Positions 1 to 64,000 of a stretch of DNA of 64,000 nucleotides are shown here, in pieces (the stretch's first letter is position 1; each line of letters starts with the position of its first letter). Source of the stretch: Meghimatium bilineatum (lineage: Eukaryota; Mollusca; Gastropoda; Stylommatophora; Philomycidae); the NCBI GenBank assembly GCA_034231615.1, contig CM067312.1, forward strand, positions 9,274,696 through 9,338,695, given 5' to 3'. The notes under the pieces are model-generated. The model saw only the letters and a list, made by a program, of their open reading frames with translations, was not told the DNA's origin and ran no database searches. A program made the translations under genes and the position numbers.

Positions 1-65
1 AAAAAGGAGAGAAGACAAAACTAGAAGAAAGGGTTAATCAGGGGAGGACTGTAATGTCTAAATGA

Positions 66-235
66 TTCTGTGTAAAAAAAAAATAATAATAATAACAAAA
101 CAAACAAAAAATAATAATAATTACAATAATAACGATAATAAAAACAGCAATAATAATAGTTATAAAAATAATAATAACAATACTTATAAAAATAACAATA
201 ATGATAATAATAATAATAGCAGTAAAAATACTCCT
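66..235 (+). repeat. A/AAT-rich low-complexity tract (block A)
   Basis: Imperfect runs of AAT, AAC and AATA units. The counterpart at about 45365-45530 differs in length. The poly-Asn or poly-Tyr frames across it are composition artefacts. Confidence 0.9.
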
Positions 236-451
236 GTACTACTAACAATACAAGTTATGTGGACGTGTTATGTAGATAGTGTTGCAGACATCGGTACAAC
301 GTTCAAGGAAATTTCTCTGTGTTTAGCTTTGTGGTTGCTTTGCAGTGTGTAGTGCGGGTAAACATTTCTCTCGTATGGCAGACTTACTAGCGATATGGTT
401 ACAGACGTTTACCATTTAATGGAAGTTGTAGAAACACCGACGTATTAGTTA

Positions 452-605
452 CCACCTCCAAAGTCGGATGTGTCAGGCTATTGACGCAAATAAAACGACG
501 ACGCAATGTATTTCCGTTCTTTTAGCTACATACTGCTGGAAATTTAGTAGGACCATCGTCCTGCTACAAGAGAGATCCGACCAGAGTGTGAGAACAAGCG
601 CTTAC
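452..605 (+). mobile_element. SINE relic, short subtype of the (GAA)-tailed family
   Basis: The motif AAGTCGGATGTGTCAGGC, a central hairpin (GTAGGAC / GTCCTGCTAC) and GTGTGAGAACAAGCGC line up with the 162-bp SINE at 52848-53009 (read on its minus strand) and with the distal half of the longer copies at 29048 and 39109. The (GAA)n tail has decayed and I see no target-site duplication, so this is an old copy. Present in both blocks (45752-45905). Confidence 0.7.
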
Positions 606-811
606 ATGTAACAGAAATATACACTGTATAAGACATTCCAATCAACGTTTGTATAATTATTAGGCACAACTAATACAGCAAATCAAATCGGCAGCACAGT
701 ATGGACAATCAACAATACAGTATGATTGCAGGTTCGTAGATAAGGAGAGGGAGATTATGGTCTTCAAACCCTACTTAACAAATTTGAACAAAATTTTAGT
801 ACTAGGAACGT

Positions 812-1120
812 GACCAAGAGGTCGCACGAAATATCCCGTCACCAAGATGTCGCACAAAATATCCCGTTAAAAAGAGGTCGCACGAAATATCGCGTCACCA
901 AGAGGTCGCACGAAATATCCCGTCATCAAGAGGTCACATGAAATATCCCGTCACCAAGAGATCGCACGAAATATCCCGTCACCAAGAGGTCGCACGAAAT
1001 ATCCCGTCACCAAAAGGTCGCACGAAATATCCCGTCACCAAGAGGTCGCACGAAATATCCCGTCACCAAGAGGTCGCACGAAATATCCCGTCACCAACAG
1101 GTCGCACGAAATATCCCGTC
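812..1120 (+). repeat. 28-bp minisatellite, 11 copies
   Basis: The unit contains GGTCGCACGAAATATCCCGT followed by CACCAAGA. 309 bp equals 11 units. The counterpart array in block A' has 30 units. Open frames through it are repeat artefacts. Confidence 0.95.
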
Positions 1121-1289
1121 AAACAGGAAAATTTGCATACGAAAACGGACTAAAGACCTTTTTTCGAAACTCTCTTCTTAAGGTAATCATATCTAGTACT
1201 CTGAGACAATGTGTAGTGCAATATGGACAATCGGTTTTCAAAGCACAAACAACTTCTACTGAGTTGCTATTTTGTGAAACCGCCCACTA

Positions 1290-1488
1290 ACCAGATGCCA
1301 TGCCACAAATGGCCATGACACATAGACATAACGGTTATAAAGCCAGAGGCAGACCATGTAAAAGATGGATCACAGAAATCAAAGAAGCAACAGAATTAGC
1401 TAACAAACAGCCCACAAGAAGGCCATCTCCAGAGAACTCTTCCACCCCTGACGGCAAACAAGGGCTACAGCGTACAGATAGATAGCCC
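1290..1488 (+). pseudogene. Non-LTR retrotransposon C-terminal relic (block A)
   Basis: The + frame reads GRPCKRWITEIKEAT, the basic GRPRKRW-type tail at the C-terminus of many RTE/Jockey-like LINE polymerases, then ends at a GATAGATAG tail near 1485. The fragment at 37320-37490 shares RKRWITEIKEA and the same kind of tail, so both come from one LINE family. No RT catalytic motifs remain. Counterpart at about 47117-47325. Confidence 0.65.
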
Positions 1489-1489
1489 A

Positions 1490-2440
1490 CTAACCTTCTT
1501 ACCATCAAGCTGAAGCACATTATGGAACCAGGAAAACAAGATTCATATCTCAAATTTAAAAGGACAGATATTCTTGTGATGTAAAAGCGGCTCTGCCGAA
1601 CCACAAGACCACCAAGACTTTCTTCTGGAGACCCAGCGGTCCAGTCCACAGCTGCTGATAATGTATAAGCTTGAATGTTAGTGAGGCATTGAAGGAAAAC
1701 ATGATGACTTAGAGGGAAATCAAGTAATCGGGGCATAGAGTGGTTCAAACTCTTTTATTTATTTTTTTTTTTTTTTAAAAGCCATCCAACGTCGTACCAG
1801 ATATAATATCAATTTAAAACCAAGAGTGGCACATTTTTTTCACGCTAAATCACTTCCAAAGTAACATTTCAGAAATTACAATATGGCACGAAATCGATCG
1901 TAGCAAAGATGCTGACGGAACTATGTTGCCAGCTAATAATATTTTGAAACAAAATAGCGGCTTTTGCTTGATATTGCCAAGGGACACAAATTTGATTTTG
2001 ACACATATTCGAAAAACAGGTTTCTTCTTAATATAATACGTGTAAAGTCAATTCAGTTGATGCGAACTATTTATCACTCTTTTCCTGAATCAGAAAGCGT
2101 GTATAGTAGAACACGCTACATTACCGATTTTAAGAAATAAAACATTTTTATTACAAATATTTCATTGTTAATTTCATATTGCCAGACAATGAATTATGTG
2201 TCTTGATTCGTTTTTTTGGGGTATTAGAATAGTCGATTATTGATATCTCATTGCATAGACGTGATATTGGAGAAAATAATAGCAAAAACTTGATATATCA
2301 TGTGTGTACTAAAATGTTATTAAGGAAGCTCTGGGGGTGGAGTTCATTCACATACCATATACCGGATGTGGGCAACAGTTCAGGTCGGCGGGCCGGGTTT
2401 TGCTTATTTCGTACGGTATTGGTAGTAGTAGTACATTTGC
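1490..2440. other. Unique AT-rich sequence, no gene seen (block A)
   Basis: I see no domain, splice-like exon or transposon termini here. From 1741 to 2240 it is almost identical to 47581-48080. A T-run lies near 1760. The final 100 bp contains the left arm of the inverted repeat that flanks the ACT array. Confidence 0.6.
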
Positions 2441-2444
2441 ATAT

Positions 2445-2476
2445 CACTACTACTACTACTGCTATTACTACTACTT

Positions 2477-2520
<44 letters not shown>

Positions 2521-3702
2521 GTCACTACTACAAATACTACTACTTCTACAACTACTACACTACTACTATTACTACTATTACTACTACTACTACTACTACT
2601 ACTACTACCACTACTACTACTACTGCTACTACTAATACTACTATTGCCACTACTACTAATACTACTACTATTGTCACTACTACTAATACTACTACTGTCA
2701 CTAACTACTACTACAAATACTACTACTTCTACAACTACTACTACTACTGCTACAACTGCTACTACTTCTACTGCCACTACTTCTACTACAACTACTACTA
2801 CTGCCACTACTTCTACTACAACTACTACTACTGCCACTACTTCTACTACAACTACTACTACAACTACTACTACAACTACTACTACAACTACTACTACAAC
2901 TACTACTACAACTACTACTACTACAACTACTACAACTACTACTACAACTACTACTACAACTACTACTACAACTACTAATACTACAACTACTACAACTACT
3001 ACAACTACTACTACAACTACTACTACAACTACTACTACTACAACTACTACTACAACTACTACTACTGTCACTACTACTACAACTACTACTACAACTACTA
3101 CTACTGTCACTACTACTACAACTACTACTACAACTACTACTACAACTAGTACTACAACTACTACTACTACAACTAGTACTACAACTACTACTACTACAAC
3201 TACTACTACAACTACTACTACTGTCACTACTACTACAACTACTACTACTGTCACTACTACTACAACTACTACTACAACTACTACTACAACTACTACTACA
3301 ACTACTACTACTACAACTACTACTACTGTCACTACTACTGTCACTACTACTACAACTACTACTACTGTCACTACTACTGTCACTACTACTACAACTACTA
3401 CTACTGTCACTACTACTGTCACTACTACTACAACTACTACTACAACTACTACTACTGTCACTACTACTACTACAACTACTACTACAACTACTACTACTGT
3501 CACTACTACTACTACTACTACTACAACTACTACTACAACTACTACTACAACTACTACTACTACAACTACTACTACAACTACTACTACAACTACTACTACT
3601 GTCACTACTACTGTCACTACTACTACAACTACTACTACTGTCACTACTACTGTCACTACTACTACAACTACTACTACAACTACTACTACAACTACTACTA
3701 CT
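2445..3702 (+). repeat. (ACT)n / CAACTACTA triplet array, about 1.26 kb
   Basis: Nearly pure ACT triplets, with periodic CAA and GTC interruptions giving 9-12 bp higher-order spacing. Only about 0.38 kb remains in block A' (48278-48660). It yields poly-Thr frames on + and poly-Val on -, which are artefacts. GTAGTAGTAGTA lies just before the array (about 2425) and can pair with it. Confidence 0.97.
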
Positions 3703-3916
3703 GCATACGGTATATGTGAACTTATCACATAAAGTAGACTCAGACTAAGAATGTGACATAGGTCACAGAGTACTACAAGTATGTTTATTTTCGGTATCGT
3801 GTAGTGTTTAGCAGAAAACGATGACAGACCACATTTTTGTCTTCAGCAACATCGTATCTAGGAATTATATTATCAGCATCTTGTTCACCGCTTTACTTTT
3901 TCACAAGACCTAGTAC

Positions 3917-4370
3917 CTATTTCCGTGTGTTATATCAAGCTAGGAACATTTGATAATCTATTTCTGTGGGCTATATCAAGCTAGGAACAGTTGGTAATCT
4001 ATTTCCGTGGGCTATATCAAGCTAGGAACATTTGATAATCTATTTCTGTGGGCTATATCAAGCTAGGAACATTTGATAATCTATTTCTGTGGGCTATATC
4101 AAGCTAGGAACATTTGATAATCTATTTCCGTGGGCTATATCAAGCTAGGAACAGTTGTTAATCTATGTCCGTGGGCTATATTAAGCTAGGAACAGTTGGC
4201 AATCTATTTTCGTGGGCTATATCAAGCTATGAACATTTGGTAATCTATTTCCGTGGGCTATATCAAGCTAGGAACATATGGTAATCTATGTCCGTGGGCT
4301 ATATCAAGCTATGAACATTTGGTAGTCTATTTCCGTGGGCTATATCAAGCTAGGAACATTTGGTAATCTA
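3917..4370 (+). repeat. 41-bp minisatellite, 11 copies
   Basis: The unit includes GTGGGCTATATCAAGCTAGG. 454 bp is about 11 units. Block A' has about 9 (48876-49247). Confidence 0.95.
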
Positions 4371-5354
4371 TAGGTTTTTCATTAAAAAAATTAAACTATA
4401 GGGTGTCTATAACGTCGTGCAATCAGTAGTTGCTTGGATGCTTAAGCAGCCATACCATAGTTACTGCTTTGAAGAACCGAAAACACCAGCTGAGGGTAAC
4501 CGTGGGGATTGGGCACGAAGGTAAATACAGGCTTGTCTTCTCAAGAATATGAAGACTGGTTATAAGAATCTGTTGCTCAATTGCGCGAATACAAAGTAGA
4601 ATGGGTATTGGCGGGTGCATTGAGGGTATTTGTGTGTGTTTTGTTGGAGGGAGAGGGGTGTGTGCTGTTATTATCTGTGTGAGCAATACATTGCAGAAGT
4701 ATCATTGCAGAAGTATCATTGCAGAAGCATAAACTAAAAGTTGTGTATTTATTATTTATCCCCTTCACTCCCCTCCCTATTTTTCTAATCTTCATGCAAT
4801 ATCCTCTGTTATTGTGACCAATGTTCACTATCGTCCTTCGACTATCGCTTCTAACGAAATTTACTTCAACCATTTTGTTAGTCCACATCGGATTTCAGAT
4901 AAGTGGGTTTTTTCCCTCTGACATTACTTATATTTTTCTTCTTTTATTATATATGTGCTGTGATTTTTCCTTTTACTCTCTCTCTCTCTCTCTCTCTCCT
5001 GTTTTTGCCATTACTGTTTTTTTCTCATTTTTCTTTCTCTTATCTTATCTCCCTTATTATCTTCTTTTGTTCCGCTTCACAACTTGATTTTATGTTTATA
5101 ATATTCATTTATTGTTGTTCGTTGTTGTCTTGATGACATTTTTTTTATTCGAAACGTTGTTTGTCCCTGTTGACGTCGTTAGTGTGTTCTGTATTTTATT
5201 GCAAAATTCCCCACATATCTCTGTTTTTTTCTGCTCACTACTCTGTGTTGCATCAGACCCTCACATTTTCCGTACGTTAGGTTGTCTCCCTAACACTGAG
5301 GCTTATTTATCCTTTGATAACAATCAACGCGGATGCAACGTCTGCTGTTCAACG
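4371..5354. other. Unique sequence, no gene seen (block A)
   Basis: T-rich sequence with a CT microsatellite near 4976-5000. Short hydrophobic frames (for example 5112-5381) are weakly conserved between the blocks, but low complexity explains them. Near 5131-5160 there is TTGATGA followed by CGAAACGTTG, a weak hammerhead-like pattern without a pairing helix II. Confidence 0.5.
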
Positions 5355-5362
5355 GGCTGGAA

Positions 5363-5636
5363 CTTGCAATGTTCCCTCTAAGACAAGAGCACACGTTAGC
5401 AAGACTATACCTCCGTGAGCGGATAAGCACCATTTTTCTGCGTAAACATTCTACATAAAAGAAATTTTCTTCTACATTTTCTTCAGCATGTTTATTTAAA
5501 CCAGTTCTACTGTTTATTATAGGAACCTCTACAAACGTTTATATACATACGTATTGTGCACCAAGTTCAAACTCTGTGCGCTAATTGACAGAAATGTGTG
5601 CGCTAGCGCACGGAAGCGCAGCTTAGCGGGAACAAT
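5363..5636. mobile_element. Non-autonomous DNA transposon (MITE), hAT-like
   Basis: The left end has AATGTTCCCTCTAAG and the right end, read inward, has ATTGTTCCCGCTAAG, giving inverted termini about 270 bp apart. The 8-mer GGCTGGAA stands at 5355-5362 and directly after the right terminus at 5637-5644, matching the 8-bp duplication typical of hAT elements. The left duplication sits about 4-5 bp outside the best terminal repeat. No transposase is present. Shared with block A' (50214-50487). Confidence 0.65.
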
Positions 5637-5639
5637 GGC

Positions 5640-6205
5640 TGGAAGGCACTTGCCTTCAGAGCTTTCTAGAAAATAAAATAATGTATTCATTACACTCTGA
5701 TAACTTGGAAATCTATGACATTCGTCCTATGTGCCGTCTTTGGCCCTAGAGGAATAACTAACTAAGTAACTAACTAACACGCTAGTACACCACCAGCTTT
5801 GTTGATTTCTCTTGCCAATGGAAAACTGCACCAGGAAGAGATAGCGTTTCCGAGAAAATGTTCTGGATTATATTCAGAATTTATAACAATTACCTTGACC
5901 TTTTACCTGAATTTTATCTCGTTGTTGACATTTTCGTGTGGAGTAGTCCCTAAAGTTAATGATGTCAGTAATCCTCCATTATTAATGCAAGGAAGATTAC
6001 GAGACATTGATTTAGAATGATACACGTTTCTTTCAATTTATTTAATAGGAAACTAAAGTGTTGTTTCATTTTTGTTTACGACATACACAATGTACTTTAT
6101 AGATGTTTTCTTGTTTTGATGTTTGTGTGGAGAAGGAAGTAATAATCTTCTTCTTAACAAAGATGTTCACAGAAACTCATTTAAGCTGATTGTCTATGGG
6201 AGAAA
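5640..6205. other. Unique sequence with an unassigned open frame
   Basis: The + frame at about 5790-5950 reads VDFSCQWKTAPGRDS and later MFW, loosely like the first half of an Ig fold (B-strand Cys, C-strand Trp). I could not identify firm splice sites, so I do not call an exon. The counterpart near 50640-50870 is almost identical. Confidence 0.3.
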
Positions 6206-6209
6206 CCAG

Positions 6210-6329
6210 ACTAGAACATTTGTTTGTTCATGGGAGTAAGAGGAGTAGAACATTCAGTTTCGCATGAGAGTAATAGTAGTAGAACATTCAGTTTCGCATG
6301 GGAGTAAGAAGAGTAGTTTCGCATATGAG
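6210..6329 (+). repeat. 34-bp minisatellite (type a), left part
   Basis: Units of the form GTAAGAGGAGTAGAACATT followed by a CAGTTTCGCATGGGA-like half. The SINE at 6330-6557 splits the array. Confidence 0.85.
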
Positions 6330-6557
6330 TGGTGCTGGGTTCATTCTCCAGTTGAGGTGGAAATTTTTTTTTAGATCGCAAAGGCTCCCGGGTCGACCCA
6401 GGCTTAAATGGGTACCTGATTAATCCGGGAAGTAAAGACTGCGAGGGAGAGGAGATGGCTACCGTCCTCATTTGGAGAGCCACTGAAAAGTGAGATCGCT
6501 ATTATCTCACACCCCTACGGCATTAACAAATGATATGGGTTACTTTACTTTACTACT
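6330..6557 (+). mobile_element. tRNA-derived SINE inserted in a minisatellite (block A)
   Basis: An insertion of about 228 bp interrupts the 34-bp array. Near its left end it has a pol III B-box-like GGGTTCATTCTCC. It then has CCCGGGTCGACCCAGG and AATGGGTACCTGATTAATCC, body motifs I associate with molluscan tRNA-derived SINEs, and it ends in (ACTTT)n. No clear A box is visible, so it is probably 5'-truncated. The TSD cannot be resolved within the tandem repeat. The same insertion in block A' (51181-51408) dates it before the split. Confidence 0.75.
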
Positions 6558-6895
6558 AAGAGTAGAACATTCAGTTTCGCATGGTAGTAAAGGAGTAGAA
6601 CATTAAATTTCGCATGGAAGTTAGAGGAGTAGAACATTCAATTTCGCATGGGAGTAAGAGGAGTAGAACATTCAATTTCTCACGGGAGTAAGAGAAACAG
6701 AACATTCTGTTTCGCATGGGAGTAAGAGGAGTAGAACATTAAATTTCGCATGGGAGTTAGAGGAGTAGAACATTCAATTTCGCATGGGAGTAAGAGGAGT
6801 AGAACATTCAATTTCGCATTGAAGTAAGAGGAGTAGAACATTCTGTTTCGCATGGGAGTTAGAGGAACAGAACATTTGTTTGTCCTTGTGAGTGA
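6558..6895 (+). repeat. 34-bp minisatellite (type a), right part
   Basis: About ten units with AGTAGAACATTCAATTTCGC, continuing 6210-6329. Counterpart at about 51409-51745. Confidence 0.9.
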
Positions 6896-6899
6896 CATG

Positions 6900-7333
6900 A
6901 CTAGAGCCCTTAGTTTCACAGTTAAGCCGTGACCAATAACGGTACAATAAGACCTCTCAGTAGAAAGTAAACATGACCTAAAGGCTCATTGTTTATTATT
7001 TCAGTGCATTTCGTTGTTCTGCCGTAGCATCATTTTCTGGCAGGATACTCCAATTATAAAGAAAGTGACCAACGAAATCCACACAAAAACCAAGAATCAA
7101 TCAGACAAAACGTCACGAATGGAGTCCTGTTTACATTATTTTGAGATATCTATACTCGAGAAGGTTCATGGTTAAACCACTCTGTAACGCATCCTTTTAT
7201 AACATATTTTCCTATATTAACATTATCACTTATATCCATTCTTCATTGTTGGTACTGTGTATAGCGAATTTCTGTTATTACATGCATATGTCGTCGGTCC
7301 AGACCAAGTTGTTACAATGGGATTTGATTGTAT

Positions 7334-7365
<32 letters not shown>
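6900..7365. other. Unique stretch with an old dispersed repeat and CA/GA microsatellite
   Basis: About 7000-7110 contains TTATTTCAGTGCATTTCGTTG and GTGACCAACGAAA, resembling 11935-12050 and 40695-40790. It is followed by a (GT)n(GA)n microsatellite (about 7335-7370). No gene seen. Confidence 0.5.
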
Positions 7366-7367
<2 letters not shown>

Positions 7368-7372
<5 letters not shown>

Positions 7373-8035
7373 GAGTAGAACATTTATTTGTGTATGGAAT
7401 GATAGAACGGTAACATTTAGTTGTACATGAGTCACCGGCCAAGAGCATTTAATTGTACATCGGGGAAAGAAAGAGAAATAGAACATTTGGTTGGGTACTC
7501 GAGTAAGAGGAATAGAACATTTGGTTGGGTACTGTAGTAAGAGGAATAGAACATGTGGTTGAGTACTGGAGTAAGAGGAATAGAACATTTGGTTGGGTAC
7601 TGGAGTAAGAGGAATATAACATTTGGTTGAGTACTGGAGTAAGAGGAATAGAATATTTGGTTGGGTACTGGAGTAAGAGGAATAGAACATTTGGTTGGGT
7701 ACTGGAGTAAGAGGAATATAACATTTGGTTGTGTACTAGAGTAAGAGGAGTGGAACATTTGGTTGTGTACTAGAGTAAGAGGAGTGGAACATTTGGTTGT
7801 GTACCAGAGTAAGAGGAGTGGAACATTTGGTTGTGTACTAGAGTAAGAGGAGTGGAACATTTGGTTGTGTACCAGAGTAAGAGGAGTGGAAAATTTGGTT
7901 GTGTACTAGAGTAAGAGTAGAAGAACATCTGGTTGGGTACTGTAGTAAGAGTAGAAGAACATCTGGTTGGGTACTGTAGTAAGAGTAGAAGAACATCTGG
8001 TTGGGTACTGTAGTAAGAGGAGTAGAACATCTGGT
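7368..8035 (+). repeat. 34-bp minisatellite (type b), about 20 copies
   Basis: The unit is like GTAAGAGGAATAGAACATTT plus GGTTGGGTACTGGA. Its first half matches the type a unit (6210-6895), so the two arrays share an ancestor. Copy number is about 20 here and about 12-13 in block A' (52225-52650). Confidence 0.92.
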
Positions 8036-8126
8036 TGTACATGAGACAACTAAAGCAATTTAGCTGTATACCAGAGGAACAGGTATAGAAAATATGTGTC
8101 ACGTGCGAGAGATAGGTCTAGAACTG

Positions 8127-8215
8127 TGTTTCCCAGCCTTTTTTTAAAAACCATGCCCCACCTAAGTCTTTCTAAAATTGTTATGCCCCCTCCCTTTTAC
8201 CCATGTAACATATAC
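8127..8215 (+). mobile_element. Possible hAT MITE left-end fragment
   Basis: CTGTGTTTCCCAGCCTTTTT (block A' reads CAGTGTTTCCTATCC) resembles hAT/Charlie-type termini, and a cytosine-rich body follows. No matching right end was found, so this is a truncated relic at best. Confidence 0.35.
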
Positions 8216-8234
8216 ATATTTTTTTAATATTCAA

Positions 8235-8750
8235 AAAATGAATTTTTCCATAAATGAAGACTAATAATAACTTGTGTTTCGCTGATGATATTGATCTTAT
8301 AGCTGGGTCAGTGGAAGAATTACAAGAGTTAACATCAAAGTTGGAAAAAGTTACCAGCAAGTACGGAATGGAAATCAACACAGAAAAGAGCAAGGTATTG
8401 GTTAACAGCAGAGACACAGAAAAACAGACAAATATCATGATGAATGGACATACGCGTGAAATGGTGAATACTTTCAAATATCTCGGATCCAGCATATGCA
8501 GGGATGGAAAATGCAAAACAGAATTAGAGATAAGGCTGGAGATGGATTTAGCTTCTATGTTAATGCTAAAGATGATGTGAAAAAAAGCAACATCAGTGTA
8601 GGAGTAACAGTCAAACTGTGTAAGTCAATGGTGCTTTCTGTTGTGCTGTATGGTTGTGAGAGTTGGACACTCACTGTGGGTATGAAGAGATGATTACAGG
8701 CTTTTGAGTACAAATGCTACAGATGAATTCTACAAATTTCCTATTGGGAA
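8235..8750 (+). pseudogene. RTE-like reverse transcriptase relic, frameshifted (block A)
   Basis: The frame from about 8254 has LCFADDIDLIAGS (RT motif C, FADD in place of YADD), then GMEINTEKSKVLV (motif D region) and FKYLGSSICRDG (motif E region). Near 8500 the coding sense moves to the next frame, which continues to LYGCESWTL, the conserved C-terminal motif of RTE-type polymerases. Both ends are missing and the frame is broken, so it is dead. The shared frameshift in block A' (53040-53540) shows that it decayed before the split. Confidence 0.85.
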
Positions 8751-8759
8751 CATACGACA

Positions 8760-9603
8760 AATGTGTACCCCTACTACCCTGACTCTGTGTGCTGATTCAT
8801 CCAATGTGTACCCCTACTACCCTGACTCTGTGTGCTGATTCATCCAATGTGTACCCCTACTACCCTGACTCTGTGTGCTGATTCATCCAATGTGTACCCC
8901 TACTACCCTGACTCTGTGAGCTGAATCATCCAATGTGGTACCCCTACTACCCTGACTCTGTGTGCTGATTCATCCAATGTGTAACCCCTACTACCCTGAC
9001 TCTGTGTGCTGAAGCATATAATGTGGTACCCCTACTACCCTGACTCTGTGTGCTGAAGCATCTAATGTGGTACCCCTACTACCCTGACTCTGTGTGCTGA
9101 AGCATCCAATGTGTACCCCTACTACCCTGACTGTGTGCTGAAGCATCTAATGTGGTACCCCTACTACCCTGACTCTGTGTGCTGAATCATCCAATGTGGT
9201 ACCCCTACTACCCTGACTCTGTGTGCTGAATCATCCAATGTGGTACCCCTACTACCCTGACTGTGGGCTGAAGCATCTACTGTGGTACCCCTACTACCCT
9301 GACTCTGTGTGCTGAAGCATCTAATTTGGTACTCCTACTACCCTGACTGTGGGCTGAAGTATCTAATGTGGTACCCCTACTACCCTGACTCTGTGTGCTG
9401 AAGCATCTAATGTGGTACTCCTACTACCCTGACTGTGGGCTGAATCATCCAATGTGGTACCCCTACTATCCTGACTCTGTGGGCTGAAGCATCTACTGTG
9501 ATACTCCTACTACCCTTAATCTGTGTGCTGAATCATCCAATGTGGTACCCCTAGTACCCTGACTGTGGGCTGAAGCATCTAATGTGGTACCCCTACTACC
9601 CTG
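8760..9603 (+). repeat. 40-45-bp minisatellite, about 19 copies
   Basis: The unit includes CCCTACTACCCTGACTCTGT and GTGCTGAAGCATCTAATGTG, with 1-5 bp length variants. Block A' has about 16 (53555-54265). Confidence 0.93.
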
Positions 9604-9662
9604 GTTACGAGTTTTTAGTTAGTTAGTTATCGAGACATGAAAAGTACACACAGGAAAAAACA

Positions 9663-9816
9663 CACAAACAGAGGGACAGATTGGTTGATGAATGAAGGGA
9701 CACTAAAATACAACACAAACAGACAGACAGATTGGTTGATGAATGAAGGGACACTAAAATACAACACAAACAGACAGACAGATTGGTTGATGAATGAAGG
9801 GACACTAAAATACAAC
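9663..9816 (+). repeat. 51-bp minisatellite, 3 copies
   Basis: The unit includes GATTGGTTGATGAATGAAGG and ACACTAAAATACAACACAAA. Three units here, sixteen in block A'. Confidence 0.95.
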
Positions 9817-9829
9817 GTAGAATAAATAC

Positions 9830-10390
9830 GATGAATCAGAGAGGAATAGTATCAGAGAAGAATGATGAACGACTGCGCATGGCAAATGACCACTGCCCTG
9901 AATCACCCACGGTTGTTGAAATAATAGGGTAGTGACGAAATACATGTAAGTATCGGATATCGCTTTCTTTATGTATAAGATGTTGCATAGATCTTTCGTA
10001 GAAAGAATTAATCTGTACCCAAGGGGGATTAATTGTGGTGTTGTGTAAAACAAAGGGAGGAAATATTATAAGCTGTGTTGTAAATAAATCAAGATGCATG
10101 ATTTAGTTATGAAGCTGTCCGATTTCGATGTCTGACCAATGAGTTATTCTCTCCCTTGAATACTGCTGTGTTGTTATGTACCCTTGAGATCAGAAAATCT
10201 GTAGGTCAATATGGACGATTGTAAGATTGGAAGATTCCAAAATAGGTTTGATTTTCTAGAAAGTGAGAGTGTTGAAGCTTTGGGGTTCTGGTGGAGATCG
10301 GAGGTTGTGGTGACTGGATTACCAGAACCACGACCTTGGCTCCGCTATATTTTGATGGTGGTAAATTCTGATATTACCAAATTGGATTAA
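9830..10390. other. Unique sequence, no gene seen
   Basis: Nothing recognisable apart from a donor-like ATGTAAGTAT at about 9943 without a convincing upstream open frame. Counterpart at 55165-55735. Confidence 0.5.
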
Positions 10391-10394
10391 CGTC

Positions 10395-10506
10395 CGAAAT
10401 GAGTTGAGTGGAGTGTATCTCAACGTTAGAGTTAAATTTTACTTACTCAACATTGAGTGGAGTATATCTCAACGTTAGAGTTAAATTTTACTTACTCAAC
10501 ATTGAG
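10395..10506 (+). repeat. 49-bp tandem repeat, about 2 copies
   Basis: The unit contains GTATCTCAACGTTAGAG and TTACTTACTCAACATTGAGT. Two-plus units here, three in block A' (55738-55890). Confidence 0.88.
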
Positions 10507-10619
10507 TGGTGTGAGGAGCTTTTTATCTTTTTGTTGTGAGAGATAGTAGCGAGAAATATTGATAAGATAATAAAAAGTTATTAATATTTCCATTAGTTAA
10601 TATGTAAGAGCGTCCACTA

Positions 10620-10787
10620 CATCAGAGCTACACAGTACCATCGTGCCATCGAGCGAACGGACACAAGGCCAATCCACCACTGATACTTGAGTGAGGTAGA
10701 GGTGATCAGAGGCACACAGTACCATCGTGCCATCGAGCGCACGGACACAATGCCAATCCACCACTGATACTTGAGTGAGGTAGAAGT
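10620..10787 (+). repeat. 84-bp minisatellite, 2 copies
   Basis: The unit contains GCACACAGTACCATCGTGCC and AATCCACCACTGATACTTGA. Two units in block A versus about 23 in block A'. Confidence 0.95.
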
Positions 10788-10799
10788 GACAAAATCACA

Positions 10800-11205
10800 T
10801 TTTTATGACAACCCCAACTAGCAACAATGGACTAGAGTCCACCTCATGGATAGCAATGTTTGTGACTATAGCAAAATTATGGAATGCCTGCTTTTCTAGA
10901 ACATTCTAAATTATAACTATTATTTGAATACTCTACATTATTGGTCATGCATGTAGCCACATAGTTGTTAAGTTCAATGTGGATATTCTAGTATTTTTTT
11001 AGATATTTTTCAATCCATCACCAGTTCACGAACCTACCACCTGGTCCAATCTAAATTAATATAGAAACCAGATAGTATGGTAATGTACAGGAGGCGGGCG
11101 TGAAGCTGACCACATCCTGTTTAAGTTCGTTGTCAGTAGCTAAAAATGGGGGTCTAATTGAAATATCACATTTTATGGTTGAATTCTGTTCATATGTTAT
11201 GGAAA
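10800..11205. other. Unique sequence, no gene seen
   Basis: AT-rich and near-identical to 57935-58360. It leads into the 43-bp array. Confidence 0.5.
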
Positions 11206-11790
11206 TATCAGATGTTATGGAAATATCATATGTTATGGATTGGATTCTGTTCATATGTTTATGAAATGTCATATGTTATGGATTGGATTCTGTTCATATG
11301 TTTATGAAATGTCATATGTTATGGATTGGATTCTGTTCATATGTTTATGAAATGTCATATGTTATGGATTGGATTCTGTTCATATGTTTATGAAATGTCA
11401 TATGTTATGGATTGGATTCTGTTCATATGTTTATGAAATGTCATATGTTATGGATTGGATTCTGTTCATATGTTTATGAAATGTCATATGTTATGGATTG
11501 GATTCTGTTCATATGTTTATGAAATGTCATATGTTATGGATTGGATTCTGTTCATATATTTATGAAATGTCATATGTTATGGATTGGAATCTGTTCATAT
11601 ATTTATGAAATGTCATATGTTATGGATTGGATTCTGTTCATATGTTTATGAAATGTCATATGTTATGGATTGGATTCTGTTCATATGTTTATGAAATGTC
11701 ATATGTTATGGATTGGATTCTGTTCATATGTTTATGAAATGTCATATGTTATGGTTTTGATTCTATTCATATTTTGTGACATATCATATG
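11206..11790 (+). repeat. 43-bp minisatellite, about 13 copies
   Basis: The unit includes GGATTGGATTCTGTTCATAT and GTTTATGAAATGTCATATGT. Very homogeneous in the middle, degraded at both ends. About 14 units in block A'. Confidence 0.95.
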
Positions 11791-12145
11791 TGGTGGCAGG
11801 ATTCTGTTCGTGTGTTTATGAAGGAGTTTGTGCTTGGTTCGGAGTCAGAAAATGGTATTTTGATGGCATTTTCTTGTCAGATGGTTGATGGTTTACCTGG
11901 CTTCAGTAAATACTGGTGTACAGAAAAGTGATCATGACCTGAACGGCTGATTTTGATTATTTCCGTGAATTTCGTTGGTAGGCCTTGGATTTTTTGGCAT
12001 GTGACTTGATATTAGTACCAAAATTACAAAATATTTCCAACAGAAATCATGACAATAATTAAAATCGTCACTAATTAACTCTTATTTACTTTTTGTGAGG
12101 AAATTTTTACTGCCGATTGTCTGAGTTAATACCATCGAATGCTAC
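11791..12145. other. Unique stretch with an old dispersed repeat and a weak Ig-like frame
   Basis: The + frame at about 11800-11930 contains LMAFSCQMVDG and YWCTEK, again loosely like an Ig half-domain, but no clear splice sites bound it. About 11935-12060 has GATTATTTCCGTGAATTTCG and ATCATGACAATAA, shared with 7000-7110 and 40695-40800. Counterpart at 58976-59325. Confidence 0.3.
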
Positions 12146-12146
12146 T

Positions 12147-12217
12147 ACATCGGAATGGATACATCGGATTGGATACATCGGATTGGATACATCGGAATGG
12201 ATACATCGGATTGCCTA
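12147..12217 (+). repeat. 14-bp tandem repeat, 5 copies
   Basis: Alternating ATCGGAATGGATAC and ATCGGATTGGATAC. Five units versus seven in block A' (59328-59411), including a duplicated pair. Confidence 0.9.
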
Positions 12218-12284
12218 TATGTCTGAACTCCTCTCTGTCAGTGTTGATCATGTCCCAAGCAATACTCTTTACATGATATACGAG

Positions 12285-12405
12285 AGTATGTCAATAAATG
12301 ACACAGTTGTGACAAGATCATGTCAATAAGTGACACTGTTTTGACGAGAGCATGTCAATAAGTGACAAAGGTTTGACGAGAGCGTGTGAATAAGTGACAA
12401 AGTGG
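12285..12405 (+). repeat. 32-33-bp tandem repeat, about 4 copies
   Basis: Units around ATGTCAATAAGTGACA and TTTGACGAGAG. Same copy number at 59483-59600. Confidence 0.85.
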
Positions 12406-12487
12406 GGAGGGGTCAAAAAGACTGCTTTCAAAGAACATTAATAAGGATTTGCTTCTTTTTATGCTTTTTATTACGTATATCACTGTG

Positions 12488-12735
12488 TTATGACAGCTTA
12501 CGCTATCCAACATGACATTTGATATTGATAATGATTTTATAACAGCTTACGCTATTCAACATGACATTTGATACTGATAATGATTTTATGACAGCTTACG
12601 CTATCCAACATGACATTTGATACTGATAATGTTTTTATGACAGCTTACGCTATCCAACATGACATTTGATACTGATAATGTTTTTATGACAGCTTACGCT
12701 ATCCAACATGACATTTGATACTGATAATGATTTTA
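12488..12735 (+). repeat. 49-bp minisatellite, 5 copies
   Basis: The unit contains ACAGCTTACGCTATCCAACA and TTTGATACTGATAATG. Five units here, four in block A' (59688-59883). It lies in or just downstream of the inferred 3' UTR of the minus-strand exon at 12996-13123. Confidence 0.94.
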
Positions 12736-12995
12736 ATTCACGAAAACAATGTACAAACATATAACAATGAAAGAATATACAATATTCGAAACTTGAAATG
12801 AATACAACAAAATAAATGTACACATTATGTCAAGAAATGATCAATGTAAATTGTTTATCAGCAGAGAACATAATCAGTCAATGTAGTATTTTCTGAAACG
12901 TTACACACACGTCATTGAGAAAACAAACCATTTTCAAAAAATATCTATACTTAAGTTAACCAAACTTGTTCATGCGGAGGGTGGATTTTACAAAT

Positions 12996-13123
12996 TTATA
13001 TATTGACAATCGATATTTTCTGTTCAAACTTCAATTCCTGTCCGAACTGAGGCGTAACCAATTCATGATTCAAGAATAGTACTGTATTCATTTTCCCAAA
13101 TCTTTCTTGATCCGCTTCTGTCT
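12996..13123 (-). CDS. Candidate terminal coding exon, function unknown (block A)
   Basis: On the minus strand a pyrimidine-rich run ending TTTTTCTTAATTGCAG meets a frame that starts after two bases (intron phase 1), runs 41 codons and stops at 12998-12996. The peptide begins TEADQERFGKMNTVLFLNHE, is not low-complexity and ends in LKFEQKISIVNI. The 128-bp coding part is identical in block A' (60144-60271), while nearby sequence has substitutions. Downstream (12995 to about 12736) looks like a 3' UTR, with an ATTAAA near 12733 and AATAAA near 12468. I do not recognise the protein family. Upstream exons would lie at higher coordinates; I could not find a convincing one. A chance open frame remains possible. 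Confidence 0.45.
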
Positions 13124-13294
13124 CTGCAATTAAGAAAAATAATCAACAAAGTATGTGGGTCTAAAACAAATTTGACGGAAACTTGATTGATACCAGCCAG
13201 GATTAATGGTCTTTTCTTAAAATATGATTTTCTAAACGCATTTCATTTGATTCTCCACAAACACACACACATTTATTTACTGGAGTATCTACAG

Positions 13295-13493
13295 TAGCGG
13301 TTCTCAACCAGTGGGTCGCTAACCCTTTGGGGGTCGAACAACCCTTTTATAGGTGTCGCCTAAGACCATCGGAAAACACATATTATGAAGCAGCAATAAA
13401 AATAATTGTACGGTTTGGGGAGAGGGGGGGGGGTCACCACAACATGAGAAACTGTATTAAATGGTCGTGTCATTAGAACATTGAGAACCACTA
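13295..13493. mobile_element. SPIN/URR1-like hAT MITE (block A)
   Basis: 199 bp with inverted ends TAGCGGTTCTCAA and TTGAGAACCACTA. Flanking 8-mers ATCTACAG (13287-13294) and ATCTACGT (13494-13501) agree at six of eight positions and fit the hAT target pattern nTCTAnAn. Internal segments GTCGCCTAAGACCATCGGAA and GTCACCACAACATGAG, with AACTGTATTAAA near the right end, match what I remember of vertebrate SPIN_NA and rodent URR1 hAT-Charlie MITEs. SPIN elements are known for horizontal transfer, including into a pond snail. No transposase is present. The family link is from memory, not a search. Confidence 0.8.
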
Positions 13494-13744
13494 ATCTACG
13501 TGTTCCAGATGTTTCTAGATCAAGATTTACTAAATAGATTTATAAAAACGTGTACTCTACAGAGAAGGTTAGAAATCCTATTCTAGTACTAACTTCTATG
13601 AGTACTTTTGATGTACACAGTGCTAGGAATAGTCCAGTTGGACAGAGTCCGATGTGTGAAATGGAGTTTCTAACCATAAGAACATACATTACGACAACAA
13701 TTGAGGGGAGGGGGGAGTAGGGTGCCAGGGTATTAAACAGTTTG

Positions 13745-14700
13745 ACATTTATTGACAAGGTATGCCAGTTATTGACAAGATATGACAGTTATTGACAATG
13801 TATTTCAGTTATTGACAAGGTGTGACAGACATTGACAAGGTATTTCAGTTATTGACAAGGTATGGCAGTTATTGACAAGGTATGACAGTTATTGACAAGG
13901 TATGACAGTTATTGACAAGGTATGACAGTTATTGACAAGGTATGACAGTTATTGACAAGGTATGACAGTTATTGACAAGGTATGACAGTTATTGACAAGG
14001 TATGACAGAAATTGACAAGGTATGACAGTTATTGACAAGGTATGACAGTTATTGACAAGGTATGACAGTTATTGACAAGGTATGACAGTTATTGACAAGG
14101 TATGACAGTTATTGACAAGGTATGACAGTTATTGACAAGGTATGACAGTTATTGACAAGGTATGACAGTTATTGACAAGGTATGACAGTTATTGACAAGG
14201 TATGACAGAAATTGACAAGGTATGATAGTTATTGACAAGGTATGACAGTTATTGACAAGAGATGAGTGGTGATGTTGATTGACAAGAGATGAGTGGTGAT
14301 GTTGATTGACAAGACATGAGTGGTGATGTTGATGTTGATTGACAAGAGATGAGTGGTGATGTTGATTGACAAGAGATGAGTGGTGATGTTGATTGACAAG
14401 AGATGAGTGGTGATGTTGATTGACAAGGTATGACAGTTATTGACAAGGTATGAGTGGTGATGTTGATTGACAAGGTATGACAGTTATTGACAAGGTATGA
14501 GTGGTGATGTTGATTGACAAGAGATGAGTGGTGATGTTGATTGACAAGGTATGACAGTTATTGACAAGGTATGAGTGGTGATGTTGATTGACAAGAGATG
14601 AGTGGTGATGTTGATTGACAAGGTATGACAGTTATTGACAAGGTATGACAGTTATTGACAAGGTATGACAATTATTGACAAGGTATGAGTGGTGATGTTG
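13745..14700 (+). repeat. 20-bp minisatellite with a second 24-27-bp unit type
   Basis: The main unit is TTATTGACAAGGTATGACAG, about 25 near-perfect copies in the first half. From about 14259 it alternates with GATTGACAAGAGATGAGTGG-type units carrying TGATGTT. Both unit types share ATTGACAAG, so the second derives from the first. Confidence 0.96.
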
Positions 14701-14991
14701 ACTTCAACAATACTATATTTATACACCGATTAATGTGTTTGAATGTGAAATATTTATTCTAAAAATCTTTAGCAAATGGTCATATTTATTTTCGTATTCG
14801 TTCTTCTAACAAAATATTTCGTCTGTGGGTGTGTGAGAGAAAAGGGAATGGGGCTATACATTTTTGCATAATTACAAGTTTTTTGTTGATTGAATGTTAT
14901 TATATCTAGTCGGCTTCATTGGTTGAGTGAGATAAATCTTTGTGTATTTTTGGCCAGTAAATGAATTCGCTGTCCTTTTCGTGGAAAAGTA

Positions 14992-15191
14992 ATGGTCATG
15001 ATACCATGTAACACTTCCAACGAGTCGAACTGCACGTCCCAGATAACGTACACAATGTTTGGTGTTGGAATGAATCTAGCTTGGCAATGTTTCAATCTGT
15101 CGTTGATTCAAACTATACTTGTACAGCCCAATTTTCCTCTAAGAAAAGCTATATCATAATTTTAGTTGATGCGCCCATGTGGTATCTCTAA
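14992..15191 (+). pseudogene. Ig-like exon candidate, frameshifted by a 10-bp deletion (block A)
   Basis: Counterpart of 62012-62223. Block A lacks 10 bp that block A' has between two GAAC repeats, at about 15029. This breaks the frame ahead of the segment corresponding to DSNYTC. If the exon is real, this copy is inactivated; if it is a chance frame, the deletion is neutral. Confidence 0.3.
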
Positions 15192-15287
15192 TGTATCGTA
15201 ACATGTGTCGTAACATGTGTCGCAGTAACTATTTCCGTGTAATGTGTGAGCTATGTGTGTGTTCGATCTTAGCTTTCATCTGATATT

Positions 15288-15482
15288 TTTAAAAAACAAA
15301 AAACTTTCGTTACTGCATGTTTTCCTGTTAAGGAGTGCAGGAAGGCTTTTAAGGCTGTGGAAATAAAGACCGCTTTGCCAAAGCTGTCGCCGCGACGTGT
15401 ACAGGAATAATTTTTTGTTGCACCTCCTTGTCCCAACCTCAGAAATCTGAGGCCGGCGTCCTAGCCGTACGGCCACGCGCTC
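15288..15482 (-). mobile_element. tRNA-derived SINE with damaged promoter (block A)
   Basis: Flanked by exact 11-bp duplications CATCTGATATT (15277-15287 and 15483-15493). On the minus strand it starts GGAGCGCGTGGCCGTACGGC, a tRNA-like head with an A-box-like core, and ends in a T-rich tail. Two small deletions relative to block A' (15 and about 19 bp) remove the B-box region, so this copy should not be transcribed by pol III from its own promoter. Confidence 0.85.
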
Positions 15483-15547
15483 CATCTGATATTACTCCCA
15501 CGAATTTGATGGATTTGGTGAATGTTTTAGGTTTGTTGTTTATTTGT

Positions 15548-15835
15548 ATCTTCTGCTTCTTCTTCGTTCATTCTCAAACTCCTCCAAAATAGCAGAATGT
15601 AGTCCAGAGAACGGAATGTGTTGTGTCATGATTTACAGCAATGCGATATATGGGCCTTTGGTCTGACACATCCGACTGAAGCATGGCTTTGGGTCATGTT
15701 GACTCTATATGGGATGGGACAGCCAACGCCATCGCATAACTTCCTTAGTCGCCTCTTACGATATGCATGGTAGGTAAACAGTATTGCTATTCTTTACTCC
15801 CCTCTCTGGCCCCGGCAACACACGAGCGGATTCTT
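15548..15835 (-). mobile_element. SINE, long subtype of the (GAA)-tailed family (block A)
   Basis: On the minus strand it runs from GTTGCCGGGGCC, through GGCGACTAAGGAAGTTATGC-like sequence and GTTGGCTGTCCCATCCC, to TTTGAGAATGAACGAAGAAG. It matches 29048-29329 and 39109-39387 over most of its length. A short TTTGTAT repeat on both sides may be the target duplication. Present in both blocks; it interrupts the Jockey-like RT relic to its right. Confidence 0.85.
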
Positions 15836-16310
15836 TGTATGTCTAATTTTACTTTTACATGATCCTTTACTGAAAACCTGCCTAATGTTACATTTACGTT
15901 AATTGTGAATCATCATTGTTTCATGCACTCAGTTACCCCATTAATATAATTTTGGTTAGCTAGTTTTAGAAAGTCTATGTTTCGTCAAGTACTCAAAATA
16001 ACCCCATCATCTGTAAAATGAGATAAAAATGATTGGTGGATGCATAAATTTTCTAGATCATTGACCATAATTGTAAGTAATGTTGGAGGTATTACAGCTT
16101 TTTGTGGAATTCCATTTTTAAATTTCAGAATATTTTTGAGTAACTTTACACAGTAATATCTATCTTTTATACTGTTTTGAGTACAAACATCTTCCTTATA
16201 TTCTCAAATTTTTAATCTTTAATAGGGTTTCCTTCCTCCAGCACTCACCGTAAGCTCTTGTCGTGTCCAAACGTATGGAGACAGTGTTTTTTTTTATTAT
16301 TGAGGAATTC
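15836..16310 (-). pseudogene. Jockey-like reverse transcriptase relic (block A)
   Basis: On the minus strand, frames joined across indels give FDTTRAYGECWRKETLLKI (motif A, AFDLEKAYDTVWR-like). NGIPQKAVIPPTL (motif B, GIPQGSVLSPTL-like) and HFTDDGVILST (motif C, FADD-like) follow. Several stops and frameshifts occur. In block A the three motifs are continuous, whereas in block A' an RTE fragment (63000-63615) splits them. This is an ancient LINE into which younger elements inserted. Confidence 0.8.
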
Positions 16311-16379
16311 TGTTAAAATTTCATGTTAGAATGTAATTAATTGATCCACTTTGCTTAGTTTCACATCAAAAACAGAAAA

Positions 16380-17170
16380 TATGAATATATGCAGAGCGAA
16401 AGAACAGATAATATGTATGTTAAGGGTGAAAAACTAAAACATACATTAGAATTTAAATATCTAGGAAGCATTTTTACAGAAGACAAAGTTAACAGAGAAA
16501 TTGAGATGATGTGCCAAAATGCAATCGCTGTAACATACCACTAACTGTCACCGCTGCTAAAATACCCATCGATCAGCATGGCGACCAAACGACAGATAAT
16601 AAACACCATCTTTATTCCAACGTTATGTTACCAGTGCCAGACATGGCCCCTAAGAAAAACACTCTTGAGAATGATTACAACATGTGAGATAAAATGCCTG
16701 AGAAAGGATATTAATTTCATCCGAAGAGACCGAATGAGAAATGAAGACATCAGAAAGACAGTAAACTACCATATCATGCAAACAATATATAGAAAGACAG
16801 CAGATCAAATAGTTCGGACACCTTATACGAATGGAACCATCTCAACCAGTCACCCAGGTGTAAAATAGCTGAAATAACGGTTAAAAGGCAAGAGGAATAA
16901 CAAGAACAAGATGGGAAGATTCAAGCAGAGAGATTGTTAAGAACTACGACCTGACCATGGCAAGTGCAACAAAGATGGCCAAAGAAAGAAAACGTCAACT
17001 CCCTACAACTCCTAAAGGCGTTTGTGGAAAAGACAATAGATATGTTGGATGAATGGATGAATGGATGGATGGGTGGGTGATTGGATGGATGGATGGATGG
17101 ATGGATGGATGGATGGGTGGGTGGGTGGGAGGATGGATGGATGGGTGGATGGATGGATGGACAGATAGAT
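16380..17170 (+). pseudogene. LINE 3' relic with (ATGG)n tail
   Basis: Plus-strand pieces read LEFKYLGSIFTED (motif E region), then TLCYQCQTWPL (an LYGCESWTL equivalent), RRDRMRNEDIRK and a basic ITRTRWEDS stretch. It ends in a GGAT/GGGT microsatellite (about 17045-17160) and GATAGATAG. Several stops and shifts occur. The minus-strand relic at 19281-19466 has the same TLCYQCQTW motif and is thus the same family. Confidence 0.8.
17045..17165 (+). repeat. (GGAT)n / (GGGT)n microsatellite
   Basis: Tetranucleotide run that probably grew from the LINE 3' tail. Confidence 0.93.
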
Positions 17171-18900
17171 AGCTTCTTCCCCCTAAAACCGGCTTCAGTG
17201 TCGTTGTATAGATCATTTTATTGAGATGAAATATTTCTCTCTTATTTATGCTAGATCCTAATATTTTACCTAGGTGAGATGTGAGTGATATTGTCCTGTG
17301 TTGAGCTAATCTAATTAGTGTATTCATCGTGTGTTAATATTGCTATAATTATTGCTATTTTCTATCTATGCTCCTCTGATTGTCCCAAAAGGCCACATTA
17401 AACAGCATAATTCTGTAATCGTCACTATAATCTTGTGTGGTATGTTTTTAAGTACGGTATAATTTAGTATGTCTGGTATGGCTGTATATGTTTATAATCA
17501 TTGATTGCCATATTTACATCTTCTATTGTTGTGTCAGAGTTTAGGTATGATTCTAGATTATCGGAATAGTTGACGTTTTATTGACTATTACCCGTATGGA
17601 TTGTGTCTGTGGTTCTCATCAATGATCCACTAGACAAACCACACATGCAACAGAAAACCTTAGTAGATGACATGCCGTTATATTGAGGTTATCTTCTTAT
17701 AGAAGCTTCATGGCACGTCATCTATACAATTATGCTTCTCATACTTTTATGTTTTGTTACAATTTATTTTATGCTATAATGCTTTTTTGTATATGTATGC
17801 AGCCTCTGTGGTTGGGAGGGAGCCAGAGATTTACTGCGCAGCACTGTGGAGGAGGAAACTGATAGTACTTTTTTTTCCTATGACTGAGGCCCACCAAAGA
17901 GGCAAAGTGACTCAGGACGTGACAATTCTTTTGACTTGAACATTTGGTTGCATGCCTGGAGCAATAGAGAAGTTCGGCATAACTAGTAGTCAATTGGTGG
18001 CGGGTAATGAGCACAATGAACCCTATCTTGGCTACAGTGACTCGAAGCAGTGCATATGTTTATACCTGCCTTCCTGGTGGTGTGATAGTTATCCTCTGGC
18101 TCTGACCCGGTGATAGTTATTCTCTGGTTCTGGCCCGGGGTGTGCCAAATATCCACAGCCTTTTCAACAATATAATGCCAGTACAACAGATAGTATTTAC
18201 AAACGAGATCGGACGTCGCCTCGGTTATTAAAGTCTGCGGAAGGTAGTGGGTAACCAGGCTGCTCCGGCTGCGAAATTAGCTACTGGAGGGCATCCAAAA
18301 CAACAGCACAAACACAGACATGCCCAATACACAACACAGCAACAACACCTGCACAAGTACCAAAAAATTAAACTCATAAAACCTTGGAGGGAGAACACAA
18401 CTAACTCCAGGGTGTCGGCTGTGCCCTCATCTCTATGAAACTGTTGACCACCAACTTTTGAATGTCCAGCGCTGGATGACATCAGGAAAATGCTTCTCCC
18501 TCCAGGACCTGTAAATGCAACACGTTATATGAAACAAAACAACAGCTCACAAACACATGCATGTATCGCACAATGGCATTGTGTCAAAGGTCATGAGCCC
18601 ATGGAACGCTGAGTCAGCATCACACCAACCATTGACTATTACTGTTTCTTCTCCACTTTTGCTTTCCTCGTTGTTTGTTTATTGTGCTGCACTTTTAAAA
18701 GTATTTAACTATTTCATCTGCTTTTTCTTTATCTGTTTCTTTGTACCTTCTTTCGTGTTGAATTTTGGTATTAATTGTTAGTTATTTTTGCAATCTTTTA
18801 TTATTTTTGAATTATTCCATACACTTTTGTATTTGTTCTTTCGTTTAGAGTTTGACAAAAGCATTTCCAGCGTATTTCCTTGGTTTTAAATATAATTCTA
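17171..18900. other. Single-copy sequence, no gene assigned
   Basis: No confident feature. The + frame at about 18247-18430 (GNQAAPAAKLATGGH) and another at about 18443-18609 are open but unrecognised; the first resembles leader sequence I associate loosely with mollusc retroelements. Intron, intergenic DNA or decayed transposon are all possible. Confidence 0.4.
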
Positions 18901-18904
18901 TTTG

Positions 18905-19500
18905 TCTATTGTCTTTCCTAAGGTGGCTTGTTATCCACTCTTGTCGTTAAGCGTAGGGGTGATTGAACCTCGAGCTTGTGCTCCAAGGCCAGATGTGTTA
19001 CCTCGGCTGTGCTATGACGGTGTTTGTTCAATATGTCCCTGACGTTTTCTATCCATCTTTTCCGTGGTTCTCCTATGGCTTTGTACCCTGATATCATTTG
19101 GTTATATGCCTTCACGGGTAATTTGTCGTGATGCATTCTCATAATGTAGCCAAACCACTTGATCTGTTGCATTTCTTTGTATTATGTGCAAGTTAGTATA
19201 CCTATTCTTTCCCTGATATCTTCATTTCGTAATCTATCGAGCCTGGTGACTCCTTCAGCTTTCCTCAAATATTTCCTCTCTCATGTCACTATCTTTCTGT
19301 AATTTGAAGATGAGAGAGACCAGGTTTGGCACTGGTAACACAGTGTTGGTAGGAATATGCCGTAAATCATTTGTCTTTTAACTTCCATCTCGATCTTGTG
19401 ATGAAGAAGTAGTGGTGACAGTTGGCATGTTACTATATTTGCCCTTTGATATTCTATTTGTTTCATTTCTAATTTGTGTATACATCTCCTCTGATATTCA
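18905..19500 (-). pseudogene. LINE C-terminal relic (minus strand)
   Basis: Reading from high to low coordinates, TLCYQCQTWSL (about 19350) is followed by MQQIKWFGYIMRMHHDKL (about 19170-19115) and GEPRKRWIENVRD (about 19070-19030). This is the usual order of the CESWTL-like motif, the FGH(I/M)xR motif and the basic RKRW tail. Frameshifts break it, so it is a dead copy. Confidence 0.8.
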
Positions 19501-19562
19501 GAAGTTTTGTTTCCTTTCTAAATTTTTAAAGAGCTTTCTCCCTTACCCTTGCCATTTCAGCA

Positions 19563-19779
19563 AACTTCGCATTTCACCATAGAACTGTGTTCTAATTTCG
19601 CATTTCACCATAGAACTGTGTTCTAACTTCGCATTTCACCATAGAACTGTGTTCTAACTTCGCATTTGACCATAGAACTGTGTTCTAACTTCGCATTTCA
19701 CCATAGAACTGTGTTCTAACTTCGCATTTCACCATAGAACGGTGTTGTAACTTCGCATTTCACCATAGAACGGTGTTCT
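19563..19779 (+). repeat. 31-bp minisatellite, 7 copies
   Basis: The unit contains AACTTCGCATTTCACCATAG. Seven units in 217 bp, with few variants. Confidence 0.95.
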
Positions 19780-19799
19780 TAGTGTTCTGATGATCATTG

Positions 19800-19995
19800 T
19801 CTTTGCTTGAAATTATTGTTTTCTGATTTTATATTAGCGGGTACTCTTTTATTTGGGATATGCTTAGCTGCTGTTGTAAGTACTTCTTTAGTAATATTAT
19901 TTGCAAAAGTTATCTATATCATCCGTACAGCATTTTGTTATGTCTTTGTTGTCAAGTTATGTTTGAAATGTCTCCCAATCTGTTTTGTTGTATTG
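19800..19995 (-). pseudogene. LINE endonuclease-RT linker relic
   Basis: The minus strand gives a TDWETF-LDN-like pattern, then DDIDNF, similar to the region between the endonuclease and RT in Jockey/I-type LINEs. Stops are frequent. Low to moderate confidence. Confidence 0.4.
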
Positions 19996-20000
19996 GAAAT

Positions 20001-20345
20001 CATCAGCATCATCAAGTGCCGCCTTCGCAATGAGGGTTGGCTGCAACAGACTCCCAACATCTCCTATCTCTTGTTTTGGTGGTGCACTCTGCTAGACTGT
20101 AACCTATCCATCTTGTGATGTTAATCTCCCACTTGTATCTCCGCCTACTTCTTGGTTGCTAGCGTCCCTTTGACTTTACCCTCAAGTAAGGTCTTCAATA
20201 AGGTGTCAAGTCTTTTAATGTGTCCAAAATATTTTATTTACCTGATATTTATTTCCCTTAATAATTCATTCTTCATATTAAATGTTGCTAGAACCTCTTT
20301 TTTTGTTGTATTCTCTTTCCATGATATTCTAATACATCTAAGTCA
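20001..20345 (-). pseudogene. 5'-truncated RTE-type LINE relic
   Basis: Closely related to 63000-63615. The minus strand reads MKNELLREINIR, IKYFGHIKRLDTLLKTLLEG, then a tail ending ACTTGATGATGCTGATGA. In-frame stops are present (before IKYFG and in the basic tail). It is older than the block A' insertion but belongs to the same family. Confidence 0.85.
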
Positions 20346-20425
20346 TTATCTTTAAACATTCATTTTGAATTATAAATATTTATTATTTTAATCTTCTCGA
20401 AATTGTATAATTATGAATACCTTCT

Positions 20426-20446
20426 CCCGCCGAAGAAGAAGAAGAA
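20426..20446 (+). mobile_element. Hyper-truncated retroposition scar, (GAA)n tail only
   Basis: A 21-bp insert, CCCGCC followed by five GAA triplets, lies between two exact copies of GAATACCTTCT (20415-20425 and 20447-20457). The exact 11-bp duplication plus the tail triplet of the local SINE/LINE family fit target-primed insertion of almost nothing but the 3' tail. Confidence 0.65.
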
Positions 20447-20459
20447 GAATACCTTCTAA

Positions 20460-21650
20460 GTTTTCAATATTGAATTGGTTATCAATCGCTAATCTTATAT
20501 GCCTCATTTATCATAAAATAGCCCCCCTTCCCCCTCCCTCCCCCCTAACCACCACCTTTGAATACCTATTATTTCTGAAAATAGTATGTCCAGGACAGTT
20601 AAGTCTCTGATTTTTGTTTATTATGGTTTATAACTGAATAGCAAAAATAAACATTCGATCTCTGTAATTTGTAGAATATTCCTGGGAGGTTTACTCAAAC
20701 ATTTCTGTTCCATTAAATGATATTAATAGCCGTGCTCCTGGAAAATATTGCGGGAAAACCCATTTCATAATATATTTATAAGTTGAAAATTATACAAAAT
20801 CTAGTTAGTGGGCATAAAAGTATATTACTTTATGGTGCAGACATGGTTCATAGTAGTGCTGAATAGTGCGGTGCGATACATTGCAGACATAGCACACAAG
20901 GCGATGTTCAGAAATTGATAACACAAGGGTACATTTGCTGTGTAGCGTTTCTCCCACAAGAGCAACGATTGCGTCCATGGAACATTCGTCAGAAATAATT
21001 TTTGCTTTCAAAGACAATATTACAATTAAATAAAATTGAATCAAAAGTCAGAATAAACCATGAGACGAATTATTGATATTCAGAAATGGAGCCAGTCTTG
21101 GTAGTTATATTCATGAATTTAACGGTTGAATCACATCCTTCGTTAACGCATCAAAAATCTTTGCACTGTGAACAACGGTCATTTAGTGATATTTTTTTCA
21201 CCTGCTTTTCTTAATATTTCTTTCTTTTTTTCACGGAATTCTCGTTTCATTACCAGGAGCAGTGACCAGATTTCATATTTTTAATATTACGCGTAGTATC
21301 ATTCAGCTTTCGTGACCTTGCTGAACTCAGATTACAAAGTCGATATGTTTGCATCGATCTGCGGCCTACGGACTGATGGCCCAGCCCCAACTGTCCCCTC
21401 GGGTTATCCAGGGAGGGGGGTATCTCTCAGTTTGCAGCCGGCTGATCGTTTAATTCACCAGTAGACTTGACTACTATGAAATGTTCCTTTATCGATATTT
21501 TGTTTCGTTAAATAATGTTCGTATTTCTTTCGTTAAAAATGTGACCATTGCTTCCTGTAATGTACCGAATTATCTGCACATATTTCGTTTATAATTCCCG
21601 AAATTTAAACTTTTCGATTACATTTGTATAGTAGCAATATGTGTTTGAGA
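20460..21650. other. Single-copy sequence, no gene seen
   Basis: No motif, array or terminus that I can support. C-rich runs near 20522-20550 are low complexity. Confidence 0.45.
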
Positions 21651-21655
21651 TTAGT

Positions 21656-21825
21656 TTACATAAACATTTTATATACAGGAATTGCTTACACATAAACATT
21701 TTTATGTACACGAATTGCTTACACATAAACATTTTATGTACACGAATTGCTTACACATAAACATTTTATGTACACGAATTGCTTACACATAAACATTTAA
21801 TGTACACGAATTGCTTATACATAAA
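21656..21825 (+). repeat. 32-bp minisatellite, about 5 copies
   Basis: The unit contains GAATTGCTTACACATAAACA and TTTATGTACAC. Five units. Confidence 0.92.
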
Positions 21826-22317
21826 CCACTGGATATATTTGGTTATTGATTATAAACCGTCATCACTGCACTCCGGGCAGAGCCACTGGTGCACAGTCTC
21901 CCCTAGCAGATAGTAAATGGTACTCTTACTAATGGTTCATGTGGCTCCACAAAAGTTATCTGTAAACAATATATATTTTCATATGTGCAAATTCCATAAA
22001 AGTTATCCGTGAAACAGCATATATTTTCGACATACATTGATGTATTGGGGCAGATATCTCCAATTTTCAAAAACAAATTAGAGCATGAACTCCAATCTGC
22101 ACTATATAAAACAATCATGATACTATCACCAGGGGAAGTCCTTGCATACTATGGAATACAGAAATGAAAGAGTGAACTAAAATAAACATATATGAAGCAG
22201 ACACGAAATAACTCTTCTACATCTGTCGCTGCAAGGCATAAAGGGGTATACAGCAAAATGAGGGAAAGAACGACAGTAGATTGACGTGTTTTTCAGTTGC
22301 CAGAAAAGAATTTCAAT

Positions 22318-22430
22318 AAAGTGTAATAAAATACTGAAAACATCACATAAAATGCTGAAAACATTACATAAAATTTTCAAAACATCACATAAAATGTTGA
22401 AAACATTACATAAATTATTGAAAAAATGTT
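22318..22430 (+). repeat. About 20-bp tandem repeat, 5 copies
   Basis: ACATCACATAAAATGCTGAA alternating with ACATTACATAAA-type units. Confidence 0.85.
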
Positions 22431-22498
22431 GAAGTGGTAATATTCAATGACCAATTGTGACAGAAAAAGTAATGTAAATTATTAAATTTAGTCATATG

Positions 22499-23014
22499 AA
22501 TGTTGCAACTGCTAACGGGGGAAACCTTGATTTAATAAGATAATGTTGCAACTGCTAACAGGGGAAACCTTGATTTAGTAAGATAATGTTGCAACTGCTA
22601 ACGGGGGAAACCTTGCTTTAATAAGATAATGTTGCAACTGCTAACGGGGGAAACCTTGATTTAATAAGATAATGTTGCAACTGCTAACGGGGGAAACCTT
22701 GATTTAATAAGATAATGTTGCAACTGCTAACGGGGGAAACCTTGATTTAATAAGATAATGTTGCAACTGCTAACGGGGGAAACCTTGATTTAATAAGATA
22801 ATGTTGCAACTGCTAACGGGGGAAACCTTGATTTAATAAGATAATGTTGCAACTGCTAACGGGGGAAACCTTGATTTAATAAGATAATGTTGCAACTGCT
22901 AACGGGGGAAACCTTGATTTAATAAGATAATGTTGCAACTGCTAACGGGGGAAACCTTGATTTAATAAGATAATGTTGCAACTGCTAACGGGGGAAACCT
23001 TGATTTAATAAGAT
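22499..23014 (+). repeat. 43-bp minisatellite, 12 copies
   Basis: The unit contains ATGTTGCAACTGCTAACGGG and ACCTTGATTTAATAAG. 516 bp is 12 units; most are identical, so the array is young or strongly homogenised. Confidence 0.97.
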
Positions 23015-23523
23015 ATTTCAGTCAACTCATAATATAAACCTGAAGACTGAGGAGAAAGAGGCAATGATTCTTCTGCAATCGTTCACAAACTCCTGGAGAT
23101 TAGAATGATGTAGTCTGGATACATGATGTCCAGTTTCTAGCTGGAGTCAGAGCTTGTCCAGTGTTCCCTAATGCCCAGTTTCTTAGCTGGAATCAAAGCT
23201 TGACCATGGTTTCCAAATCCCAGTTCCAACGCTAACTCCCTGTCTTTTGTGTCAGTCCATGATATTTTACCCAATCTATAACGACAAACACAGGAGCCGC
23301 ATCTGTCTTTTTCCTCCTCTGAGTCATCTCTACCTAATTTTTGCGCTAGTTATTTAATTTTTGCTCTACTCACCACACAGTCTATAGTTCTTGACTGTCT
23401 GCTACTAATTTATGCTAAAAGTTGTCTTTTTGTTTGCTCTAGAATCTCTGAGGAATTTTATATTCGTTTTCTGAGCTGCTTATTAGACATAATATTTTTA
23501 GTTTCACACATAAAATGAAACAA

Positions 23524-23642
23524 TAATGTGCATATTTATCACATGTGTGATAATGGTATACCGTAGACACTCCTTCATTATAAAAACATTTCAACATAAT
23601 GTTACATATTTATCACACGTGTGGTAATGATGTACCATAGTA
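23524..23642 (+). repeat. Two copies of a diverged repeat with a CACACGTGTG core
   Basis: 23524-23570 and 23596-23642 share ATATTTATCACA(C/T)GTGTG, then a TAATGGTATACC-like segment. A third copy lies at 24003-24050 with CACAGGTGTGAAAATGGTAT. The core contains an E-box (CACGTG or CATGTG). Whether this is a transposon terminus or a regulatory repeat is unknown. Confidence 0.6.
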
Positions 23643-23665
23643 ATTCCATCATCTTCTCATAATAT

Positions 23666-23943
23666 CTTCTTCTTCTGTGTTCAGCATCTGTGCATGCTAT
23701 ATTGTCAGGCCTGTCGTCAAAACGAAGTCCGCTGTCTTCTCCAGGTCAGAGCGACTGCCCCATAGCTTTTGCCTCAAGTCTGTATCCTCTGGCCAGGTCT
23801 GCTGCCTCTACTCTTTGTATGTTGGGCAGTCCTAAAGTATGTGTTCCGGGGTCTGGGTTCCGGATCCACATGGACATTCATCTGTGTATGAGATCCTCAA
23901 TCGGTAAAGGTGACCCAACATTCTGCACTGGCCTGTTCTAAGG
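23666..23943 (-). pseudogene. 5'-truncated LINE insertion with 11-bp TSD
   Basis: Flanked by exact TCTCATAATAT copies (23655-23665 and 23944-23954). On the minus strand it reads LRTGQCRMLGHLYRLRI, ECPCGSGTQTPEHIL and DCPTY (a C-C-H-C type Cys/His motif common at LINE C-termini), then KLWGSRSDLEKTADFVL and the terminal LTI-stop. Two in-frame stops (in EHIL* and KE*R) make it dead. It ends in CAGAAGAAGAAG, the same tail type as the local SINE family, which suggests that a LINE of this kind mobilises the SINE. Confidence 0.88.
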
Positions 23944-24050
23944 TCTCATAATATTAAACAATACTGACTCCTATTCTAATCATTCCTCTCACAATAATAA
24001 CCAATAATGTACTTTTTGTCACAGGTGTGAAAATGGTATGCCATAGTAAA

Positions 24051-24660
24051 CCACATCAAATGATCAAAGTAAAAGTTTGTGTATTTAATTTTCTTTAAAA
24101 TCTCTCAATTTCAAAACTGAGCTAATCTCAGACAACACGCAGAAGCTCCGTGATATAACCACATCTATTTTAACTCGTAGTCTGAAATGTAAACATCAAA
24201 AGTACGGATCCGACTATTCCAGATTACTGATTCTATACGATCTGTGTATAAGATTTCTGACTAGATATAATATGTTAAATATGAATAATGAAGTATATAT
24301 AACTTCATAATAAAAAATAAATAATGAAAACCACAAACCGTCAGGGGCGTATTGGGGAGGGGGGACACAAGGACTGTACGGTAGATTTTCTTAGTATGTT
24401 GTAAATGGAAATTATGATTGTTGCGCCTAATGCGGCCGCCTCTCTCAATCATAGCACATCATGGTCCTGACCCTGCCATAGTGGATACATCAGCACACAG
24501 ACAACCCTCCAACCACTTCCAGCTAGAGCCATTGGAGTTGGTGTAGAAATATAATTCCATGACTATTCATTCATGTTGTTACTTCCAGTTTTTATTTTGT
24601 ATCTTCTTTACTTTCTATCCTCAAATATATTGGTCCAAAACTAATATTAAAAGTCAAACA
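24051..24660. other. Single-copy sequence, no gene seen
   Basis: AT-rich sequence leading into the 45-bp array. Nothing recognised. Confidence 0.45.
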
Positions 24661-24668
24661 TGAGCAAT

Positions 24669-26190
24669 GTATGTGCAGACCTAGCATGGCACCGTATGTT
24701 GACACGTATCACCGTATGTGCAGACCTAGCATGACACCGTCTGTTGACACGTATCTCCGTATGTGCAGACCTAGCATGACACCGTCTGTTGACACGTATC
24801 ACCGTATGTGCAGACCTAGCATTGTAACGTGTAATTACATATATCACCATAGGTGCAGACCTAGCATGGCACCGTCTGTTGAAACGTATCATCGTATGTG
24901 CAGACCTAGCATGGCACCGTATGTTGACACGTATCACCGTATGTGCAGACCTAGCATGGCACCGTATGTTGACACATATCACCGTATGTGCAGACCTAGC
25001 ATGACACCGTATGTTGACACGTATCACCGTATGTGCAGACCTAGCATGGCACCGTCTGTTGACACGTATCACCGTATGTGCAGACCTAGCATGGCACCGT
25101 ATGTTGACACGTATCACCGTATGTGCAGACCTAGCATGGCACCGTATGTTGACACGTATCACCGTATGTGCAGACCTAGCATGGCACCGTATGTTGACAC
25201 GTATCACCGTATGTGCAGACCTAGCATGGCACCGTATGTTGACACGTATCACCGTATGTGCAGACCTAGCATGGCACCGTATGTTGACACGTATCACCGT
25301 ATGTGCAGACCTAGCATGGCACCGTATGTTGACACGTATCACCGTATGTGCAGACCTAGCATGGCACCGTATGTTGACACGTATCACCGTATGTGCAGAC
25401 CTAGCATGGCACCGTATGTTGACACGTATCACCGTATGTGCAGACCTAGCATGGCACCGTATGTTGACACGTATCACCGTATGTGCAGATCTAGCATGGC
25501 ACCGTATGTTGACACGTATCACCGTATGTGCAGACCTAGCATGGCACCGTATGTTGACACGTATCACTGTATGTGCAGACCTAGCATGACACCGTCTGTT
25601 GACACGTATCACCGTATGTGCAGACCTAGCATGGCACCGTCTGTTGACACGTATCACCGTATGTGCAGACCTAGCATGGCACCGTATGTTGACACGTATC
25701 ACCGTATGTGCAGACCTAGCATGGCACCGTATGTTGACACGTATCACCGTATGTGCAGACCTAGCATGGCACCGTATGTTGACACGTATCACCGTATGTG
25801 CAGACCTAGCATGGCACCGTATGTTGACACGTATCACCGTATGTGCAGACCTAGCATGGCACCGTATGTTGACACGTATCACCGTATGTGCAGACCTAGC
25901 ATGGCACCGTCTGTTGACACGTATCACCGTATGTGCAGACCTAGCATGGCACCGTATGTTGACACGTATCACCGTATGTGCAGACCTATCATGACACCGT
26001 ATGTTGACACGTATCACCGTATGTGCAGATCTAGCATGACACCGTATGTTGACACGTATCACCGTATGTGCAGATCTAGCATGACACCGTATGTTGACAC
26101 GTATCACCGTATGTGCAGACCTAGCATGATACCGTATGTTGACACGTATCACCGTATGTGCAGACCTAGCATGACACCGTCTGTTGACGG
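24669..26190 (+). repeat. 45-bp minisatellite, about 34 copies, highly homogeneous
   Basis: Each unit has two half-units that each contain CACCGTATGT (CACCGTATGTGCAGACC and CACCGTATGTTGACACG). Central units are almost identical, while border units carry ACACCGTCTG and other variants. Because 45 = 3 x 15 with no stops in several frames, 512-codon (+) and 529-codon (-) frames overlap. They lack any domain or non-repeat start and are treated as artefacts. No copy exists elsewhere in the window. Confidence 0.97.
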
Positions 26191-26194
26191 AGCA

Positions 26195-27860
26195 AGAATT
26201 GTGAAATAGAAGATTGGTAACACTGTAACCTGTCATGAAAGTTGCAAGATTCGAGTAATCAAAAAAGTTGACGTCAACTTTTAACAGTCATGCCCCCCTC
26301 GCTTTGTTAACAACTGTCAAAAATTTTCAGACACCTCCCCCCCCCATCCCACCAAATTCGACGTAATTTATTGACAGCTCGTTTACTGTCATATTGTTAT
26401 AAATTTTGAGAACCCCTTGGGGATTATCGATTATAGCTGCAGAGTTTCATGTTGTAAATGATACTGTTGGTTAGCGGTGTACCACCTTGTTGAGGATGAA
26501 GTACGCCTACATAAAGAATTAAGTCATCCCTCACCGCCTTGTTGAACCCATTTTAAGATGAATACAGCGACAATGTGGTAAAGATGTATTAAGAAAAGAT
26601 AGTTCAAGCAGCAGAGTGTTCGAATGACAACACAACAATGAGCTATGTTGACCGTCTTATCTTGAAATTTTAATTAAATAAATTTGAAAAATGTGTAAAT
26701 AAGTAAACACTAGCCTGACATGGATGCACAGTTTTCATTAAAGTTTCAGGTTGGATGAATTACTTGTTGTCCTTTTTGCTTCATTGCTCCTTTCCAATAT
26801 TCATTTTTTTAGTTGCTAATCTAACGCAGGAACGACAACCTGAGCAAAATGTTCGTCCCAAGTTTGTATGGACAAGTTAGAGTTATCGTCCCTACGTTTG
26901 AAATGTCAGAAATGTTTGAAATTTAAGAGTGGTTTCCAATAAACAGTGGTATTACGGGATGTTGATCTATCGGAAATACTTCTCAAGATTAGAGATGAAG
27001 ATTCACTTCAGATATTCTTGGAGAGTTTTTCTAAGAATCCTGTGATAAAAATGAACATGCCAAAGTAAACCATCTCTTCCAGTTGTGAAATATGGGGAAG
27101 ACATGAAGGGTGACGAGACGACAGGATACGATGGCGAGTTGAGGGCTGGATAAGTTACGAGTGTTTAAAACTAAATCAATTTTTTTTATGTGTAGCCATT
27201 TATTACTACGATGTGTTCATACACAGGGGCGTGCATTGTTCGTGTTGTGTTATGTTGTGTTCTTGATAAAGGCCTGTTGGACGAAGCGTCGATGTTTGTA
27301 AGCATTTACCTGTATACTTTCGGACATTCGCAAAACTTCGTTACAATGCGCTATCAATGTAGCCTGTCTGATTGTAGTTTTCCAGCTGTTTTCTCCAATC
27401 CAACTATAGTATTTCTGTAATATGGGCACCATATGGCAAAAGAAAAAGAGAAAGACAGAGAGAAACTCTTTGCATAACAAAGATCAAACAGGGTATTACT
27501 ATAATGTTACAACAACATGCAAGAATTACTTCTAGTAACTTCATATCGCTTGAACTGGAGAGCTGAGGTTTCTTCCCTATGCAACTCGTTCGGCGATGAA
27601 TGAACATATGCCAACACTTTACAAGAATTACGAACAATTTGCTTTTACTTCTTATGCGCGGTGTGGTAGTGCCTCAGATCTGCAGTTCATACTCAGGAGG
27701 CTAAGGCTTAATGCAATGCCTTTTGAAGAAGCCTTCAGCATTCCTATCGAAAGGGACTGAGAAGGGACGAATCCTTCTACATAGATAAGTAGATCGTGGA
27801 AAAGAAGAAGATAGCACATTCACTCGTTCACACATTCACACACTTATTAAATACTCACAT
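26195..27860. other. Single-copy sequence, few weak signals
   Basis: No gene seen. C-rich 26285-26350 may be the remains of a DNA transposon. At 27263-27290, TTGATAAAGGCC then GGACGAAGCGTC resembles a decayed hammerhead ribozyme core of the kind found in Penelope-like elements. About 27655-27790 has a weak tRNA-like head (GTGTGGTAGTG, then GTTCATACTC). Confidence 0.4.
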
Positions 27861-28212
27861 ACACACACACACACACACACAAACACAAAGTATATATTTA
27901 CATAAATAGTGAACTAATGTACAAGAAATCGCAGCCTGAAGTTACTAAATGCACACACACACACGCACACACACACACACACACGTACAAACTGCACACA
28001 CACGTGCGTGCATACACATATACACACACGTGCGCATACACACTTGCAGACACACATGTACAGATACACGTGCGCGCACACACAACACACAAACACACAC
28101 GTGCGCGCGCACACACATGGACACACACACACACGCACGGACACATACACGTGCACACACATGTACACACACAAACACACACATATTTCCACACACACAC
28201 ACACACACACTT
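27861..28212 (+). repeat. Complex (CA)n microsatellite
   Basis: Interrupted CA repeats with CACGTGCG runs. The His/Thr-rich and Cys/Val-rich frames across it are artefacts. Confidence 0.97.
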
Positions 28213-28214
28213 GC

Positions 28215-28650
28215 GGAGGGCGACACTTTTCTGTGACATGTGGGGCAAAATGAGGGTGACTAATTTTCTATTTAAAAACAACGTTAAATATGGTCATAAA
28301 GATTATAAAGCAGCGGTGACATGTATAAAACAATGGTGACTATAGAAGATCGGTGACATGTATAAAACAATGGTGACTATAGAAGATCGGTGACTTGTAT
28401 AAAACAGTGGTGACTTGTATAAAACAATGGTGACTATAGAAGATCGGTGACTTGTAAAAAACAGTGGTGACTTGTATAAAACAATGGTGACTATAGAAGA
28501 TCGGTGACTTTTATAAAACAGTGGTGACATATACAAAGGTGGTGACGTGAAAAGGGAGTCAATGACGTTTTTTAGGCAACAGGAGGACCACGGATAAAAT
28601 TGTCCTAAATGGGGTTCGCAGGATAAAAAAGGTTTAGAACCACTGCTCTA
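28215..28650. mobile_element. Possible hAT-like MITE containing an 18-19-bp array
   Basis: The right end, read inward, is GCAGTGGTTCTAAACCTTTT, similar to hAT-Charlie termini. The left edge is uncertain because it runs into the CA repeat. Inside, 28300-28545 is built of GTGACTTGTATAAAACA-like and GTGACTATAGAAGATCG units (18-19 bp, about 12 copies). The array probably arose within the element. Confidence 0.45.
28303..28545 (+). repeat. 18-19-bp tandem repeat, about 12 copies
   Basis: Two alternating unit types, GGTGACTTGTATAAAACA and GGTGACTATAGAAGATC, which also form a longer period of about 37-55 bp. Confidence 0.88.
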
Positions 28651-29037
28651 TGCAATTATAACATCGATTTTAACACACAACAGATGGTGACGACAATCAT
28701 GAGTTTGAGACAACCGTATTCGAGTCCCGGTGTGGCCTCAATTACACAGCTGAGAAGAACATGTACTTGTGTCAGAGATACTAGAGCTGTCAAGAGCTAC
28801 CTGCTCACAGCTAAATGGATAATTTCATCATCCTATTACATGATATTCTACCAGCGTTTCGTTTGTTTTTGTTTCATTTCTATCCCTCTAGTTTTTTTGT
28901 TTTTTTTTAATCGTTTATAATCTTCTGAACTGCCGAATTTATCTCGTCTAGCCATTATGTGAAGGTTGACAGGGTCGTCTCCGCTCATCATCCTTATCGT
29001 CACCATTGTTATCATCACCGTCATCAATACCATCATC
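28651..29037. other. Single-copy sequence with a weak tRNA-like motif
   Basis: Around 28715, ATTCGAGTCCCGG is a good pol III B-box match, but no complete tRNA or SINE body could be established. A TCA-rich stretch (29000-29040) precedes the SINE. Confidence 0.35.
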
Positions 29038-29047
29038 ATCTTCCAAG

Positions 29048-29329
29048 ATGCCCATGTATTGCCGGGGCCCGAAATGGGAGCAAAGAATAGCAACACTGTT
29101 TACCTTCCACGCATGTCGTAAAAGGCGACTAAGGAGGTTATGGGATGGAGTTGGCTGTCCCATCCCATATAGGGTCAGTGACCCAAAGCCATGCTGAAGT
29201 CTGATGTGTCAGGCTGAAAGGCGCAGATATCGAAGCAATGCTGTAAACCATGACACAATAGTTCCGTTCTCCGGACTACATCCTGCTAATCTGCAGGAGT
29301 TTGAGAACGAACGCAGAAGAAGAAGAAGA
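29048..29329 (+). mobile_element. SINE, long subtype, (GAA)-tailed, with TSD
   Basis: 282 bp between exact ATCTTCCAAG copies (29038-29047, 29330-29339). It starts near ATTGCCGGGGCCCG and contains AAAGGCGACTAAGGAGG, a hairpin GGGATGG...CCATCCC and GATGTGTCAGGC. It ends GAACGAACGCAGAAGAAGAA. I see no standard A/B box in the head, so the origin of its promoter is unclear. The clean TSD indicates a fairly young copy. Confidence 0.9.
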
Positions 29330-29814
29330 ATCTTCCAAGGGATTCTCGTGACAGATGCGTATACCACGCCAACACATTAGCAACATAGGGTCGTTATCAC
29401 ACGTTGAAGAAACAAGATTTGTTTCGTTAGATGTGACGGAGAAATCTCACGAATTTTTTACTTTCATCCACGCATGTTTTATTACTACGATCAAACACTC
29501 CTCAAGCTAAAACAAACGTGTTTTGTGTTTTTAACTTCTGGATTGATGACCAGATCGGCTAGAATTTCTTTGATTTTGTTTGTTCTTCACGGCTACCTGC
29601 CTGGTCTGCGTTCACATTTTCTAGAACATTTTATTTGTTTAGTCGTGTCCATTTCGTTTTATCATTAAGGGGAGATATGTTGCGCTTAATAATTCTTATC
29701 AGATTGTTGCAACTTGTTGCACGTTGGAATTCTTGCAATATGTCTTTTTTGGATGATTTGTTCCAATATGTAATTGAAACTTTCAGAATTATTGCACTAT
29801 GTCTGTCTTTGACA

Positions 29815-30150
29815 CTTTCTTAATTATTGCAATGTGTCTGTTTATGAGACTATTTATTTTAATTATTGCAATGTGTCTGTTTATGAGACTATTTATTTTA
29901 ATTATTGCAATGTGTCTGTTTATGAGATTATTTATTTTAATTTATGCAATGTGTCTGTTTATGAGATCATTTATTTTAATTATTGCAATGTGTCTGTTTA
30001 TGAGGTTATTTATTTTAATTATTGCAATGTATCTGTTTATGAGACTATTTTAATTATTGCAATGTGTGTGTTTATGGGATTATTTAATTATTGCCATATA
30101 TCTGTCTGCCTTTGGCACTTTATTAATTGTTGCAATGTGCCTGTCTATGA
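29815..30150 (+). repeat. 39-bp minisatellite, about 8 copies
   Basis: The unit contains TTGCAATGTGTCTGTTTATG. 39 = 3 x 13, so hydrophobic open frames arise by repetition. Confidence 0.95.
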
Positions 30151-30275
30151 CATTATGTGAACTGCTGTAGTTTGGGTTTTTTTTTTAAAGTTGACAACCA
30201 CTTATCTACTCCTCTAGCACGCTACATGATGATGATAACTTTTATTTCCTTAGGATGGATTGATTGCGGAGAAGG

Positions 30276-30318
30276 CCGTGTAGAGATAGAGAGAGAGAGA
30301 GAGAAAGAGAGAGAGAGT
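30276..30318 (+). repeat. (GA)n microsatellite
   Basis: Alternating GA with one interruption. Confidence 0.95.
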
Positions 30319-30677
30319 AAAAGCATACGTTAGTTCTATACACATTTATACACATTATTATATATATAACATTACTAGCAATATGATAACTTACCTGGAC
30401 CGTAGATAAAAAGGGGGGGGGGGTAGTATTGTTCAGAACTCCCACCCCTTAGCAAATCGGAGCAAATCGGAACTTTTAGCACTAGGAACTTAGCCAAGAG
30501 GCGAGATTTTAAAAAAACAAAAACATAAACACTTCCAGTAGCAATTTTTCACGAGAAGGTCATCAAATTTTACATTAAGAAAAATAAACTGTCATCCGAA
30601 AAACTCGAATGACACTTTTATGTAACACTCCCTCCCCTAATAAGAGATCATATCTACCTAACCCCCCCCCCCCATAG

Positions 30678-30885
30678 AGTGTTTTCCATCTATGTTCATA
30701 ATCTACGGTGAGCTGTGGAGAGTTGGGAGCATAAAACGTCAAATGATCCTATCCGCCGCCTGTTTCTGGCTTGGTTTCAATTCAGTCCTCCTCCGCCTCA
30801 AGATCTATCTCATGTCCTTCTATCTAAAAATAAGCGTGACCTTCGTTGTAACAAGTCTGCTAACCCTCTTTCCGTCATTGCATAG
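30678..30885 (+). CDS. Candidate internal exon of a membrane protein, low confidence
   Basis: A C-rich tract ending CCCATAG is followed by a 208-bp frame without stops, ending at CATAG/GTAAAT, a good donor. The peptide has a charged start (ELWRVGSIKRQ) and two hydrophobic stretches (MILSAACFWLGFNSVLL and ISVTFVVTSLLTLF) that could be membrane segments. Only this frame of the three is open. I do not recognise the family; a multi-pass transporter would fit. A retrotransposon lies about 115 bp downstream, where an intron would be. A chance frame is quite possible. Confidence 0.25.
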
Positions 30886-31000
30886 GTAAATCCAACTATT
30901 TTTATGATTTCCATTGGTTGGAAAACCAAATGATAAATAAATGATATAAAAAATCATGACAACTGAACAGATTCCCTAAATATTTAAGTCTAACACATAA

Positions 31001-33809
31001 TCGTCAGATCGTTAGCGCAGTGTGGTAAATTAGACAACATCAAGCAAGAAATGGAAAGAATGAACATAAATATCCTAGGAATGAGCGAAATGAGGTGGAC
31101 TGGGGCAGGAGAGATACAGTCAGATAAATTTAAAGTCATATATTCAGGAGGACAAAAACACGAGAGGGGGGTAGGAGTATTATTAGACACAGAAACAGGA
31201 AAAACGGTGAAGGGGTTTATGGCAATATCAGATAGGGTAATATTAGTTAAACTAACAGGAAAACCGTTGGATATCAACATTGTGCAGGTATATGCACCTA
31301 CATCAAGCAGTTCAGAGGAGGACATCGAAATTTTTTATGAAGATCTAGAAATAGCAATGAAACAGTGTAAAAATCAGGAAGTAACTATAGTAATGGGGGA
31401 CTTTAACGCAAAAGTAGGTGAAACAGAAATAAAAGATGTGACAGGAAGATTTGGTTTAGGAACTAGGAATGAAAGAGGTGATTTATTGATAGAGTGGGCA
31501 CAGGCACATAATTTAATAATAGGGAATACATGGTTCAAGCAACATCCAAGAAGGCTGTGTACATGGATTAGCCCAGGTGATAATACTCGGAACCAAATTG
31601 ATTACATTTTAGTCTCTAAAAGACATAGAAACAGCATTAGATCTATGAAAACAAGGCCAGGTGCTGACTGCAACAGTGATCATATACTACTGGTAGCGAA
31701 ATTGTGTATAAGATTAAAGAAGATCAAGAGAGCACCAAGGAATATGAAATTAGATTTAGCTTTATTGAAATCAGATGCTGACATTAAAGAAAGATACAAC
31801 ATAATTGTACAAAATAGATACAATGCCATTGCAAAGATTCAGAGTATTGAAGATCAATGGAACATGCTAAAAAAGTCGATAAACCAAACATCTAAAGAGA
31901 TAATACCAAAAGTAAAACATACATCAAAGCAAAAATGGATGACAGAAGAAATATTAGAATTGATGAGCACCAGAAGGAAAAATAAACACAAGATAGTGGA
32001 ATATCAGAAAATACATAAGGAGATACGAGAGAAATGCAAAAAAGCAAAAGAAAGCTGGCTGAACAAGAAATGCACAGAAATAGAATTGCATTACAACCAA
32101 GATACAACATTACTATATAAGAAAATTGAGATGATAACAGGAAAGAGAACGCAAACAGTTACAGGGTGTCTAAAATCTAAGACAGGGCAGGTATTAATGG
32201 GAATAGATCACATAGTACAGAGATGGTCAGAATATATCAAAGAACTTTATGAGGACAATAGACCAGAAATAAACATACAAGATAACGGCGAGGGTCCATC
32301 AATACTCACAGCAGAAGTAAGGGAGGCACTAAGACACATGAAATATGGCAAAGCCCCAGGTCCAGACAATATCACATTAGAAGAATTAGCAGCTTTAGAT
32401 AACTTTGGAGTTGAAATAATCACAAAATTGCTGAATGACATATATAACAGCGGAAACATACCCGATGACTTAATGAGATCCATATTCATAGCATTACCTA
32501 AGAAACCAGGGACCACTGAATGTGAAGAACACCGTACAATCAGCCTCATGAGCCAAATAACCAAAATACTGCTCAGAATCATCATGAAGAGAGTGAGAAA
32601 CAAAATAAAACCAGAAATAAGTCCAGAACAATGTGGATTTGTAGAAGGCAAAGGCACCAACAATGCGATTTATATATTGAGAACACTAATAGAGAGGTCT
32701 ATTGAGGTAAAAACAGATCTGTACCTCTGTTTTATAGACTACACTAAAGCTTTTGACAAAGTTAAACATAGCGAAATTATACACATGCTAGAGAATCTGA
32801 ACATTGACAGCAAGGATTTAAGAATAATCAAGAACATGTACTGGCAACAAACAGCAGCAATAAGAGTAGGAAAGCAATTTGGCCCTTTTCAACAAATAAA
32901 ACAAGGAGTCAGACAGGGATGCGTGCTTTCACCAGACCTGTTCTCTCTATACAGTGAAAACATAATGCGTGCAATAGTAGATATCCCAGGAATATCAGTG
33001 GGAGGACATAACATAAATAATTTGAGATATGCGGATGACACTGTTCTGATTGCAAAAAGTGAGGAAGACCTTCAAAAATTAATTAAAGTAGTAGTCACAG
33101 AATGCAAAGAGAAAGGCCTCTTCCTAAATATCAAGAAAACAGAAGTAATGGTTATTTCAAAGAAAGAAAATAACACACCTTGCAATATCATAGTGAATGA
33201 TATAGTATTAAAACAGGTCCACCAATTCAAATATCTAGGTACAATTATAACAGCAGATGGAAGAAGTTCAACAGAAATAAGATGCAGAATAGGACAGGCA
33301 AAAACAACATTCAGAAAAATGAAAAATATACTGTGTAATATGACCTTGTCATTAGAGGTGAGAAAGAGAGTTCTGCAGTGTTATATAACCCCTATACTAA
33401 CATATGGGTGCGAGTCTTGGACAATAAACAAACTGGAAAGTGGGAGATTGGAGGCAACGGAGATGTGGTTCTACAGAAGAATGCTGAGAATACCATGGAC
33501 TGCCAGAAAAACTAATGTAGAGGTGTTAAAAGAGTTAAATGCGAAACGGACCTTAATCAACAATATAAGAAAAAGGCAATCTTCTTTTTTTGGCCACTTC
33601 ATGAGACAGGCAGGTTTAGAGAACATAATCACAACAGGCAAGATTGAAGGCACCAGAGACAGAGGGCGACAACGTGAGAAAATATTAGACAGTTTGACAA
33701 CCTGGCACGGCAAAGAAACAACAACGACTTTGATACATAATACTGTGGACAGAGAGCTGTGGAGAGTCATGACCGCCTACGCCACCCGGCATGGCACCTG
33801 ATGATGATG
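31001..33809 (+). mobile_element. RTE-type non-LTR retrotransposon, slightly 5'-truncated
   Basis: Flanked by exact 9-bp duplications AACACATAA (30992-31000 and 33810-33818). The 5' end falls inside the endonuclease coding region. The 3' end is a (TGA)n tail directly at the stop codon, with essentially no 3' UTR, a recognised habit of RTE-clade elements. Only about one codon of the conserved endonuclease start plus the 5' leader is missing, and the long frame has no stops, so insertion is recent. Confidence 0.95.
31051..33801 (+). CDS. RTE-type endonuclease/reverse transcriptase, 5'-truncated copy
   Basis: Single open frame of 916 codons from the first ATG; coding similarity starts further up at 31003 (VRSLAQCGKLDN), and the frame above that is flanking DNA with stops. 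An apurinic-like endonuclease spans about residues 1-215: SEMRW with catalytic Glu13, GDFNAK at 116-121, SDH at 209-211. The RT spans about 380-730: KAPGPD 434-439, FIDYTKAFDK 561-570 (motif A), QGVRQGCVLSP 618-628 (motif B), YADD 660-663 (motif C) and KYLG 727-730. The C-terminal region has YGCESWT (785-791), MWFYRRMLRI and FGHFMRQ. The product would nick target DNA and copy its own RNA at the nick. The truncation removes the Asn of the WNVR-type motif, so endonuclease activity is doubtful; RT residues look intact. Not a host gene. Confidence 0.93.
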   Translation: MERMNINILGMSEMRWTGAGEIQSDKFKVIYSGGQKHERGVGVLLDTETGKTVKGFMAISDRVILVKLTGKPLDINIVQVYAPTSSSSEEDIEIFYEDLEIAMKQCKNQEVTIVMGDFNAKVGETEIKDVTGRFGLGTRNERGDLLIEWAQAHNLIIGNTWFKQHPRRLCTWISPGDNTRNQIDYILVSKRHRNSIRSMKTRPGADCNSDHILLVAKLCIRLKKIKRAPRNMKLDLALLKSDADIKERYNIIVQNRYNAIAKIQSIEDQWNMLKKSINQTSKEIIPKVKHTSKQKWMTEEILELMSTRRKNKHKIVEYQKIHKEIREKCKKAKESWLNKKCTEIELHYNQDTTLLYKKIEMITGKRTQTVTGCLKSKTGQVLMGIDHIVQRWSEYIKELYEDNRPEINIQDNGEGPSILTAEVREALRHMKYGKAPGPDNITLEELAALDNFGVEIITKLLNDIYNSGNIPDDLMRSIFIALPKKPGTTECEEHRTISLMSQITKILLRIIMKRVRNKIKPEISPEQCGFVEGKGTNNAIYILRTLIERSIEVKTDLYLCFIDYTKAFDKVKHSEIIHMLENLNIDSKDLRIIKNMYWQQTAAIRVGKQFGPFQQIKQGVRQGCVLSPDLFSLYSENIMRAIVDIPGISVGGHNINNLRYADDTVLIAKSEEDLQKLIKVVVTECKEKGLFLNIKKTEVMVISKKENNTPCNIIVNDIVLKQVHQFKYLGTIITADGRSSTEIRCRIGQAKTTFRKMKNILCNMTLSLEVRKRVLQCYITPILTYGCESWTINKLESGRLEATEMWFYRRMLRIPWTARKTNVEVLKELNAKRTLINNIRKRQSSFFGHFMRQAGLENIITTGKIEGTRDRGRQREKILDSLTTWHGKETTTTLIHNTVDRELWRVMTAYATRHGT

Positions 33810-33819
33810 AACACATAAA

Positions 33820-34990
33820 TACATAAGTCCTGTGCTGAGCGACATTTTCGGATCGGCGGGCAAGATTGGATTTTTCTTATGTTGTATCGGACCAACAGGC
33901 ATGTTTTGTTTTTAATTGAATTACTTGTTGTCCAGATATATTGTCATGTTACATTTTATGTGCTCTGTGGTCAGTGTGTATTTCAATTTTAGATCAGGTT
34001 GATGTATTCCTTCTGAGTAGAAGGTTCCTTAAATAAGCATTGCATTAAGCTGAAGCATCCTAGGTATGAAAGAAAGCTCGGAGAAACCTCCACACTGCAC
34101 ATAGGAAGTAAGATCGAATCGCTCGCAACTTCTGGGCTCAAGAAGAAAAAGAAATCAGGTTGAAGGGCAAGCAAAAATGACTTACTTTGCCTGATTCTGC
34201 TAATCAGGTTTGCTGGTCAACAAAAATTTCTCGTCGGATCGGTTTTGCCTATCAGGTTGGAGGACCAGTAAAAGTGGTGTGCGAGCCTGCCAATTTTTGC
34301 TATAATATATTATTTAGAGCACCCAATATTTTTATTATTCCCTAAATTTAATGGAAAAAAACAGCAAAATTTTGCTATTCTCGTTCTACCAGACGAAGTA
34401 GGTGTAAACCACAAACCATTGACACCTCAAACCAGAGACAGACTGTCAAATTATAAAAGAGAAATCTTTGTGTTCATATCAGCAAACAAAGAACCACTGG
34501 ACTTTAGATTCTATAACGGTGAAGTGCGTGAAGTAGGCAGATTTAGAGAATTGTCTTCCAACTTATCGCATTTTCAACCTCCGCGTCTCCATTTGATTAT
34601 TAGAAAAGTGGTCACCGTATTCATTGATCACGTCCGAATTCCGTGTATCCCTACACTCGGTCCGATTCATGACGTGTCCGGTGAGAATAGTTCGTGATTT
34701 TGTTCAAAGGTTATGACACTCGCTCTCAACAACGTTCGACAGTTACTCCAGTTTATCCTTTATGTGTCTAGCTATCTCTGAATTCATTGTTTTATTGTAG
34801 ACAAGGATATCGCGAGTTAGCACTCGTTTATAGTGTTGTTGACTGTTTAGACTAGACAGTCTCATTATCATCCCCAGTTTCTGAGCTTTCTATCACGCCT
34901 AAGTGATGTAGTCGTTTCTCTTTACATTCAATGGAACCAGGAAAATGAAATGGAAATGACGCATGGCCTTTCCCCTCTTCTTCAATCTTT
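33820..34990. other. Single-copy sequence with an unassigned open frame
   Basis: The + frame from about 34280 to 34697 is open for about 140 codons (includes FAILVLPDEVGVNHKPLTPQ and ends near DVSGENSS). I recognise no domain and no splice sites. 34000-34265 has four scattered ATCAGGTT motifs. Probably non-coding. Confidence 0.35.
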
Positions 34991-35024
34991 TAAATTATTA
35001 ATGGGATTAGCATTTATTAGAGTT

Positions 35025-35620
35025 GTAGGATGTTAAATCAAACCAATTCTCCTTTATGAATGTCAAGCATGGACTGTAACAAAAGAGATAAAGATAAACT
35101 GGGGGTAACTGAAATGTGTGTGTGTGTGTATAACCCCCTTATAAGGAAGATAAAAAGTTCATGGACAACAAAGAAAGCTTATATAGAAGTCCGCAAAGAT
35201 GATAGAGTAAAAAGATATATTTTTAAAATAATCAATTCAATAACTGTTTTGTGGAAAAAGATGCTAGAGGAAATGTTTTTACCAGCCTTTTGGCTAAATT
35301 CCGAGTGTTAAAATTTATGTTTTCATTTTATAAGGGAGTGGGGTTGTTAAATACGCAAACACCCCTTACCTACAGGCGCCAACACTCCTTACCTACAGGC
35401 GCCAACACCCCTTACCTACAGGCTTGCGAACAGGACTTTAATCACCACTGATACAGTGCGATTCCAAAAATCAACCAAATTGCAGACACTGCCAACACCA
35501 GAGAGACAGTGGACTACCACTTGTTAACATGTCCTGCTATAAAAGATATAACTCATACCCCGCCACAACAACCCCCAAGCATTGATCACAGTTTAGACAG
35601 CAAACATGAACAACCGAAAA
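35025..35620 (+). pseudogene. Decayed LINE fragments
   Basis: At about 35045-35085 LLYECQAWTVTKE resembles the LYGCESWTL motif. At about 35420-35560, split frames give CRHCQHQRE and ETVDYHLLTCPAIKD, the C-x2-C...H...CP pattern near the C-terminus of RNase-H-bearing LINEs. Stops and shifts are frequent. The two parts may come from different elements. Confidence 0.6.
35355..35422 (+). repeat. 23-bp tandem repeat, 3 copies
   Basis: CGCCAACACCCCTTACCTAC plus AGG, three times. Confidence 0.9.
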
Positions 35621-36074
35621 AAAACAGCACAGCTCCATAATGTGACATTGAAATCATCAAGTTCTGACTCGTAGTGACTGATAGATCAAAGACAATAAAA
35701 GATAAAAGCTAAGATATTTGTGTGAATAATAAACAACAAACTGGAAGACGGAATTCATGCTTTTGATATGTTCATATATGGAATAATAAGGAGAGCTTAA
35801 AAGAGAAGAAAACGAGAAAAGAGATTCTGGTAACTTTTCCTATAAAGACAGAACAATAAATGGAAAATTAAAAAAAAAAAAAATTAAATATTTTTGAGAC
35901 ATTAAAATATATGACATCTTGTTGAAGACCTTACATGAAGGTAGCATTGAGGTAAAGCGAGCTAGGTAGAGATAAAGTTATTTTTACAGAATTTGTTTGG
36001 ACCGGGCCGCTCTTATACATTTTTAAATATGAGTCTCACAGCGGCTGAGAAAAGATGACATAGAGAGTAAAAAT

Positions 36075-36200
36075 TGCCCATACATTATGCTGAAGTCGAA
36101 TGTGTCCGGTCGAAAGGCGAATACATCGCAGCCAAGCTGTAAATAATGACATATCCGGACAGCATCATTCTAATCTGCAGGAGTGTGAGAACAATAGCAG
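36075..36200 (+). mobile_element. SINE relic, (GAA)-tailed family, 5'-truncated
   Basis: GCTGAAGTCGAATGTGTCCG, CATCATTCTAATCTGCAGGA and GTGTGAGAACAATAGCAGAA align with the second half of 29048-29329. The tail is decayed and no TSD is visible. Confidence 0.7.
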
Positions 36201-36204
36201 AATA

Positions 36205-36770
36205 GAGAGAATTAAAAATCTTACAGAAATATAAAATTCGTAAAACTAGAACCTGGCACAACTTCTTTCAAGAAAAACGAATCAAAAAAAATCTAAAGCA
36301 AGTCTCTACTGTAATTGTGACAACCAAGAGGTATTTGTTTAAATAAACATATTAGCACTCATCAATATCAGGAACAACTCAAATATTTGCAAATATGGTT
36401 TCAAACGAGGACAAAATCTGGCATGATAAGGCGTGGTGAGCTGTTTGGATCAAGGAGTAAACATTTCGCTAAATTAGCTACATTGTTAGTTGTTGAAAGA
36501 GCTATGTTTGTACTCAGTGGACGCAATAATATTCCATTTCTCTTGCCAATCTCTGACAAATCCGCACAAGAGCAGATCATATTTGCTTCTATTTGGTATA
36601 CATTTCAGATCTGAATATGTGACACTTTTGAATTGAAGACCAAAACTGCATTCATCATTATTTTCTTTAAAATTTCCGGTTGTGTTTTAGATTTGCGTTC
36701 GAAGAACTCACTGACATTTAGTTTATTAGTTATTTTGGTGCAGTACAAGAACAAGTGCCTACATTTCAAT
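36205..36770. other. Single-copy sequence, no gene seen
   Basis: Frames at 36387-36614 are open but match nothing I know. Confidence 0.4.
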
Positions 36771-36779
36771 TAAAAAAAA

Positions 36780-37490
36780 TATTATGCCCAGTTCCATTCC
36801 AGAATCACTGCAGAATACCAAGCACTAGTGGCATCAACAGAAGAGAAATTACAAAAACAAATATATTACAGCAAACATGCCATACTTTTAACATGAAGAT
36901 AAATATAGAAAAGACCGAAGTAATGAAGATGAGAAGAACAAAAAAAAACATCAATATATATATATATATATATATTGGAAACAACAGACTTAAGCAAGTG
37001 ACATAATTCATATACATTGGAAATAAAATAACAACAGACGACAAAAGTAGCAAAGAAATACACAATAGATGTAGTTAAGCATACCAAGCCCTCAGGAAAA
37101 TGACACCAATCTTCAGAAACAAAATTGTAGATTTAAACACCAAAATAACACTATTCAAAACGATTATTATGCCAACGATGTGCTACAACGACAGTACATG
37201 ACAAACGTACACTTGTGACAGCTGGAATGGCATGCTTGCGAAGAATACTAGGAATATTGCTAAGAGAAAGGGTATGGAATGAGGTCATTTGACAAAAAAT
37301 CGGCACCAAGCTATGCTACACAGATATTGCGAAGGCAGACCTAGAGGCCGATCACGAAAACGATGGATCACTGAAATAAAAGAGGCGAAATATTCCACAA
37401 TATACTCAGCACACAAGAGGACCATCTCCAGAAAACGTTTCTACCCTGGACGCTGAAAGGCAACAGAATGTTTAGCGAATAGATAGTTAG
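36780..37490 (+). pseudogene. LINE 3' relic with a TA microsatellite
   Basis: Successive + frames read MKINIEKTEVMKM (motif D region), then KITTDDKSSKEI (motif E region), LRKMTPIFRNKIVDLNTKI and PTMCY. GRSRKRWITEIKEA and a GATAGTTAG end follow. A (TA)n run at about 36955-36975 interrupts the frame. Same family as 1290-1488. Confidence 0.8.
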
Positions 37491-37777
37491 ACTGCAATCA
37501 CGCTACTAGTAAGCAATGCTGTCAAAATGGTTTATTTACTCGGAGATTAAGAAGTCGCTAGGACTGCTGTCGGATGAATCGATCTGCGCTGCTTAGCAGC
37601 GCTGACTGTGGTTACAATTCGGATCGAGAGCTAATAAACAGGTTTCGAAGCAAATGCTGACATTATTACAAAAGTACACATTTTAGTGGTATTGGTAAAA
37701 CATTGCAATGTCACAGTTGGATGTGGCTGGCCATTATCGCAAGAAACCGCGATACAACACACCTACATTTTCTAGAC

Positions 37778-38025
37778 TAGTGGTCCTCAACGTGGGCCAC
37801 ATGACTACTTAGAGGGCAGTAGAGATTTATAGGAGTGGGGGTCATGGTTGAAATTGGGGGCACTACAGAACGGTTACTGCACGGTATTAAATAAATTATG
37901 TAGTAATACGCTCTGACGCTAGTGCATACGATTTTCAAGTCTCGACGAAAAGGGGGGGGAGGTGGGTGACACGGAAAGAAAGTTGCTCCAACGTGGGTGC
38001 TAGCCAAAACGATTGATGACCACTT
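37778..38025. mobile_element. Probable hAT-like MITE
   Basis: 248 bp with ends TAGTGGTCCTCAA and, read inward from the right, AAGTGGTCATCAA. Flanking 8-mers TTCTAGAC (37770-37777) and CTCTTGAC (38026-38033) agree at six of eight positions, and the left one fits the hAT consensus nTCTAGAn. No coding capacity. Confidence 0.6.
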
Positions 38026-38107
38026 CTCTTGACCACATTATGTTGCATATTCAGTGTTATTATTATCCTGTTGCAGAACAGATCCGGTAAGCGTTACAGA
38101 AGAAGTC

Positions 38108-38595
38108 CTTTTAAAATTAAAGTTTAGTGTCACAATTGCTTGTTTAGTGAACGTTTAAAGATATTTTAAAATTAAAGTTTAGTGCCACAATTGCTTGTTT
38201 AGTGAACGTTTAAAGATATTTTAAAATTAAAGTTTAGTGTCACAATTGCTTGTTTAGTGAACGTTTAAAGATATTTTAAAATTAAAGTTTAGTGTCACAA
38301 TTGCTTGTTTAGTGAACGTTAACGATATTTTAAAATTAAAGTTTAGTGTCACAATTGCTTGTTTAGTGAACGTTTAAAGATATTTTAAAATTAAAGTTTA
38401 GTGTCACAATTGCTTGTTTAGTGAACGTTTAAAGATATTTTAAAATTAAAGTTTAGTGCCACAATTGCTTGTTTAGTGAACGTTTAAAGATATTTTAAAA
38501 TTAAAGTTTAGTGTCACAATTGCTTGTTTAGTGAACGTTTAAAGATATTTTAAAATTAAAGTTTAGTGTCACAATTGCTTGTTTAGTGAACGTTA
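38108..38595 (+). repeat. 55-bp minisatellite, about 9 copies
   Basis: The unit contains AAATTAAAGTTTAGTGTCAC and AATTGCTTGTTTAGTGAACG. Nearly identical units, ending 95 bp before the assembly gap. Confidence 0.96.
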
Positions 38596-38689
38596 AAGAA
38601 GATGTTAGTTTTAAAATGAAAATTGAGTGTTACAAGTGTGTGTTTAGTGAAAGTGTTCGAATTATCAACATTGCACTTTAGTAAGTAGC

Positions 38690-38789
38690 NNNNNNNNNNN
38701 NNNNNNNNNNNNNNNNNNNNNNNNNNNNNNNNNNNNNNNNNNNNNNNNNNNNNNNNNNNNNNNNNNNNNNNNNNNNNNNNNNNNNNNNN
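38690..38789. other. Assembly gap, 100 N
   Basis: Exactly 100 N, the conventional size for a scaffold gap of unknown length. Order, orientation and distance of the two flanking contigs therefore rest on scaffolding only. It lies between the two copies of the duplicated block. Confidence 0.99.
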
Positions 38790-39005
38790 GTACTAATTCT
38801 GCCATAGATCATACTCTATTTCATTAAACCCCTATCCTAATACTTTTGGTAATACCGCGTTTCCTAAAAGCTTTTGGTTAGCGTCCATGGTAACAATTAT
38901 GAATATTGACGACAACAACATAAAAAACATCAGAATGTAATATTCTTAACTCGCCAAAAAAAGGAGAACCCGGGAAAAGTATGCATGTATATACATGTGT
39001 GTGTG

Positions 39006-39007
<2 letters not shown>

Positions 39008-39097
<90 letters not shown>

Positions 39098-39108
39098 TAT
39101 ATATATAT
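39008..39108 (+). repeat. (TA)n microsatellite
   Basis: About 100 bp of TA with rare substitutions; it is the target site of the SINE at 39109. Confidence 0.96.
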
Positions 39109-39387
39109 CGCCCGGAGGTTGCCGGGGCCCGAAAGAAGAGCAAAGAAGTAACACTATTTACCTTCCATGCATGTTGTAAAAGGCGACTAAGGAGGTTATG
39201 GGATGGAGTTGGCTGTCCCATCCCACAAAGGGCCGATGACTCAAAGCCATGCTGAAGTCGGATGTGTCAGGCCGAAAGGCGCAGATATCGCAACAATGCT
39301 GTGAACCATGACACAACGCATTCCGTTCTCCGGATTACATCTGATAATCTGTAAGAGTTTGAGAACGAATGCAGAAGAAGAAAGAAA
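39109..39387 (+). mobile_element. SINE, long subtype, inserted in a TA repeat
   Basis: Full match to 29048-29329 from GTTGCCGGGGCCCG to GAACGAATGCAGAAGAAG. AGATATATATAT occurs on both sides (from 39095 and from 39388), consistent with a TSD, though the TA context weakens this. Confidence 0.88.
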
Positions 39388-39500
39388 AGATATATATATA
39401 TGTGTGTATGTATGTGTGAATATGTATATATGTTGTGTGTGAGAGAGAGTGTGTGTGTGTGTGTATGTATATATAGATATATATATATATATATATATTC
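39388..39500 (+). repeat. TA/TG microsatellite mix
   Basis: TATATA, TGTGTG and GAGAGA runs. Confidence 0.9.
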
Positions 39501-39741
39501 GTGTGTGTATGTACATCTATCTGTGTGCGTATGTGTATTTATGGATGCGCTAATGCTCGGCAACGCATCCAAAAAATAGCTGATATATAATGAGCTCCTT
39601 AAGAGAAAACGACTGGCCGAATGGGCAGAAGAAACGCTTTAACTCTCTCAAAAGTGTCCCTAAAATGTTCAATATCGACGTCTCATCTTGTGAGACTGTC
39701 GCCGAGAATCGCCGTGTGGCGCTGGAAAAGTTCTGCCTTCG

Positions 39742-39909
39742 CTGAAAAACATCAAATCTCAGAGACAGAGAAAACATGCTGCCAGAAAAATATCAAATCT
39801 AAGAGACAGAGAAAACGTGCTGCCGGAAAAACATCAAATCTCAGAGACAGAGAAAACATGTTGCCCGAAAAACATCAAATCTCAGAGACAGAGAAAACAT
39901 GCTGCCCGA
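39742..39909 (+). repeat. 41-bp minisatellite, 4 copies
   Basis: The unit contains AACATCAAATCTCAGAGACA and GAGAAAACATGCTGCC. Confidence 0.93.
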
Positions 39910-39965
39910 AATGCGCAACAAATATACAGATGTCAAATTCTGATCCAAACTTGTCCCAATTGTTG

Positions 39966-40226
39966 CAGAAGGGGAATATATGTCAAGTTTGGCAGCAGGG
40001 GATTATGTGTCAAGTTTGGCAGCAGGGGATTATATGTGAAGATTTGCAGCAGGGGATTCTATGTCAAGATTGGCAGCAGGGGATTTTATGTCAAAATTGA
40101 TAGCAGGGAATTCTATGTCAAGATTGTCAGCAGGATTTTATGTCAAGATTAGCAGCAGAGGATTTTATGTCAAGATTGGTAGCAGGGGATTTTATGTCAA
40201 GATTGGCAGCAGGGGATTCTATGCCA
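39966..40226 (+). repeat. 28-bp minisatellite, about 9 copies
   Basis: The unit contains GGATTTTATGTCAAGATTGG and CAGCAGGG. Not related to the 28-bp array at 812. Confidence 0.93.
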
Positions 40227-40330
40227 GGATTGGACTTTTCAGACATCTCTATCAGAAAGATGTAACAACACAAGTTAGAAACTGTTGTCATCATCTCCTG
40301 CGATTGACGTGCGGTTATTATTATTTATGG

Positions 40331-40331
<1 letters not shown>

Positions 40332-40372
<41 letters not shown>
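40332..40372 (+). repeat. (GT)n microsatellite
   Basis: Uninterrupted GT run of about 40 bp. Confidence 0.96.
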
Positions 40373-40375
<3 letters not shown>

Positions 40376-40827
40376 GTGTTTGTTTATGCGGTGTGTGTAT
40401 ATATATGTGTGCATGAGTGAGTGTATGAATATGTATGTGTGCCTGCGTGAGTACGTGTGTGTAGAGCCGGAATAGACAATGGCGTGTAACTGATTGAAAA
40501 AAAATGATAGTAGCAAATGAGTACATTTCCTGTGTAGGACACTAATGTTCAACTTGTGCTGATATCTTACCACTGAGGTGAGCAATCATATTATGTTAGC
40601 GGGCTAGATTCACGTATTTGCGTCGGTTGGAGCATGATTATTAACAACAAGGGCCTACGAGGAGAATCAAAACAAGCCTTCAAATGTTATGTTTTCCATT
40701 ATTTCCATGCATTTTGTTGCTGAGAGCTAGCCGGTTACACAAAGTATATACATAGTGACCAATGAAAAACATGACAATAAAGAAAAACCATCTCGTTTGA
40801 AGGCTTATTTTGATTCTGTGGTCGTTT

Positions 40828-41090
40828 ACTGTCGATAACGGCATGTACTCTCGATAACCTGTCGATAACGGTATGTACTCTCGATAACCTGTCAATAACG
40901 GTATGTACTCTCGATAACCTGTCGATAACGGTATGTACTCTCGATAACCTGTCAATAACGGTATGTACTCTCGATAACCTGTCGATAACGGCATGTACTC
41001 TCGATAACCTGTCGATAACGGCATGTACTCTCGATAACCTGTCGATAACGGCATGTACTCTCGATAACCTGTCGATAACGGCATGTACTG
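40828..41090 (+). repeat. 30-bp minisatellite, about 9 copies
   Basis: Each unit has two TCGATAAC boxes (GTCGATAACGGTATGTACTC, then TCGATAACCT). 30 = 3 x 10, which produces open frames of about 157 codons on the minus strand. Confidence 0.95.
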
Positions 41091-41094
41091 GATG

Positions 41095-42020
41095 TAGCGA
41101 ATAACTATTTTGTAGTATCTTGGAGTTCCCAGTATTGTTTTTGTTAGCACATGTGCAAAAAGGGGGGGGGGGAGATTGTAATTTAGTCAAATCCCTTGTA
41201 ATAAAAGTCATATTCTGATTTGCTAAGGGAGAGGGGTTTGGACCTCCCCCTCCTTGTCTACAGGCCTGGAGGTAAGAATATTTGGTATATGCATCTTGTT
41301 AACGTGTTATATTACCCCCATATTGTAAATCTCTATGACCCTAAATATCGCAGAAATGGTCAGTTGTTACCAAAAATAGCTGGAACTTCACGTATAGTTT
41401 TTTTTTTTAGTAAAGTATTCAAACCCATCTCCTTAGTGTTCATTCGTGCTGATCTAACGCAGCGTGATTAACCCTCACTAATGGAACAGATCATCTGTTA
41501 CTTCGCGTATATGTCTGATCGCCAGCCAAGGAAAGCTCGGAAAAAGTCGTATACAATCAGTATACAGTCGTTAAGATAAGTGCGGACAGCTATCCTAAAG
41601 ATATTCTTAAAATGTGTACTAGTTTTCTAGTGATATTGTGAGAGTTGGTTCAAAACGGGAAATCACGAAAGAAAAAGGCCCCTAAGTGTGACGCATGCTT
41701 GGTCATTGTTAATATATCTAAATGTCTTTGGTGTCACATACCGCAGAAGTGATAAAGTAGAAAAAAGTATTAAAAAATAAACCTTCAACACACAAAAAAG
41801 AGGGTACAAGTACACTAAGTGTATACGAACTGAAAAAATTGAGAAATGGGATTTGTTTTGAAACAATCAGGGAAAGAGGCAAAGAGGGGACACCTAGAAA
41901 TAAGTAAATTCTTAGAAACATCAAGTACAGGACTGTAAAGATTATCTGAGGACATGAACAGATTGAAGATGTGTTTTGATGATATTGAATACCAGTGAAG
42001 ACGAATGGCGAAGAAATTGA
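41095..42020. other. Single-copy sequence, no gene seen
   Basis: The + frame at 41220-41471 is open but unrecognised. No arrays. Confidence 0.4.
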
Positions 42021-42024
42021 AGAT

Positions 42025-42235
42025 GTATGTTGAAGATATTATGAGACAGTAAAGATGTATGTTGAAGGTATTGTCAGACAGTGATGTATGTTGAAGGTAT
42101 TGTCAGACAGTGATGTATGTTGAAGGTATTGTCAGACAGTGATGTATGGTGAAGGTATTGTCAGACAGTGATGTATGTTGAAGGTATTGTTCGACACTGA
42201 AGATGTATAAATGAAGATATTGTCAGATAGTGAAG
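42025..42235 (+). repeat. 29-bp minisatellite, about 6-7 copies
   Basis: The unit contains GATGTATGTTGAAGGTATTG and TCAGACAGT; the outer units are diverged. Confidence 0.9.
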
Positions 42236-42239
42236 ATGA

Positions 42240-44500
42240 TATTCCGTCTCGGCATCCTCAGTTTTTAAAAACTAAATATTGGATCTCATCACATCTCCTA
42301 ATATAAATCTTCCATCTATCCTTTTGTTTTCATTCGCTTCATTCATCTTCATCCGTTCTTTTATTCTCTGTATAGATCTAAATTAATATTAAATTTTCAC
42401 CATGATTTTTTCTTAATCAAACTAAAAACATGAATGAAAGATCCACTTTCCAATTCATTCATATATGATCTAGAATTTTCAAAAGAACATCCCAACCATA
42501 GATCATAAATAACATAACTAGAAGCAGACATTAGTTCTGAGACAGACACTTGTCACAGACGCACTTTCCTTCTTTTGAAAGTACTCGTAAGTCATAAATA
42601 TATGACAAGATTAATCCGTTATTCCATTTCTAGATGATATATTGAGGTACGTTCTGCGCTTGGTGATTAGTTTTTTTTATTGTTGTCGTGGAGATATATA
42701 GAATTCGTATGGGCTTGAAGTCTATACAAACATAACCTTAAACTCTTTAGTGATTAATGATTTTCAGAGTCGACGGCGATATATTTCTTGCATACCCATT
42801 GGAGTATCGTCTTTTTTATCACATAGCGATATAGTATGAATGATGGCGGTTAGGTAGTCCGATGACTATTACTCATACAACACCACAATTCTCTCTTATA
42901 AAATTATGTGGCCGAGGAGGGCATTCGCCCCGTGCGCAGCGCCTAGGTGCCTTATTATTTTTGGGTACAAAATAGTAAAAAAAAGCTTATCGCTTGCGGA
43001 GCAGCGGCGACAAATTATTAGTTTTGTCCCAGGTGTGACTAGTTACACCACTTCTATAATCTTCATGGTCAATTCTAAACGACTTCAATCTCGTAATGAT
43101 ATTCTCCTCTTACGATCAAAGCTGGAGGGTCCAGAAAGGTAATAGAAGACTAGTAGAAATGGTGGACAAGAGAGAAATCTGTGAGATTTGAGTGAGAAGA
43201 TAAAATGAAATAAAATGTTAAAATTTGGTTACTTATCTCTGTGTCAGTCCGTCTGGAGAACGGAAGTTGTAAGTTTTATCTAATAAGGATTATCTCCAGA
43301 TTTAGATGCGCCATGTGAACGTCAATAGTGCCGTTCACGCTCGTGGTGTTCTTAAAGTTTGTATGTAGTATTGTTAAGGCCTTTGGTCGAAACGTCGATT
43401 TGTGTGTCCTCTTATGTGTGTTTCTAGTGGTTAGCAAAACTGCATAGCTTGTTCCACAGCATGAAACTACAGAGGTATGTTCTATGAGCGATACACTCGG
43501 CCGGCGGTGGGCTGTTTTATTGAGAGGGACAAAGTACATATGGTGTAACCAAGTACAAATGAAGTCAATCCTCTACGCCTTTTTGTCCCTATCCAATTTT
43601 CTTTTTAGTAAATGTATGTTCTTGTGAATTTTCGTGAATGTGAAAATGACTTGCACTGGGGATTTTGGTTAAAGTGAGGAGGAGCTATGTAAAGTGTCGA
43701 CCTCACTCCCTTGTCGGACCTCATTTGAAACGAGTAGTAAGAGGGTTCGAGATGACTGGAAGTGAAGTTCGATTCAGTGAAAGACCGTGGTTTTCTACAT
43801 GTCTCACCATGCTCGATGCGGTCCACACCGCCTTGCTGGCGTTCTCATACATTACCCGGTGGACCGATAAACTATCGTACCTCATACGCGTAATTTCGCC
43901 GAATACCAAACTTTACGTGTAGTGGTTAGACAAGACCGGCATGTTTTTGAGACAGTTTCCGCATGACATCACCTACTTTATGACTGCCTAACAGACTGTC
44001 AGTCAAATGTGGAGCCAGAACACGCCTCAGATAGTCCCTGGTGCTTTGTTCACACACCACGTTAAAACTGCTGTAGTTGCATAGTGAACGATTGAATGTG
44101 CCGTTGCTACTGAATCAAATTATGTCATCACATAAACTTCAAAATTAATTTTCGTAAATAGTGATTCATGTATGACATTAACAAAGTAAAACGACCGATT
44201 TGACCAACGTTCTTTCTGATTTGGCTGTTTATCGCCGAGGGTCCTGCCAATGGCTTAATTTTCCTCATGATGGTGTTCTTAAATATTAATTGGTTGACGT
44301 TTTTTTTAGCAAACACTTTTGCAGAACGCGGTTGTTGTTAGCCCTCAGGATACAGAAACAAGTAATGGTTGTTGACTTGAAGTCGGCCGAGAGTACTAAA
44401 ATGCCTCATTGTGATCAGGTATTACTTTTCTATCAAATAAAAATGTGAGAACATAAATAATACATGAATTTGTTCAACGGATATGTTCATTACCGTCCGG
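42240..44500. other. Single-copy sequence, weak signals only
   Basis: 42906-43142 (+) is open and ends at a donor-like AAAG/GTAATAG, but there is no recognised domain. At 43375-43398, GGCCTTTGGTC followed by GAAACGTC resembles the helix II/core 3' side of Penelope-type hammerheads, though the CUGAUGA half is not recognisable. Confidence 0.4.
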
Positions 44501-44519
44501 AAAATAGTTAACGAGTAAC

Positions 44520-44850
44520 AGTACATATTTCTAACAGTATCAAAACATGTAACAATTTATAACAGTACCGTGACATGCAACAATTTATAGCAGTACCATG
44601 AAATATAACAATTTATAATACCACCATGAAATATAATAATTTATGACAGTATCATGAAAAATAACAATAAACTTAAAATATAACTGCATGAATGAATCAT
44701 TGGAGGATGCAGGCAGATTGGAACACGACAGAGTCGTGTTCAGGACATCAATTGAAAAGACAACGTTCTGGAAAGAATATGTCACGTGACGATGATAATG
44801 ACCATGAAATATAACAATTTATAGCAGTACCATGAAATATAAAATTGTAT
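44520..44850 (+). repeat. 28-30-bp minisatellite, about 6 copies, interrupted
   Basis: Units such as CATGAAATATAACAATTTAT plus AGCAGTAC. The LINE piece at 44685-44806 separates the last unit. Confidence 0.88.
44685..44806 (+). pseudogene. Short LINE 3' insertion with probable TSD
   Basis: 122 bp reading ESLEDAGRLEHDRVVFRTSI and then KTTFWKEYVT-stop, like the C-terminal tail of many non-LTR polymerases. It ends in GACGATGATAATGACCATG. AAATATAAC flanks both sides (44676-44684, 44807-44815), although this word is also part of the host array. Confidence 0.65.
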
Positions 44851-45293
44851 AAGCTTAACAAAATCAGGTTTAATAAATAGTAGGTCCTCATTATTTTAAA
44901 ATGTCAGAATCGATCATAAAATGTCCAACACATGGGACTGTAGTGACACTGGGATATTAAGCAGTATAAATAAAAATATGTTAATTGGGGTGTATCACGG
45001 ACAACACAAAACGACAAAGGAATAACATGACAACTAATATAGAAATTAAACAATCAGTCACACATACGACGTTTTGTCCACTACCTTAATGGTGTATATT
45101 TGAACATAAAAAAGCAAGAAACAATAGTACATTCATAGCTATGAAACACAACAACTAGAGGGAATAACAAAACAAGAAACGCCGTCTATTACATTCGTAG
45201 CGATAAAACAGAACTAGAGGGAATAACGTTCTTCGTATTATTTATATTGATAACATTGCAGTATACAAGGTATACGTGCAATAGAGGAGAGGG
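44851..45293. other. Single-copy sequence next to block A'
   Basis: No feature seen. The join at 45293/45294 is only where the comparison with position 1 begins, not a proven duplication boundary. Confidence 0.5.
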
Positions 45294-45364
45294 AAAAAGG
45301 AGAGAAGACAAAACTAGAAGAAAGGGTTAATCAGGGGAGGACTGTAATGTCTAAATGATTCTGT

Positions 45365-45530
45365 GTAAAAAAAAATAAAAAATAATAATAACAAAAAAAA
45401 AAAATAATAATTATAATAATAACGATAATAAAAACAGCAATAATAATAATAGTTATAAAAATAATAATAACAATAATTATAAAAAATAACAATAATGATA
45501 ATAATAATAATATCAATAATAATACTCCTG
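45365..45530 (+). repeat. A/AAT-rich low-complexity tract (block A')
   Basis: Counterpart of 66-235, with small length differences in the A-runs and AAT runs. Confidence 0.9.
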
Positions 45531-45751
45531 TACTACTAACAATACAAGTTATGTGGACGTGTGTGGCTATGTAGATAGTGTTGCAGACAGCGGTACAACG
45601 TTCAAGGAAGTTTCTCTGTGTTTAGCTTTGTGGTTGGTGAGCAGTGTGTAGTACGGGTAAACATTTCTCTCGTATGGCAGACTTACTAGCGATATGGTTA
45701 CAGACATTTACCATTTAATGGAAGTTGTAGAAACACCGACGTATTAGTTAC

Positions 45752-45905
45752 CACCTCCAAAGTCGGATGTGTCAGGCTATTAACGCAAATAAACTACGAC
45801 GCAATGTATTTCCGTTCTTTTAGCTACATACTGCTGGAAATTTAGTAGGACCATCGTCCTGCTACAATAGAGATCCGACCAGAGTGTGAGAACAAGCGCT
45901 AACAT
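45752..45905 (+). mobile_element. SINE relic, short subtype (block A' copy)
   Basis: Counterpart of 452-605 with a few substitutions, so the insertion predates the split of the two blocks. Confidence 0.7.
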
Positions 45906-46109
45906 GTAACAGAAATATACACTGTATAAGACATTCCAATCAATGTTTGTAGAATTATTAGGCACAACTAATACAGCAAATCAAATCGGCAGCACAGTAT
46001 GGACAATCAACAATACAGTATATTTGCAGGTTCGTAGATAAGTAGAGGGAGATTGTGGTCTTCAAACCCTACTTAACAAATTTGAACAAAATTTTAGTAC
46101 TAGGAACGT

Positions 46110-46948
46110 GACCAAGAGGTCGCACAAAATATCCCGTCACCAAGAGGTCGCACGAAATATCGCGTCACCAAGAGGTCGCACGAAATATCCCGTCATCAAG
46201 ATGTTACATGAAATATCCCGTCACCAAGATCGCACGAAATATCCCGTCACCAAGAGGTCGCACGAAATATCCCGTCACCAAGAGGTCGCACGAAATATCC
46301 CGTCACCAAGAGGTCGCACGAAATATCCCGTCACCAAGAGGTCGCACGAAATATCCTGTCACCAAGAGGTCGCACGAAATATCCCGTCACCAAGAGGTCG
46401 CACGAAATATCCTGTCACCAAGAGGTCGCACGAAATATCCTGTCACCAAGAGGTCACACGAAATATCCCGTCACCAAGAGGTCGCACGAAATATCCCGTC
46501 ACCAAGAGGTCGCACGAAATATCCCGTCACCAAGAGGTCGCACGAAATATCCCGTCACCAAGAGGTCGCATGAAATATCCTGTCACCAAGAGGTCGCACG
46601 AAATATCCTGTCACCAAGAGGTCGCACGAAATATCCCGTCACCAAGAGGTCGCACGAAATATCCCGTCACCAAGAGGTCGTACGAAATATCCCGTCACCA
46701 AGAGGTCGCACGAAATATCCCGTCACCAAGAGGTCGCACGAAATATCCCGTCACCAAGAGGTCGCACGAAATATCCCGTCACCAAGAGGTCGCACGAAAT
46801 ATCCTGTCACCAAGAGGTCGCACGAAATATCCTGTCACCAAGAGGTCGCACGAAATATCCCGTCACCAAGAGGTCGCACGAAATATCCCGTCACCAAGAG
46901 GTCGTACGAAATATCCCGTCACCAAGAGGTCGCACGAAATATCACGTC
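46110..46948 (+). repeat. 28-bp minisatellite, 30 copies
   Basis: Same unit as 812-1120, expanded to about 839 bp (30 units) with scattered C/T variants shared among neighbouring units, which points to segmental amplification. Three units (84 bp, 28 codons) restore the reading frame; this creates an artefactual 336-codon frame from 46108. Confidence 0.95.
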
Positions 46949-47116
46949 AAACAGGAAAATTTGCATACGAAAACGGACTAAAGACATTTTTTTCGTACTC
47001 TCTTCTTAAGGTAATCATATCTACTACTCTGAGACAATGCGTAGTGCAATATGGACAATCGGTTTACAAAGCACAAACAGCTTCTACTGAGTTGCTATTT
47101 TGTGAAACCGCTAACT

Positions 47117-47325
47117 AACCAGATAGCATGCCACAAATGGCCATGACACATAGACATAATGGTTATAAAGCCAGAGGCAGACCATGTAAAAGATGGATCA
47201 CAGAAATCAAAGAATCCACAGGAACTAGCTAACAAACAGCGCACACAAAGGCCATCTCCAGAGAACTGTTCCACCCCTGACACCACAAGGCAAACAAGGG
47301 CTACAGCGTATAGATAGATAGCCCA
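47117..47325 (+). pseudogene. Non-LTR retrotransposon C-terminal relic (block A')
   Basis: Counterpart of 1290-1488 with small indels that change the frame after the RKRW-like motif. Non-functional. Confidence 0.6.
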
Positions 47326-48277
47326 CTAACCTTCTTACCATCAAGCTGAAGCACATTATGGAACCAGGAAAACAAGATTCATATCTCAAATTTAAAAGGA
47401 CAGATATTCTTGTGATGTAAAAGCGGCTCTGCCGGACCACAAGACCACCAAGACTTTCTTCTGGAGACCCAGCGGTCCAGTCCACAGCTGCTGATAATGT
47501 ATAAGCTTGAATGTTAGTGAGGCATTGAAGGAAAACATGATGACTTAGAGGGAAATCAAGTAATCGGGGCATAGAGTGGTTCAAACTCTTTTATTTATTT
47601 TTTTTTTTTTTTAAAAGCCATCCAACGTCGTACCAGATATAATATCAATTTAAAACCAAGAGTGGCACATTTTTTTCACGCTAAATCACTTCCAAAGTAA
47701 CATTTCAGAAATTACAATATGGCACGAAATCGATCGTAGCAAAGATGCTGACGGAACTATGTTGCCAGCTAATAATATTTTGAAACAAAATAGCGGCTTT
47801 TGCTTGATATTGCCAAGGGACACAAATTTGATTTTGACACATATTCGAAAAACAGGTTTCTTCTTAATATAATACGTGTAAAGTCAATTCAGTTGATGCG
47901 AACTATTTATCACTCTTTTCCTGAATCAGAAAGCGTGTATAGTAGAACACGCTACATTACCGATTTTAAGAAATAAAACATTTTTATTACAAATATTTCA
48001 TTGTTAATTTCATATTGCCAGACAATGAATTATGTCTTGATTCGTTTTTTTTGGGTATTAGAATAGTCGATTATTGATATCTCATTGCATAGACGTGATA
48101 TTGGAGAAAATAATAGCAAAAAATTGATATATCATGTGTGTACTAAAAGGTTATTAAGGAAGCTCTGGGGGTGGAGTTCATTCACATACCATATACCGGA
48201 TGTGGGCAACAGTTCAGGTCGGCGGGCCGGGTTTTGCTTATTTCGTACGGTATTGGTAGTAGTAGTACATTTGCATA

Positions 48278-48414
48278 TCACTACTACTACTACTGCTATT
48301 ATTATTATTATTATTATTACTACTACTACTACTACTACTACTACTGTCACTACTACAAATACTACTACTTCTACAACTACTACACTACTACTATTACAAC
48401 TACTACTACTACTA

Positions 48415-48446
<32 letters not shown>

Positions 48447-48627
48447 GTCACTACTACTACAATTGCTACTACAACTACTTCTACAACTACTACACTACTA
48501 CTATTACAACTACTACTACAACTACTACTACAACTACTACTACTACTACTACTGTCACTACTACTACAATTGCTACTACAACTACTTCTACAACTACTAC
48601 ACTACTACTATTACAACTACTACTACA

Positions 48628-48660
<33 letters not shown>
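48278..48660 (+). repeat. (ACT)n triplet array, short allele
   Basis: Counterpart of 2445-3702 with an extra ATT run near 48298 and few GTC interruptions. It has the same boundaries, so the difference is contraction or expansion within one array. Confidence 0.97.
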
Positions 48661-48875
48661 GCATACGGTATATGTGAACTTATCACATAAAGTAGACTCA
48701 GAGACTAAGAATGTGACAGGTCACAGAGTACTACAAGTATGTTTATTTTCGGTATCGTGTAGTGTTTAGCAGAAAACGATGACAGGGCCACATTTTTGTC
48801 TTCAGGAACATCGTATCTAGGAATTATATTATCAGCATCTAGTTCACCGCTTTACTTTTTCACAAGACCTAGTAC

Positions 48876-49247
48876 CTATTTCTGTGGGCTATATTAAGCT
48901 AGGAACAGTTGGTAATCTATTTCCGTGGGCTATATCAAGCTAGGAACATTTGATAATCTATTTATGTGGGCTATATCAAGCTAGGAACATTGGATAATCT
49001 ATTTCTGTGGGCTATATCAAGCTAGGAACATTTGATAATCTATTTCCGTGGGCTATATCAAGCTAGGAACAGTTGGTAATCTATGTCCGTGGGCTATATT
49101 AAGCTAGGAACAGTTGGCAATCTATTTTCGTGGGCTATATCAAGCTATGAACATTTGGTAATCTATTTTCGTGGGCTATATCAAGCTAGGAACATATGGT
49201 AATCTATTTCCGTGGGCTATATCAAGCTAGGAACATTTGGTAATCTA
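48876..49247 (+). repeat. 41-bp minisatellite, 9 copies
   Basis: Same unit and borders as 3917-4370, two units shorter. Confidence 0.95.
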
Positions 49248-50213
49248 AAGGTTTTTCATTAAAAAAATTAAACTATAGGGTGTCTATAACGTCGTGCAAT
49301 AAGTAGTTGCTTGCATGCTTAAGCAGCCATACTATAGTTACTGCTTTGAAGAACCGAAAACACCAGCTGAGGGTAACCGTGGGGATTGGGCACCAAGGTA
49401 AATACAGGCTTGTCTTCTCAAGAATATGAAGACTGGTTATAATAATCTGTTGCTCAATTGCGCAAATACAAAGTAGTATGGGTATTGGCGGGTGCATTGA
49501 GGGTATTTGTGTGTGTTTTGTTGGAGGGAGAGGGGTGTGTGCTGTTATTATCTGTGTGAGCAATACATTTCAGAAGTATCCTTTTCCTAAAAGTTGTGTA
49601 TTTTTTATTTATCCCCTTCACTTCCCTCCCTCTTTTTCTAATCTTCATGCAATATCCTCTGTTATTGTGACCAATGTTCACTATCGTCCTTCGACTATCG
49701 CTTCTAACGAAATTTACTTCAACCATTTTGTTAGTCCACATCGGATTTCAGATAAGTGGGTTTTTTCCCTCTGACATTACTTATATTTTTCTTCTTTTAT
49801 TATATATGTGCTGTGATTTTTCCTTTTACTCTCTCTCTCTCTCTCTCTCATGTTCTTGCCATTACTGTCTTTTACTCATTTTTCTTTCTCTTATCTTATC
49901 TCCCTTATTATCTTCTTTTGTTCCGCTTCACAACTTGATTTTATGTTTATAATATTCATTTATTGTTGTTCGTTGTTGTCTTGATGACATTTTTTTAATT
50001 CGAAACGTTGTTTGTCCCTGTTGACGTCGTTAGTGTGTTCTGTATTTTATTGCAAAATTCCCCACATATCTCTGTTTTTTTCTCCTCACTACTCTGTGTT
50101 GCATCAGACCCTCACATTTTCCGTACGTTAGGTTGTCTCCCTAACACTGAGGCTTATTTATCCTTTGATAACAATCAACGCGGATGCAACGTCTGCTGTT
50201 CAACGGGCTGGAA

Positions 50214-50487
50214 CTTGCAATGTTCCCTCTAAGACAAGAGCACACGTTAGCAAGACTATACCTCCTTGAGCGGATAAGCACCATTTTTCTGCGTAAACAT
50301 TCTACATAAAAGAAATTTTCGTCTACATTTTCTTCAGCATGTTTATTTAAACCAGTTCTACTGTTTATTATAGGAACCTCTACAAACGTTTATATACATA
50401 CGTATTGTGCACCAAGTCCAAACTCCGTGCGCTAATTGACAGAAATGTGTGCGCTAACGCACGGAAGCGCAGCTTAGCGGGAACAAT
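50214..50487. mobile_element. hAT-like MITE (block A' copy)
   Basis: Same insertion as 5363-5636, with the same GGCTGGAA flanks and a few substitutions. Confidence 0.65.
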
Positions 50488-51059
50488 GGCTGGAAGGCAC
50501 TTGCCTTCAGAGCTTTCTAGAACATAAAATAATGTATCCATTACACTCTGATAACTTGGAAATCTATGACATTCGTCCTATGTGCCGTCTTTGACCCTAG
50601 AGGAATAAATAACTAAGTAACTAACTAACACGCTAGTACACCACCAGCCTTGTTGATTTCTCTTGCCAATGGAAAACTGCACCAGGAAGAGATAGCGTTT
50701 CCGAGAAAATGTTCTGGATTATATTCAGAATTTATAACAATTACCTTGACCTTTTACCTGAATTTTATCTCGTTGTTGACATTTTCGTGCGGAGTAGTCC
50801 CTAAAGTTAATGATGTCAGTAATCCTCCATTATTAATGCAAGGAAGATTACGAGACATTGATTTAGAATGATACACGTTTCTTTCAATTTATTTAATAGG
50901 AAACTAAAGTGTTGTTTCATATTTGTTTACGACATACACAATGTACTTTATAGATGTTTTCTTGTTTTGATGTTTGTGTGGAGGAGGAAGTAATAATCTT
51001 CTTCTTAACAAAGATGTTCACAGAAACTCATTTAAGCTGATTGTCTATGGGAGAAACCA

Positions 51060-51745
51060 GACTAGAACATTTGTTTGTTCATGGGAGTAAGAGGAGTAGA
51101 ACATTCAGTTTCGCATGAGAGTAATAGTAGTAGAACATTCAGTTTCGCATGGGAGTAAGAAGAGTAGTTTCGCATATGAGTGGTGCTGGGTTCATTCTCC
51201 AGTTGAGGTGGAAATTTTTTTTTAGATCGCAAAGGCTCCCGGGTCGACCCAGGCTTAAATGGGTACCTGATTAATCCGGGAAGTAAAGACTGCGAGGGAG
51301 AGGAGATGGCTACCGTCCTCATTTGGAGAGCCACTGAAAAGTGAGATCGCTATTATCTCACACCCCTACGGCATTAACAAATGATATGGGTTACTTTACT
51401 TTACTACTAAGAGTAGAACATTCAGTTTCGAATGGTAGTAAAGGAGTAGAACATTAAATTTCGCATGGGAGTTAGAGGAGTAGAACATTCAATTTCGCAT
51501 GGGAGTAAGAGGAGTAGAACATTCAATTTCTCACGGGAGTAAGAGAAACAGAACATTCTGTTTCGCATGGGAGTAAGAGGAGTAGAACATTAAATTTCGC
51601 ATGGGAGTTAGAGGAGTAGAACATTCAATTTCGCATGGGAGTAAGAGGAGTAGAACATTCAATTTCGCATTGAAGTAAGAGGAGTAGAACATTCTGTTTC
51701 GCATGGGAGTTAGAGGAACAGAACATTTGTTTGTCCTTGTGAGTG
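51060..51745 (+). repeat. 34-bp minisatellite (type a), block A', split by the SINE
   Basis: Counterpart of 6210-6895 with a nearly unchanged copy number, in contrast to other arrays. Confidence 0.9.
51181..51408 (+). mobile_element. tRNA-derived SINE inserted in a minisatellite (block A')
   Basis: Same insertion as 6330-6557, nearly identical in sequence. Confidence 0.75.
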
Positions 51746-52179
51746 ACATGACTAGAGCCCTTAGTTTCACAGTTAAGCCGTGACCAATAACGGTACAATA
51801 AGACCTCTCAGTAGAAAGTAAACATGACCTAAAGGCTCATTGTTTATTATTTCAGTGCATTTCGTTGTTCTGCCGTAGCATCATTTTCTGGCAGGATACT
51901 CCAATTATAAAGAAAGTGACCAACGAAATCCACACAAAAACCAAGAATCAATCAGACAAAACGTCACGAATGGAGTCCTGTTTACATTATTTTGAGATAT
52001 CTATACTCGTTCATGGTTAAACCACTCTGTAACGCATCCTTTTATAACATATTTTCCTATATTAACATTATCACTTATATCCATTCTTCATTGTTAGTAC
52101 TGTGTATAGCGAATTTCTGTTATTACATGCATATGTCGTCGGTCCAGACCACGTTGTTACAATGGGATTTGATTGTATA

Positions 52180-52224
<45 letters not shown>

Positions 52225-52225
<1 letters not shown>

Positions 52226-52650
52226 GAGTAGAACATTTATTTGTGTATGGAATGATAGAACGGTAACATTTAGTTGTACATGAGTCACCGGCCAAGAGCA
52301 TTTAATTGTACATCGGGCAAAGAAAGAGAAATGGAACATTTGGTTGGGTACTCGAGTAAGAGGAATAGAACATTTGGTTGGGTACTGTAGTAAGAGGAAT
52401 AGAACATGTGGTTGGGTACTGGAGTAAGAAGAATAGAACATTTGGTTGGGTACTGGAGTAAGAGGAATAGAACATTTGGTTGGATACTGTAGTAAGAGGA
52501 GTAGCACATTTGGTTGTGTACTAGAGTAAGAGTAGAAGAACATTTGGTTGTGTACTAGAGTAAGAGTAGAAGAACATCTGGTTGGGTACTGTAGTAAGAG
52601 TAGAAGAACATCTGGTTGGATACTGGAGTAAGAGGAGTAGAACATCTGGT
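52225..52650 (+). repeat. 34-bp minisatellite (type b), about 12-13 copies
   Basis: Contracted counterpart of 7368-8035. Confidence 0.92.
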
Positions 52651-52847
52651 TGTACATGAGACAACTAAAGCATTTAGCTGTATACCAGAGGAACAGGTCT
52701 AGAAAATATGTGTCACGTGCGAGAGATAGGCCTAGAACAGTGTTTCCTATCCTTTTTTAAAAACCATGCCCCACCTAAGTCTTTCTAAAAATTGTTATGC
52801 CCCCTCCCTTTTACCCATGAAACATATAGATATTGTTTTTAGTATTC

Positions 52848-53009
52848 TTCTTCTTCTTCTTCAGCGTTCATTCTCAAACTCCCACTGGATTTCTCTTGTA
52901 ACAGGACAATGATCCTACAAGATTTCCAGTTGAATGTAGTCCAGAGAATGGAAATGCGTTGTGTTGCCGTTTTATTTGCGCCAGTGGCCCAACACATCCG
53001 TCTTCGGCG
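52848..53009 (-). mobile_element. Young SINE, (GAA)-tailed family, present only in block A'
   Basis: A 162-bp insertion lies between two exact copies of the 13-mer GTTTTTAGTATTC (52835-52847 and 53010-53022). Block A has a single, slightly diverged copy of the site near 8220-8235 and no insert. On the minus strand the element starts CCGCCGAAGACGGATGTG, carries the hairpin seen in 452-605 and ends GAACGCTGAAGAAGAAG. The exact TSD and the filled/empty contrast make this a clear LINE-type retroposition event that postdates the block split. Confidence 0.9.
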
Positions 53010-53039
53010 GTTTTTAGTATTCAAAAATTGAATTTTTCC

Positions 53040-53540
53040 ATAAATGAAGACAATAACAACTTGTGTTTCGCTGATGATATTGATCTTATAGCTGGGTCAG
53101 TGGAAGAATTACAAGAGTTAACATCAAAGTTGGAAAAAGTTACCAGCAAGTACGGAATGGAAATCAACACAGAAAAGAGCAAGGTATTGGTCAACAGCAG
53201 AGACACAGAAAAACGGACCAATATCATGATGAATGGACATACGCGTGAAATGGTGAATACTTTCAAATATCTCGGATCCAGCATATGCAGGGATGGAAAA
53301 TGCAAAACAGAATTAAAGATAAGGCTGGAGATGGATTTAGCTTATATGTTAATGCTAAAGATGATGTGAAAAAAAGCAACATCAGTGTAGGAGTAACAGT
53401 CAAACTGTGTAAGTCAATGGTGCTTTCTGTTGTGCTGTATGGTTGTGAGAGTTGGACACTCAATGTGGGTATGAAGAGATGATTACAGGCTTTTGAGTAC
53501 AAATGCTACAGATGAATTCTACAAATTTCCTATTGGGAAC
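53040..53540 (+). pseudogene. RTE-like reverse transcriptase relic, frameshifted (block A')
   Basis: Counterpart of 8235-8750, with FADD, KYLG and YGCESWTL in the same two frames. Directly upstream, block A' alone has the SINE at 52848-53009. Confidence 0.85.
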
Positions 53541-53554
53541 ATACGACAAATGTG

Positions 53555-54265
53555 TACCATTACTACCCTGACTCTGTGTGCTGAAGCATCTAATGTGATA
53601 CTCCTACTACCCTGACTCTGTGTGCTGAATCATCCAATGTGGTACCCCTACTACCCTGACTGTGGGCTGAAGCATCTAATGTGGTACCTCTACTACCCTG
53701 ACTCTGTGTGCTGAATCATCCAATGTGGTACCCCTACTACCCTGACTCTGTGTGCTGAATCCTCCAATGTGGTACTCCTACTACCCTGACTCTGTGAGCT
53801 GAATCATCCAATGTGGTACCCCTACTACCCTGACTCTGTGTGCTGAATCATCCAATGTGGTACCCCTACTACCCTGACTCTGTGTGCTGAAGCATCTACT
53901 GTGGTACCCCTACTACCCTGACTCTGTGTGCTGAAGCATCTACTGTGGTACCCCTACTACCCTGACTCTGTGTGCTGAAGCATCTAATTTGGTACTCCTA
54001 CTACTCTGACTGTGGGCTGAAGTATCTAATGTGGTACCCCTACTACCCTGACTCTGTGTGCTGAAGCATCTAATGTGGTACTCCTACTACCCTGACTGTG
54101 GGCTGAATCATCCAATGTGGTACCCCTACTATCCTGACTCTGTGGGCTGAAGCATCTACTGTGATACTCCTACTACCCTTAATCTGTGTGCTGAATCATC
54201 CAATGTGGTACCCCTAGTACCCTGACTGTGGGCTGAAGCATCTAATGTGGTACCCCTACTACCCT
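53555..54265 (+). repeat. 40-45-bp minisatellite, about 16 copies
   Basis: Counterpart of 8760-9603. The right-hand units match unit for unit between the blocks; the left-hand units differ, so turnover is polarised toward the left end. Confidence 0.93.
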
Positions 54266-54334
54266 GGTTACGAGTTTTTAGTTAGTTAGTTAGTTAGTTA
54301 TCGAGACATGAAAAGTACACACAGGAAAAAAACA

Positions 54335-55152
54335 CACAAACAGAGGGACAGATTGGTTGATGAATGAAGGGACACTAAAATACAACACAAACAGACGGAC
54401 AGATTGGTTGATGAATGAAGGGACACTAAAATACAACACAAACAGACGGACAGATTGGTTGATGAATGAAGGGACACTAAAATACAACACAAACAGACGA
54501 ACCGGTTGGTTGGTGAATGAAGGGACACTAAAATACAACACAAACAGACGAACCGGTTTATTGGTGAATGAAGGAACACTAAAATACAACACAAACAGAC
54601 GGACAGATTGGTTGGTGAATGAAGGGACACTAAAATACAACACAAACAGACGGATAGATTGGTTGATGAATGAAGGGACACTAAAATACAACACAAACAG
54701 ACGGACAGATTGGTTGGTGAATGAAGGGACACTAAAATACAACACAAACAGACGGACAGATTGGTTGGTGAATGAAGGGACACTAAAATACAACACAAAC
54801 AGACGAACCGGTTGGTTGGTGAATGAAGGGACACTAAAATACAACACAAACAGACGAACCGGTTTATTGGTGAATGAAGGGACACTAAAATACAACACAA
54901 ACAGACGGACAGATTGGTTGGTGAATGAAGGGACACTAAAATACAACACAAACAGACGGACAGATTGGTTGATGAATGAAGGGACACTAAAATACAACAC
55001 AAACAGACGGACAGATTGGTTGATGAATGAAGGGACACTAAAATACAACACAAACAGACGAACCGGTTGGTTGGTGAATGAAGGGAAACTAAAATACAAC
55101 ACAAACAGACGAACCGGTTTATTGGTGAATGAAGGGACACTAAAATACAACG
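54335..55152 (+). repeat. 51-bp minisatellite, 16 copies, higher-order
   Basis: Sixteen units fall into three types: GGACAGATTGGTTG, GAACCGGTTGGTTG and GAACCGGTTTATTG. The last two always occur as an adjacent pair after runs of the first type, giving a higher-order block. Because 51 = 3 x 17 and no stop occurs, several frames stay open on both strands; none looks like a gene. Confidence 0.95.
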
Positions 55153-55737
55153 TAGAATAAATACGATGAATCAGAGAGTAATAGTATCAGAGAATAATGA
55201 TGAACGACTGCGCATGGCAAATGACCACTGCCCTGAATCACCAACGGTTGTTGAAATAATAGGGTAGTGACGAAATACATGTAAGTATCGGATATCGCTT
55301 TCTTTATGTATAAGATGTTGCATAGATCTTTCGTAGAAAGAATTAATCTGTACCCAAGGGGGATTAATTGTGGTGTTGTGTAAAACAAAGGTAGGAAATA
55401 TTATAAGCTGTGTTGTAAATAAATCAAGATGCATGATTTAGTTATGAAGCTGTCCGATTTCGATGTCTGACCAATGAGTTATTCTCTCCCTTGAATACTG
55501 CTGTGTTGTTATGTACCCTTGAGATCAGAAAATCTGTAGGTCAATATGGACGATTGTAAGATAGGAAGATTCCAAAATAGGTTTGCTTTTCTAGAAAGTG
55601 AGAGTGTTGAAGCTTTGGGGTTCTGGTGGAGATCGGAGGTTGTGGTGACTGGATTACCAGAACCACGACCTTGGCTCCGCTATATTTTGATGGTGGTAAT
55701 TTCTGATATAACCAAATTGGATTAACGTCCGAAATGA

Positions 55738-55890
55738 GTTGAGTGGAGTGTATCTCAACATAAGAGCTAAATTTTACTTACTCAACATTGAGTGGAGTAT
55801 ATCTCAACGTTAGAGCTAAATTTTACTTACTCAACATTGAGTGGAGTATATCTCAACGTTAGAGCTAAATTTTACTTACTCAACATTGAG
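55738..55890 (+). repeat. 49-bp tandem repeat, 3 copies
   Basis: Counterpart of 10395-10506 with one extra unit. Confidence 0.88.
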
Positions 55891-55998
55891 TGGAGTGAGG
55901 AGCTTTTTATCTTTTTGTGGTGAGAGATAGTAGCGAGAAATATTGATAAGATAATAAAAAGTTATTAATATTTCCATTAGTTAATATGTAAGAGCGTC

Positions 55999-57930
55999 CA
56001 CTACATCAGAGCTACACAGTACCATCTTGCCATCGAGCGCACGGACACAAGGCCAATCCACCGCTGATACTTGAGTGAGGTAGAGGTGATCAGAGGTACA
56101 CAGTACCATTTTGCCATCGAGCGCACGGACACAAGGCCAATCCACCACTGATACTTGAGTGAGGTAGAGGTGATCAGAGGTACACAGTACCATTTTGCCA
56201 TCGAGCGCACGGACACAAGGCCAATCCACCACTGATACTTGAGTGAGGTAGAGGTGATCAGAGGTACACAGTACCATCGAGCGCACGGACACAATGCCAA
56301 TCCACCACTGATACTTGAGTGAGGTAGAGGTGATCAGAGGTACACAGTACCATCTTGCCATCGAGCGCTCGGACACAAGGCCAATCCACCACTGATACTT
56401 GAGTGAGGTAGAGGTGATCAGAGGTACACAGTACCATCGTACCATCGAGCGCACGGACACAAGGCCAATCCACCACTGATACTTGAGTGAGGTAGAGGTG
56501 ATCAGAGGTACACAGTACCATCGTACAATCGAGCGCACGGACACAATGCCAATCCACCACTGATACTTGAGTGAGGTAGAGGTGATCAGAGGTACACAGT
56601 ACCATCGTACAATCGAGCGCACGGACACAAGGCCAATCCACCACTGATACTTGAGTGAGGTAGAGGTGATCAGAGGTACACAGTACCATCGTACCATCGA
56701 GCGCACGGACACAAGGCCAATCCACCACTGATACTTGAGTGAGGTAGAGGTGATCAGAGGTACACAGTACCATTTTGCCATCGAGCGCACGGACACAAGG
56801 CCAATCCACCACTGATACTTGAGTGAGGTAGAGGTGATCAGAGGTACACAGTACCATCTTGCCATCGAGCGCACGGACACAAGGCCAATCCACCACTGAT
56901 ACTTGAGTGAGGTAGAGGTGATCAGAGGTACACAGTACCATCGTACCATTGAGCGCACGGACACAAGGCCAATCCACCACTGATACTTGAGTGAGGTAGA
57001 GGTGATCAGAGGTACACAGTACCATCGTACCATCGAGCGCACGGACACAAGGCCAATCCACCACTGATACTTGAGTGAGGTAGAGGTGATCAGAGGTACA
57101 CAGTACCATCGTACCATTGAGCGCACGGACACAAGGCCAATCCACCACTGATACTTGAGTGAGGTAGAGGTGATCAGAGGTACACAGTACCATCGTACCA
57201 TCGAGCGCACGGACACAAGGCCAATCCACCACTGATACTTGAGTGAGGTAGAGGTGATCAGAGGTACACAGTACCATCGTACCATCGAGCGCACGGACAC
57301 AAGGCCAATCCACCACTGATACTTGAGTGAGGTAGAGGTGATCAGAGGTACACAGTACCATCGTGCCATCGAGCGCACGGACACAAGGCCAATCCACCAC
57401 TGATACTTGAGTGAGGTAGAGGTGATCAGAGGTACACAGTACCATCGTACAATCGAGCGCACGGACACAATGCCAATCCACCACTGATACTTGAGTGAGG
57501 TAGAGGTGATCAGAGGTACACAGTACCATCGTACAATCGAGCGCACGGACACAAGGCCAATCCACCACTGATACTTGAGTGAGGTAGAGGTGATCAGAGG
57601 TACACAGTACCATTTTGCCATCGAGCGCACGGACACAAGGCCAATCCACCACTGATACTTGAGTGAGGTAGAGGTGATCAGAGGTACACAGTACCATCTT
57701 GCCATCGAGCGCACGGACACAAGGCCAATCCACCACTGATACTTGAGTGAGGTAGAGGTGATCAGAGGTACACAGTACCATCGTACCATCGAGCGCACGG
57801 ACACAAGGCCAATCCACCACTGATACTTGAGTGAGGTAGAGGTGATCAGAGGTACACAGTACCATCGTGCCATCGAGCACACGGACACAATGCCAATCCA
57901 CCACTGATACTTGAGTGAGGTAGAAGTGAC
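55999..57930 (+). repeat. 84-bp minisatellite, about 23 copies, higher-order
   Basis: Units differ mainly at one site (CATCTTGCC, CATTTTGCC, CATCGTACC, CATCGTACAATCG). A run of TACAATCG, TACAATCG, (GTACC), TTTTGCC, TCTTGCC, GTACC occurs twice (from about 56515 and from about 57440), so multi-unit blocks were duplicated. One unit near 56275 lacks 8 bp. The minus-strand frames of 635 and 548 codons arise because 84 is a multiple of 3; they are not genes. Confidence 0.96.
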
Positions 57931-58364
57931 AAAATCACATTTTTATGACAACCCCAACTAGCAACTTTGGACTAGAGTCCACCTTATGGATAGCAATGTT
58001 TGTGACTATAGCAAAATTATGGAATGCCTGCTTTTCTAGAACATTCTAAATTATAACTATTATTTGAATACTCTACATTATTGGTCATGCATGTAGCCAC
58101 ATAGTTGTTAAGTTCAATGTGGATATTCTAGTCTTTTTTAGATATTTTTCAATCCATCACCAGTTCACGAACGGACCACCTGGTCCAATATAAATTAATA
58201 TAGAAACCAGATAGTATGGTAATGTACAGGAGACGGGCGTGAAGCTGACCATATCCTGTTTAAGTTCGTTGTCAGTAGCTAAAAATGGGGGTCTAATTTA
58301 AATATCACATTTTATGGTTGAATTCTGTTCATATGTTATGGAAATATCAGATGTTATGGAAATA

Positions 58365-58975
58365 TCATATGTTATGGATTGGATTCTGTTCATATGTTTA
58401 TGAAATGTCATATGTTATGGATTGGATTCTGTTCATATGTTTATGAAATGTCATATGTTATGGATTGGATTCTGTTCATATGTTTATGAAATGTCATATG
58501 TTATGGATTGGATTCTGTTCATATGTTTATGAAATGTCATATGTTATGGATTGGATTCTGTTCATATGTTTATGAAATGTCATATGTTATGGATTGGATT
58601 CTGTTCATATGTTTATGAAATGTCATATGTTATGGATTGGATTCTGTTCATATGTTTATGATATGTCATATATTATGGATTGGATTCTGTTCATATGTTT
58701 ATGAAATGTCATATGTTATGGATTGGATTCTGTTCATATGTTTATGAAATGTCATATGTTATGGATTGGATTCTGTTCATATGTTTATGAAATGTCATAT
58801 GTTATGGATTGGATTCTGTTCATATGTTTATGAAATGTCATATGTTATGGATTGGATTCTGTTCATATATTTATGAAATGTCATATGTTATGGATTGGAT
58901 TCTGTTCATATGTTTATGAAATGTCATATGTTATGGATTGGATTCTGTTCATATTTTGTGACATATCATATGTTG
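58365..58975 (+). repeat. 43-bp minisatellite, about 14 copies
   Basis: Counterpart of 11206-11790, with one more unit and different private variants. Confidence 0.95.
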
Positions 58976-59327
58976 TGGCAGGATTCTGTTCGTGTGTTTA
59001 TGAAGGAGTTTGTGCTTGGTTCGGAGTCAGAAAATGGTATTTTGATGGCATTTTCTTGTCAGATGGTTGATGGTTTACCTGGCTTCAGTAAATACTGGTG
59101 TACAGAAAAGTGATCATGACCTGAACGGCTGATTTTGATTATTTCCGTGAATTTCGTTGGTAGGCCTTGGATTTTTTGGCATGTGACTTGATATTAGTAC
59201 CAAAATTACAAAATATTTCCAACAGAAATCATGACAATAATTAAAATCGTCACTAATTAACTCTTATTTACTTTTTGCGAGGAAATTTTTACTGCCGATT
59301 GTCTGAGTTAATACCATCGAATGCTAC

Positions 59328-59411
59328 TACATCGGAATGGATACATCGGATTGGATACATCGGAATGGATACATCGGATTGGATACATCGGAATGGATAC
59401 ATCGGATTGCC
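59328..59411 (+). repeat. 14-bp tandem repeat, about 6-7 copies
   Basis: Counterpart of 12147-12217, longer by two alternating units. Confidence 0.9.
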
Positions 59412-59687
59412 TATATGTCTGAACTCCTCTCTGTCAGTGTTGATCATGTCCCAAGCAATACTCTTTACATGATATACGAGAGTATGTCAATAAATGACAC
59501 AGTTGTGACAAGAGCATGTCAATAAGTGACACTGTTTTGACGAGAGCATGTCAATAAGTGACAAAGGTTTGACGAGAGCGTGTGAATAAGTGACAAAGTG
59601 GGGAGGGGTCAAAAAGACTGCTTTCAAAGAACATTAATACGGATTTGCTTCTTTTTTATGCTTTTTATTACGTATATCACTGTGTTA

Positions 59688-59883
59688 TGACAGCTTACGC
59701 TATCCAACATGACATTTGATATTGATAATGATTTTATAACAGCTTACGCTATCCAACATGACATTTGATACTGATAATGATTTTATGACAGCTTACGCTA
59801 TCCAACATGACATTTGATACTGATAATGTTTTTATGACAGCTTACGCTATCCAACATGACATTTGATACTGATAATGATTTTA
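59688..59883 (+). repeat. 49-bp minisatellite, 4 copies
   Basis: Counterpart of 12488-12735, one unit fewer. Confidence 0.94.
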
Positions 59884-60143
59884 ATTCACGAAAACAATGT
59901 ACAAACATATAACAATGAAAGAATATACAATATTCGAAACTTGAAATGAATACAACAAAATAAATGTACACATTATGTCAAGAAATGATGAATGTAAATT
60001 GTTTATCAGCAGAGAACATAATCAGTCAATGTAGTATTTTCTGAAACGTTACACACACGTCATTGAGAAAACAAACCATTTGCAAAAAATATCTATACTT
60101 AAGTTAACCAAACTTGTTCATGCGGAGGGTGGATTTTACAAAT

Positions 60144-60271
60144 TTATATATTGACAATCGATATTTTCTGTTCAAACTTCAATTCCTGTCCGAACTGAGG
60201 CGTAACCAATTCATGATTCAAGAATAGTACTGTATTCATTTTCCCAAATCTTTCTTGATCCGCTTCTGTCT
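60144..60271 (-). CDS. Candidate terminal coding exon, function unknown (block A')
   Basis: Identical in sequence to the candidate exon at 12996-13123, with the same CAG acceptor, phase-1 start and TAA stop. The presumed 3' UTR down to about 59884 differs by only one or two bases. The array that follows has four units instead of five. Confidence 0.45.
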
Positions 60272-60442
60272 CTGCAATTAAGAAAAATAATCAACAAAGT
60301 ATGTGGGTCTAAAACAAATTTGACGGAAACTTGATTGATACCAGCCAGGATTAATGGTCTTTTCTTAAAATATGATTTTCTAAACGCATTTCATTTGATT
60401 CTCCACAAACACACACACATTTATTTACTGGAGTATCTACAG

Positions 60443-60642
60443 TAGCGGTTCTCAACCAGTGGGTCGCTAACCCTTTGGGGGTCGAACAACTCTTTTATAG
60501 GGGTCGCCTAAGACCATCGGAAAACACATATTATGAAGCAGCAATAAAAATAATTGTACGGTTTGGGGAGAGAGGGGGGGGGTCACCACAACATGAGAAA
60601 CTGTATTAAATGGTCGTGTCATTAGAACATTGAGAACCACTA
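60443..60642. mobile_element. SPIN/URR1-like hAT MITE (block A')
   Basis: Same insertion as 13295-13493, with a few substitutions and a different G-run length, so it predates the split of the blocks. Confidence 0.8.
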
Positions 60643-60892
60643 AACTACGTGTTCCAGTTGTTTCTAGATCAAGATTTACTAAATAGATTTATAAAAACGT
60701 GTACTCTACAGAGAAGGTTAGAAATCCTATTCTAGTACTAACTTCTATGTGTACTTTTGATGTACACAGTGCTGAGAATAGTCCAGTTGGACTGAGTCCG
60801 CTGTGTGAAAGGGAGTTCCTAACCATAAGAACATACATTACGACAACAATTGAGGGGAGGGGGGAGTAGGGTGCCAGGGTATTAAACAGTTT

Positions 60893-61757
60893 GACAGTTA
60901 TTGACAAGGTATGACAGTTATTGACAAGGTATGACAGTTATTGACAAGGTATGGCAGTTATTGACTAGGTATGACAGTTATTGACAAGGTATGACAGTTA
61001 TTGACAAGGTATTTCAGTTATTGACAAGGTATGACAGTTATTGACAAGGTATGACAGTTATTGACTAGGTATGACAGATATTGACTAGGTATGACAGTTA
61101 TTGACAAGGTATGACAGTTATTGACAAGGTATTTCAGCTATTGACAAGGTATGACAGTTATTGACAAGGTATGACAGTTATTGACAAGGTGTATCAGTTA
61201 TTGACAAGGTATGACAGTTATTGACAAGGTATGACAGTTATTGACAAGGTATGGCAGTTATTGACAAGGTATTTCAGCTATTGACAAGGTATGACAGTTA
61301 TTGACAATGTGTATCAGTTATTGACAAGGTATGACAGTTATTGACAAGGTATGACAGTTATTGACAAGGTATGACAGTTATTGACAAGGTATGACAGTTA
61401 TTGACAAGGTATGAGTGGTGATGTTGATTGACAAGACATGAGTGGTGATTTTGATGTTGATTGACAAGAGATGAGTGGTGATGTTGATTGACAAGAGATG
61501 AGTGGTGATGTTGATTGACAAGAGATGAGTGGTGATGTTGATTGACAAGGTATGACAGTTATTGACAAGGTATGACAGTTATTGACAAGGTATGGCAATT
61601 ATTGACAAGGTATGACAGTTATTGACAAGGTATGAGTGGTGATGTTGATTGACAAGGTATGAGTGGTGATGTTGATTGACAAGGTATGAGTGGTGATGTT
61701 GATTGACAAGGTATGAGTGGTGATGTTGATTGACAAGGTATGAGTGGTGATGTTGAC
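60893..61757 (+). repeat. 20-bp minisatellite with a second unit type (block A')
   Basis: Counterpart of 13745-14700. It has more variant 20-mers (TATTTCAG, GTATCAG) and a different arrangement of the GAGTGGTGATGTTG units, including a clean five-fold run at the right end. Confidence 0.96.
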
Positions 61758-62011
61758 TTCAACAATACTATATTTATAAACCGATTAATGTGTTTGAATG
61801 TGAAATATCTAAAAATCTTTAGCAAATGGTCATATTTTTTTTCGTATTCGTTCTTCTAACAAAATATTTCGTCTGTGGGTGTGTGAGAGAAAAGGGATTG
61901 GGGCTATACGTTTTTGCATAATTACAAGTTTTTTGTTGATTGAATGTTATTATATCTAGTTGGCTTCATTTTTGGCCAGTAAATGAATTCACTGTCCTTT
62001 TTGTGGAAAAG

Positions 62012-62223
62012 TAATGGTCATGACACCATGTGACACTTCCAACGAGTCGAACGATGTTGAACTGCACGTCCCAGATAACGTACACAATGTTTGGTGTTGG
62101 AATGAATCTAGCTTGGCAATGTTTCAATCTGTCGTTGATTCAAACTATACCTGTACTGCCCAATTTTCCTCTAAGAAAAGTTATATCATAATGTTAGTTG
62201 ATGCGCCCATGTGGTATCTCTAA
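62012..62223 (+). CDS. Candidate Ig-like exon (block A'), low confidence
   Basis: After a pyrimidine-rich CTGTCCTTTTTGTGGAAAAG the frame reads about 70 codons, including WCWNESS and VVDSNYTCTAQFSS. The D-x-x-Y-x-C pattern is typical of the F strand of Ig domains, and NES (twice) and NYT are N-glycosylation sites, which would suit an extracellular domain. Against this, the spacing from Trp to the final Cys is short for an Ig fold, the donor candidate (GTATCT at about 62214) is weak, and block A carries a frameshift. It could be a chance frame or part of a larger gene outside the window. Confidence 0.28.
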
Positions 62224-62310
62224 TGTGTCGTAACATGTGTCGTAACATGTGTCGCAGTAACTATTTCCGTGTAACGTGTGTTTGTTCGATCTTAGCTTTC
62301 ATCTGATATT

Positions 62311-62539
62311 TTTAAAAAACAAAAAACTTTCGTTACTGCATGTTTTCCTGTTAAGGAATGCAGGAAGGCTTTTAAAGCTGTGGAAATAAAGACCGCTTTG
62401 CCAAAGCTGTCGCCGCGACTTGTACAGGAAGAATTTTTTGTTGCACCTCCGAAAGATAACAATCCTTGTCCCAACCGCGGATTGAACCCGGGACCTCAGA
62501 AATCTGAGGCCGGAGTACTAGCCGTACGGCCACGCGCTC
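62311..62539 (-). mobile_element. tRNA-derived SINE with intact A/B boxes (block A')
   Basis: Same insertion as 15288-15482, with the same CATCTGATATT duplications (62300-62310, 62540-62550). Here the B box GGTTCAATCC (minus strand, 62479-62488) and the surrounding CCCGGG are preserved. Length is 229 bp versus 195 bp in block A. Confidence 0.87.
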
Positions 62540-62611
62540 CATCTGATATTGCTCCCAAGAATTTGATGGATTTGGTGAATGTTTTAGGTTTGCTGTTTGT
62601 TTGTATCCTCT

Positions 62612-62890
62612 GCTTCTGCTTCTTCTTCGTTCATTCTCAAACTCCTCCAAAATAGCAGAATGTAGTCCAGAGAACGGAATGTGTTGTGTCATGATTTACA
62701 GCAATGCGATACATGGGCCTTTTGGTCTGACACATCCGACTGTAGCATGGATTTGGGTCATGTTGACTCTATATGGGATGGGACAGCCAACTCCATCGCA
62801 TAACCTCCTTAGTCGCCTCTTACGATATGCATGGTAGGTAAACAGTATTGCTATTCTTTACTCCCCTCTCTGGCCCCGGCAACACACGAG
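62612..62890 (-). mobile_element. SINE, long subtype (block A')
   Basis: Counterpart of 15548-15835, with TTTGTAT on both flanks. Confidence 0.85.
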
Positions 62891-62999
62891 CGGTTTCTTT
62901 GTATGTCTAATTTTATTTTTACATGATCCTTTACTGAAAAGCCTGCCTAATGTTACATTTACGTTAATTGTGAATCATCATTGTTTCATGCACTCAGTT

Positions 63000-63615
63000 C
63001 ATCATCATTATCAAGTGCCGTCTCCGCAACGAATGTGTGATGCAACGTATCTCCAACATCTCCTGGCTCTTGTCTTGGTGGTACACTCTGCTAGACTGTA
63101 ACCTGTCCATCGTGTAATGTTACTCTCCCACTTGTATCTCCGCCTACCTCTTGCTCGCTTCCCTTTGACTTTACCCTCAAGTAAGGTCTTCAATAAGGTG
63201 TCATGTCTTTTAATGTGTCCAAAGTATTTTATTTGCCTGATCTTTATTTCTCTTAGTAGTTCTTTCTTCATATTAAGTATCTTTAGCACCTCTTTATTTG
63301 TTTTCTTCTCTTTCCATGATGTTCTCCCTATTCTTCTATATACCCACATCTCAAAGGCATCAACTTTGTCTTCTAATTGTTTATTTAGTGTCCATGTTTC
63401 TGAGCCATACATTAATATGGAATAGATGTAGCATTTTATAATTCTCATTTTTAACGTGTTTGTAATTTGTTTAGATATGAATAATTTCCTCATGTCATTT
63501 AAGGTACTTTTAGCCAATCCTATTCTCCTTTTAACTTCTATTTCACATCTGCCATCATTTGTGACTATGTGTCCAAGATATTGATACTGTTTTACTTGTT
63601 GTAGTTTCTCTCCCT
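63000..63615 (-). mobile_element. 5'-truncated RTE-type LINE, present only in block A'
   Basis: A 616-bp insertion that is absent from block A at about 15925. It is flanked by CACTCAGTT (62991-62999) and CACTAAGTT (63616-63624), a 9-bp duplication with one mismatch; about 20 bp next to the right side is also repeated. On the minus strand it ends GACGGCACTTGATAATGATG plus ATGA, the ATGATGA-type tail of RTE elements. A related 3' end lies at 20001. Confidence 0.88.
63011..63613 (-). CDS. RTE polymerase C-terminal fragment, open frame
   Basis: About 200 codons are open from the truncation point to a TGA next to the element tail. It begins GEKLQQVKQYQYLGHIVTND (RT motif E region, YLG), then has YGSETWTLN (CESWTL-like motif), FEMWVYRRIGRTSWKEKKTN and FGHIKRHD. 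A basic KGKRARGRRRYKW tail follows, an arrangement seen in RTE-clade proteins after the RT domain. Endonuclease and RT catalytic motifs are absent because of 5' truncation, so the fragment cannot move on its own. The intact frame agrees with a recent insertion. Confidence 0.88.
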   Translation of the reverse strand, partial: GEKLQQVKQYQYLGHIVTNDGRCEIEVKRRIGLAKSTLNDMRKLFISKQITNTLKMRIIKCYIYSILMYGSETWTLNKQLEDKVDAFEMWVYRRIGRTSWKEKKTNKEVLKILNMKKELLREIKIRQIKYFGHIKRHDTLLKTLLEGKVKGKRARGRRRYKWESNITRWTGYSLAECTTKTRARRCWRYVASHIRCGDGT

Positions 63616-64000
63616 CACTAAGTTACCCCATTCCCGCACTCAGTTACCCCGTTAATATACTTTTAGTTAGCTAGTTTTAGAAAGTCTATGTTTCGTCAAG
63701 TACTCAAAATAACCCCATCATCTGTAAATTGAGATAAAAATGATTGGTGGATGCATACATTTTCTAGATCATTGACCATAATTGTAAGAAATGTTGGAGA
63801 TATTACAGCTTTTTGTGGAATTCCATTTTTAAATTTCAGAATATTTTTGAGTAACTTTACACAGTAATATCTATCTTTTATACCGTTTTGAGTACAAACA
63901 TCTTCCTTATATTCCCAAATTTTAAATCTTTAATAGGGTTTCTTTCCTCCAGCACTCACCGTAAGCTCTTGTCGTGTCCAAACGTATGGAGACAGTGTTT

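Follow-up and report, generated by a model that had tools for sequence, protein, structure and literature searches.

The 64,000 nucleotides of Meghimatium bilineatum analyzed here (hereafter the window) contain one block of DNA twice, which raises the question whether this locus was duplicated in tandem or whether two haplotypes of one locus were left unpurged in the assembly. Window self-comparison and a tandem-repeat-masked comparison placed the two blocks in direct, collinear order at 1-16289 and 45294-64000, exactly where a first, sequence-only reading had put them. The homology was found at both window edges, as that reading had also claimed. In the self-comparison, the chain opened with 1-73 against 45294-45366 (100%) and closed with 15941-16289 against 63652-64000 (97.1%); therefore, neither true block boundary is visible within the window. 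The sole run of N, exactly 100 bases long, was confirmed to lie between the blocks. The window is organized as follows:

1-16289, forward strand: block 1, carried by the contig to the left of the gap; the homology runs on to the window edge.
16290-38689, forward strand: left-contig-only DNA, seen in the window on the left contig only and sharing only dispersed repeats with the rest; under haplotype overlap, its allele is predicted to lie right of 64000.
38690-38789, no strand: assembly gap of 100 N, the only gap.
38790-45293, forward strand: right-contig-only DNA, seen in the window on the right contig only; under haplotype overlap, its allele is predicted to lie left of position 1.
45294-64000, forward strand: block 2, carried by the contig to the right of the gap; the homology runs on to the window edge.

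The location of the gap between the blocks is weak evidence by itself, because the inter-block DNA accounts for 45% of the window. To look for a third copy or another overlap, the inter-block stretches of 22.4 kb and 6.5 kb were compared with each other (repeat-masked, E of 1e-10 or better), and only dispersed-repeat matches were detected, namely 29059-29324 with 39119-39382 and 36087-36211 with 39249-39386. Continuity over the gap was also sought, and its 3-kb flanks had three distinct 14-mers in common, all of the TA type. As for a unit-to-unit junction, the stretch between the blocks carries the 100-N gap and the outer block boundaries lie beyond the window. A dispersed repeat of about 270 bases has one copy in each block and another on either side of the gap (15549-15822, 29055-29329, 39118-39380 and 62613-62886). 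Its copies were 82-89% alike among the pairs listed, and a weaker relative (71-73%) is located at 36087-36211.

The unique parts of the blocks had been thought to be about 99% identical, which turned out to be an overestimate. Outside most of the tandem arrays, the identity was about 98.2%, with 177 differences in 9986 aligned columns (1.77% divergence), and a second aligner with a different mask gave 172 differences in 9634 columns. The 177 differences comprised 74 transitions and 103 transversions. The 9986-column alignment also contained 41 indels, each between 1 and 28 bases long; some lie where segments end. The divergence was strongly mosaic along the blocks, ranging from 0.5% to 3.8% by stretch (block 1 coordinates):

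1-1460: 38 of 997 columns, 3.8%.
1461-2445: 5 of 983 columns, 0.5%.
3704-5900: 33 of 1698 columns, 1.9%.
5900-7470: 6 of 1135 columns, 0.5%.
8038-11160: 34 of 1834 columns, 1.9%.
11161-13741: 15 of 1479 columns, 1.0%.
14702-16289: 44 of 1544 columns, 2.9%.

The bounds of these stretches were picked by eye after the counts had been seen, while the fixed-window test was independent of them. Over 19 windows of 500 columns, the variance/mean ratio was 4.53, compared with 0.98 in permutations (p 0.0005); with the 30 columns beside segment ends trimmed, it was 4.09 over 16 windows (p 0.0002). The blocks also shared identical runs of 626 and 616 columns when indels were ignored. Such a mosaic is the pattern expected of alleles whose ancestry varies along a recombining chromosome; it could likewise result from uneven mutation or from gene conversion among paralogues.

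The two blocks differ in length (16289 and 18707 bases), mostly through tandem arrays and through alignment gaps of 176 and 646 bases that are filled only in block 2. Among 17 paired tandem arrays, 14 were unequal in length, although two of them differed by no more than 2 and 5 bases; the other three showed no length difference. The array at 4689-4727 was left out of the 17 pairs since it had no row of its own for block 2 in the repeat-finder list; by alignment, block 2 is shorter there by 24 bases. The summed length of the 17 paired arrays was 6464 bases in block 1 and 8057 bases in block 2. The 51-base array measured 162 bases in block 1 and 825 in block 2, the 28-base array 313 and 843 bases, respectively. 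Two further arrays differed as follows:

56005-57929, no strand: 84-base array in block 2, 1925 bases and about 23 copies, against 169 bases and about 2 copies at 10621-10789; none of the other 17 pairs differs as much in length (1756 bases).
2446-3702, no strand: ACT-rich array in block 1, 1257 bases, against 382 bases at 48280-48661 in block 2.

The low-divergence stretch 5900-7470 includes an identical array (6229-6316) and an array of equal length with two differences (6560-6876). Across the 17 pairs, the correlation between array-length change and local divergence was not significant (Spearman 0.39, n = 17, p 0.12), and array identity in this low stretch was therefore given no weight in the argument.

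The two large alignment gaps correspond to retroelement differences, both of which are present in block 2 and none in block 1 (n = 2):

52836-53011, reverse strand (from the side of the trinucleotide tail): SINE-like insertion, a 176-base alignment gap, block 2 only.
62991-63636, reverse strand: 3' end of a 5'-truncated LINE, 646 bases, block 2 only.

A direct repeat of 13 bases, at 52835 and 53010, bounds the SINE-like insertion. Its empty site lies near 8220 in block 1, where two positions differ from the 13-base repeat, and a relative of the element is found at 454-602 (76% over 149 bases). The LINE end has a 10-base direct repeat at 62990 and 63636, and the empty site near 15924 in block 1 holds a single copy of this repeat. 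Its frame aligned with the end of the reverse-transcriptase ORF at 30994-33798 (43% identity), and the two elements have similar ATG-rich tails. The anatomy of the insertions suggests that both transposed into block 2 after the copies had parted. By themselves, they would fit alleles or paralogues.

We consider it likely that the blocks represent an unpurged haplotype overlap of two consecutive contigs, a degree of belief that is a judgement and was not computed. The window would then consist of two end-overlapping contigs of one diploid genome, the left contig (to 38689) being one haplotype and the right contig (from 38790) the other haplotype of the same place. Changes in array length and retroelement insertions would have set the haplotypes apart so that the assembler left them unmerged, and the scaffolder would have placed both contigs in a row with a 100-N gap, making their common segment read as a direct duplication. 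The copies would be alleles, with 38790-45293 allelic to DNA left of position 1 and 16290-38689 allelic to DNA right of 64000, and the whole overlap would measure about 45-48 kb (45.2 kb counted with block 1, 47.6 kb with block 2). If this holds, the merged order is 38790-45293, block, 16290-38689. The sequence-only reading had offered haplotypes and tandem duplication as alternatives. The haplotype side is favored by direct copies across a gap, divergence in the diploid range and its mosaic distribution, although the sequence of the window is not proof. The blocks appear to differ as alleles usually do, in array lengths, in insertions with empty sites and in mosaic divergence; every one of these differences could also arise between two paralogues. 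That both insertions fall in block 2 (n = 2) and that array-length change shows no significant correlation with local divergence count against the haplotype side.

A genuine tandem segmental duplication in head-to-tail order is in our opinion unlikely; its period would be 45.3 kb measured at the left edge and 47.7 kb at the right edge. Its unit would be the block plus 16290-45293, and its copies, about 1.8% diverged, would have been partly homogenized by gene conversion. The direct and collinear copies suit such a duplication as well. An assembly can itself be interrupted by a tandem array, with a gap as the result, and for such a gap to fall within the inter-block 45% of the window would be no great coincidence. 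Gene conversion is what the mosaic divergence would need here, and the identical runs of 626 and 616 columns could be conversion tracts. Quite unlikely, in turn, is a real tandem duplication of recent origin, no shorter than 16 kb and no longer than about 45-48 kb, with length changes in 14 of the 17 arrays and short tracts homogenized by gene conversion. Matching outer flanks, together with half depth, had been proposed as a refutation of tandem duplication; on their own the flanks would not refute it, since under a head-to-tail repeat of 45.3-47.7 kb period the DNA right of 64000 should likewise resemble 16290-38689, and a flank match alone is thus not discriminating. What does separate the two is where the flank homology stops: haplotype overlap predicts that it ends exactly at the contig ends 38689 and 38790, while after a tandem duplication it should run on past both.

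A real segmental duplication in direct orientation and close by, but not arranged head to tail, would have to exceed 16.3 kb, with its outer breakpoints beyond the window and the inner stretches matching the outer flanks in part. Both homology boundaries do lie outside the window, but this arrangement has no positive evidence and shares the difficulties of a tandem duplication, so that we regard it as very unlikely. Sequencing errors near contig ends can also lead to one haplotype being assembled twice (homotype false duplication). The gap between the copies would suit this origin, but insertions with direct repeats and array differences of up to 1756 bases look biological, and homotype duplications are described as being about read length (PMC8081667); it is hardly credible here. 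Such a read-error duplication was rejected as a candidate, as the differences include apparent transposition events.

Kelley and Salzberg 2010 name the adjacent placement of overlapping contigs from two haplotypes as a class of error (PMC2864568). Among the figures given there are the duplicated overlapping contigs classed as mis-assembled for chicken (5,698 of 5,947), chimpanzee (13,159 of 13,571), cow (1,094 of 1,366) and dog (8 of 22; PMC2864568). The present contigs resemble that class in being scaffold neighbors with apparently overlapping ends; they differ in that the place where the contig ends themselves would overlap is beyond the present window (PMC2864568). Rhie et al. 2021 described heterotype duplications, among them a case of about 1 Mb in a bird whose heterozygosity was 1.6% (PMC8081667). 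The 1.77% divergence of the blocks is close to the 1.6% heterozygosity of that zebra finch, a yardstick taken from a bird and not from the host (PMC8081667). The window resembles a heterotype false duplication, apparently of type 2, in the retention of divergent haplotype contigs in one scaffold, in the gap and in the direct orientation (PMC8081667). In type 2, as described there, the 3' side is joined to the other haplotype (PMC8081667). The class is confirmed by half read depth and haplotype-specific variants, while the likeness here is drawn from sequence alone (PMC8081667). Both copies lie on one scaffold, separated by an assembly gap, and their differences (insertions flanked by direct repeats, array lengths and 1.77% substitutions) look heterozygous in type and unlike read errors. 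Main traits of false duplications given by Ko et al. include half depth, gaps that separate duplicated pairs on one scaffold, discordant read pairs and one-copy k-mers (PMC9516828). Lowered depth can also accompany a tandem duplication present on a single haplotype, and an allele-specific duplication of this kind at haploid depth is reported in the same paper (PMC9516828). In the parts that sequence can test, the window agrees with the published picture of false haplotype duplication. A tandem segmental duplication has the direct, collinear copies seen here; the present copies differ from one in the scaffold gap between them and in that neither breakpoint is visible.

The apparent duplication is thus most likely an ordinary, well-described assembly artefact and not a real duplication. 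If the copies are alleles, the array of about 2 versus about 23 units and the two retroelement insertions represent heterozygosity at one place instead of paralogy, and neither repeats nor genes should be counted twice here. The other differences in the window would likewise be allelic, a useful warning to its readers. The pair would also provide a two-haplotype view of minisatellite change on a background of 1.8% substitution.

The coding content of the window was surveyed by a Pfam scan of 20 ORFs from a list of 162 (stop-to-stop frames of at least 60 aa with under 30% in arrays). Host genes crossing the gap were sought, and none was found among these 20 ORFs; only reverse-transcriptase and endonuclease families passed the curated cut-off. 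These ORFs therefore offered no gene structure by which to test the gap. The matches above the cut-off fell in the ORF at 30994-33798 (reverse transcriptase and endonuclease) and at 8254-8577 (a piece of a reverse transcriptase), while a reverse-transcriptase match at 15988-16203 stayed under it (20.9 against 29.6 bits). A tRNA search of the window (bacterial-code setting) found none, and an Rfam search of the window gave no match at the gathering threshold.

The ORF at 30994-33798 (forward strand) is an unbroken LINE frame of 935 residues encoding endonuclease and reverse transcriptase, and it also matched solved LINE-1 and R2 proteins. It lies between the two copies of a 9-base direct repeat (30992 and 33810). 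The open frame starts at the direct repeat and its first Met is residue 20, from which we infer that the element is probably a fairly recent, slightly 5'-truncated insertion. The left-contig-only stretch also contains a 45-base tandem array at 24669-26188 with about 34 copies and 96% matches, and the GC content is 45% at 24001-26000.
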